Position numbers and translations under genes: made by a program
Assembly (NCBI GenBank): GCA_005882895.1
Contig: VBBD01000021.1
Coordinates: 1 to 36,986 of the forward strand
From: Candidatus Bathyarchaeota archaeon
GTDB taxonomy: Archaea; Thermoproteota; Bathyarchaeia; 40CM-2-53-6
DNA: 36,986 nucleotides
Reading direction: 5' to 3'
The notes under the pieces: model-generated
Database searches by the model: none
What the model was told of the DNA's origin: nothing
What the model saw: the letters and a program-made list of their open reading frames with translations, nothing else
Shown here: positions 1-36,986 of the stretch, in pieces
Layout of the letters: every line of letters starts with the position of its first letter
How positions within the stretch are numbered: the stretch's first letter is position 1

Positions 1-2
1 CA

Positions 3-230
3 AACAGCGCTAACGAGGGTTATCCAAATTACGGTGACCTCGTGGTCGAGATAATCTGTGTAAACCCGCCCAGCCAGACAGACGCGATACCCGCATGCCA
101 GAACTATACGAACCAGATCCCAGTTCCAAGCGTTGGCCAGCACATCACGATCACAGGCCCGTATGTTCTAGACGCTGACCATTACAATTGGGCAGAAATA
201 CACCCGGTATACTCGCTAGTAATCAGGTAG
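3..230 (+). CDS. C-terminal end of an exported OB-fold-like protein (5' end outside the window)
   Basis: The reading frame is open from the first complete codon, so only the last 75 or so residues are seen. The visible part contains GDLVVEI, then a segment with two cysteines, then VGQHITITGPYVLDADH followed by WAEIHPVYSL near the C-terminus. The pattern G-x-V-x-x-D-x-x-H-x-W-x-E-I-H-P is, from memory, typical of small extracytoplasmic beta-barrel (OB-fold-like) domains found in secreted bacterial and archaeal proteins; this is recall, not a search. A degraded copy of the same C-terminus lies at 9991-10056. The gene ends 26 bases before the convergent gene at 257-682. Substrate or partner unknown. 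Confidence 0.6.
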   Translation, partial: NSANEGYPNYGDLVVEIICVNPPSQTDAIPACQNYTNQIPVPSVGQHITITGPYVLDADHYNWAEIHPVYSLVIR

Positions 231-256
231 TCGGAGAAGAACGGAATAGAGCAGTG

Positions 257-682
257 TCAGGTTAGTACTATATTGACCATCAAGCTGGGCGGAGTCGTAC
301 TGTAGTATCCTTGGGTTACTGTGACGGTCGCGGTGTACGTTCCCGCGCACGAGGCGACGAGACAGTGGACTGTGAGTGTGAGGGGATTGAATAACTGACC
401 GCAGGTGGCGAAGCTCGTCTGGCTAAGGGACAGGCTGATCTTGATCGGATTGCTCACGCTGGACTTGAGCGTAACAGGACTCGTGACAGCGGGGGCGCAC
501 TTGAACGGGTCGGAGGCGCTACCTATCCCTGTTATGGTGAGCGGGTTTATCATCCAGACAGCTTTAGGCATTGTGAGTGAGGCGAAGCCAACTTCGGCGT
601 AGGCTCCAGCCATGATGAGGCTTATCGAGAGGACTACGATGAGATGTGGAAGATATCGCCTGATAGGGGACGACAATTGCAA
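257..682 (-). CDS. Small secreted hypothetical protein with signal peptide
   Basis: This gene encodes about 141 residues. The N-terminus has basic residues (RRY) followed by a hydrophobic stretch and an AYA-like cleavage region, so a signal peptide is likely. The rest is rich in Thr, Ser and Val with alternating hydrophobic residues, which suggests an extracytoplasmic beta-sandwich, and has three cysteines that could form a disulfide. The start is TTG at 682 or a second TTG at 676. A TATA-like box at 701-710 sits about 25 bases upstream, which would fit a leaderless transcript. It converges on the partial exported protein at the window edge. No specific family was recognised. Confidence 0.6.
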   Translation of the reverse strand: MQLSSPIRRYLPHLIVVLSISLIMAGAYAEVGFASLTMPKAVWMINPLTITGIGSASDPFKCAPAVTSPVTLKSSVSNPIKISLSLSQTSFATCGQLFNPLTLTVHCLVASCAGTYTATVTVTQGYYSTTPPSLMVNIVLT

Positions 683-700
683 CGCGGTCGGCGACCCCTA

Positions 701-710
701 GGAATTTAAG
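701..710 (-). promoter_or_regulatory. TATA-like box for the secreted protein gene
   Basis: Read on the minus strand the sequence is CTTAAATTCC. It is centred 23-29 bases upstream of the two candidate TTG starts (682 and 676), the spacing expected of an archaeal TATA box on a leaderless transcript. No BRE element is obvious. Confidence 0.4.
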
Positions 711-841
711 AGTTGCCCCTGTAGAAGGCGAATTCGACCGTTTGCGCATTCCCTGGATATCCTGATACCCCTCTTTCGAGAGATGAGTAGAACGTCGCTT
801 GGTGATTGCCAGCTTCTCTGGAAGCATAAAAGAGAACGCCC

Positions 842-2308
842 GTGCCGTCTCTGGCCCGAATATTGTTGACGATCCGCGAGACTGCTCCCACGATAGTGAT
901 ACTCGGCCTCGTATCGTTCGAAATCTCAGTGCTCGCGGTCTTGGTGTTCTTTCCCTACCTACCAGACCCTGGACTCTCCAACCTCAACACGGACGTGTAC
1001 GTGCTACTCGCTCCACTGTCCACTCTGCTTCTTCTCGGCCTCCTCTACGCCTGGCTTGCAAAGCTCGGAACCAAAGCGGCTACTCGCCGATCGGTCTCGT
1101 TCAAGTCCTTTCTCCAGTTTCTCTCAGTACCGTTCAGGAGCCTGTTATCCTCGCTTCGATCCGTGTCCTTGTCCGATTCTGCGCAGACGTTCAAGATCCT
1201 GTCCCGTCCCAAGTTGATGCTCGCGGTTAGCCTGGTCGCCAGCTCTCTTCTAGCGTTTGTCCCGTACCGGTCCGACCTGAACCCGAACGGCACACTCGTG
1301 GGCATTGACAGCCCGACTTATGTCGGCTGGATCAGCCAAATGTTGCAGAGACCTCTACCCCAGGCGCTTCAGTACTCGTTTGTCGAGGGCCTCGACGGTT
1401 CCAGGCCGCTGCTGCTGATACCGTTGTATCTTGTCGCGTCGGCCGGAATCTCTCCCAACATGATAATCGAGTACTTGCCAATGGTTCTAGCGCCACTCCT
1501 ATCCTTGTCTACGTACATCTTCGTACGTTTCAGCCAGGGAAGCGCGAGACTTGCTGGACTGACAGCCCTGTTCACTTCAACCTCATTCCACATTACCGCT
1601 GGAATGTGGGGAGGATACTTCGCCAACATGCTCGGGATGATCGAAGCCTACCTGTTCCTAACACTCCTGCTACTATTCTCGAAGTCTCCCTCGACTGCAA
1701 GATATGGCGCCATGTTTGCTTTGTCAATTGCGCTCTTCCTGACGCATCCCTGGACCTGGGTCCTCATCGCCACTGCCTCACTCGTTTTCGCGATCTCGAT
1801 ATGGAAGGAAACGGGTGGTTCCATCCACTTGAAGGCGATTATCGGAATCATCACCGGCGGAATCGTTTTGGACGTCTTGAAGAGCGGTGTCTTCGCGACC
1901 CGGACCGTAGCGGCGGACGTAGCGACAAAAGTGCCTACCATCGGACAGGTGGCCTCCTTCTGGACGAATCTGGTCGAGGCGCTGCTCTATACGCATGGGG
2001 GCCTGTTGGCGAACTGGCTCATCCTAGGGCTTGGGTTATTGTCTGCCTTTGCGTTCCGATTCAGAGATCGGTTCGAGCGTCTGCTCATCATATGGGTTGG
2101 AGCAGCGTCTGTGCCCTTCCTAGTGCTGGACAGCTATCACCAAGCACGTGTCGTGTACGACCTCCCGATTCCAGTACTGGGCTCTATCGCCGTACTCTTC
2201 TTCCTGCCTCTCATAGGAACCAAGAATATACGTTGGCCCGGGCTTTTGATCATCATTCTCCTCGTTCTCAGCGCAAACTACGCTTTGCAGAGTATCTTAT
2301 TCCTCTAA
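842..2308 (+). CDS. Polytopic membrane protein, GT-C-like glycosyltransferase candidate
   Basis: The protein has 488 residues with about ten or more hydrophobic segments. After two N-terminal helices and a basic cytoplasmic stretch, a loop around residue 155 reads GIDSPTYVGW. An acidic residue in the first long extracytoplasmic loop is the usual catalytic place in GT-C glycosyltransferases that use polyprenyl-phosphate sugars. Later segments include LTHPWTW and long Leu/Ile/Val helices. The start is GTG at 842; no closer ATG precedes the first membrane helix. It lies directly upstream of the surface-glycan genes and probably belongs with them, but the family call is inference from topology. 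Confidence 0.5.
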   Translation: MPSLARILLTIRETAPTIVILGLVSFEISVLAVLVFFPYLPDPGLSNLNTDVYVLLAPLSTLLLLGLLYAWLAKLGTKAATRRSVSFKSFLQFLSVPFRSLLSSLRSVSLSDSAQTFKILSRPKLMLAVSLVASSLLAFVPYRSDLNPNGTLVGIDSPTYVGWISQMLQRPLPQALQYSFVEGLDGSRPLLLIPLYLVASAGISPNMIIEYLPMVLAPLLSLSTYIFVRFSQGSARLAGLTALFTSTSFHITAGMWGGYFANMLGMIEAYLFLTLLLLFSKSPSTARYGAMFALSIALFLTHPWTWVLIATASLVFAISIWKETGGSIHLKAIIGIITGGIVLDVLKSGVFATRTVAADVATKVPTIGQVASFWTNLVEALLYTHGGLLANWLILGLGLLSAFAFRFRDRFERLLIIWVGAASVPFLVLDSYHQARVVYDLPIPVLGSIAVLFFLPLIGTKNIRWPGLLIIILLVLSANYALQSILFL

Positions 2309-2327
2309 TCTCTGGTCCTTAATAGAC

Positions 2328-2336
2328 GAATATATC
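2328..2336 (+). promoter_or_regulatory. Possible TATA box upstream of the glycan locus
   Basis: The sequence GAATATATC lies in the 100-base gap between the membrane protein and the first GT4 gene, about 75 bases before its TTG start. The distance is longer than for a leaderless transcript, so the call is tentative. Confidence 0.3.
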
Positions 2337-2408
2337 TTCGGCATTCCAAAGGATGCTTTGGGGGGAGATAAGAATAAGAATCGATGCTATGACCCCTAAC
2401 TTCTCACC

Positions 2409-3506
2409 TTGCGACTGGCTATACTGATTCATCCATTCGGCAGATTCGGTGGAGCGGAGCGCCTTGCCATTCTTCATGCCTTAGGACTCAGAAAGGCAGG
2501 GGTCGAGGTTACGTTGTATACCGATACGACCTTAATGCATCGTGATTGGCTTTCAATGCTCGGGTCTAAGGTCCAAGTGAGAAATCTTCCTTATGGACTG
2601 AGAGGGAGAAACATCATTCGAGAACTCGGCACTTTCGACAGACTACTAATTCATCATCATGTCGAGCCACTAATGGCGAGGCGAATCATCGGCAGATATG
2701 CGGACAAAACGTATTGGTATACCGGTGAGGTCCTCCGAGCCGTTTGGGAAGACAAGATAACAGGCGAAGACTACAGGCAATTTAGCCCCACAGTCTTCCG
2801 TACGGCCAGTCACTTCTACGGGAAACGTTCATGGATCGCCCTCTGGGGCCCAATGTACAATCTGACGGTTTCAATGCTCAGAGTGTTAGACGTGGCCACT
2901 GTCCGCCGATTCAAGGGCATAATCGCAAACAGCGAGTACATGGCAGACCTAGTAAAGAGAATTTACCGCTATCCGGGACCCATGTTCGTGGCATATCCGG
3001 CTCCTTCGCTTCCGGCGTCTATGTTCAAACCCGATTATGGGAACGGCGACTATATTCTCGCCGTGGGCGCACTCTTACCAAACAAGAATCATCATGATCT
3101 CTTGGAAGCCATGTCTCTTCTGGAAGAGCCCCCCCTGCTTCGCATCGTGGGCGAGGGACAGGAGAGACGCAAGCTACAGTCTCAAGCGCGAAAGCAAGGG
3201 GTGGAAACGGAGTTTGATCCCCTAGTCACCGGGGAGGAGCTGTGTCGTCTCTATGAAGGTAGCCTGTTCGTCGTAGTCCCGTCCTTGTCTGAGCCTTTTG
3301 GAATGACTGCAGTGGAAGCCGCGTTGGCCGGCAAGACGTCCGTGGTGACCGAACTCGGAGGAACCAAAGAGTTCGTTCTGGACCAGAAGACGGGGCTTGT
3401 AGTTAATCCTCGACACACCAAGAATTTTGCATCAGCGATGGAAACACTCCTCGACGACAGGGACCTACGAAAGAGCATGGGACAGAGGGCGAGAGAAATT
3501 CTCTAA
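2409..3506 (+). CDS. GT4-family glycosyltransferase, 3' end cut by an inverted repeat
   Basis: The frame encodes 365 residues with a GT-B fold. The N-terminal motif FGRFGGAERL around residues 11-20 is the glycine-rich acceptor-side loop of GT4 enzymes. The C-terminal half has VGALLPNKNHHDLLEA and a nucleotide-sugar-binding region reading SEPFGMTAVEAALAG, including the E-x7-E pattern. It would transfer a sugar from a nucleotide sugar to a lipid-linked or surface glycan. The start is TTG at 2409, giving the typical MRLAIL beginning. The last genuine codons end at about 3488; the final residues and the TAA come from the inverted-repeat copy at 3489-3687, so the native C-terminal helix is missing. 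The encoded end is therefore artificial or mutated. Confidence 0.85.
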   Translation: MRLAILIHPFGRFGGAERLAILHALGLRKAGVEVTLYTDTTLMHRDWLSMLGSKVQVRNLPYGLRGRNIIRELGTFDRLLIHHHVEPLMARRIIGRYADKTYWYTGEVLRAVWEDKITGEDYRQFSPTVFRTASHFYGKRSWIALWGPMYNLTVSMLRVLDVATVRRFKGIIANSEYMADLVKRIYRYPGPMFVAYPAPSLPASMFKPDYGNGDYILAVGALLPNKNHHDLLEAMSLLEEPPLLRIVGEGQERRKLQSQARKQGVETEFDPLVTGEELCRLYEGSLFVVVPSLSEPFGMTAVEAALAGKTSVVTELGGTKEFVLDQKTGLVVNPRHTKNFASAMETLLDDRDLRKSMGQRAREIL

Positions 3507-3687
3507 AAATGAGAATTGCAAGACCCACAGGTAGCAAGAATATGAAGAAGATGAAGTAGACGTAGTAGACCGCCAGCTCCTGCTGAGAAACACCAGGCGT
3601 TGGCGTAGTTGGCAAGAACACGAAGTTTGCAGAGTTAATGACTACGTTCTCTAAGGTTCCCGAGTTTGCAACGAAAACGATTGATTC
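3489..3687. repeat. 199-bp inverted repeat, displaced copy
   Basis: This is an exact reverse complement of 4321-4519, compared base by base with no mismatch over 199 positions. In this copy neither edge makes genetic sense. On the left it interrupts the C-terminus of the GT4 gene, and on the right it interrupts the N-terminal part of the GT-C-like gene whose frame resumes at 3688. It is therefore the duplicated or misplaced copy. The distance between copies is 633 bp. Confidence 0.95.
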
Positions 3688-5790
3688 TCAACATGGACAT
3701 CAGTCTCTCTCTTCAAGAATGCAAACATCAACATAACGTCATACCCGATTCTCACCGCAAACGTAAATCTCACGTCTGGTGTCCGATATGGGGTAAGGTT
3801 CTACGCGCAATATCTCAACAGCACAGAATACAACGTCTGGTGGGAAGGGTCCCCACTCGATCACCGGCCCGGAATAGGATATGAATCCGTTAGAGTCAAC
3901 ATGCAAAGAGAAGCCTTGCTTGCGACTGGTCATTCGGTTGATTCAGTCAACAAAGTGGAACTTTATGTGGAAGATCCTCCCTTTTCCCCACAGAGTTTCC
4001 AGTTTACACTATCCAAACTCTCGTTCGAAAGCGAGAGCCTCGGTAGAGTCTCAAATGGCCAGTATCGAGCAATCTATTATGATTTGAAAAATCCCCCTCA
4101 AAGCAACAGTTTCTTCTATCTGAACACGATCAATTTGGGCGTAACGACAAATGCAAGCCGTGGTGCTGTGTTCTCGATCTATTTTTTCGATGGTCCGACT
4201 GTCTATACCTCTACAACGGCGTCTGGACTTGTGTACAACCCGCTTACATCATTCTCTTTGTACACTTTTTATCCAAACACTCAACAACAAATCTTCCCCG
4301 AACTCTTACCTACTTCCAACGAATCAATCGTTTTCGTTGCAAACTCGGGAACCTTAGAGAACGTAGTCATTAACTCTGCAAACTTCGTGTTCTTGCCAAC
4401 TACGCCAACGCCTGGTGTTTCTCAGCAGGAGCTGGCGGTCTACTACGTCTACTTCATCTTCTTCATATTCTTGCTACCTGTGGGTCTTGCAATTCTCATT
4501 TTTAGAGAATTTCTCTCGCGAAGTCAAGTACCCAAGGTAGCAATCATCATTGTATTATTCACCGGTATGATGTGCAGGATTGCGCTTGCAATAACTACGG
4601 CCCACGTATTCGACATGAATGTTCTCCTATCATCGATTAGAGGATGGTTCCAGTTTAGAAATCCGCTCGGCGCGCTCGGACCCACATTACCGTTCACCTT
4701 CTTCCTCTACTGGACGGCATATTCTCCCTACGTATTGATTCAGCTCGCAGGATTTCAGGACGTCCAGTTCCTAGGGCACGCCGCTGGCGTCGTCGAGGCT
4801 TTCTTTGTTAAGCTGTTTCCCATTCTCATGGATGTCCTCACTTTTTTCTTGCTGCTACGGTTTAGGAAAAGTGGAGCTGGATTCGTGTGGGCTACGTTCT
4901 ATTTTCTCAATCCCCTAGCTATTTTTGTTTCATCGGTCTGGGCCCAGTATGCCGCCGCGACAATGGCTTTCACGGTATGGGGAGTATATTGGATGTCCCG
5001 AGAGAAGTATGCGCGGGCAGCTCTTGCGTTTGTCGTTTCAGGTATGATCGAACTGGTGGGTTTCCTTCCGTATGTGCTGCTTCTGACAAGAACTGCTCGG
5101 ATGAAACTTTACAAAGCGCTTCTGATGTGCGGTCTGGCCATAATACCCGTGTTCTTCTACCCTCCTGAAGCCATCCTCATATTCCGAATCTCTCTTAGCC
5201 TTGCGGGTTTCATTAGTGGCCAGTTCTCGAACCCTGGCAGCTACACCCTTTTGGGAAATTTTCCACAATTGGCCATACTCAACAAGTTGAAACCTCTTCT
5301 CTTATCCCAAGCGATAGTACTTGGAGCAGCTTTGGTCGAAATGTACAGGCATCGGTTGAATGTGGAAAATCTCGTTTTCTTCATTGCTCTATCATCGGGC
5401 TTCTCTCTTTTGTTTTCAAATCTTCTCACATCCTGGGTTTGGCTCCTACCGGTCTGTTTGCTGTTCGCAACTATGAAAGGAAAGAATGACCTCGGTGCCT
5501 TCGTACTCGTCTTTGGCACAAGTATGGCTTTCTTGGAAATAAGTTACGGGTTTGGTTCGACCTACTTGATATTGGGCAATGCCGGATATCCTATTCAGCC
5601 GCCTGCGTTCGAAACTATTAGCAACGGATCGAGAATTTTCAGCATAATGGCAACCGTTTTGGCAGTCTTGTTACTACTCTACCTACGATATGGGAGTGGT
5701 CAACCCGCTAGAACGTTGATTAGAACATCGGGTGTGGTTCTGTCTACATATCTTTTGCTCTATTTTTGGCTCGGGGTTCATCTCGTTTGA
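3688..5790 (+). CDS. GT-C-like membrane glycosyltransferase, 5' end missing
   Basis: The coding frame is open from 3688, immediately after the displaced inverted repeat; an in-frame TGA lies just inside the repeat at 3682-3684. About 700 residues remain. The first 230 or so form a hydrophilic Asn/Thr/Ser-rich domain with beta-type periodicity (for example VRYGVRFYAQYLNSTEY), likely extracytoplasmic and with many possible N-glycosylation sites. About eleven membrane helices follow. The stretch NPLAIFVSSVWAQYAAA resembles the N-P-x5-S-x-W-x-Q motif of ALG6/mannosyltransferase-like GT-C enzymes. An ATG at 3901 would start inside the domain and is not a natural start. The native signal or first helix has been lost, so the gene is probably nonfunctional as assembled. 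Its TGA overlaps the next gene's TTG. Confidence 0.75.
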   Translation, partial: STWTSVSLFKNANINITSYPILTANVNLTSGVRYGVRFYAQYLNSTEYNVWWEGSPLDHRPGIGYESVRVNMQREALLATGHSVDSVNKVELYVEDPPFSPQSFQFTLSKLSFESESLGRVSNGQYRAIYYDLKNPPQSNSFFYLNTINLGVTTNASRGAVFSIYFFDGPTVYTSTTASGLVYNPLTSFSLYTFYPNTQQQIFPELLPTSNESIVFVANSGTLENVVINSANFVFLPTTPTPGVSQQELAVYYVYFIFFIFLLPVGLAILIFREFLSRSQVPKVAIIIVLFTGMMCRIALAITTAHVFDMNVLLSSIRGWFQFRNPLGALGPTLPFTFFLYWTAYSPYVLIQLAGFQDVQFLGHAAGVVEAFFVKLFPILMDVLTFFLLLRFRKSGAGFVWATFYFLNPLAIFVSSVWAQYAAATMAFTVWGVYWMSREKYARAALAFVVSGMIELVGFLPYVLLLTRTARMKLYKALLMCGLAIIPVFFYPPEAILIFRISLSLAGFISGQFSNPGSYTLLGNFPQLAILNKLKPLLLSQAIVLGAALVEMYRHRLNVENLVFFIALSSGFSLLFSNLLTSWVWLLPVCLLFATMKGKNDLGAFVLVFGTSMAFLEISYGFGSTYLILGNAGYPIQPPAFETISNGSRIFSIMATVLAVLLLLYLRYGSGQPARTLIRTSGVVLSTYLLLYFWLGVHLV
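4321..4519. repeat. 199-bp inverted repeat, native copy
   Basis: This copy lies inside the membrane glycosyltransferase frame and is read continuously through both edges, so it is the native location. It encodes the end of the soluble domain and the first membrane helix. A 13-base near-palindrome, AGAGAA-T-TTCTCT, lies at 4504-4516, three bases from the repeat edge. Confidence 0.95.
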
Positions 5791-6947
5791 AGATCGCTCA
5801 CATATCGAGATCTTTGATACAGCCAGCAGGTACTGAACGATCTGTAATGGAGCTAGCTTGTCAAATGGCAGAACAGGGGGTTGACGTCAGAATCTACACC
5901 GCAAGATACAGAGACAATCTCTTCGAAAGGGTAAGAACAATCCAAGTCGAAGTGATCAACAGCGTCGCGCCGCCAATATTCGAATATTATTACGATTTGG
6001 TTCTGGCAAAGAGACTGATTTCTGAAGCGTCGAAGTGGGCTGATGTTCTGATTCTTCATGACGGGCATTCGATGGCATCCTATGCTACGAGGCGCTTTTC
6101 AGTTCCTTGCATTCCGTTCTACCACAACGACAGATGGGACCCTAACATTTGGGGCCTGTTTCGCGGCATCGCGCCAATATACACTCGCCCTTTGGACGCG
6201 CTTGAACTGAAATCCTTAAGGGAAGTTCCACTCGTGTTTGCAAACTCTCAATCCCTCGCGATCGCAATTCGAAACCACGAACCCAAGGCGAGAGTCGTGC
6301 CCATAATAATCGGAGTTGACACATCTAGGTTCGTGCCAAAGTGGAATGAAGACGACGGGTTCCTAATGATGTCCGGCCGACTCCACCCCATCAACAATTT
6401 TGAACTTGGAATCAAAGCGATTGCAGACACGGATCATAACGTGCTCATCGCGTCTATCTTGGAAAGAAGGAATCTACGGTATTACAGACGACTTCAGAAG
6501 ACCGTTTCAAACGATGATAGTCTCCGAAAGAGAGTCAATTTCGAATTCTTAACCGAAACCGCTCTGATAGACCGAATTCAGCGATGTTCCTTGTTCCTTT
6601 CGCCGAGGCTTTTTGACTATCTTGGACATGCAGCTCTTGAACCAATGGCATGTGGAAAGCCCGTTATAGCAAATGATTCATGTGGTAGCATTGAGGAAGA
6701 TCCACCGGTCGTATCGTGTCATAACAATCCAGCACGCTGGCGAGAAGCTGTAAAGGCGCTGATGAATGATCGTAAACTTCGAGAAGATCTTGGACGCAAA
6801 TCGTACGAATTCGTTCAGCAGAAGCATTCGTTGAGAAGAAGTGTCGCCCAAATAGTGCAATACGCTAGTCTTTGCACGAAGGATTATAGGAGAGGAAAAG
6901 GTCTCGATGCCGTTTCGACGTCGTCAAGAAGTGCTCATTTTTACTGA
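5787..6947 (+). CDS. GT4-family glycosyltransferase
   Basis: The protein has about 386 residues starting at TTG 5787, which overlaps the preceding stop (TTGA) and gives the typical MKIAHISRS beginning; an upstream TTG at 5766 would add seven unlikely residues. The loop AGTERSVMELA around residue 15 matches the GT4 GG-x-E-R-x-V pattern with Ala-Gly in place of Gly-Gly. The C-terminal domain contains MMSGRLHPINNFELGIKA and LEPMACGKPVIANDSCGSIEE, the nucleotide-sugar-binding E-x7-E region. It probably adds a hexose to the lipid-linked surface glycan made by this locus. Translational coupling with the preceding gene is likely. Confidence 0.88.
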   Translation: MKIAHISRSLIQPAGTERSVMELACQMAEQGVDVRIYTARYRDNLFERVRTIQVEVINSVAPPIFEYYYDLVLAKRLISEASKWADVLILHDGHSMASYATRRFSVPCIPFYHNDRWDPNIWGLFRGIAPIYTRPLDALELKSLREVPLVFANSQSLAIAIRNHEPKARVVPIIIGVDTSRFVPKWNEDDGFLMMSGRLHPINNFELGIKAIADTDHNVLIASILERRNLRYYRRLQKTVSNDDSLRKRVNFEFLTETALIDRIQRCSLFLSPRLFDYLGHAALEPMACGKPVIANDSCGSIEEDPPVVSCHNNPARWREAVKALMNDRKLREDLGRKSYEFVQQKHSLRRSVAQIVQYASLCTKDYRRGKGLDAVSTSSRSAHFY

Positions 6948-6965
6948 GAAGGAAAGCCGACTCGG

Positions 6966-7904
6966 TTGAGCGACGAGAGACTTCGTGTTAGCTACTTCGG
7001 CTGGGCTTTAGCCAAATCGCTGAGAGTCATCGGCAAAGTCTGGGTAAGGTGCATCATTGAACCCCTACTTCCGCCAACGCCTTCAGCTCGACTCTGGAAG
7101 GGCCGGTTCCTTCATTTGAACGAGGCAGTTGGCCAGATCTTTCCATTACTAACCTACGTAATTTCATGCAAGACTTTCGAAGGAACACGATTTGTTTTTC
7201 GACCATTCACGGATGATGTCGACAAAGTGTCCGCGGACTACGAGAGGATAGTTCGCGAGCTGATGTCCCCCAAGCCATCGGAGGTAGTTGTTGACGCCGG
7301 CGCTAACATAGGAACGCACACTGTTTGGCTGTCGAAGAAAGTTGGGCCATCAGGGTTGGTTTTGGCTATTGAGCCAGAACCTAACAACTTCGCTATCTTG
7401 GAACTCAACCGGCGCTCTAACAATTTGTCGAACATTATTTCGTTAAGAATCGCTCTGTCCTCACAACCTGGCATCGGAAAGCTCGCCGTTCCAAGGCCTA
7501 CGTTAATGGGCCAAGCAAAGGCTCTTGAGCATTCAAATGCTTCTGATTCCCCCGTCGTTCGAGTGGAGTTCCAGACACTCGATAATGTGATAATATCCCA
7601 GAAGATCAGAGTCTCAGCTATCAAAATCGATGTTGAAGGAGCTGAAGTGTCTGTTCTACAAGGAGCAATGAACACAGTGACCAAGTTCAGCCCCAGGCTT
7701 ATCGTAGAAACGCATGGGAAGGGGAATCTGCTGCAATTAAGAACTGCCCTCAAAGCTTTGGGGTTCATCTCTGTAACGGAGGTTCGAGCTAGTTCGAGAC
7801 CTGACGAGGAGAGACACTTTGTTCTTGCTGTCTCAAGTAAGGAACATGCAGTTAGGTCAAAGGGAACGGGGCAGGATCAACTCGCGGCCACCAATGCACG
7901 TTAG
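6966..7904 (+). CDS. FkbM-family SAM-dependent methyltransferase
   Basis: The protein has 312 residues. The SAM-binding motif VVVDAGANIGTHTVWLS sits near residue 110, followed by the acidic strand VLAIEPEPNNF, and KIDVEGAEVSVLQGA near residue 220 is the hallmark of the FkbM family. These enzymes O-methylate sugars or similar hydroxyl groups, which fits the neighbouring glycosyltransferases. The first 100 residues are an extra N-terminal region with no clear motif. The start is TTG at 6966, 18 bases after the preceding gene, so co-transcription is likely. Confidence 0.88.
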   Translation: MSDERLRVSYFGWALAKSLRVIGKVWVRCIIEPLLPPTPSARLWKGRFLHLNEAVGQIFPLLTYVISCKTFEGTRFVFRPFTDDVDKVSADYERIVRELMSPKPSEVVVDAGANIGTHTVWLSKKVGPSGLVLAIEPEPNNFAILELNRRSNNLSNIISLRIALSSQPGIGKLAVPRPTLMGQAKALEHSNASDSPVVRVEFQTLDNVIISQKIRVSAIKIDVEGAEVSVLQGAMNTVTKFSPRLIVETHGKGNLLQLRTALKALGFISVTEVRASSRPDEERHFVLAVSSKEHAVRSKGTGQDQLAATNAR

Positions 7905-7928
7905 CCTGTATTCAGAGCACCTGGTTGC

Positions 7929-8657
7929 ATGATTCTTGATTTTGGCTGCGGAGATGGTCGAAGTTGGGATGCCAACGATGATGTTGTGGGAATCGACATC
8001 AATCTTCATCGGCTGGAGGTTGCCAAAGAGAAGATTTCGGTTGTCCAATGCGATGGGAGATTCTTGCCGTTTAGAAGTTCGGTTTTTTCATTGTTACTCA
8101 GCGATTCTGTGCTGGAACACATTTCCGATTATAGGAGAGCACTCGCGGAAATTGGGAGAGTACTAACCGTCGGGGGAGCCTGTAGGATATGGCAACCTGT
8201 TGACAACGACCCTATCTTTTTTGTCGCAAGAAGAGTCGCTGGAACTTGGAACGGCGACAAGATCTACTCCAAGTTTTTTTCAGGCTACCTTATTCGCCAA
8301 ATGGCCGAATCATTCAAAATCATCTCAGTAGGTTACCTTCCTAACTCTCCAATAGTCGGAATTCTCGGTTTTTTCAACAGAAAAACACCTCGTGCCCTCT
8401 CAACGCTTGACAGATTTTACAAGATCTTTTGTCAAACAACCGGAATTTTCCATTGGGAAGTGGTTATCGAGGCGTCTCGCGTTAACTTTAGTGACCATCT
8501 GGGACATCAGCAAATTTCCGTGCGCGGAATCCCGCGAATCACGAATAACCTTCGTGACCCCCTGCCCCTCCCTTCTATCCGAGGTCAATTCCGAAACGAA
8601 GACGCCTCGCTTCCTCTCAAGGTAAGATATCGCCGATTACTGGAAGCCGTTGTCTAA
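7929..8657 (+). CDS. Class I SAM-dependent methyltransferase (Methyltransf_11 type)
   Basis: The protein has 242 residues. The SAM-binding loop DFGCGDGRS comes almost at the N-terminus, then VGIDINLHRL (ribose-binding acid), CDGRFLPF and SDSVLEHISD, the order seen in Methyltransf_11 proteins. The target is unknown; in this position a glycan or lipid intermediate is likely. The first motif is unusually close to the ATG at 7929. The frame is open upstream to the preceding stop at 7902-7904, and eight codons before the ATG (CCT to TGC) could extend the N-terminus but offer no standard start. Confidence 0.8.
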   Translation: MILDFGCGDGRSWDANDDVVGIDINLHRLEVAKEKISVVQCDGRFLPFRSSVFSLLLSDSVLEHISDYRRALAEIGRVLTVGGACRIWQPVDNDPIFFVARRVAGTWNGDKIYSKFFSGYLIRQMAESFKIISVGYLPNSPIVGILGFFNRKTPRALSTLDRFYKIFCQTTGIFHWEVVIEASRVNFSDHLGHQQISVRGIPRITNNLRDPLPLPSIRGQFRNEDASLPLKVRYRRLLEAVV

Positions 8658-9204
8658 CAAGAAACATCGGGACCAACTCCGCGGGGATAATGAGTGAAAG
8701 TCGGTTGCGGAAACGTCCCATCATTCCCGCGTCAATCTTGTAATTTGATCGCTAGCTCCTGTTCCGGCCGGCTAGGCTTAACAGTTGATCGTTTTCGCGG
8801 GCTATTGTAACTCGGTACCTAGATGGTTGAGGACCTGCCGTTTGATCGGCAAGGCCATTTTCTCGCGGTTCTATTGGAAACGCTTCGACCTTTCACTGAC
8901 TAACTCGCTCCACCTTTTTCTGATCACGGGATGGGACAATTCTGACCCGCCCGCTTGGAAAGGTCTTATCAGAGGCATGATGATTCGAATGCTAGTCGAG
9001 GAAGACTGCGAGAGCTACGACGGGGTTTCGACGGAATGTCCTCAGGCACCCCCCTTCAAAGAAAATTAGGCGGGTCAGAGAACTCTTTCCGGATATATCG
9101 GTAGCTAGCTCGACGCCAACCTAGTAAACGCGCAGAGAAGAGCTGCCCCGTTACGTTTCTCTGGAAAGCGTCTTGAGGGTTGGAAAACATTGCTCGCAAA
9201 GCCT
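8658..9204. other. Gene-poor interval after the glycan locus
   Basis: I see no convincing gene here. An open frame at 8785-9069 on the plus strand (TTG start, 94 residues) has no recognisable motif, no Shine-Dalgarno and an unremarkable composition; it could be a remnant. A TATA-like GATATATC at 9092-9099 may serve the downstream phosphorylase gene. Composition changes here from the A+T-rich glycan genes back to the window's usual level. Confidence 0.4.
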
Positions 9205-9990
9205 ATGACGGGTAGGCATTTTCTCAATCCTATGAGCGAGCGTTTCACACCTCGTGCGGCTGTGGAGTTTTGGGCGTCCCGACATGGCGTTTCAGTCGAC
9301 CAACTCGTTTTGAGTCCCATTGTTGTAGGTTCATGGGACCTCGGGACCGTCAAGTCTCTCGCTAAGACGGTTGGCGCTGAGCCCTCTCCGTCGTGGTGGT
9401 GGCCACGGTTTCCTCTTTACAACGGAGAGGTTGGTGGTAGGATGGTTTCCTTCGTTAGTCTCCCATTGGGAGCGCCTGCTACTGTCATGGTCATGGAGGA
9501 GTTGATTGCGTGCGGGGCGCGGGTCTTCTTGGGATTGGGTTTGGCTGGCAGTATTCAGCCTGAGGCGCCAGTCGGGTCGTGCTTCATTCCGACGTCATGT
9601 ATCAGAGAGGAGGGAACGTCGCCTCATTACTTGTCGAGTGATGAGGGTCTTCGTCCAGCGCCGAGGTTGGTCCGAGCCCTAGAGAAGGCACGTGTGAAGA
9701 AGGGTGTAACCGCGTATACAGGTCCGATCTGGACGACGGACGCCCCCTATAGGGAGATGGTTACAACGATCGAGAGTTATCGATTGCGAGACGTCTTGGG
9801 CGTAGACATGGAAACCTCTGCAATGTACGCCTTGGGCGTGTATCGGAACGTGGAAGTCTGCAACTTCTTAGTAGTGAGCGATGAGCTCTGGAGAGACTGG
9901 AGACCGGCCTTCGGCAGACCAGAGCTAGCCGAGGCTTTGAAGAAAGCAGAGGAGGTTGTACTGGAAGCAGTCACAACACTCCGAACGTGA
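9205..9990 (+). CDS. Nucleoside phosphorylase (PNP/UDP phosphorylase family)
   Basis: The protein has 261 residues from ATG 9205 (TTG 9190 and ATG 9232 are alternatives). It has LGLGLAGSIQP near residue 113, the phosphate-binding glycine region, and VDMETSAMYALG near residue 205, the nucleoside-contacting M-E motif of the PNP_UDP_1 family. SDELWRDWRP follows, where the catalytic Asp is usually found. It should cleave a purine or uridine nucleoside with phosphate to base and ribose-1-phosphate in the cytoplasm; the substrate cannot be told from sequence alone. It stands alone, and a relic of an unrelated exported protein follows its stop codon in the same frame. Confidence 0.85.
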   Translation: MTGRHFLNPMSERFTPRAAVEFWASRHGVSVDQLVLSPIVVGSWDLGTVKSLAKTVGAEPSPSWWWPRFPLYNGEVGGRMVSFVSLPLGAPATVMVMEELIACGARVFLGLGLAGSIQPEAPVGSCFIPTSCIREEGTSPHYLSSDEGLRPAPRLVRALEKARVKKGVTAYTGPIWTTDAPYREMVTTIESYRLRDVLGVDMETSAMYALGVYRNVEVCNFLVVSDELWRDWRPAFGRPELAEALKKAEEVVLEAVTTLRT

Positions 9991-10056
9991 CTGGTTCTCG
10001 ACAATGACCACGGGTGGACGCAAATCCATCCTGTCTATTCCCAGATCATCTCCTAG
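9991..10056 (+). pseudogene. Relic of the C-terminus of an OB-fold-like exported protein
   Basis: Directly after the phosphorylase TGA and in the same frame, 21 codons read LVLDNDHGWTQIHPVYSQII-S and end in TAG. This matches the C-terminus of the partial gene at the start of the window (YVLDADH-NWAEIHPVYSLVI), including the D-x-D-H-W-x-x-I-H-P-V-Y-S pattern. There is no start codon or upstream domain, so it is a fragment left by deletion or recombination. Confidence 0.65.
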
Positions 10057-10445
10057 AACTAGAGACGCGTTCTCTAGGAGCTCTTGATAGGAGTTCCATG
10101 GCGCTCGTCAGGGCAAATCCATTCGCCGATCCCAACCCTAGACATTCTTCGATAACACATCCGGCCGTGAGCCACGCATAGCATTCTGCCGTTAACAACT
10201 TCCGGCAGCTTATGTGCGTGCATCCGTGATTCTCCATTAGAGGGACCTAGCTTTTCAGGTCCTCCCAGGGGAGTCAGGTTTGAAGGGTCTTCCTCGCCCA
10301 TAATCGAAGCGCAGATTTCTAAGACTGCTTGGCGTCCGTTAAGCATTGCTCTTCAAAGGGAAATCTTTCTACATCAAAAGATGTCCGATGAGATCAGCCC
10401 GTATGACAACTCTGGAGAAACAATCCTCGACTGATACTCGACTGA
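10057..10445. other. Non-coding or degraded interval
   Basis: No gene can be supported. Two overlapping minus-strand frames occupy 10046-10346. One, of 90 residues, has a Cys/His-containing stretch reading LCVAHGRMCYRRM, and the other, of 63 residues, has five cysteines. Neither has a ribosome-binding site or a recognised motif. A 7-bp inverted repeat CTCCTAG/CTAGGAG (about 10050-10080) lies just after the preceding relic. Confidence 0.35.
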
Positions 10446-10640
10446 TACCTATGGTTCTCTCTCGGCGACCATCAGATGCCACGGGAAGGACTGATCAAAC
10501 CGGAAGTTCAAAAGAAAGCCATCATCTACCATTTGACACAGAGAGGATAGGACATCGTCCTCATTCTACCAGCGTTCCTCCGCCATAGGCTCAAAGATCG
10601 CAACGAAGAAGGCGGAACGAGCAAGTACGGCCGCCTATAG
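10446..10640 (+). pseudogene. Relic of a winged-helix regulator (HxlR/PadR-like C-terminal half)
   Basis: One frame reads PREGLIKPEVQ, then AIIYHLTQRG, an in-frame TAG at 10548-10550, then DIVLILPAFLRHRLKDRNEE. The order GLI, Y-x-L-T-x-x-G, D-I-V-x-I-L-x-A-F-L is that of the wing and final helix of HxlR/PadR-type DNA-binding proteins. The TAG falls where such proteins usually have Lys, Arg or Gln; one base change from CAG would make it. No N-terminal helix-turn-helix is visible upstream, where the frame is closed by a TGA at 10443-10445. It is therefore a truncated, stop-containing remnant. Confidence 0.4.
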
Positions 10641-10737
10641 CCTAAAGGCTCTGAGCAGTTCCGGCATCCAACATTCAGTGTCCTATCAGCGTGGGAATCC
10701 TGCTTTCTTCCTAAGACTCCTAGCAAGGTTTTAGTCC

Positions 10738-11316
10738 ATGGCTTCACTAGCCCCGACCATGCCTAAATCCAAATCAAAAAAGGCAAAAGCAAAGAAACCG
10801 GCAAAATCCAAGAAAGCACCCATCCCACCAGGATTCCGAACCGTAACACCATACCTCGCTATCAACGGCGCAGCCGCTGCGATTGACTGGTACAAGAAAG
10901 CCTTCGGCGCAAAGGAACTTGCGCGACAAGCCGTCCCAGACGGAAAACTCATGCACGCTCGCATCCGAATCGGTGACTCGATAGTAATGCTATCCGACAC
11001 CTTCCCGGGCGGCACGCAATCCCCAGATGTTCTCGGCAACAGCCCAGTCACACTCCACATCTACATCAACAACGTGGACAAACTATGGCAACAAGCCGTC
11101 GACGCAGGCGCGAAAGTCACCATGCCATTAGACAACATGTTCTGGGGCGAACGTTACGGCCAACTAACCGACCCTTATGGCCACCACTGGTCAGTATCAC
11201 AGCTAGTCAGCATGACCAAGAAAGAGAAAGATGAGAAACAGAAACAGGCCATGGCAATGTTCGCTCGAAACGAGCACCCCGGCCGAACAGAAGAACCGCA
11301 AGTCGTACAAAACTAG
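10738..11316 (+). CDS. VOC-superfamily protein, PhnB-like, with a Lys-rich N-terminal tail
   Basis: The protein has 192 residues (185 if ATG 10759 is used, which gives MPKSKSKKAKAKK). The tail of about 25 residues is almost all Lys, Ala and Ser. The PhnB/glyoxalase-like core follows, with TVTPYLAINGAAAAIDWYKK, HARIRIGDSIVMLSD and a C-terminal FWGERYGQLTDPYGHHWSVS. The core is the beta-alpha-beta-beta-beta VOC fold, usually a dimer binding a metal or small ligand. Family function is varied and the substrate is unknown. The cationic tail could bind nucleic acid or keep the protein soluble; that is inference. A hairpin terminator follows at 11338. Confidence 0.8.
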   Translation: MASLAPTMPKSKSKKAKAKKPAKSKKAPIPPGFRTVTPYLAINGAAAAIDWYKKAFGAKELARQAVPDGKLMHARIRIGDSIVMLSDTFPGGTQSPDVLGNSPVTLHIYINNVDKLWQQAVDAGAKVTMPLDNMFWGERYGQLTDPYGHHWSVSQLVSMTKKEKDEKQKQAMAMFARNEHPGRTEEPQVVQN

Positions 11317-11337
11317 TCCCGACGCTAACCTCAATGG

Positions 11338-11369
11338 GCGAAGCCAACGCTTCGCTCAACCCTGTTTTT
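11338..11369 (+). terminator. Hairpin plus T-run terminator after the PhnB-like gene
   Basis: A perfect 7-bp stem GCGAAGC/GCTTCGC with a CAAC loop (11338-11355) is followed about ten bases later by TTTTT (11365-11369). It lies 22 bases past the stop codon, in the right orientation. Confidence 0.6.
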
Positions 11370-11377
11370 CAATATAC
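11369..11377 (+). promoter_or_regulatory. TATA-like box for the second VOC gene
   Basis: TCAATATAC lies 30-38 bases upstream of the ATG at 11407, the spacing expected for a leaderless or short-leader archaeal transcript. It abuts the T-run of the preceding terminator. Confidence 0.45.
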
Positions 11378-11394
11378 CCAGTCGTGCTAGATAA

Positions 11395-11823
<429 letters not shown>

Positions 11824-11845
11824 TGCGTCTTCTCTCCCATTTCGG

Positions 11846-12307
11846 CTAGAGTTTCTTCTTCAAGAAATAGCCCCTCGTCTCAAATCCCAATTTGTCATAC
11901 AGTTTCTTTGCCCCTATCTCTTCTGCAGGCATTGAAAGCGTAACCGTATCGATCCCCCTCTTGGTGAACGCTTGAAAGAGGGTGTCAAGAAGCTGGGTTC
12001 CGATTCCTCTCCGTCTGTACTTCTCCTCAACCGCCAAAACCTCCACTGATCCGACCTTAGTTGCCTTCCATTTTCTAAGGACCTCATCGGGAACATTCTT
12101 GGATTCACGGCCGCAAACGAAGCCAACTATTCTTCGGTTGAGCTCCGCTACTAGGAAGAAATCAGGCTCGGACGAGCGGAAGCCCTGAATATCCGCTTCT
12201 GTCGGGGTGGAGTCCCATGAAGCATACTTTTGAGAGAGCTGGAGAACGGCGACCCCATCAGTCTCCTCGTATCGTCTAATGGCCGGGCGCACGAACGACT
12301 CCAGCAT
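11846..12307 (-). CDS. GNAT-family N-acetyltransferase
   Basis: The protein has 153 residues. VGSVEVLAVEEKYRRRGIGT near residue 90 contains the acetyl-CoA-binding R-x-x-G-x-G/A signature (motif A), followed by QLLDTLFQAFTKRG. GAKKLYDKLGFETRGYFLKK at the end is motif B, as in RimI-like enzymes. It should transfer an acetyl group from acetyl-CoA to an amine, possibly a protein N-terminus or a small molecule. The start is ATG at 12307. It lies 22 bases downstream of the small membrane protein on the same strand, so the two may be co-transcribed. Confidence 0.85.
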   Translation of the reverse strand: MLESFVRPAIRRYEETDGVAVLQLSQKYASWDSTPTEADIQGFRSSEPDFFLVAELNRRIVGFVCGRESKNVPDEVLRKWKATKVGSVEVLAVEEKYRRRGIGTQLLDTLFQAFTKRGIDTVTLSMPAEEIGAKKLYDKLGFETRGYFLKKKL

Positions 12308-12329
12308 GATATTGCGATTGTGTTGAGAC

Positions 12330-12530
12330 TCACTTGGTCGAGGTAGAACTTCCCGAAGTCTTGCTCACCATTACTGCTTCCGCGATACCCCAGATGATCA
12401 AACCTACCGCGATTAGGTAGTTCAATAACCAAGGAATCATTAGCAGCAAGGCACCAAAAAGGATAGCCAGCAGAGCGGTCCCTAGTCGCGGAATCTGCAA
12501 CGTCCTCTCGATGTCAGAGACTATTCCCAT
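12330..12530 (-). CDS. Small two-helix membrane protein (DUF3096-like)
   Basis: The protein has 66 residues. Two hydrophobic helices are joined by a short turn: LLAILFGALLLMIPWLLNYL and then AVGLIIWGIAEAV. The P-W-L-L-N-Y-L-I pattern in the turn is like that of the small DUF3096 family, whose function is not known. The C-terminus is short and Ser/Thr-rich. The start is ATG at 12530. Confidence 0.65.
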   Translation of the reverse strand: MGIVSDIERTLQIPRLGTALLAILFGALLLMIPWLLNYLIAVGLIIWGIAEAVMVSKTSGSSTSTK

Positions 12531-12655
12531 TGCTCTTCGTTGTTGGACTAATAGACATGCTCCATAAGAGTTGTGGAGTTTGTTGTCAGGCAGCCTTCAA
12601 TGCCTCAAGTAGGGAGAATGGGGCGACTGGACGCTTGAATACTTAAGGAGGGGTA

Positions 12656-12844
12656 GTGGCAACAAAAGTCCTGTTTAAGCTGAGATCCCTAATGCTAGCG
12701 ACTTGTGCGTTTCGAAGAGAGCATGTCCCTAGGGAGAGCTTGGTTCAGATCGAAGCCGCTGGGTACTCTGCAACCGTATGTGAAAACTGCCTCACCCTAT
12801 TGATCGTTCACCGCAGATACCACCATTTGAATTTGAGAAACTGA
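12656..12844 (+). CDS. Possible small Cys-containing protein
   Basis: This frame encodes 62 residues from GTG 12656. A GGAGG lies just upstream with a short spacer, and an A/T-rich box GAATACTTAAG lies just before that, so it has plausible expression signals. The protein is basic at the N-terminus and has a single Cys around residue 17 and a C-x-x-C around residues 42-45 with a nearby His pair, which could bind zinc. It matches no family I recognise and may not be real. Confidence 0.35.
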   Translation: MATKVLFKLRSLMLATCAFRREHVPRESLVQIEAAGYSATVCENCLTLLIVHRRYHHLNLRN

Positions 12845-12974
12845 TCCTGCAGATATCAACCGAATAGGGAACATTGTTCCTCGGAAAGGCCCGTACAGTA
12901 TGGACTAGATCACTGATCGGGAACAAAAAATAATTCTGGGACTTAGGAGAGGGGAGAAGGCGCGATCGTGCCTG

Positions 12975-13274
12975 TTATCGAATCCTGCTCATGGCAGGCT
13001 GGAACATTTGTTCTTGGTCACGCACTGGAGCTGACGATCTGTATGCTCGAAGTCCATTGTTCGCGGTGTCAAAACCAGGCTTGGCTACTGTGTTTAGTTT
13101 GACCCAGTCAGGAATGATCACGGCTCTGATCAATTCCTGTATCGATATGCCTCGGTCTTCTGCTTCTGTTTGTAGGAGTTCGAAACTTTCGTCGCGGAGG
13201 GACAGCATGAATTTTGCCAATTGGACACCTAAAGAGTGGGGACGATTGGCTTCGGATTCCTCGAATATAAACAT
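12975..13274 (-). CDS. Ribbon-helix-helix-like DNA-binding protein
   Basis: The protein has 99 residues. The core KFMLSLRDESFELLQTEAED followed by RGISIQELIRAVIIPDWVKL has the RHH layout: one beta strand with alternating hydrophobic residues, a helix, a turn at RGIS, and a second helix. RHH proteins dimerise and insert the strand into the DNA major groove. The C-terminal 45 residues are polar and probably disordered. The start is ATG at 13274. It is divergent from the PAC2 gene across about 130 bases, where any autoregulatory operator would lie. Confidence 0.7.
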   Translation of the reverse strand: MFIFEESEANRPHSLGVQLAKFMLSLRDESFELLQTEAEDRGISIQELIRAVIIPDWVKLNTVAKPGFDTANNGLRAYRSSAPVRDQEQMFQPAMSRIR

Positions 13275-13402
13275 TCTACGGAGAGAAAGTAGGGATTCTT
13301 TTCACTCAAATCAGTAAAGATGCTGGCATGGGAATGTCTATCAGCCCCCATTGGGGGAACTCCATCAAGGGCTAAGCTAGCTTCGAGGGACATGCTCAGA
13401 TC

Positions 13403-14146
13403 TTGCGAGAACGCATTGACCTTCATCTCAACGAGGCTCCGACACTGAAGACCCCGGTCCTCATTGCCGGCCTCCCTGACAGCGGAAGAGTGGCCAAGAT
13501 CGTTCTCGACCAACTGGTTAAGACGCTAAAGGCAACTCCCCTAGGTTATCTCTATTCAGACTATCTCCCACCTCGCCTCCTCCTAAAGCCCGATGGGACA
13601 GCTGATCTGATGAAACATGAGATATTTTACTGGATCAACAAAGACTCCGGTCCCGATCTCGTCCTTTACACTGGGGACGCGCAACCAATCTTACCTGAAG
13701 GAGCGTTCCGTCTCTCAGAAGCTGTCGTGAAACTCGCTGAGAAACTCGGAGTCGAGACAGTTGTGACAGTTGGCGCCTTCATCACCGGCAAGATCGCTGA
13801 ACATCCACAAGTCTACGGCGCTGCAAGCGAACTAGTCCTTGTCAAGGAACTCGAAGAGTTAGGTGTAAAAATCATAGACAGCGGCGCGGTCACTTGGATG
13901 AACGGTCTTATCCCAGGTCTCGCAAAAGTCCGGAATCTTAAAGGTCTGTTTCTCTCGGGGGAAACATCCGGCTTCATGATTGACCCGCGCGCAGCGATGA
14001 TAATCCTCCGTGTCCTCGTTAAGAAACTTGGATTACAAATTGACATGACGGAACTGGAAGGACAGGCGAAAGAGATTGAAACCGCGCTCAAACAGGGCGG
14101 TGACAAGGAAGCAGAGTCTGCTGGCAGTTCTGAATATATCGGGTGA
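13403..14146 (+). CDS. PAC2-family protein (proteasome assembly chaperone-like)
   Basis: The protein has 247 residues. It contains TPVLIAGLPDSGRVAKIVLD near the N-terminus, PDLVLYTGDAQPILPEGAFR in the middle, VETVVTVGAFITGKIAEHP, and GLFLSGETSGFMIDPRAA followed by a C-terminal helix. This order is that of archaeal PAC2/PbaA-PbaB homologues, which share the fold of eukaryotic proteasome assembly chaperones. A direct role in proteasome assembly is unproved for many archaeal members. The start is TTG at 13403. The stop TGA is followed seven bases later by the DNA methyltransferase start, and the GGTGA at its end doubles as that gene's ribosome-binding site. Confidence 0.85.
   Translation: MRERIDLHLNEAPTLKTPVLIAGLPDSGRVAKIVLDQLVKTLKATPLGYLYSDYLPPRLLLKPDGTADLMKHEIFYWINKDSGPDLVLYTGDAQPILPEGAFRLSEAVVKLAEKLGVETVVTVGAFITGKIAEHPQVYGAASELVLVKELEELGVKIIDSGAVTWMNGLIPGLAKVRNLKGLFLSGETSGFMIDPRAAMIILRVLVKKLGLQIDMTELEGQAKEIETALKQGGDKEAESAGSSEYIG
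14142..14146 (+). promoter_or_regulatory. Shine-Dalgarno GGTGA that supports a CTG start
   Basis: GGTGA matches the archaeal anti-Shine-Dalgarno and overlaps the PAC2 stop codon. It ends seven bases before the CTG at 14154, an ideal spacing. The next standard start, ATG 14205, is about 60 bases away and would cut off a conserved motif. Confidence 0.55.
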
Positions 14147-14153
14147 GTGAAAG

Positions 14154-15020
14154 CTGGTTGAGACGACGGCCGATTACCGAGTAATCATCGGTGACAGCCG
14201 TCGAATGAGAGAACTAGCGGATAGCTCCGTGCATCTAGTCGTCACCTCGCCACCCTACCCGATGGTTGGCATCTGGGACGATTTCTTCCGAGAGGAATCC
14301 GCGCAATCCTACGATGAGATGCACCGGTACCTCTACCAGACCTGGAAAGAGGTGAAGAGAGTCCTAGTTCCCGGCGGAATTGCCTGCGTCAATATTGGCG
14401 ACGCGACCCGGACCAAGGACGGCATATTCCATCTCTATCCAAACCACTCGCGTGTGATAGAGTCTTTCGAGCAACTCGGCCTCGTTACCCTACCCTACGT
14501 TCTCTGGAAGAAGCCCACAACCAAACCCCGCTACAGGGGAAAAGGAGCGTTTCTAGGCTCAGGTTTCCTCCCGCCCAATGCGTACGTGACCCTAGATATG
14601 GAGTATATTCTGATCTTTCGCAAGGGAAGTCTGAGAGCATTCGAGCCTAAGGACCCACAGCGCTACAAGAGCAAGTTCACCAAGAGAGAGCGAGACGAAT
14701 GGTTCTCACAAGTCTGGACCGTCACTGGAGCTAGACAGACGCATCGAGGGTTAGAAAGGCGAGTTGCGGCATTCCCTGAAGAGATTCCACGACGACTAAT
14801 CCGAATGTTCTCCATAGAAAGCGACCTTGTCTTAGACCCTTTTCTTGGATCTGGAACCACTCTCAAGGCCGCGATGGATCTCAGCCGACGTTTCATTGGA
14901 TATGAGAAACTTGAAGATTTTTCGGGGATCATCCGAGAAAGGATGGGCCAGGGATCAGAAAAAATCGTTTTCCAAAAACAGTCTGTTGTGGAACAGGTCA
15001 GTCCCGCATTAGCAGCCTAG
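14154..15020 (+). CDS. DNA methyltransferase, probably N4-cytosine type, with apparent CTG start
   Basis: From CTG 14154 the protein has 288 residues. The N-terminus reads VETTADYRVIIGDSRRM (the usual G-D-S/A lead-in), then VVTSPPYPM at residues 31-36. T-S-P-P-Y is motif IV as found in N4-cytosine methyltransferases, and DPFLGSGTTLKAA near residue 228 is the SAM-binding motif I. The order IV before I is the beta-class arrangement. No restriction enzyme gene is adjacent, so it is an orphan enzyme. No ATG, GTG or TTG lies between the upstream in-frame TGA (14148-14150) and ATG 14205. Starting at ATG 14205 would remove the conserved G-D-S strand. The 3' end overlaps the convergent HAD gene by 23 bases. 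Confidence 0.85.
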   Translation: MVETTADYRVIIGDSRRMRELADSSVHLVVTSPPYPMVGIWDDFFREESAQSYDEMHRYLYQTWKEVKRVLVPGGIACVNIGDATRTKDGIFHLYPNHSRVIESFEQLGLVTLPYVLWKKPTTKPRYRGKGAFLGSGFLPPNAYVTLDMEYILIFRKGSLRAFEPKDPQRYKSKFTKRERDEWFSQVWTVTGARQTHRGLERRVAAFPEEIPRRLIRMFSIESDLVLDPFLGSGTTLKAAMDLSRRFIGYEKLEDFSGIIRERMGQGSEKIVFQKQSVVEQVSPALAA

Positions 15021-15714
15021 CAGCATCACTTAACGATCGAGCGAGGTAGTCTGGATGTCCGCCCTTTGGGCTTCGACGTTTCACAAGTATCATCATCATT
15101 CCAACTCCCTTCGCTCCTTCAATGTCGGTGTTTGGATTGTCGCCGATGTAGACACAATTCCTGGGTTGTAAGCCTAGTCGTTTTGCGACCAGCGTGAAGG
15201 GCCTCCTGCTTGGTTTCACATTAGGCGTGTCCTCGCCCGCAACAACAATGGTTTCCAGATACTTCAGAAATGACTGTTGGCGAATTCTCTTCATTTTCAT
15301 TCCCGGGGTCCCATCTGAGTCGGAGACCATTCCGAGTCTAAACCCTGCCTTCTTCAGTCGATGAATCGTCGACATCGTGTCGGAGAACAGTGGACTTGTT
15401 CCAGCGTACGTCTTCCAGTAGCGGAGAGTTGTCTTGTGAATCCATGGACCTTTCAGGTTAGACAAGCCGAGCTGTTTGAGCAAGGTTTCCCACCAGACAT
15501 CCCTGTTGTAGAGGAATTTTCGGCCGTGCATTTCCAAATCGATGAGCCGGAGTTTCCTGAACATGTTTGCTTCGGAGTAGTGGAATCCTTCTTTCCTCAA
15601 CCGTTTCGCGAAGATGGCTGCGACCACTCTAAGCGCCTGGTGAGCGCCCTTCTTTGACTGGATGAGAGTGTTGTCTAGATCGAAGACGACTCCCCAAATC
15701 TTCCTCTCGGCCAG
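14998..15714 (-). CDS. HAD-superfamily hydrolase, apparent CTG start
   Basis: From CTG 15714 the protein has 238 residues. The N-terminus is AERKIWGVVFDLDNTLIQSK, which contains the catalytic motif I D-x-D-x-T; the nearest standard start, GTG 15627, lies after this motif and would give a dead enzyme. Motif II appears as LGMVSDSDGT and the late acidic motif as CVYIGDNPNTDIEGAKG, with a Lys in VKPSRRPF between. This is a phosphatase or dehalogenase-like enzyme of the subfamily I type with a helical cap; the substrate is unknown. The gene follows the CN hydrolase stop in the same frame with only two codons before the CTG, so translation may be coupled. Confidence 0.85.
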   Translation of the reverse strand: MAERKIWGVVFDLDNTLIQSKKGAHQALRVVAAIFAKRLRKEGFHYSEANMFRKLRLIDLEMHGRKFLYNRDVWWETLLKQLGLSNLKGPWIHKTTLRYWKTYAGTSPLFSDTMSTIHRLKKAGFRLGMVSDSDGTPGMKMKRIRQQSFLKYLETIVVAGEDTPNVKPSRRPFTLVAKRLGLQPRNCVYIGDNPNTDIEGAKGVGMMMILVKRRSPKGGHPDYLARSLSDAARLLMRD

Positions 15715-15720
15715 TATCTC

Positions 15721-16503
15721 TCAATTCCAGACGTATGTTTCTGGCCTACGATCCGCGAACCGTTCTCTACGCAGTCGAGCGTGAAGAGCGAGATCAATAT
15801 CCTCAACGATTATTCCCTCTCGCCGCTCTTTGAACACGTTCATTCTAGGGTGGGATATCTTCATCTTCGGTTCTTCCTTGAGCCTAACAATCATACTGTA
15901 CCCCGTGAACAAGGGCGGAGAGTAGACGTTGGGTGCCACAACCGCTATTCGGTTCTCTAGCGATCGAATCGTGACGTATTGATGCCACGGTTCAACTCCC
16001 TGTCTCACAATCCTTGATGGACACATCAGCAAGTCCGCACCCTTAAGGGTCAGGATTCTCGCGGCCTCTGGGAAATCAACGTCGTAACAAACTAGGACCC
16101 CAATTTTGAACCCGTCAACCGGGAAGACCTTGTAATCGTTTCCAGGACGCGCGATCTTTTTCTCGAAGTGAAACAGATGGATTTTCGGTTGTCGTCCGAT
16201 GACTTCTCCGTCCCGACCAATGACCGGGCTATTAAGATAGATTCGGCCCCTGACACGTTCGTAGAAAACTCCTCCGACAACCACAACACCGTACTCCTCA
16301 GCGACCGATTGGAGTCCCGGAAGCGGGCTCATAGGCGACGGAATCGTCTTCTCAGGCAACCAATGCTCTGGTAAGCAGATAATGTCCGCTTCCTTCTCCG
16401 CTGCCCGCTTTGCCTGCTTGATTGCCCGGAAAATTGTCTCTTTGACGGAGATTGCTATAGGTCTGGTCTGCACTGCTGCCGCTCGAACAATCTTCTTTGA
16501 CGT
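15721..16503 (-). CDS. Carbon-nitrogen hydrolase (nitrilase superfamily), apparent ACG start
   Basis: From ACG 16503 the protein has 260 residues. The Glu-Lys-Cys catalytic triad is visible in order: E in ICLPEHWLPE, K in GRQPKIHLFHFEK, C in IGVLVCYDVDFPEAA. Such enzymes hydrolyse amides, nitriles or carbamoyl groups; the substrate is unknown. The ACG start gives SKKIVRAAAVQTRP, the usual first beta strand ending V-Q. The only standard in-frame start, GTG 16473, removes that strand. A GAGGT-containing stretch at 16513-16518 lies nine bases upstream of the ACG. The gene is in the same frame as CoaBC upstream, separated by its TAG and six codons. Confidence 0.85.
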   Translation of the reverse strand, partial: TSKKIVRAAAVQTRPIAISVKETIFRAIKQAKRAAEKEADIICLPEHWLPEKTIPSPMSPLPGLQSVAEEYGVVVVGGVFYERVRGRIYLNSPVIGRDGEVIGRQPKIHLFHFEKKIARPGNDYKVFPVDGFKIGVLVCYDVDFPEAARILTLKGADLLMCPSRIVRQGVEPWHQYVTIRSLENRIAVVAPNVYSPPLFTGYSMIVRLKEEPKMKISHPRMNVFKERREGIIVEDIDLALHARLRRERFADRRPETYVWN

Positions 16504-16521
16504 TAGGGAGCGACCTCTGGC

Positions 16522-17784
16522 CTAGACTTTCAGTCTCTTGACTGCAATGTCCAATAATTGGCGCGCGACCTCACGCTTGGGCGCCAAAGGAATGTGGATG
16601 ACATGCTTTCGCTCGTCGACAACAAACAGCTCGTTAGTATCAGTCTGAAATCCTACACCGTCCAGTGAGACATCGTTGGCCGCGACGAGGTCTGCGTTTT
16701 TCTCGCTGAGTATTTCAAACGCTTCTGTCACGAGCCGCTCGTTCGTGACGCCGTGTTCCGTCTTGAAAGCTACGAGAAACGAGTTCGGGCTTGCACGACG
16801 AATTTCTCGGATTATTTTCGGAGTGGCTTCTAGCTCCAGCTCGACGGTTTTCTCCTTCCTTGTGCTTATCTTCTGGCCAGCGGGCTTCGATGGCCTATAG
16901 TCGCTCGGGGCCGCGGCGGCGAAAACTAGATCGTGTTTATCCTTCTTCAATTCGCGCAGAGTAGCCTCAAGCATCTCCTCCGTGGTTTCAACTTTGACAG
17001 TCTTCACGCTAAGTGGAGGTGTGACTGAGCCGGGTCCCAGAATCAACGTTGTGTCGGCACCTCTTGACCATGCTTCCTCTGCAATCGCGACGCCCATCTT
17101 CCCTGAGGATCGGTTAGTGATTACTCGGACCGGGTCGATGTGTTCGATCGTGGGACCTGCGGTGACCAGCACCCTATGTCCCTCAAGGTCTCTTCTCTGA
17201 GATGAGAGTTGAGAAGAGAGCCGTGTGATGACCGCCTGAATAATCTTAGCCGTTGATGCGATCTTCGCCTTTCCTTCTACAATCTCCGGTTCGACAAACT
17301 CGACGCCTATCTTCTTGAGACGCGCAATGTTCTCTTGAGCTATTGGATGATCATACAAAGGCTCGTGCATCGCTGGTGCAATGAGAACCGGCAGTTTGGA
17401 ACCGATGGCGGTCGCAGCCACCGTTGTGACCGGCGTATCGTCAATTCCCGATGCAAGCTTCCCGATCGTGTTAGCGGTTGCAGGTGCGATGAGAACTAGG
17501 TCAACGTGTCCCGAACTCTTTCCAGCGAGGGTTATGTGCTCCAACTTGCCGGTAAGCTCTCGGACTACTGGATTTCCTGTAGCCCATTCTAGAAGATCGG
17601 ATCCGATCATCTTCTCTGTCGATGGTGAGATTACTGCATACACGTCCGCTCCATGTCTCATCAGCTCGCGCGCAATCTCGGGAACTTTGAACGAGGCAAC
17701 ACTACTCGACACTAGGAGTGCAATCTTTTTTCCTGAGAGTTGTGTGCCAGAGGATCCGGTGATGTCCTTGGAGGGGTGGGTCAT
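16522..17784 (-). CDS. coaBC: Bifunctional phosphopantothenoylcysteine decarboxylase/phosphopantothenate-cysteine ligase
   Basis: The protein has 420 residues, the usual CoaBC length. The CoaC flavoprotein half begins with KKIALLVSSSVASFKVPEIA and has the FMN-site region LIAPATANTIGKLASGIDDT and APAMHEPLYDHP with the catalytic His-containing A-M-H. The CoaB half starts near residue 205 with HRVLVTAGPTIEHIDPVRVI and NRSSGKMGVAIAEEAWSRGA and ends in the typical ANDVSLDGVGFQTDTNE region. Together they convert 4'-phosphopantothenate to 4'-phosphopantetheine for coenzyme A. It is followed by the CN hydrolase and preceded, 14 bases away, by a small hypothetical gene, suggesting one operon. Confidence 0.95.
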   Translation of the reverse strand: MTHPSKDITGSSGTQLSGKKIALLVSSSVASFKVPEIARELMRHGADVYAVISPSTEKMIGSDLLEWATGNPVVRELTGKLEHITLAGKSSGHVDLVLIAPATANTIGKLASGIDDTPVTTVAATAIGSKLPVLIAPAMHEPLYDHPIAQENIARLKKIGVEFVEPEIVEGKAKIASTAKIIQAVITRLSSQLSSQRRDLEGHRVLVTAGPTIEHIDPVRVITNRSSGKMGVAIAEEAWSRGADTTLILGPGSVTPPLSVKTVKVETTEEMLEATLRELKKDKHDLVFAAAAPSDYRPSKPAGQKISTRKEKTVELELEATPKIIREIRRASPNSFLVAFKTEHGVTNERLVTEAFEILSEKNADLVAANDVSLDGVGFQTDTNELFVVDERKHVIHIPLAPKREVARQLLDIAVKRLKV

Positions 17785-17798
17785 TTCCGGCCTGCCTC

Positions 17799-18077
17799 CT
17801 ATTTCTTCAATTGTCCACTGTCATAGGCCCAGTCTAGAAGTTGTATGATCTCGTTGAGACTATACTTTCCGGCGCTCTGAGGGATCCGTTTGAGAATGTC
17901 GGGCAGGCTCGGTAGCATGGGCCGAATAAATCCGGGAATCTTGTCGTACATTGCCTGGACCCCCGAAATAATCTCCTTGGCGTCTTTCTCTTCGATACTG
18001 GTTCCCTTGAGAGCTGTCTTCATACTCTTGACGCTCATTTTCCTTCCAACTTCCTGGTTCGATCTTATCTCGGACAT
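17799..18077 (-). CDS. Small hypothetical protein upstream of coaBC
   Basis: The protein has 92 residues, mostly helical by composition, with a Pro-containing middle section (KIPGFIRPMLPSLPDILKRI) and a C-terminal QLLDWAYDSG. It has no membrane segment or cysteine. I do not recognise the family. It lies 14 bases upstream of coaBC on the same strand and is likely its operon partner. The start is ATG at 18077; an internal ATG (MSVKSMKT) is an alternative. Confidence 0.6.
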   Translation of the reverse strand: MSEIRSNQEVGRKMSVKSMKTALKGTSIEEKDAKEIISGVQAMYDKIPGFIRPMLPSLPDILKRIPQSAGKYSLNEIIQLLDWAYDSGQLKK

Positions 18078-18249
18078 ATACAGGTTCTTCGCGTCCCGTC
18101 GGTGTCAATTTCTGGGATTGTACCTTGAGGAACAGTAGGCAAGGGAGCCCAGTTCAATCGTTCCTCGCTTCTGTTAAGAGTTCTTCAAAGAATACGGAGT
18201 CACCGTGTATTGAAGCAATCCGGTGGGTTCTTGGTCCTGGTCTGTCAGG

Positions 18250-19332
18250 CTAGGGCATAGATCTTCCATCGCCGGTAACTTTTGGAAGGCTTTGCATCAA
18301 AGAGTAATGTTGGGGGAAGGTCCACGCCTTCCATTTTCTCCACATCTTATTGGAGAAAAGAACGGCCAACAGGTCGTTCATTATGACAAGGGGGAGAGAT
18401 GCGCTGGCTGCGATGCCGAAGATAATTATCGGAGAAATCAGTCCGAACGCGAACGCGACTTTGTGGGCTTGGTTGAGTTGTGTTCCCATTGACCTGAAGA
18501 CGAGCCGAAGTACCCACAGTGAGATGAGAATATCGAAAACCATGATGACCGGCGGGAAGAGGTTGGCACTTGCTGCGAAGCCTCCTGCAAGGAGCCAGAT
18601 CGGAAAGAAAATCGCTCCAATTAAAAAGAATGCTCGGGGCCTCCATCTCGGCTCTGCTCTAACAGTCTTCAGAAAATCAGTAGGCAATTTCTTCGCAGCG
18701 ATAACGAGCAGTACTACCACAATGCTCGAAAGAACCAGTAGACCCCATATCTCAGCAGGCCAATAGTTTACGAGTAACGAAAGGAGGACAGAATCGGTAG
18801 CTAACGTGACTGTACTGATTCGTATTCCTTTTGTCGAAACAAGGCTTTTTGATTTCAGATCTGGAAATGCTAATCCGAAGATGAAGATAGGCAGGCCGAT
18901 GCTGAAAACTGAGTGGAAGATCACCAGTCCGACCGTCCAGACCCAGTTGACTCCGAGCCAGTGGCCGTAGACGCCTAGATTTCCTACTACCGAGGATGTT
19001 GGGTTGAACAGTGTTCGCAGGGCGAGTCCCTCTTCCACGATTCCGTAGGCTGCTCCCAGGAGGAAGACTGATGCCCAGCCTTTGTTCCAGCGAATCTTGG
19101 CCTCGCGGATCAATATGACGCCTGGACCGTAGAGGGCGAGATTCGCAGCGAGAAGGAGAAAGAATACTGGAGGATTTAGAACCAGGAAAGCCATGTTGCT
19201 TGAGCCTGAAAGGTACTCTGGAATCCCAGGGGTTAGAATGAGCAGACAGAGTAATGGATGCGCCTTTAGGTAGCTGATTATCCGGGCTACGCGCCCCTTT
19301 CTTTCCGTGACTTGTGGGTACCACGTACTCAA
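18250..19332 (-). CDS. Polytopic membrane protein with a conserved EE motif
   Basis: The protein has 360 residues with about nine hydrophobic segments. The first helix ends in LTPGIPEYLSGSS, and the segment AAYGIVEEGLALRTLFNP carries two adjacent glutamates and an arginine inside a membrane stretch. A later helix reads GLVIFHSVFSIG with a membrane-embedded His. Glu-Glu plus His in membrane helices recalls CPBP (Abi) intramembrane proteases, but the spacing E-E-x4-R is one residue off that family's E-E-x3-R. The relation is therefore only suggestive. The start is TTG at 19332. It stands between UPF0146 and the coaBC operon. Confidence 0.6.
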   Translation of the reverse strand: MSTWYPQVTERKGRVARIISYLKAHPLLCLLILTPGIPEYLSGSSNMAFLVLNPPVFFLLLAANLALYGPGVILIREAKIRWNKGWASVFLLGAAYGIVEEGLALRTLFNPTSSVVGNLGVYGHWLGVNWVWTVGLVIFHSVFSIGLPIFIFGLAFPDLKSKSLVSTKGIRISTVTLATDSVLLSLLVNYWPAEIWGLLVLSSIVVVLLVIAAKKLPTDFLKTVRAEPRWRPRAFFLIGAIFFPIWLLAGGFAASANLFPPVIMVFDILISLWVLRLVFRSMGTQLNQAHKVAFAFGLISPIIIFGIAASASLPLVIMNDLLAVLFSNKMWRKWKAWTFPQHYSLMQSLPKVTGDGRSMP

Positions 19333-19432
19333 GGATGAGGTCTCGAAGCTACGGGAAACCGGGTCTACAGTATTAGCCGTCTAATACCAAGGGAAGCATC
19401 TCTCCGTTACTAGAAGAAGGTCTTCTTACCGA

Positions 19433-19891
19433 TCAACCGTGCTTGTTGAGGAGCCAGCCGACGATTCTCCCACGGACCACGAGCTCTCGCCACCTATCTT
19501 GCGTGAGATTGTGTCGTTCGTCGCTTATAGGAACTACCAGTAGGTCTGCTCCGATTCCATTCGCCAATTTCTCCAGCGCGTGTAGGATCTCTCCGGGAGG
19601 ATGTAGAGAATAGATTAGGGACGCTCCCTGATACAAGTTGAAACTTGGAAATGTCACATCGTCTGCGACAGCTCGAATCCGTCCAGGCTTCTGCGAGCGC
19701 ACCCAAGATTCGTCTTTGTCGGTTACAAGAACCTCTGCCAGAGGCAGGGCTTGAGATATTCGCTCCGCCACGTCTATCCTGTGGCCTACTCCGATTTCTA
19801 TGATTTTCCTGGCGTCGCCGTAGTTCTGTTTGATCCAGTCTACGAGCTGTTCGAACAAAATTCTGGATAGATCCCGGATCACTTGGGCCAA
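19433..19891 (-). CDS. UPF0146 family protein
   Basis: The protein has 152 residues. It contains KIIEIGVGHRIDVAERIS, a Rossmann-type E-x-G-x-G loop, then VLVTDKDESW with an acidic strand end, and ASLIYSLHPPGEILHALEKL in the second half. This is the pattern of the archaeal UPF0146 family, which resembles a short SAM-dependent methyltransferase fold but has no assigned activity. The TTG start at 19891 overlaps the end of the PEP synthase gene by 13 bases; GTG 19885 is an alternative. The two genes are probably translated from one message. Confidence 0.8.
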   Translation of the reverse strand: MAQVIRDLSRILFEQLVDWIKQNYGDARKIIEIGVGHRIDVAERISQALPLAEVLVTDKDESWVRSQKPGRIRAVADDVTFPSFNLYQGASLIYSLHPPGEILHALEKLANGIGADLLVVPISDERHNLTQDRWRELVVRGRIVGWLLNKHG

Positions 19892-22266
19892 CGGGGCTGC
19901 ATAGCACCCTGCTCTCCGTTGGCCTGACGCGTCTTTCTCATCCCTTCAAGGATCAGCTTCTGCTCGATAGCGGCCACCAACAATTTCGTCTCGATGACCT
20001 TGTCCGGATTGACGCTCATGCTAACAGCTCCCTCTCTAACCAGAAACTCGACAACCTCGGGATAGTTTGAAGGTGCTTGACCGCATATCGATGTCGTCAC
20101 GCCTTTTTCGCTGCAGACTCTGATTACATGGCTCATTGCTCGTAACACAGCAAGATTGCGTTCGTCGTAGATTTCCTGGATTGATGCGTCGTCTCGGTCA
20201 ATGCCAAGGATCAACATTGTCAGGTCGTTGGTTCCGAATGATATTCCGTCAATTCCCTCGTCGACAAACTTGTCGATCAGCAATACTGTAGCGGGAACTT
20301 CTACCATGATCCAGAGTTTGAAGTCGGGGCCTCTCTTCAATCCCTCCTCTTCGAGGATTTTCCTCGCGTTCCTGAAGTCCTCAAGCGTCCGGACGAAAGG
20401 CAGCATCACGTGGACGTTGGTGAGTTTGTACTCTTCTCTAACTTTCTTGATAGCTCGGCACTCTAATCGGAAAATGTCAGGCTCTTTCACGTATCGGAAG
20501 CAGCCACGGTATCCTAGCAACGGGTTGGGCCCGACATGGCCGGCTTCATGTTCGTATTTTTCGCCGCCTGGAAGGCCTAGAAACTCGTCAGGTTTGAAGT
20601 CAAGGCATCTGTAGACGACTGGCCGTGGAGCAAAAGGTGTTGCCACCTTTCTGACCCCTTCAGCGAAAGCGTCGACCATCTTCTCGCCGCCTCCCTCCTC
20701 TATCAACAATCGCGGATGTTTCCCGACGGAGAGCATCATGTGCTCTGCTCGCAAGAGACCTACACCGTCCGCGTGAGTCTCCCGTTCGACCTTTTCTGCG
20801 AGCTCTGGGAGTGAGATGTTCACGTAGATCTTTGTCGCGGTTATTGGGATAACAGTGGGAATCTCATGTTGAGGTTGTGTTGCCCTGAGAACTTCTTCAA
20901 CTAGACCGTTATAGACGACTCCTGATTTCGCATCGACCGTATACTCTTGTCCCGTCTGCATAAGTTTGGTCGCGTTCCTTGCGCCTACGATGCATGGGAT
21001 ACCCATCTCTCGGGAGACGATGGCAGCGTGGCATGTTGTTCCTCCGTCTTCTGTGACGATTGCGCCGGCGATTTTCATGTAGGGAACCCAGTCAGGGTTC
21101 GTCATTCGAGTAACGAGAATGTCCTTGTTCTTCATCAAGCGTCCCGCTTCAATAGTGGTAGGGACGATCTTCGCTCTTCCCGCGTGCAAGCCCGGGCTCG
21201 CGGCCAGACCGTGCACGACCGCGACTCTATGGACGATATGTGAATCCGTTTCGCCGGTTGGACTCTTCATCTTGCTCCAGAAGGTTTCGGGCCTGGTCTG
21301 GACAACGTAGAGTGAATTTCCGGTAGGTCCGTTCTCGATGGCGAACTCGATATCTTGTGCAGTGTGGTAGTGATCCTCGATGTCCACCGCGGTCTTTGCA
21401 ATTTCGATTACTTCCTCGTCGGTTAGGCTGGAAACGTTACGTCGCTCTGCTGGGACTTCGTTCTGCATGGTCAGCCCTGTTTTGTTGTTTGGGACGTGCT
21501 CGATCATCTTTGGGACGATCTCTTTGTGGATTAGCTGCATGGTGCCTTTGTCGACGATGAACCTGTCAGGACGCACGATTCCCGCGACGAGGGCCTCTCC
21601 CAGACCCCATGTCGATTCGATGACTATCCTTGATGGGTCGCCGTTGATCGGGTCTAGTGTGAAAACTACGCCAGAGGATTTTGATTGGACCATCTTCTGG
21701 ACTCCGACGCTGATGAGTACTTTCTCGTGTGGGAAACCCTTCTCTTCCCGGTAGAATATGGCGCGTGGAGTGTAGAGGCTGCCCCAGCATTTCTGCACAT
21801 AGTGTACGAGCTGATCCTCGCCGCGGACGTTAAGGTAGGTGTCTTGTTGCCCAGCGAAAGATGCGTCGGGCAAATCTTCGCTGGTGGCGGAGGACCTTAC
21901 TGCGACAGTCACATTCTTGTCTCCGGTTTTCTCGCATAGCTCGCGGTAGGCACTTCGGACTTTGCCCGCGATGTCCTGGGGCATGGGGGCGGATTCTAGA
22001 ATCTTGCGGATCTCCTCGGACGCTTCCTCGTACTGTTTCGGGTCCCGGGAACCGTTAGAGCTTCCCAACGTCTTGTGTATAACCTCGCCGATCTTTGTCT
22101 CTTCAAGAAATCGGTGAAATGCTTCTGCAGTTACTGCGAATCCGGGAGGGACATTGACTCCTTTGGCTGTAAGCTCGCCGAGGTTAGCGCATTTTCCACC
22201 GACTAGTGGAATGTCGTCTTTTCTTACGTCTTCAAGCCGGACAACTATGGCGTCTAGCTTGGGCAC
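19879..22266 (-). CDS. ppsA: Phosphoenolpyruvate synthase (pyruvate, water dikinase)
   Basis: The protein has 795 residues, the normal length. Residues 15-330 are the ATP-grasp-like nucleotide domain, starting with VGGKCANLGELTAKGVNVPPGF and including VAVRSSATSEDLPDASFAGQ. The mobile phosphohistidine domain has EDGGTTCHAAIVSREMGIP with the catalytic His near residue 420. The C-terminal TIM barrel carries GVGLLRAEHM and ends with the cysteine motif TSICGQAPSNYP. The enzyme makes PEP from pyruvate and ATP for gluconeogenesis. The start is GTG at 22266, four bases after the L10e gene, and the 3' end overlaps UPF0146. Confidence 0.96.
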   Translation of the reverse strand: MPKLDAIVVRLEDVRKDDIPLVGGKCANLGELTAKGVNVPPGFAVTAEAFHRFLEETKIGEVIHKTLGSSNGSRDPKQYEEASEEIRKILESAPMPQDIAGKVRSAYRELCEKTGDKNVTVAVRSSATSEDLPDASFAGQQDTYLNVRGEDQLVHYVQKCWGSLYTPRAIFYREEKGFPHEKVLISVGVQKMVQSKSSGVVFTLDPINGDPSRIVIESTWGLGEALVAGIVRPDRFIVDKGTMQLIHKEIVPKMIEHVPNNKTGLTMQNEVPAERRNVSSLTDEEVIEIAKTAVDIEDHYHTAQDIEFAIENGPTGNSLYVVQTRPETFWSKMKSPTGETDSHIVHRVAVVHGLAASPGLHAGRAKIVPTTIEAGRLMKNKDILVTRMTNPDWVPYMKIAGAIVTEDGGTTCHAAIVSREMGIPCIVGARNATKLMQTGQEYTVDAKSGVVYNGLVEEVLRATQPQHEIPTVIPITATKIYVNISLPELAEKVERETHADGVGLLRAEHMMLSVGKHPRLLIEEGGGEKMVDAFAEGVRKVATPFAPRPVVYRCLDFKPDEFLGLPGGEKYEHEAGHVGPNPLLGYRGCFRYVKEPDIFRLECRAIKKVREEYKLTNVHVMLPFVRTLEDFRNARKILEEEGLKRGPDFKLWIMVEVPATVLLIDKFVDEGIDGISFGTNDLTMLILGIDRDDASIQEIYDERNLAVLRAMSHVIRVCSEKGVTTSICGQAPSNYPEVVEFLVREGAVSMSVNPDKVIETKLLVAAIEQKLILEGMRKTRQANGEQGAMQPRWPK

Positions 22267-22270
22267 TAGG

Positions 22271-22792
22271 TTAGGCTCCTGCGGGTATTTGTGGCGCGAC
22301 TGGTTCTTCGACTATAATCCGGGTTTTCATGGGTAGTTTCGTTCCGGCGACTTCGCATGCTTTCTTCGCGGTTTCGACGCCGTCCTCGGGAACGTAGATG
22401 ATTAGGATCGATTGGCCGTTTTCGACTCTGGCTGCTCGGCCGGTGGGTTTTCCGAAAGCTCGCCGCATTCCTTCCTGCAATCTATCGGCTCCTGCGGTGG
22501 CGATCATCTTGTTTTCTCGGAGGATAATATGCGGGTACACGCACAGTTGTAATCGGTATCCTGTTTCTCCCCACCGGTCGGTTAGGATCTTGTTTGCGGA
22601 TACACGAGCTGATTCTAGGGCGTTGTGGCGGATCTGCACGTGTTCTTTGGCGACAAGGTGGATCTTTCGAGCGAACTGGGTAGACAGGTCTCCCATGTTG
22701 AACTTGGAAACCTTAGGCGCTGGTGACCCGTGGATGTATTTCATCCGGGTGAAGGCCTGGCCTGATGGGGAACGATAGTTGCGACCCTTCAT
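22271..22792 (-). CDS. rpl10e: Large-subunit ribosomal protein L10e (uL16)
   Basis: From ATG 22792 the protein has 173 residues, the family length. The N-terminus reads KGRNYRSPSGQAFTRMKYIH, which aligns with the R-x-Y-R-x-x-x-G-x-x-Y-T-R-x-x-Y-I start of archaeal L10e. ATG 22813, seven residues earlier, gives an atypical lead. Later conserved regions are QIRHNALESARVSANK, YPHIILRENKMIATAGADRL and GMRRAFGKPTGRAARV. It sits near the peptidyl-transferase centre of the 50S subunit. The gene heads a minus-strand unit with ppsA four bases downstream. The upstream 480 bases hold no gene. Confidence 0.95.
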   Translation of the reverse strand: MKGRNYRSPSGQAFTRMKYIHGSPAPKVSKFNMGDLSTQFARKIHLVAKEHVQIRHNALESARVSANKILTDRWGETGYRLQLCVYPHIILRENKMIATAGADRLQEGMRRAFGKPTGRAARVENGQSILIIYVPEDGVETAKKACEVAGTKLPMKTRIIVEEPVAPQIPAGA

Positions 22793-22981
22793 GAGCAAAT
22801 ACCATACGGGCATTAGCTGAGGGTGCTAATGAGGATTGTTGCGCCGAGTGGCTGAAATGAATCCCGGGACTTCGTACTATGCCGATTTATTCACGATTTA
22901 CCGCCGACGAAGCAAGTGGATTTCAAGCTCCTCTTCAAGAAATGAGCCCGGAACCCAGCCCAGACAGACATCGATTCCCGG

Positions 22982-23005
22982 AAAAAATTGGATCCCTTAA
23001 GGGGT
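22982..23005 (-). terminator. Hairpin followed by T6 on the minus strand
   Basis: CCCTTAAGGG (22994-23003) is a perfect palindrome, extended by an A-T pair and a wobble. On the minus strand it is followed within six bases by six Ts (22982-22987). It is placed to stop minus-strand transcripts coming from the CN hydrolase before the L10e promoter. Confidence 0.5.
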
Positions 23006-23202
23006 CTTTTGTGGCATGAGTTGTTCCCGCGGACGCTTGCGAAAGAAAAGCCAAACCGTCTCTTTCACCCTATGGAACCGCCCATGATCAGCTAATCCCG
23101 ATTCCGAGCATGTGATTCACAGAATAGAAACAAGCAATTGAAGACCACTTTGGAAATCAGTATTTTGGAAAGGTTTCTTGAATCCGGTCTTTGAAACCGG
23201 GT

Positions 23203-23269
23203 ACTAGTGAATTCTCGAGCCCCTGGGGCCCCTCGAGATCTCGCGCCCCGCCCTTCTCGAAAATCTAGA
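23203..23269. repeat. Cluster of seven six-base palindromes
   Basis: Within 67 bases the sequence contains ACTAGT (23203), GAATTC (23209), CTCGAG (23214 and 23232), GGGCCC (23226), AGATCT (23236) and TCTAGA (23264). The two CTCGAG copies bracket CCCCTGGGG, so the middle can fold as a nested hairpin. It lies directly after the CN hydrolase stop. Confidence 0.85.
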
Positions 23270-23271
23270 AC

Positions 23272-24099
23272 CTACGCTTCTCTGCTCTTGGTTCTCAGCT
23301 GGTCAAACAGGCTCGGCTCCAAGTCCTTTATTGTCGGTATGAACGCCCTAGCCCGAGACACCTCGTCAAGATCAACCTTGCAGATCTGAAACTCCTCCAT
23401 ATCATACTTGCATTGGGCTAGGACCGAGCCATTAGGCGCTATGACCCTACTTCCACCCCAGAACTGCAAACCCTCCTCGATACCAACACGGTTGACGTAG
23501 GCGAGATAGACAGCGTTCTCCATCGCCCGGCTCAGACAGAACCCCTCGAAAAACCTCCGACGCAACCCAGGACTAGCGGATATGCAGATGATCACTTGTG
23601 CACCCTGCAAAGCCTGCAAGCGAGTCAGCTCAGGAAAATAGAGATCATAACAGATGCTCAAACCGATTGTTCCAAGATCGGTCTTGAAAACCGGCGCTTC
23701 TTGTCCCGGACGATAATACCGGCGTTCCTCGAAAACAGAGTGCGTCGGAAGATGGATCTTCCGATACCTCCCAATCAAGCCCTTCGGACCGACAAGCACC
23801 GCGGTGTTGTGAATCACCCCCTTGACCTCGCTCTCCTCGGGCATGCCGAAGATGACGTGAACACCGTGCTCCTTCGCCATACTCTCAACCTTCCGCGTGC
23901 TGGAACCTGGGATTGACTCTGCCAGATGAAAGACCTCGTCTCTCATGGTATAGCCTGTCAAATGGAGCTCAGGAAAGATCAGCAGATCGATATTCTTCTT
24001 TCGAGCCTTGGTTGCCTGTTCCGCGATCAGCTTCAGGTTTCGCTCTTTGTTCCCGACTTTGGGACCGGTTTGGGCGAGTAGAAGGCTAACAGGCTTCGT
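23272..24099 (-). CDS. Carbon-nitrogen hydrolase (nitrilase superfamily), apparent ACG start
   Basis: From ACG 24099 the protein has 275 residues, the family's normal length. The N-terminus reads KPVSLLLAQTGPKVGNKERN, the usual first strand. The triad follows in order: E in LLIFPELHLTGYT, K in YRKIHLPTHSVF, C in IGLSICYDLYFPEL. The nearest standard in-frame start is a TTG at 23961, which would delete the first strand and the catalytic Glu. GGTGA at 24106-24110 ends six bases before the ACG. An out-of-frame ATG lies at 24103 but stops after five codons. The substrate is unknown; the sequence resembles amidases and N-carbamoyl hydrolases. It is transcribed divergently from the MMPL exporter. 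Confidence 0.88.
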   Translation of the reverse strand, partial: TKPVSLLLAQTGPKVGNKERNLKLIAEQATKARKKNIDLLIFPELHLTGYTMRDEVFHLAESIPGSSTRKVESMAKEHGVHVIFGMPEESEVKGVIHNTAVLVGPKGLIGRYRKIHLPTHSVFEERRYYRPGQEAPVFKTDLGTIGLSICYDLYFPELTRLQALQGAQVIICISASPGLRRRFFEGFCLSRAMENAVYLAYVNRVGIEEGLQFWGGSRVIAPNGSVLAQCKYDMEEFQICKVDLDEVSRARAFIPTIKDLEPSLFDQLRTKSREA

Positions 24100-24105
24100 C
24101 CATGC

Positions 24106-24110
24106 TCACC
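24106..24110 (-). promoter_or_regulatory. Shine-Dalgarno GGTGA that supports an ACG start
   Basis: Read on the minus strand, GGTGA ends six bases before ACG 24099. For the out-of-frame ATG at 24103 the spacing would be only two bases, too short, so the motif favours the ACG. Confidence 0.5.
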
Positions 24111-24137
24111 TTACGTGGATTCCGGCTCGTTTTCGGC

Positions 24138-24146
24138 ATATAGACC
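24138..24146 (-). promoter_or_regulatory. TATA-like box for the CN hydrolase
   Basis: The minus strand reads GTCTATATG, about 40-45 bases upstream of the ACG start, leaving room for a short leader that includes the GGTGA. Confidence 0.4.
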
Positions 24147-24253
24147 TGCCTAACGGCTCGTAATAGCCCCCGTCCGTTGTTCAAGGTTACAGTACGGCTT
24201 TATGACGCTCAGCCCGTTCCCGCCTCGTTTCACACCCTCAAGGAGGGAATGGA

Positions 24254-27200
24254 TTGCTCTTCACAAGGCTAGCTCGTACTATCATCAAGCACAACCGGGC
24301 GGTCTTCGTGATCTGGCTGGTCGCTCTCGCCTTAAGCGTCCCAGCAATTCTCCAAGTTCAGAGCGTCATCGTCTACACCGAGACAGCTTACAACCCCAAG
24401 AATTCGGAGTCGAGCATCGCTCAATCCATTGTCAGCAGGGAGTTCAGCATCAGTCAAGGCGACAGCGTCGTAGTGGTAATCACATCAACGGATGTGCGGG
24501 GCAACGACGTTCGCGACTTTACTCTAACGCTGAACAAGACCCTGCATAATGACCGGACAATCACAAACCTAAGCAACGTCACAAGCATCTACGACATCTA
24601 CTACCAATTACTCGTTGGTTATACGAGCGAGGTTCATCTCCAGCTCTATCAGGAGAAAAACCTGACCAGCCTTGCCACTTCGATAGAATTCGGCGTACCT
24701 GCAATCTACGTGAATCAATGGACAACGCTCGTAAATTCTGGGCCTTTCAACATAAATCAATCACAGGTCGCCGCCTACAATCAAAAAGCCAACCAATCCG
24801 CATGGTTGATTATAGCTTCGCAAACTCCCCAAGCCTACCAGCCAATCGCTTTGGCCTACGAGAACCTGTTCTACCAATCATGGAACAAGACGTTCAACGC
24901 CTCCACATACACTCAAACACAAATTACGGTAGTCACGCCTCCATTAGCCCGGGCTCAGAACGTGACCAAAGGAAGCCCGCTAATGGTGACTCAGCCAGCT
25001 TACTACAACATCACCCTGCCATTCTTCCAGTCTAGTATACCAGACGCGCCAACCCGAACTCTGTTCGTCGATGCCGCGGGGTTCTTCAACCTCTACAACT
25101 TCTGCCCCAATACATGTCCCAACAATTACTGGAACGACCCCGCCGCGATTCAGACCTTTGTTGTCGACGCGTTCTCGGAAATGGCCAATGCAACGCCGAC
25201 CCAGACCTTTATCATAGGTGAGATTTACTCGCTCGGCGCTTCAGCGAGTTTCGGGGACTTTACAAGCCTCGCAGGCATGCTTCTTCGAAACTACAACCTC
25301 AACAGTTACCCGGTCCAGCCGAGCAAAGACGTCTACACCCAGTTCGTCTCCGGCTCTAATGACACAATGCTGGTCATACTGGACTTCAAAACGACCGGAC
25401 CGGACCCGAAGAACAGCATCGCAAGCATACGGACCGACGTTCAACATGCAAACGTCTTCAGCAACACAAACCTCTTAGTCTATGTCACAGGCGCCCCGGC
25501 GTTCAATTATGATATTGAAACAGAATCGATCAGAGACGTGGAACGCATAGACCCCATCACCGTCGTCCTGATCATAATAATCGTCGGCATATTCTTCGCG
25601 TCTCTTGCAGCCCCACTGATCCCGGTATCCGCTATCGGAATATCTGTAGGCATAGCCTTCGGCCTAGTCTATATAATCGGCAGCCTGTTCACTAGTGTCC
25701 ATTTCCTAATCTTGACACTCCTGCCCGTCGCGATGTTCGGGGCAGGGTCCGATTACTGCATCTTTCTTGTCAGCAGGTATGCTGAGGAGAGGCGGATGGG
25801 ACGAGGAAAGAAAGATTCTGTCGAACGAGCCGTAACGTGGGCGGGCGAGAGCATCGCCACAAGTGGAGCTACAGTGGTCATTGCTTTTGGAAGCCTGGCC
25901 ATTGCTGGCTTTGGAATGCTCCGGTCTATCGGGATCGCGGTAATGATGGGCATATCCATCGCACTACTAGTCGCCCTCACTCTAGTGCCAGCTATTCTGT
26001 CCATATTCGGGGACAAGATATTCTGGCCAGGCGGACTGGGTCTCTGGAGAAAGAAGAAGGTTAAAGGGAGCAGCTACTACGCACGTGCAGCTAGGTTTAC
26101 CGCAAAACACTCGAAGCTAATCCTCATAGTCGCCCTAGCCGTCAGCCTACCAGCCACGAGTACGGTCCTTTCCTCACAGACAAGCCATGACCTCATATCA
26201 CAGGTTCCAAACTCCCTCGAGAGCAGAGCCGGCTACAACAGCATGGTCCGAGGATTCGGACCCGGGACAATAACCCCAACGTACACAATCGTGCAGACGC
26301 CTGTAATACTCGCAACTGACAAGTGGATTAACGTCACCGCGTTGCGCTCTCTATCCTACGCCGAAAACTCGACATTGTCGATCTCCGGCATATCGAAAGT
26401 CTACGGGCTTACGCATCCATCGGGCGATCCGATTCCGTACTCATCCTTCAGCCAGTTGAATGCTGCACAACAACAAGCCATGATCAGGAGCATGGAGCCC
26501 TTCCTCGGGAGCGATGGAAAATCGGCAATGGTCTGGGCTAATTTGTCCAACGAGCCCTACACAGACAAGGCCATCACTACGCTAACGAAAATCAGGCAGA
26601 ACATCAACAGTCTCCAGAGCAGTGATAGGCTACTCGCCTCATCTACAATGCTTGTCGGGGGAGAAACGGCTTCCGTCGCAGATCTTGCCAACTCAAGTGC
26701 TGCTGACTACTTCAACATGACCGCACTAGTCCTTGTCGGAGTCTTCGTAGTTCTAATGATCGCCCTAGGCTCGATCTTCACTCCGTTGCGGCTCATCTTC
26801 ACCATACTTCTCAGCATCTCCTGGGCGATGGCCGCAGCCATCTACATCTTCCACACCTATATCGGGATGGAACTGATCTGGATACTCCCAATCATGCTTC
26901 TAGTAATAATGCTCGGACTAGGACTTGATTACGACATATTCCTAGTAACTAGGATCAGAGAATACGTGGTCGGCGGCGCGAAAGATGACGAGGCCATCGA
27001 GACTGCAGTAGAGCGCACTGGAGGCATAATCACAGCCACAGGTCTAGTGACAGCAGGTGCCTTTGGAACTATGATGCTGTCGCAGATACCCATGCTACAA
27101 CAGCTCGGGCTCGCGTTCTTCATAGTCGTTATTCTGGACGCGACCATTACACGAGTCTACCTTGTACCTTCGATCATGAGGCACATGAAGCGTCTCAATT

Positions 27201-27718
27201 GGTGGGCTCCAGGACGGATAAGAAGGGTACCAATCACTCCAGAAGAGAAGCTCATACCTCCTATCCCGATGGGAACAAAGCTCGTTGTTACAGTGGAAAC
27301 TCTAGCGGTTGCAGGGCTCGGTCTGGTATTCTATCTCGACTATATCAACAATCAGTATCTTCAAGGATTCGTAAATCAGACAAGCTCAAGGCTCCTAGCA
27401 GGGATCAACGTCTGGACCGGAGTGATACTTGGGGTAACATCCTTCCTGACAACCTACATTCTTCTCCGTGGAAAACCCAAAACTGGCAGCACAGACAAGC
27501 CAGCCCTACTTCGCAAGGTGAGCCAGCAGTTAGGCAAACTTCGTCCGAGACGTGCGAAAATACCGATAATCACGCCTATTTCCAATCCCTCGGCCAGCTT
27601 GGCCTCACTGGGACCAGTAGTCACAACAGAGACGCCTCTCAAACCAACACTCCAAGACCAAGAACAACCTACGACGACCTCTTCCAATTCAAGTGAAGAG
27701 AAGAAGCAAGGGGCCTAG
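24254..27718 (+). CDS. MMPL/RND-superfamily membrane exporter
   Basis: The protein has 1154 residues with the duplicated RND layout: one N-terminal helix, a large extracytoplasmic domain (about residues 40-430), five or more helices, then the whole pattern again. The helix-4-like signatures are GAGSDYCIFLVSRYAEERRM in the first half and GLGLDYDIFLVTRIREYVVG in the second, with the G-x-D-Y motif of MMPL proteins. Such proteins use the ion gradient to move lipids or hydrophobic compounds. The extracytoplasmic domains are Asn/Ser/Thr-rich, consistent with archaeal glycosylation. A long Thr/Ser-rich tail follows the last helix. The start is TTG 24254 with GGAGG seven bases upstream; no ATG is in frame there. 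Its TAG overlaps the convergent gene's stop. Confidence 0.9.
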   Translation: MLFTRLARTIIKHNRAVFVIWLVALALSVPAILQVQSVIVYTETAYNPKNSESSIAQSIVSREFSISQGDSVVVVITSTDVRGNDVRDFTLTLNKTLHNDRTITNLSNVTSIYDIYYQLLVGYTSEVHLQLYQEKNLTSLATSIEFGVPAIYVNQWTTLVNSGPFNINQSQVAAYNQKANQSAWLIIASQTPQAYQPIALAYENLFYQSWNKTFNASTYTQTQITVVTPPLARAQNVTKGSPLMVTQPAYYNITLPFFQSSIPDAPTRTLFVDAAGFFNLYNFCPNTCPNNYWNDPAAIQTFVVDAFSEMANATPTQTFIIGEIYSLGASASFGDFTSLAGMLLRNYNLNSYPVQPSKDVYTQFVSGSNDTMLVILDFKTTGPDPKNSIASIRTDVQHANVFSNTNLLVYVTGAPAFNYDIETESIRDVERIDPITVVLIIIIVGIFFASLAAPLIPVSAIGISVGIAFGLVYIIGSLFTSVHFLILTLLPVAMFGAGSDYCIFLVSRYAEERRMGRGKKDSVERAVTWAGESIATSGATVVIAFGSLAIAGFGMLRSIGIAVMMGISIALLVALTLVPAILSIFGDKIFWPGGLGLWRKKKVKGSSYYARAARFTAKHSKLILIVALAVSLPATSTVLSSQTSHDLISQVPNSLESRAGYNSMVRGFGPGTITPTYTIVQTPVILATDKWINVTALRSLSYAENSTLSISGISKVYGLTHPSGDPIPYSSFSQLNAAQQQAMIRSMEPFLGSDGKSAMVWANLSNEPYTDKAITTLTKIRQNINSLQSSDRLLASSTMLVGGETASVADLANSSAADYFNMTALVLVGVFVVLMIALGSIFTPLRLIFTILLSISWAMAAAIYIFHTYIGMELIWILPIMLLVIMLGLGLDYDIFLVTRIREYVVGGAKDDEAIETAVERTGGIITATGLVTAGAFGTMMLSQIPMLQQLGLAFFIVVILDATITRVYLVPSIMRHMKRLNWWAPGRIRRVPITPEEKLIPPIPMGTKLVVTVETLAVAGLGLVFYLDYINNQYLQGFVNQTSSRLLAGINVWTGVILGVTSFLTTYILLRGKPKTGSTDKPALLRKVSQQLGKLRPRRAKIPIITPISNPSASLASLGPVVTTETPLKPTLQDQEQPTTTSSNSSEEKKQGA

Positions 27719-28329
27719 GATACTATCCTATACAAGTCGACTTCGACATTGTTCCATTTCTTGTGATGAAACGGGAAGAGATGGGGAATGTTGAGAGTCA
27801 TGTTACGCAGTGCATCAACCCTCCGATTTTTCTTTGCGATGACACCGTTAAGATACTCTCTAGTCGAACTCTTGTGGATAGAATACGAAACAGGAGCAAG
27901 CTCGAACGCTCGCTCAAGAAATCGGACGTCAAGATGAGGAGACCGTGTCCCATATGGAGGATTCATGATTACAGTGTCATATCTTCCCACGACCTCGGCG
28001 ACATCCGATACGACCCATTCGACTTGGACCCCGGTCGCCCGCGCGTTCTCCCTTGCTAGAGCAATAGCTTTCTCATCGATATCTACCCCCACGACCTTCT
28101 GTGAGCCCATGATGGCAGCACCGATCGCTAATCGCCCGGTCCCGGTTCCGAGATCAATGATTTCGCCCTGTAGATCGCGATGCTCGAACCCGGCCATATA
28201 GAGCAGTTCAGCTGCTACTTCGGGAGAAACGGGGTACTGTTCGAGCCCTAGTTTTGGGGTCTGAGGTATCTTCAGTTTTCCCAACTGAATCTCCAGTTGG
28301 CGTTTAGAAACTGTTTGTTCTTCTACCAA
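27715..28329 (-). CDS. METTL5-like rRNA adenine-N6 methyltransferase
   Basis: The protein has 204 residues. It has the substrate-entry lead QYPVSPEVAAELLYMA, the SAM loop IIDLGTGTGRLAIGA, the acidic strand VGVDIDEKA, and the catalytic motif IMNPPYGTRS. N-P-P-Y with this N-terminus and a C-terminal FPFHHKKW is the pattern of the archaeal COG2263 family, homologous to METTL5, which methylates an adenine in small-subunit rRNA. The start is TTG 28329 right after the dph2 stop, so the two genes are one unit. Both modify the translation machinery. The stop overlaps the MMPL stop in the shared CTAG. Confidence 0.88.
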   Translation of the reverse strand: MVEEQTVSKRQLEIQLGKLKIPQTPKLGLEQYPVSPEVAAELLYMAGFEHRDLQGEIIDLGTGTGRLAIGAAIMGSQKVVGVDIDEKAIALARENARATGVQVEWVVSDVAEVVGRYDTVIMNPPYGTRSPHLDVRFLERAFELAPVSYSIHKSSTREYLNGVIAKKNRRVDALRNMTLNIPHLFPFHHKKWNNVEVDLYRIVS

Positions 28330-29337
28330 TTATAGGCGGACCAGTCCCCGTTCCAAAAGCTGTTCCCAGGTCCATGCTCCGACGGCAACCATGATCTCGT
28401 CTCTTGTGATGATCGGCTTTGGAAACCTTTCAGGGTCGTCGAGCGCAAGGCGGGGACAGGCAGTATCAACGAAGACGTCGATATCGATGAAGTCGAGTAG
28501 TTTCTGTGGCACAATCTCATCCGCGTAAAGAACCACAGCTTTCTTGCCTGCTTCCTCGATTTGCTTGAGAATTGACAGAGCAATCTGTGGGTTGCTTTGT
28601 CCTGGCTTCGTCGATACTATTATTCCGAAACTGCTGGCTTTCCTCGCTTTGTCGACCATTGCATATCTTTGCCGCACTATACGGTCTCTGTCTTGGTCTA
28701 GGACCTTGACTGTTCCATCATAAGGATCCGCAAGAATCGTTGATTTCTCTACTGAGAGAGCCGCACCAAGACCGTGGAAATAGCTGCCTACGATTAGAAA
28801 TGAGTCGACCTGAGACTGAATCCTCCTAAGTCCGAAATAGTCGCAACCTAGAACCTGTCCGGTCTCGTGTGCCCAAGGACCGCGTCCAGGCGTCTGAACG
28901 TTGAAGCCCTTCGCTTCGAGGAATTTTGCCGCTTCAGGAACCTTGTGCAGGTGTTGAATTGTAGTGGCAAGGCCGACTGTCTCGCCTTGGAGGAGGGAAA
29001 CAGCTCGCTCCACGAACGGAATAATGTCATGATTGCTTTTTGCAGGGAGATAGACCACTGGGACTCCGTTGGAACTGTCGCGGAAGAATTCGTTATGCCC
29101 GTAATGCACGAGTAGGTCAGCTCTCAGGCGGGTCGCGGCATCTAAAGAGAGGTCGCAGGCGCCCCACGCAGGCACCGCGGAAACGAACACGTCCGCTCCT
29201 GTTTTCTCTCGAACCAGCCCCGCAAGTCTAGTGCCCTCGTTCTTCAGACCGTCGGGTAGCTGAATCAGTATCCTTCGGGCACCTCTCCCCGTTATCTCAG
29301 CTAGGAGCTTGTCCTCTTCAAGGTCGAACATCGCCAT
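28330..29337 (-). CDS. dph2: Diphthamide biosynthesis radical enzyme Dph2
   Basis: The protein has 335 residues. It has ILIQLPDGLKNEG near the N-terminus and three conserved cysteines in the expected places: Cys61 in WGACDLS, Cys165 in LGCDYFG and Cys294 in DTACPRLALDD. They hold the [4Fe-4S] cluster that cleaves SAM to transfer an aminocarboxypropyl group to a histidine of elongation factor 2, the first step of diphthamide synthesis. Archaeal Dph2 works as a homodimer. The gene is preceded by a clear TATA box and followed without a gap by the METTL5-like gene. Confidence 0.95.
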   Translation of the reverse strand: MAMFDLEEDKLLAEITGRGARRILIQLPDGLKNEGTRLAGLVREKTGADVFVSAVPAWGACDLSLDAATRLRADLLVHYGHNEFFRDSSNGVPVVYLPAKSNHDIIPFVERAVSLLQGETVGLATTIQHLHKVPEAAKFLEAKGFNVQTPGRGPWAHETGQVLGCDYFGLRRIQSQVDSFLIVGSYFHGLGAALSVEKSTILADPYDGTVKVLDQDRDRIVRQRYAMVDKARKASSFGIIVSTKPGQSNPQIALSILKQIEEAGKKAVVLYADEIVPQKLLDFIDIDVFVDTACPRLALDDPERFPKPIITRDEIMVAVGAWTWEQLLERGLVRL

Positions 29338-29375
29338 GTCAAATTCACGGGAGAGAATCTACCAAACGGGCGGAG

Positions 29376-29388
29376 CTCAATATAAACA
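29376..29388 (-). promoter_or_regulatory. TATA box of the dph2 operon
   Basis: The minus strand reads GTGTTTATATTGAG-like sequence centred about 45 bases upstream of the dph2 ATG. TTTATAT is a close match to the archaeal TATA consensus. Confidence 0.55.
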
Positions 29389-29472
29389 CCCGAGAAGATC
29401 GGACGATTTCCTTCGCGGTAGCTTGTTAGGTAACACGACTGTTAAGCTCGGTGTTGAGGGTGGGTTGAGGCT

Positions 29473-29859
29473 ATGACAGAGAACCAGAAACCGGAGTCCA
29501 GACTCGACCTTGGTCTCGCCGACCAAAGGTCCCTGGCAACAATGGTCGATGCTTCATTGAAGCGCGGGTCTGGTCTGTCGATTGCGCTGTCTGATGCGAC
29601 TATAGGCGTCAGCCTTGACAAGCTAGGTGATTGGACCATCACGGTTGGTCTCTCATCTAGATCAGATCGCTTCCACCAATCGATATCCTGTCTCGAAAGA
29701 TTGGGGTTCTTTCAAGCAACAGAAAACGAAGGTAGCATCTACATGCTCTGGACATCTCTACTCTCGGAAGTCGGTGATGCCAGAATTGTTGCTGAGCAGA
29801 CTCTTTTGCAAGCTGTGAAGGCTCTGCAAAGGCCTACCGTTTCACTGTACATCAGCTAG
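29473..29859 (+). CDS. Hypothetical protein
   Basis: The protein has 128 residues, soluble, with one cysteine and no membrane segment. The first 20 residues are polar; alternating hydrophobic residues (LSIALSDATIGVSLD, WTITVGLSS) follow and suggest a beta sheet, and the end is helical (EQTLLQAVKALQ). I recognise no family. The start is ATG 29473, with GGTTGAGG just upstream as a ribosome-binding site. It is divergent from dph2 and convergent with the Rad50-like gene, so it is probably expressed alone. Confidence 0.6.
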   Translation: MTENQKPESRLDLGLADQRSLATMVDASLKRGSGLSIALSDATIGVSLDKLGDWTITVGLSSRSDRFHQSISCLERLGFFQATENEGSIYMLWTSLLSEVGDARIVAEQTLLQAVKALQRPTVSLYIS

Positions 29860-29877
29860 TCAAACGAGCTTAGAGTG

Positions 29878-32244
29878 TTACGCGGGAACCGCGACTGTTT
29901 GTCGCGGTAGAGATTTTCTCCCGACAACTTCACGGATCGCGCCATTATCCATCTGGATTATCGTATCCGCCTCCGCTTCAAGATCTCCAACATGGCTGAT
30001 GAGAAAGATCTGTTTGAAGTTCTGTGACAGTTCTTGGTGGAGCAGTGCGAGGATTCCTTCTCGGCGAACTCTGTCCGAACTGCCCAAGGGCTCGTCGAGG
30101 AATAGAAATTCTGGATTATGGCCCTTGGCTTGAGGTAGCAGTGCGAGGGCAAAGGCTAGCCTCATTGCCAGTAAGAGCTGGTCTTCTGTGCCCCCTGAGA
30201 AAACCTCCTTAGGCTTGAACTCACCAGCCTCAGGGTCAAAGACTCTGACAGTATAGTCTTCATCGAGTTGTACAGCTTTGTATTTTCCTGAGGTTATCAC
30301 TGGGAGAATGAGTCCCATATAGCGTTCGACTTGGGGCTTAACACGGTTCCGCAACGACTCTGATGTTTGCTCCAATCCCTTGACAGAAAGCTTGACGACT
30401 GCACAATCCTTCTCAAGGAGCATCACCTTCTTCATCTGGGTCTGAACCTGGTCGTCAAGACCGATGTTCTCCTCGAGTAACTGGCGTAGTTCTAGTTGTC
30501 GGGAGATCGAGTCTTCGATCTGGGCCTTGTTTCTTGAAACGGATTCTTTTAGCGAATCTCTCGCGTCAGCGGTCTCCTCAAAGAGCGTCTCGGAGAAGGC
30601 CAGGCCTTCTGGGAGATCGGGTAACTGAGCCGAGCTGAATTTCTTCTCGACCTGTTTGATTTCGGTCTGGATAAAGTCGAGCCGTTCTTTGACCTGCGGT
30701 TCCTCTTTCAACTGCTGGCCAAGTAATTTCACCTTAGCCTCGAGAGACTGAAATGATTGTTTGTCACTGTCGAGCAAGGCGGAAATAGTCTCGAAAATCG
30801 CTTTAGGGTCCTTGGTCCCTGCGATCTTTGCAGAGTATCGCGAGATTGAACTTAGTCTTTCCAGAAGATTTTTTGACCTTCCAGCAACGTCTGTTTCGAT
30901 TGCCGTCAGGTTTTGTTGAGTCTCTGCAAGCTCGTTCTCCCATGAGCGGATTAACTGCTGGCCGGCCATTTGCTCTTGCTCAAGTTTCGAGCTGCTAGCT
31001 TGTTGCGAGAGAGAGACAATCTGTCGGGACAATAATAGGAGGGATGCTATGGCCAAGGATCCGAAGGCAACTGCGACTTGGGGAAGCCCGAGGAAGAAGG
31101 AAAGAATAGCTCCAGCGCCTAGCGCCGAGGTGGAGATGAAATATGTCCAGACCCTTCTCGGCTTGGACTCGAACGTTTTGGGATTTCCAAGAACTGAAGC
31201 TTCCTTGGTCTTTTCGACAATTTTGGCACTTAGATTATCTTTCGACTCTTCTAACTGAACTCTGCGGATTTCGGCGGATTGAAACTCTTCAAGCATGCTC
31301 GATGCTTGGGTAAGCTGGGTTTCTATTTCGGAAAGTTCAGAGAACTGATTGATCTCTGATTGAGCGTTCTCCAGTTCTTCTCTCTGGGCAGAAATCCCCG
31401 CGAGTTGTCGCTGGAGAGTCTCTGCTAGACGCGACTTGTCCTGAATCTCTTGACGAAGAGATTGTTGAAGCTTCGAGGCGTCATCGTATTGTTTGAGGGT
31501 CTTGTGGAGGAAATCGGTGGCTGCGAACTTTTTCTCTAGATCTACAAGTTCTAACTTGAGCTTCTGAATCCTCTCGGCCAAAGTTGAGAGTTGGGTCTCG
31601 GCTTCCCGGTATCTCTTCAACTGGTCTTGAAGCGATTGGAGGCGCTCACGTTCAACCGTTAGTTGGCCCGGATTTCTGGTCGTGCCCTCGATCCGCGCCC
31701 TCTCAGCATCGAACTGGTCTTGGACTCTGTTGAAGCTGTCTAGGTTTAGGAATACGTTGACAACTTTCCTTCGATCGTCAAGTCTCTGCTTGATTAGTCT
31801 TTCAAGATCTTTCTGTGCGACAACGCTGCTTGCCACAATTTCGTTGTAGGTGATTCCTCCGAGGAGTCGTTCGATCTCACTCGTTGTGTCATTTACTGTC
31901 GTGGCGAGGGTTTTCTGTCGACCGTCCCCGCCGAGCTCGTAGAGCTGTGCACGATTCGGTCTAGTCTTGTGAATCTCTCTTACTACTCGGTATCTGAGGT
32001 CGCCGATGGCGAATTCGAGTTTTACTTGGGCTTCGACGGTTCCGTAGCTGAGGATCTCCTCGTTGCTCGGCTTCTGGCTAGGACGGATCATCCTGCCGAA
32101 GAGGGCGAAGAGGATCGCGTCGAGGATAGTGGATTTACCGCTCTCATTCAATCCCGTGATTAGCGAGATGCCTTCTGAGAAGGTTAACGGCTGTGAGAAT
32201 TTGAGTTTCTTGAAGTTGTGAGCGTAGAGGCTTAGAAGTTTCAG
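29878..32244 (-). CDS. Rad50/SbcC-like ATPase with a membrane hairpin (YhaN-like), apparent CTG start
   Basis: From CTG 32244 the protein has 788 residues. The N-terminus reads KLLSLYAHNFKKLKFSQPLT and the Walker A is GLNESGKST at residues 31-39. A Q-loop-like VVAQKDLERL follows, then long coiled coils. In the centre (about residues 365-408), where Rad50 has its zinc hook, there are two adjacent hydrophobic helices; the whole protein has a single Cys, so no C-x-x-C hook exists. The C-terminal lobe has the signature FSGGTEDQLLLAMRLA and the Walker B FLFLDEPLGSSD. The S-G-G-T-x-D-Q signature and membrane hairpin resemble bacterial YhaN, partner of YhaO. CTG overlaps the Mre11 stop as CTGA. The next standard start (TTG 32151) would destroy the Walker A. 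Confidence 0.88.
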   Translation of the reverse strand: MKLLSLYAHNFKKLKFSQPLTFSEGISLITGLNESGKSTILDAILFALFGRMIRPSQKPSNEEILSYGTVEAQVKLEFAIGDLRYRVVREIHKTRPNRAQLYELGGDGRQKTLATTVNDTTSEIERLLGGITYNEIVASSVVAQKDLERLIKQRLDDRRKVVNVFLNLDSFNRVQDQFDAERARIEGTTRNPGQLTVERERLQSLQDQLKRYREAETQLSTLAERIQKLKLELVDLEKKFAATDFLHKTLKQYDDASKLQQSLRQEIQDKSRLAETLQRQLAGISAQREELENAQSEINQFSELSEIETQLTQASSMLEEFQSAEIRRVQLEESKDNLSAKIVEKTKEASVLGNPKTFESKPRRVWTYFISTSALGAGAILSFFLGLPQVAVAFGSLAIASLLLLSRQIVSLSQQASSSKLEQEQMAGQQLIRSWENELAETQQNLTAIETDVAGRSKNLLERLSSISRYSAKIAGTKDPKAIFETISALLDSDKQSFQSLEAKVKLLGQQLKEEPQVKERLDFIQTEIKQVEKKFSSAQLPDLPEGLAFSETLFEETADARDSLKESVSRNKAQIEDSISRQLELRQLLEENIGLDDQVQTQMKKVMLLEKDCAVVKLSVKGLEQTSESLRNRVKPQVERYMGLILPVITSGKYKAVQLDEDYTVRVFDPEAGEFKPKEVFSGGTEDQLLLAMRLAFALALLPQAKGHNPEFLFLDEPLGSSDRVRREGILALLHQELSQNFKQIFLISHVGDLEAEADTIIQMDNGAIREVVGRKSLPRQTVAVPA

Positions 32245-33392
32245 CCGACTCCTTCCTCCTGAAGCTTTGCTACTGTCAGCTTCCAGGCTTCCTGGACCAA
32301 TGGTCTCTCTTGGTCTCCTGTTTTTTCTAGTAGGTTCTGGAAGGTCCGGTCTAGTTCTTGGAGCGGAGTGGTCTTTGGAAGCGATTCCAACGGGACCATT
32401 GTGAGGACGTTCAGTTGTTCTTCGTCGAACTCGATGTGGAAGAACTTGTCCTGTGCATAGGTGTAGAGTGCGGATCGCTTGTAGGTTGAGAGTTGATCCA
32501 GCGTGACTTTTCCATGGACTCTTACGCGGAGTATCTTCTCGTCGTCGATTCTCTTCTCTAAGGCTTCCTCTATTTGTCGTGTGAGGCTTCCGTCACCAGC
32601 CACTCTGAACTCGAGGGTTTCCATTGGCCGAGCGGGGGTTGGATGAAACTCTTGCTGGACTATTCCCGTCTTGTCCAGTTCGAGCCAGACGAATCCTTTC
32701 CTCTCGCTTTCTTCATTGAACGAGACTCGCTCGGTACTTCCAGGATAGATGACGGGGGTTCCATTGATCATTTTTCTTTGATGGTTGTGAAGATGGCCCG
32801 AGGCGAAGAGTTGGAGGTTTCTCGGGATAGACGATTTCTGAATATGTACTTCTTGGCCAAAGTAGCCGTCGAAGCCTTCGATCGGATAATGTGTCAGGAA
32901 AATGTTGATGTCTCCGTCTTGGCTGATCTCGTGACCGGCGAGAGGGTCTGCATCGGCTGGTAGAGATGGGTTGAGGCTCATCCCTGTCACGTTGACGGTT
33001 TCACTTCCGAAATTGAACTTCTTACTCGTTGGGCGCTGTTCTTGTATGAAGTAGACGTGTCCGGATCTTGCGTGAACGGCGAGAGGGGAGGCGCCCTGCT
33101 CGACGCTGCGTGGAGTATCGTGGTGGCCGCTTACAAGAATGGTTTTGATGTTTTTCTCGTGTAGAGGCTTGAACTGTTCTGCCACGAACGCTCTGGTAGG
33201 ATTGCCAGGCAGAATGCCATCGTAGAAATCTCCACCGATTAGAAGAATATCGGGTTTGTTCTCTAATGCGAAGTTGACCAAGATTTCGAAGCAACGTTGG
33301 AAGTCGCGCTTGCGTTCGAACCGCTTGGGTCCATACTGGACTGCTGATGGGTCTAGGTGGTTGTCGGCTGTTAGGAGAACGTGGACTGTCAT
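32241..33392 (-). CDS. Mre11/SbcD-like metallophosphoesterase (YhaO-like)
   Basis: The protein has 383 residues. The metal-binding motifs appear in order: D10 and H12 in TADNHLD, D55 in IGGDFYDG, SGHHDTPRS at residues 88-96, H168 in FLTHYP, and ASGHLHNHQ with H200 and H202. The third motif is usually G-N-H-D/E; here it is G-H-H-D, with His in place of the metal-binding Asn. The C-terminal 140 residues form the capping domain that docks on the ATPase. With the Rad50-like protein it should make an ATP-dependent nuclease acting on DNA ends. The start is ATG 33392. Confidence 0.9.
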   Translation of the reverse strand: MTVHVLLTADNHLDPSAVQYGPKRFERKRDFQRCFEILVNFALENKPDILLIGGDFYDGILPGNPTRAFVAEQFKPLHEKNIKTILVSGHHDTPRSVEQGASPLAVHARSGHVYFIQEQRPTSKKFNFGSETVNVTGMSLNPSLPADADPLAGHEISQDGDINIFLTHYPIEGFDGYFGQEVHIQKSSIPRNLQLFASGHLHNHQRKMINGTPVIYPGSTERVSFNEESERKGFVWLELDKTGIVQQEFHPTPARPMETLEFRVAGDGSLTRQIEEALEKRIDDEKILRVRVHGKVTLDQLSTYKRSALYTYAQDKFFHIEFDEEQLNVLTMVPLESLPKTTPLQELDRTFQNLLEKTGDQERPLVQEAWKLTVAKLQEEGVG

Positions 33393-33430
33393 GCTAATCT
33401 AGCTACGGAGTCAACCGGCGATGAACTGGA

Positions 33431-33441
33431 ACGATATTAAG
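33431..33441 (-). promoter_or_regulatory. TATA-like box for the Mre11/Rad50-like operon
   Basis: The minus strand reads CTTAATATCGT about 40-50 bases upstream of the Mre11-like ATG. On the plus strand the same bases lie about 85 bases from the HyuA start, too far to serve it as a leaderless promoter. Confidence 0.4.
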
Positions 33442-33523
33442 AGTTGGAGATAGCCGAACGTGACCTGTCGAGTCCTGGACAAAGCAGACGGCTTGCGAGA
33501 TTCATCGGACGGCGGGAAAAGAA

Positions 33524-35599
33524 ATGGTTGCAAGGAATACGATCAGGGTAGGAATAGACATCGGTGGCACCTTTACTGATCTAGTGGCTACGGACGAGAA
33601 ACGCGGGGTCTGGAAGATCAAGGTCCTGACCACGCCGATGGATCCATCGGTGGGAGCGCTCGATGCGGTTCGGAGATTGTTGGAAAAAGAGGGGGTTGAC
33701 GCCGGTCTTGTTAGAGTCGTGATTCATGCGACAACGCTCGCTTCGAACGCCCTTCTGACGGGAAACGTTCCTAAGACTGCTCTCGTCACAACAGCGGGCT
33801 TTCGGGATGTTCTGGAGATTGGGCGCCAAAATAGACCTGAGCTGTACAATCTTCAGGTCGAGCGTCTGCCTCCCTTGGTCCCGAGGCGATACAGATTCGA
33901 GGTCCGGGAGAGAATCATGTATGATGGGACGCTTCTGGAACCCCTTGATGAATCGCAGGCTATTCTGGTTGCGAGAAGGATACGGAGACTCGGTATTGGA
34001 ACCGTTGCGGTCTGCCTTCTTCACTCCTACGCCAATCCGAAACACGAGAAGGAGGTGGGAGAAATCTTCAGGAGAGAACATCCTGGAGCGAGACTTTCCT
34101 TGTCGTCTCAGCTTCTTCCGGAGTTTCGAGAATACGAGAGAACTAGCACGACAGTCGTCAATGCGTGTCTGCAGCCGTTGTTCTCTGAATACCTGAAAAA
34201 ACTCGAACAGGGATTGGAAGAGCTCGGAGTTCGCGCGCCTCTCTTTGTAATGCAGTCGAATAGTGGAACCGTGCTCTCTCGCCAAGCCTCATTGGAGCCG
34301 GCTCGGCTCATAGAGTCAGGACCGGTCGCTGGGGCTGTGGCGTCCAAGTTCTATTCTGGTGGATCTGAAAGCGTCGTCTCTCTAGATGTCGGCGGGACCA
34401 CGTCAAAGGCAGGAGTATGGTCTGGCCAGGGGTTCGAAGTGACTAATGAGTTCGAGGTTGGTGGCCGTTTGCATGGAAGCAGGCGAGTTGAAGGATCAGG
34501 ATACCCCGTCAGGTTTCCAGTCGTAGACCTCGTCGAGGTCGGAATCGGCGGCGGGAGCATTGCCTGGGCGGATGATGCGTGCGTTCTTCACGTTGGACCT
34601 CAGAGTGCCGGGGCGTCGCCAGGCCCAGCTTGTTACGGGAACGGCACCAGGTTGCCCACGCTTACGGATGCCTCTCTTGTTCTAGGCAGGTTGAGCCCAA
34701 GTTTCCTGCTTGGCGGAGAGCTGCCGTTGAAACCAAGGTTTGCCTACGCAGCCATTGATGGGTTGGTCGCGAAGCTGCCACGGATGAAAGTGATCGATGG
34801 CGCCATCGGTGTTCTGAGAATTGCTGTCGCCAAGATTGCGGAAGCGTTGCGGGCGGCGACGGTGGAGAAAGGTCTCGACCCCCGTGAAATGGTTCTTGTG
34901 GCGTTCGGGGGGGCGGGACCGATGTTTGCCTGTGAGGTTGCTGGACAACTGGCGATAGAGAAGATAGTTGTGCCTCCTGCTGCGGGGCTGCTATCTAGCT
35001 TGGGTCTTCTTCTCGCGGAGCCGTTGCATGATTCCGTCCGGACCGTTCTGGGAGACGCTGAGAGTGCGAACGGTAAAGAGCTTGAGAACATCTTTCACGG
35101 AATGGAAGCGAGAGCTAGAAATCTGCTCCGAATAGAAGGAGTAGAAGAGAAGGATGTCAGTTATCAGAGATTCGTGGACATGCGGTATCAGGGCCAATCT
35201 TACGAATTATCAGTTCCTCTAAGAGGGAAGATTATTGCTAGGGGGGTGGTTCGATCTGCTATTCGAGACTTTCACCAGAGACATCAAACAAAGTATGGGT
35301 ATTCTCAACCGGACAAGCCTGTTGAGATTGTCAACGTTCGCAGTTACTGTAGAGGAAAGGCTGGAACGATTGCTAGTGTAACGAATACGCTCGCAGAGGG
35401 AGGCCTCCCGAAGACGAGGAGAGTCTGGTTCATGGATGGACGTAGTATCGAGTGTCAAGTCTTACAGCGGAACAGCCTGCCGCCTAGATCCAAGGGAAAG
35501 GGACCATGCGTGATCGAGGATTACGATTCAACCTTGCTAATCCCGCCTCAAGCAAGATACGTGATTGACCGAAATGGATCAGCTTCTATCTTAATATGA
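33524..35599 (+). CDS. hyuA: Hydantoinase/oxoprolinase family protein, HyuA type
   Basis: The protein has 691 residues, the usual HyuA length. It begins with IRVGIDIGGTFTDLVATDEK, the phosphate-binding D-I-G-G-T-F-T-D loop of the ASKHA fold. HATTLASNALL follows near residue 70, then MQSNSGTVLS and ESGPVAGAVAS, and a second ATP-site loop SLDVGGTTSKAG near residue 290. GIGGGSIAW comes near residue 345 and a C-terminal domain ends the protein. Family members are the ATP-using subunit of 5-oxoprolinases, N-methylhydantoinases or acetone/acetophenone carboxylases. The partner HyuB is not adjacent in this window, so the substrate cannot be guessed. The start is ATG 33524. Confidence 0.93.
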   Translation: MVARNTIRVGIDIGGTFTDLVATDEKRGVWKIKVLTTPMDPSVGALDAVRRLLEKEGVDAGLVRVVIHATTLASNALLTGNVPKTALVTTAGFRDVLEIGRQNRPELYNLQVERLPPLVPRRYRFEVRERIMYDGTLLEPLDESQAILVARRIRRLGIGTVAVCLLHSYANPKHEKEVGEIFRREHPGARLSLSSQLLPEFREYERTSTTVVNACLQPLFSEYLKKLEQGLEELGVRAPLFVMQSNSGTVLSRQASLEPARLIESGPVAGAVASKFYSGGSESVVSLDVGGTTSKAGVWSGQGFEVTNEFEVGGRLHGSRRVEGSGYPVRFPVVDLVEVGIGGGSIAWADDACVLHVGPQSAGASPGPACYGNGTRLPTLTDASLVLGRLSPSFLLGGELPLKPRFAYAAIDGLVAKLPRMKVIDGAIGVLRIAVAKIAEALRAATVEKGLDPREMVLVAFGGAGPMFACEVAGQLAIEKIVVPPAAGLLSSLGLLLAEPLHDSVRTVLGDAESANGKELENIFHGMEARARNLLRIEGVEEKDVSYQRFVDMRYQGQSYELSVPLRGKIIARGVVRSAIRDFHQRHQTKYGYSQPDKPVEIVNVRSYCRGKAGTIASVTNTLAEGGLPKTRRVWFMDGRSIECQVLQRNSLPPRSKGKGPCVIEDYDSTLLIPPQARYVIDRNGSASILI

Positions 35600-35699
35600 C
35601 CTGGGGATGAAGAAGGCTGTTACCCGAACCTGATGGTGCGGGTTTCAACACAGCAATATCGGATGGCACTTGGTAAGTTGCTCTAACAGTGAAGAAAAT

Positions 35700-36191
35700 A
35701 TGACCAATACATCAAGCGGCTCGAACAGCACGTGGGGAGCGTTTACTCCAGTTATGCCGGCGTTCATTCGATTGATCGCAGGCGTCATCGTACTGGTGAT
35801 CATCGAGGCAGTTGTGCTCGGCTTTCCAGGTATCACGCAGAACATCTCAGGCAGCACCATTTCGATCGCGAACATTGCCGTATTCATGATCGGGCTTGTC
35901 GTGGCTTTCATCGTCTTCAAGTTCGGGACACAGCTCGCGAAAGCGGTCTCGGACGCGTACAAGAACTACCAGACCTGGGTTCCATTGCTAGCGTACATCT
36001 TCCAGATCATTGCGATCGTCATTCTCTACAGTGTGAGCAGCGGTATCGCCACTCAATACTTTACCAGCGCGCCTTGGGCTTATCCGCTGATATTCCTCTT
36101 GATCGCACTGCTTCCAACGCTGCGAGTTGTTGTCAATCTGGTGCACGCCCTCGATAACTCATCCGGGACGAAGCACTCGACGAACAACTAA
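35700..36191 (+). CDS. Small polytopic membrane protein
   Basis: From ATG 35700 the protein has 163 residues. A polar Thr/Ser/Asn-rich start is followed by four hydrophobic helices: around FIRLIAGVIVLVIIEAVVLG, then IAVFMIGLVVAFIVFKFG, then WVPLLAYIFQIIAIVILYSV, then YPLIFLLIALLPTLRVVV. The end is short, charged and Asn/Ser-rich. TTG or GTG starts upstream would add unlikely residues. No family was recognised; the size and helices resemble small archaeal integral proteins of unknown role. A strong hairpin terminator follows. Confidence 0.65.
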   Translation: MTNTSSGSNSTWGAFTPVMPAFIRLIAGVIVLVIIEAVVLGFPGITQNISGSTISIANIAVFMIGLVVAFIVFKFGTQLAKAVSDAYKNYQTWVPLLAYIFQIIAIVILYSVSSGIATQYFTSAPWAYPLIFLLIALLPTLRVVVNLVHALDNSSGTKHSTNN

Positions 36192-36218
36192 CTGTACGAG
36201 CTAGCCAGGAACAAGAAA

Positions 36219-36260
36219 CCAGAGCCCTTGAGGCTCTGGAAATCCAAAACCCCACTTTTT
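36219..36260 (+). terminator. Hairpin plus T-run terminator
   Basis: A perfect 8-bp stem CCAGAGCC/GGCTCTGG with a CTTGA loop (36219-36239) is followed by TTTTT at 36256-36260. It lies 28 bases past the stop of the small membrane protein gene, in the right orientation. Confidence 0.65.
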
Positions 36261-36327
36261 CGGGATCCGTAAAGTACGCGTCTCTACGTTTGTTCTTCGC
36301 AGATACGGTAGACTGAAAGCTCAGAGA

Positions 36328-36570
36328 ACCACTCATGCGACGCAAAATGCTTGAACAATACCCCACTTTTCTGACGGGACGATTTGCTGTCCGGCACTGA
36401 TTCCACGCGAGTCTGGTGATTTAGGGCACAATCCAAGCTTGGATGCAAAGGCGAAACTTGCCGTTTTATCGCCGTGTCACGAACGATCTCTTGAGCACTG
36501 CTGGGAAGGGGTCCCAGATTCGAGATCAGGGTTGATAACAAGCGATTTCGCGAATCAGACTGTTCCCTCG
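36328..36570. repeat. Diverged tandem repeat, first copy (about 243 bp)
   Basis: From 36384 this copy aligns without gaps to the second copy at an offset of 241 bases. Shared blocks include TTGCTGTC, GGCAC, GCGAGTCT, GTGATT, AGGGC, GCTTGG, AGATCAGGG, GCGATT and CTGTTC. The first 55 bases match more weakly with a two-base shift (ACCACT and CCCC). No intact gene lies in it. It fills most of the gap after the terminator. Confidence 0.6.
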
Positions 36571-36810
36571 ACCACTTTGCGTTGCGAGTCGCGTTCGCTA
36601 AGACCCCCCTCCTGGAGAGGTCACTTGCTGTCTGGCACGTATTATGGGCGAGTCTCGTGATTCAGGGCGCGTTCCGGGCTTGGGTCGGATAATGGATGGT
36701 GGGATTTCGTCGGGGGGATCCCGAACGTTTGGAGGGAAGTCTAGGGACCCCCTCTCATTTTCAAGATCAGGGCTGAAAATGGGCGATTCTGCATTTCTCT
36801 GTTCTCTACT
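36571..36810. repeat. Diverged tandem repeat, second copy (about 240 bp)
   Basis: This copy directly follows the first and ends at the stop codon of the partial minus-strand gene. Identity to the first copy is in blocks, so the duplication is old. It has no recognisable coding frame; short matches such as ALNH(Q/E)TR occur on the minus strand in both copies but stop codons interrupt. Confidence 0.6.
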
Positions 36811-36986
36811 CTAATTGGTAGGGATGGGCTAGTACTGTTCCAAAAGTCGTTGTTGGCTTGTTCGCCCGCCGCCTTAACAGAGGATAGACGACCACAACAC
36901 CAACAACTGCGACAATTCCTACGGCGACTACGATCCCGACCAAGAGTATCGGAGCCAGAAAAGAACTGAACGACGGACCCTGCTGA
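36811..36986 (-). CDS. C-terminal membrane anchor of a surface protein (5' end outside the window)
   Basis: The minus-strand frame is open from the window end to TAG at 36811-36813, giving about 58 residues. A Ser/Phe-rich lead (PSFSSF) is followed by a single long hydrophobic helix of Leu, Val, Ile, Ala and Gly, then the basic stop-transfer YPLLRRRANK and a short cytoplasmic tail. One helix near the C-terminus with a basic stop is typical of archaeal surface or substrate-binding proteins anchored by their C-terminus. The main domain is not in the window. Confidence 0.7.

Follow-up and report, generated by a model that had tools for sequence, protein, structure and literature searches.

Several described systems resemble the locus analysed here. 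In the COBRA simulations, the end sequences that IDBA-UD leaves at repeats are maxK-1 bases long (PMC10914622), and local assembly errors by IDBA-UD are known in kind (PMC7111523). The inverted arm described below shares with these a repeated sequence of exactly maxK-1 bases, the loss of native sequence and the cutting of genes at the join, but here the repeat is inverted and internal to the contig, and the join carries no N. A literature search, with a limited set of queries over openly licensed full texts, found no paper on such an inverted, maxK-1-long form. With the short-range template switches of the four-point model (PMC7954356), the locus shares an inverted copy of nearby sequence, the order 1-4-3-2 and microhomology at the first switch; it differs in that the copied length equals an assembler constant and the return switch has no detectable homology. 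The fold-back chimeras produced by phi29 (MDA; PMC1855051) likewise carry an inverted segment from <10 kb away, short complementarity and a deletion. Those chimeras have a single junction, however, and neither signs of amplification nor further chimeras were found in our sample. As in invertons, finally, inverted repeats bracket a segment of ~0.6-1.2 kb; unlike in invertons, no dedicated invertase was found, the segment is collinear with its orthologues and flipping it destroys a gene.

The inverted repeat and the glycan genes that it cuts

The window, by which we mean the whole stretch of 36,986 nucleotides that was analysed, is an entire contig (C60) of a 1.97-Mb draft genome in 92 contigs, 86.6% complete. 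A repeat finder run on it returned two arms, at 3489-3687 and 4321-4519, that are exact reverse complements (199/199 nt) and lie 633 nt apart, which is the inverted copy that an earlier sequence-only reading had pointed out. No other repeat of ≥30 nt was found in the window. An exact match of 199 nt is far longer than chance would produce. In the draft genome the arm sequence was found at these two places only, and the other perfect inverted matches within one stretch, in a 1,066,147-base sample of the same MAG, were 20-22-nt palindromes only. The same event was absent from 17 same-genus genomes and from 11 named genomes. The secondary structure of the donor switch site was unremarkable (z -1.4).

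As the reference for the native state we used a same-genus genome (G017, contigs C50 and C37), in which the gene order is the same. The right arm (4321-4519, plus strand) lies in frame within a large membrane protein gene of the glycan operon and is conserved in both G017 contigs; the earlier choice of this arm as the native copy thus stands, and the left arm (3489-3687, minus strand) is out of place, occupying the position of other expected sequence. To its left is a GT4-type glycosyltransferase gene (2409-3506, plus strand; Pfam PF00534, 4e-31) with 85% nucleotide identity to G017:C50 over window positions 2406-3496. Its product stops after RARE-IL, and the G017 orthologues continue for ~21 residues in the protein alignment. 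To the right, the membrane protein frame (3685-5790, plus strand) has 68% amino acid identity to an 804-residue frame of G017:C37 and no match in a Pfam search. The frame opens at 3685, ~103 residues into the orthologous open frame, with its first ATG at 3901, and by comparison with that frame the missing residues include the N-terminal hydrophobic segment. The left arm stands in place of ~21 codons at the end of GT4 and ~103 codons at the start of the membrane gene, and the orthologues bear out the double truncation reported before.

The sequence-only reading had also held that native sequence was lost and replaced, and the relative's locus agrees. In G017:C50 the GT4 match is followed by 360 bp without a match, after which the membrane-gene match begins at window position 3691; the corresponding interval in the window is 194 bp. 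There is no inverted copy in G017:C50, and its 360 bp are of different sequence. A search with the relative's N-terminal 144 amino acids found no intact copy of the lost N-terminus in the assembly. We rejected the idea that the native allele lies elsewhere in the assembly, since this query and the GT4 query matched only the present locus or remote paralogues. A scan of GTDB with GT4 as query gave no confirmed relative.

The membrane protein varies in its layout within the genus. In several same-genus genomes (G011:C155, G003:C52, G013:C163) it matches two separate frames, next to each other or overlapping, with the break at residue ~275-280, and in the window and two of the G017 copies it is one fused frame. 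The split (~residue 277, window ~4519) coincides, to within a few bases, with the right-hand end of the right arm.

Arm length and the assembler constant

When GTDB genomes were scanned by protein, the near relatives proved to be MAGs of soil Bathyarchaeota, most of them named after the 14_xxxx samples; the matches of G017 and their coordinates coincide with those of one of these relatives, BA_24. The study of these samples (PMC6784897) describes 250-bp HiSeq reads with a target spacing of 500 bp, trimming to at most 200 bp and, for most samples, assembly by IDBA-UD with -mink 30 -maxk 200. The arm length of 199 is maxK-1 for this maxk. Exact repeats in the 1,066,147-base sample of the MAG were at most 199 nt long (the arms), followed by 195, 190, 186 and 155, with none of ≥200, and the arm therefore sits exactly at the ceiling on exact repeats that a k = 200 graph would set. 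Several of the longest repeats are exact dovetail overlaps at contig ends, up to 190, which suggests an assembler k above 190; contig ends overlapping by exactly 199 were not seen in the sample. From the relatives' records, and from end overlaps reaching 190, we infer that this MAG was probably assembled by IDBA-UD with maxk 200.

Across 355 kb of relatives' sequence there was no 199-bp repeat and a single 240-bp tandem. The latter, in a related MAG (G048:C27; L223 10600-11079), is a perfect duplication of 80 codons, in frame within an open frame, and could be either real or another assembly duplication.

A probable single junction and assembler join

The two ends of the left arm differ. At junction 1 (3489-3496, plus strand), alignment to G017:C50 and to the donor gives GAGAGAGGGCGAGAGAGCGA in the orthologous GT4 gene, GACAGAGGGCGAGAGAAATT in the window and TTGACTTCGCGAGAGAAATT on the donor strand, all of which have the 8-nt microhomology GCGAGAGA in common. 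At the start of the left arm, ~8 bases (3489-3496) are probably native GT4 sequence shared by microhomology, which would leave ~191 bases as newly placed. At junction 2 (3687/3688, unstranded) the window reads GATTC/TCAACATGG, and in the orthologues the codon that matches follows GTA or GCA; no homology is detectable here, as judged from the sequence of relatives rather than from this species' native allele. There is no run of N at this point, and such runs are few anywhere in the sample. Junction 2 looks like a butt-join made by the assembler. Homology of 8 nt at junction 1 and none detectable at junction 2 is what would be expected if only junction 1 came from DNA.

A pure k-mer misjoin at junction 1 was rejected as unlikely, because 8 shared bases are far too few, being far below any k (30 or more) in the relatives' study; molecules carrying this junction were presumably made, either in vitro or in cells. 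The converse idea, that junction 2 is the sole real junction, was also set aside, as the match of GCGAGAGA to the orthologous GT4 gene would then be chance.

We simulated de Bruijn unitigs from a stand-in native allele (with random filler) plus one single-junction molecule, which was either a fold-back or a simple inversion, each via GCGAGAGA. With k = 141, 180 or 190 the unitig that carries junction 1 ended before 3687; with k = 201 or 210 it passed 3687 and diverged from the window there; and with k = 200 it ended 199 bases after 3488, which is window position 3687 exactly, so that the simulated contig tail stops at junction 2. One DNA junction and k = 200 would thus account for where the arm ends, and no second biological switch would be needed.

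On this basis, the arrangement printed in the contig is probably a composite made in assembly rather than the arrangement of the chromosome. First, in some molecules the GT4 end would have become linked through GCGAGAGA to position 4511 of the membrane gene, from where the opposite strand is read leftwards. Such molecules would be fold-back chimeras formed in vitro, or part of the population would truly carry an inversion or fold-back. A de Bruijn assembler at k = 200 would then have traced this branch for k-1 = 199 bases, to 3687, beyond which the branch would be indistinguishable from the native opposite strand and the contig would stop. Lastly, the assembler or scaffolder would have set this contig end directly against the membrane-gene contig, at 3688. 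The native sequence with the last part of GT4 and the first part of the membrane gene, ~360 bp long at the relative's locus, would be left out in that step. The maxk of 200 for this MAG, the existence of molecules with junction 1 and the final join are deduced rather than seen. We favour a single junction plus an assembler join over other causes because the arm is maxK-1 long, the repeat ceiling is 199 bp, the microhomology is one-sided and the k = 200 simulation stops at the right base. A real event that has this length by coincidence is possible. The earlier reading, which had left a choice between a genomic event and a chimera, is thus partly supported.

If the arrangement is artificial, neither of the two truncated genes in this MAG, GT4 and the membrane gene, should be taken for a pseudogene or a phase-variable gene, and a near inverted repeat whose length is exactly maxK-1 would serve as a simple error flag for public MAGs assembled with long k. 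If it is real, an uncultured archaeal lineage would offer a template switch or inversion resolved to the base.

Template switching, amplification and inversion

Among the alternatives to an assembly composite, the one that survives best is a real and recent double template switch, or a templated insertion at a break, in the archaeon itself, although we regard it as unlikely. The nascent strand would leave the GT4 gene at GCGAGAGA, copy ~191 nt of the opposite strand (4511 to 4321) and return at 3688, with the native stretch deleted and the four points in the order 1-4-3-2. This order is one of the two commonest among ape short-range template switches (PMC7954356), and the 8-nt microhomology at junction 1, the loss of native sequence relative to G017:C50, the absence of a second allele from the assembly and the perfect identity of the arms, consistent with a recent event, all fit. 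Against these stand the need for the arm length to equal maxK-1 by coincidence, which we estimate at roughly 1 in 200, a return at junction 2 without detectable homology, the disruption of two genes in an operon that is conserved in the relative, and the lack of any similar event elsewhere in 1.07 Mb of the MAG. It is the required coincidence of length that makes us prefer the assembly composite.

A chimera arising purely in amplification by phi29 or PCR, with both junctions in one molecule and assembled unchanged, seems very improbable. Inverted segments with short complementarity and a deletion are typical of phi29 (PMC1855051), but its chimeras normally have one junction, and the length coincidence would go unexplained. 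The relatives' libraries came from bulk soil DNA, with whole-genome amplification unmentioned in the passages of the study consulted (PMC6784897), and there was no other fold-back in 1.07 Mb of the MAG. The same sample, in which no other near perfect inverted repeat of >22 nt was found, speaks against MDA chimeras and led us to reject systematic chimerism of the MAG.

We give a similarly small chance to a simple inversion of a ~1.2-kb native segment in part of the population, mis-assembled and possibly serving the glycan operon as a phase switch. Such an inversion could run through the 8-bp inverted pair formed by GCGAGAGA (3489-3496) and TCTCTCGC (4512-4519); its left junction would be exactly junction 1, and in the simulation mixed orientations gave the same 199-bp tail at k = 200. 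Yet 8 bp is short for a site-specific switch, the window contains the 8-mer GCGAGAGA 6 times, with 3.2 expected, the right inversion junction was not seen, and the orthologues keep one orientation. A search of the MAG for a dedicated invertase gave no match to PF00239, for resolvase-type recombinases, and a single match to the integrase family PF00589, on another contig (C13). Only one orientation was found in the assembly and the orthologues, and an assembly may miss a minority orientation. The more specific proposal, that a reversible ~1.2-kb inversion via the 8-bp pair switches off two adjacent surface-glycan genes in part of the population (phase variation), is less probable still. The sequence-only reading had suggested an invertible 1-kb segment bounded by the 199-bp arms, and this finds little favour, because 3688-4320 is collinear with the orthologues and, once flipped, would put a TGA stop immediately ahead of 4321, and because the search for a dedicated invertase found none.

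A join of two paralogous operons was considered as well, as the gene order resembles G017:C50 to the left of the join and G017:C37 to the right, and it is not favoured because no second paralogue of the membrane gene came up when the MAG was searched.

Some minor observations concern the gene family and the contig as a whole. G017 has three paralogous pairs of a GT4 gene and a large membrane protein gene (on C50, C37 and C54), and this MAG has only one. A repeat of ~275 bp, without an Rfam match and with copies that are about 95-99% identical, is dispersed over at least five places in the MAG, often near contig ends (window 36515-36791; L046 3970-4243; L079 18653-18927; L053 1-210; L051 214-435). 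At its left end, the window (1-186) has an exact 186-bp overlap, head to head, with contig C23, and at its right end (36951-36986) an exact 36-bp overlap with the end of contig C28, so that the likely neighbour on each side can be named.

Follow-up and report, generated by a model that had tools for sequence, protein, structure and literature searches.

Can genes of an archaeon start at CTG or ACG? The question is raised by a window of 36,986 bases, the whole stretch of DNA that was analysed, which is contig C60 of a Candidatus Bathyarchaeota genome (1.97 Mb, 92 contigs, completeness 86.6%). A sequence-only reading of this window had proposed that five genes within 18 kb use these codons as starts, that catalytic residues would otherwise be lost in them, and that gene finders would truncate such genes. 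The five codons and their coordinates proved to be correct, and no ATG, GTG or TTG is found in any of the five frames between the upstream stop (for the Rad50-like gene, throughout the open upstream stretch) and the proposed start.

The first of the five encodes an N6/N4 DNA methylase (MTase; PF01555, N6_N4_Mtase; 14154..15020, + strand), with the proposed start CTG at 14154-14156, a GGTGA motif 7 bases 5' of it and a stop codon two codons upstream; this Shine-Dalgarno-like motif and the stop of the preceding PAC2-like gene lie at 14136..14146 (+ strand). An ACG at 14163 is a possible alternative start of the MTase gene, and some relatives have ATG there. The other four genes are on the - strand. 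The HAD-family hydrolase (PF00702; 14998..15714) has CTG at 15714-15712, with TGA in frame three codons 5' of it. CN hydrolase 1 (CN1, PF00795; 15721..16503) has ACG at 16503-16501, with GAGGT 9 bases 5', and CN hydrolase 2 (CN2, PF00795; 23272..24099) has ACG at 24099-24097, with GGTGA 6 bases 5'. In the Rad50/SMC-like gene (PF02463, PF13476; SMC_N/AAA_23; 29878..32244), which has GGAGG upstream, the CTG at 32244-32242 overlaps as CTGA the stop of the Mre11-like gene directly upstream (32241..33392, - strand), which itself has an ATG start. The GGTGA and GAGGT motifs, their distances and the CTGA overlap had been read correctly beforehand. In four of the five cases the genes form an operon-like row, and no more than about 20 bases separate the start from a stop upstream.

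A comparison of orthologous start codons had been among the checks proposed. Each of the five proteins was searched against 61 genomes, and the first-position codon was tabulated in the aligned orthologues, of which there were up to 19 per gene, from the genus and the family of the window genome. CTG or ACG recurs in close relatives of every one of the five genes. The Rad50 column contains CTG in 15, TTG in two and ATG in one of 18 family genomes, and GTG in three genomes of family f4 (labels with f or g denote anonymous families or genera); in G002 and G011 a TAG immediately precedes the CTG. Nine named loci with 85-93% identity to the Rad50-like protein belong to Candidatus Bathyarchaeota MAGs (seven) and to Crenarchaeota 13_1_40CM_3 (two). 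Each of the other columns comprises 19 genomes: ACG 11, GTG 3, ATG 3 and other codons 2 for CN1; ACG 7, ATG 9 and TTG 3 for CN2, with TAG immediately 5' of the ACG in G009; CTG 8, TTG 1 (G004), GTG 1 (G009) and others 9 for MTase; and CTG 10 and others 9 for HAD. The "other" cells stem mostly from genomes in which the start lies some codons off, in MTase, for example, at an ATG two or three codons further downstream, and in HAD (G018, G003, G007, G020) at an ATG or TTG that precedes the column by two or three codons. Thus, in four genes (Rad50, MTase, CN1, CN2) some orthologues carry a canonical codon (ATG, GTG or TTG) in the very column in which others carry CTG or ACG. The exception is HAD, for which none of the 19 relatives has a canonical codon at the start column; CTG is present in all ten close-clade genomes, and in G016, G011 and G002 no canonical codon occurs from the upstream stop to the sixth codon past the aligned column.

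To estimate how common such starts are, a census was taken of the window and of contigs C13 and C18 around two aIF1 loci, together with the orthologous stretches of relatives. From 75 aligned genes, 13 were dropped as unreadable or shadow frames, leaving 62. In the window genome these have ATG 31 times, TTG 18, GTG 6, ACG 4 and CTG 3, so that CTG and ACG account for 7 of 62 genes; this value of 11% is an estimate, because nine start columns were set by hand, including all seven with CTG or ACG. Their share is higher in the window (5 of 23 genes) than in C18 (2 of 23) and C13 (0 of 16). The number of five within 18 kb was right, but such starts are not confined to that region, because two more ACG genes are located on C18. 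Across 588 gene-by-genome cells, ATG occurs 284 times, TTG 173, ACG 35, GTG 34, CTG 33 and other codons together 29, most of the latter having a canonical codon no more than a few positions away. GCG, TCG, AAG, AGG and ATA are absent from the 588 cells, and ATT or ATC appears in a few, such as the ATT of the POR-type oxidoreductase gene of G017. About one gene in ten thus appears, from these alignments, to start at CTG or ACG in this archaeal group. A blind expectation-maximization (EM) of the start set was too noisy to use: with a uniform start, boundaries were off by a few codons and opposite-strand shadow frames slipped through the coding filter, and a run freed of shadows and weighted towards canonical codons at the start gave the ranking ATG, TTG, CTG, ACA, ACG.

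Start codons are also exchanged outside the five genes. The gene for a CoA-binding protein (Pfam) on C18 has ACG in eight genomes, ATG in G007 and TTG in G010, and the POR-type gene has ATG in five, ACG in two (G005, G002), GTG in one and ATT in one (G017). The MFS gene on C18 resembles HAD in lacking any same-column exchange, and for one ACG gene of C18 the window genome offers a GTG five codons further upstream. On a genome tree built from 11,667 concatenated columns, 11 changes between canonical codons and CTG or ACG were placed over nine genes, four of them in CN2. A switch test on columns with clean ATG, for which 27 of 92 groups were usable, gave TTG 6, ACG 5, CTG 3, ATA 3 and GTG 1 elsewhere in the group, as against ATT 6, CTG 4, TTG 3, GTG 3 and ACG 2 for 75 internal ATG columns; it should be regarded as a pointer only, as several of the 27 groups were shadows or misaligned. 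The clear new case from it is an ABC ATPase, with ACG as the start in G012 and ATG as that in both G005 and G014. Several candidates were not counted as new: the CTG of CoaBC in G018 (GTG three codons upstream; included in the cell and switch counts), of HyuB in G018 (GTG two codons upstream) and of a 73-residue ORF in G005 (TTG three codons downstream), as well as the ACG of TFIIB in G003, G007 and G010 and the CTG of a cytidylyltransferase-like gene in G008, G010 and G016, which both failed the census identity filter.

Beyond the family of the window genome, f1, two families were covered. In f3, another family of the same order (41 alignments, from two overlapping reference sets), the genes for ribosomal proteins L13 and L18e (Pfam) start with ACG in G034 and G035 and with ATG in G036. 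The gene for a CN hydrolase begins with CTG in G032, G034 and G035, where no canonical codon follows the preceding stop. No CTG or ACG start was seen in the 15 alignments of f4.

When a Shine-Dalgarno match was defined as at least 5 bases matching GGAGGTGATC at positions -20 to -4, it was found at five of the seven CTG/ACG starts of the window genome, two being without, and at 7 of 55 others (Fisher p 0.002). Over all genomes, the share with a match was 67% for CTG (4 genes), 23% for ACG (5 genes), 18% for GTG, 8% for TTG, 7% for ATG and 9% for shuffled sequence; the excess is thus clear for CTG, which is represented by just 4 genes, and less marked for ACG. In addition, five of the seven genes have an unchanged CTG or ACG in all 7-11 close genomes, whereas the fraction of constant four-fold sites in the same five genes is 18/72, 9/51, 5/21, 4/48 and 6/46 (8-25%). 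Multiplied, these fractions give a chance of about 1 in 10,000; the value is rough, as sites were taken to be independent and the calculation was made once the pattern was known. The comparison suggests retention of the weak codon as such. Because several weak starts look as if kept by selection, they may set low or coupled expression.

Which property of the translation machinery would permit such starts? The sequence-only reading had pointed to the initiator tRNA and the initiation factors. A tRNA scan of 50 loci for the initiator tRNA gene returned only one tRNA-Thr and one tRNA-Arg. Among 250 genomes of the class, 212 had a SUI1 match; 18 of the 20 matching f1 genomes have two or three SUI1 (aIF1) genes, and the other 192 have one. 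A search of the relatives found three in 14 of 21 f1 genomes, and it differs slightly in sensitivity from the class search, so that the window genome has two copies in the class search and three in the relatives search. A search of 200 genomes of the phylum with copy b as the query again gave three for the window genome and a single gene for each of the 192 other genomes with a match. The aIF1A and aIF2-beta-type families are single-copy in the matching f1 genomes. Copy a, whose N-terminus contains four cysteines, is an ordinary aIF1 and resembles archaeal aIF1 of known structure (4mo0, 5jb3, 5zcy). Copies b and c group as a separate clade (support 0.993), and both score above the Pfam cut-off of 25.5 bits for the SUI1 domain (65.0 and 32.1 bits, respectively). 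Loop 1 reads RRWGK in copy b and HHSGR or HHTGR in copy c, where aIF1 has R-R/K-W/F-G-K; by the correspondence to P. abyssi R31, Y32 and K34, which was read off alignments, the basic loop-1 residues with which Pyrococcus aIF1 contacts the 30S subunit appear to be kept in copy b and lost from copy c.

It is conceivable that the additional copies b and c relax start choice, by competing with normal aIF1 and lowering discrimination or by diverting mRNAs with weak starts. In S. solfataricus, aIF1 discriminates against non-canonical starts (PMC8211752), and the restriction of the expansion to f1 and to this one factor among the genomes and factors searched, together with the altered loop of copy c, would fit such a role. 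However, f3 has a single SUI1 gene and still has ACG and CTG starts, so that triplication as the sole cause was rejected, and in H. volcanii, which has two aIF1 genes, deletion of the second had no phenotype (PMC3828320). Relaxation by the extra copies is therefore possible but rather unlikely, and the aIF1 expansion is a lead, not the cause. A wider reading, which we regard as speculative and still more doubtful, combines both observations: the start code would be expanded to all NTG codons plus ACG and some ATT/ATC, the selected weak starts would form a layer of translational control, and the two diverged aIF1 paralogues of f1 would separately tune mRNAs that have weak starts and are led by a Shine-Dalgarno motif.

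The remaining alternatives fare worse. C-to-U editing of the mRNA would convert ACG to AUG and CTG to UUG, and it is indeed a common property of both odd codons that this change yields a canonical start. Nevertheless, editing should rescue GCG and TCG as well, neither of which is among the 588 cells, and it is thus very unlikely.

No more credible is the view that translation starts at the first downstream ATG, GTG or TTG and that the conservation upstream of it reflects an RNA element or a decayed N-terminus. In the window genome, this codon would be codon 18 in MTase, 30 in HAD, 11 in CN1, 47 in CN2 and 32 in Rad50. The anticipated loss of catalytic residues was borne out for three genes: HAD would lose Asp12, CN2 would lose Glu44, and the TTG of Rad50 lies inside Walker A, all of which we take to have catalytic roles, as we do for the nitrilase-type Glu of CN1. 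It does not apply to CN1, in which the GTG at codon 11 keeps Glu46 of PEHW, or to MTase, in which the ATG at codon 18 precedes the Pfam domain, whose first residue is 26; the CN1 glutamate and the MTase domain would thus be retained in the shorter form. The canonical codons that relatives have at the same column in four of the five genes speak against it, however, as does the coding pattern. For seven genes (the five of the window and two of C18), the codons from the odd start to the first canonical codon were compared with an upstream stretch of equal length. The downstream stretches show 728 synonymous versus 382 non-synonymous codon differences, and the upstream stretches 193 versus 1399; differences at codon positions 1, 2 and 3 number 292, 189 and 908 downstream versus 1070, 926 and 1010 upstream. 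The upstream stretch of HAD is an exception, CN1 ending there in the same frame. The position-3 bias and the synonymous excess of the downstream stretches argue that the disputed N-termini are protein-coding; the region between CTG or ACG and the first canonical codon appears to be translated and to be under constraint at the protein level.

Random consensus errors or indels that conceal ordinary starts, a doubt raised at the outset, would fit the ATG that lies out of frame four bases before the ACG of CN2, but they are refuted by the recurrence of the same codons, for a single gene in as many as 15 separate genomes, named independent contigs among them, and an indel linking the frames to standard starts is not needed as an explanation.

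CTG and ACG are thus, as judged from comparative evidence, almost surely real starts here: relatives share these codons or exchange them for ATG, GTG or TTG at the same column, and the N-termini evolve as coding sequence. It is probable that they are genuine starts of this archaeal lineage that are read by the ordinary initiator tRNA with the help of Shine-Dalgarno pairing, which we infer to be the best-supported mechanism. The Met initiator tRNA (anticodon CAU) would read the one-mismatch codons CTG and ACG in the P site, pairing over a longer than usual Shine-Dalgarno motif would aid initiation, and the close upstream stop in an operon-like row may help as well for four of the window's five genes. 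The start set in use would comprise ATG, TTG, GTG, CTG and ACG, with a few possible cases of ATT or ATC.

If real, this would be lineage-wide non-canonical initiation in archaea that includes core genes (ribosomal proteins L13 and L18e in f3; Rad50). According to its own paper, Prodigal considers only ATG, GTG and TTG as start codons, so that such genes would be truncated, as had been foreseen; in this widespread uncultured group, many predicted proteins would lack their N-termini or go unpredicted, and domain calls and cloning would be affected. Pairs of orthologues with switched codons offer a natural experiment in start-codon selection, and with the aIF1 expansion the question of stringency becomes directly testable.

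How does this compare with known systems? In the literature searched, most subscription papers being outside its reach, no published CTG or ACG start in Bathyarchaeota was found. A review on archaea names AUG, GUG and UUG only, and CUG, ACG and "non-AUG" are absent from its text (PMC7531240); the high use of TTG and the overall weak Shine-Dalgarno signal are common to the archaeal starts treated there and to those described here. An annotation-based survey of 36 prokaryote groups lists only 2 of 61,358 AUG starts as switched to CUG (PMC5622118). CTG and ACG each differ from AUG by one base, as expected of near-cognate codons, and orthologues interchange them with canonical codons in four of the five window genes and in the C18 CoA-binding and POR-type genes. 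In plant plastids and mitochondria, ACG starts are edited to AUG; a genomic ACG at the start is a shared feature, and the group studied here differs in having no GCG or TCG starts. In eukaryotes, CTG and ACG are the usual codons of near-cognate initiation, and rare CUG and AUU starts are used in bacteria. One-mismatch codons are common to these systems and to the present one, in which, however, they are found in an archaeon, at about 11% of the sampled genes, and with switching between orthologues.

ACG appears to be the start codon of the genes for ribosomal proteins L13 and L18e (locus L311, 5090-5533 and 5532-5888, minus strand) in G034 and G035, two genomes of f3, another family of the same order, whereas G036 has ATG at this position. 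In their respective start columns, the HAD-family hydrolase orthologues of G008, G010, G011 and G016 (L074, L077, L081 and L075) and the POR-type oxidoreductase gene of G017 carry ATC or ATT, with no canonical start nearby in any of the five; these codons are possibly additional non-canonical starts. In four genomes, an open reading frame (L166:610-2214 in G012, contig C25, minus strand) has a stop codon preceding its conserved N-terminus, FPFF..GYTSPLSGRLS, and neither an NTG nor an ACG codon near it.

The window's genome, G000, contains three aIF1 (SUI1) genes (C13:21372-21590, C18:25771-25980 and C18:4042-4248; loci L256, L277 and L276), and among the class and phylum samples (250 and 200 genomes), more than one copy was found only in f1, the family of the window.

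Separately, in G009, G005 and G014, the cysteine motif of a radical SAM gene is split by an intein-like insertion that carries a nuclease domain of the DUF559 type (L284:3497-5692, L282:5712-7913 and L290:5098-6579); only that of G009 matched a Pfam intein model, below the cut-off score, and the equivalent site in G000, G001 and G017 is free of such an insertion. Six glycosyltransferase- and methyltransferase-like genes at 830-8657 of the window, for which no orthologues were found in the examined stretches of relatives, perhaps form a surface-polysaccharide island.
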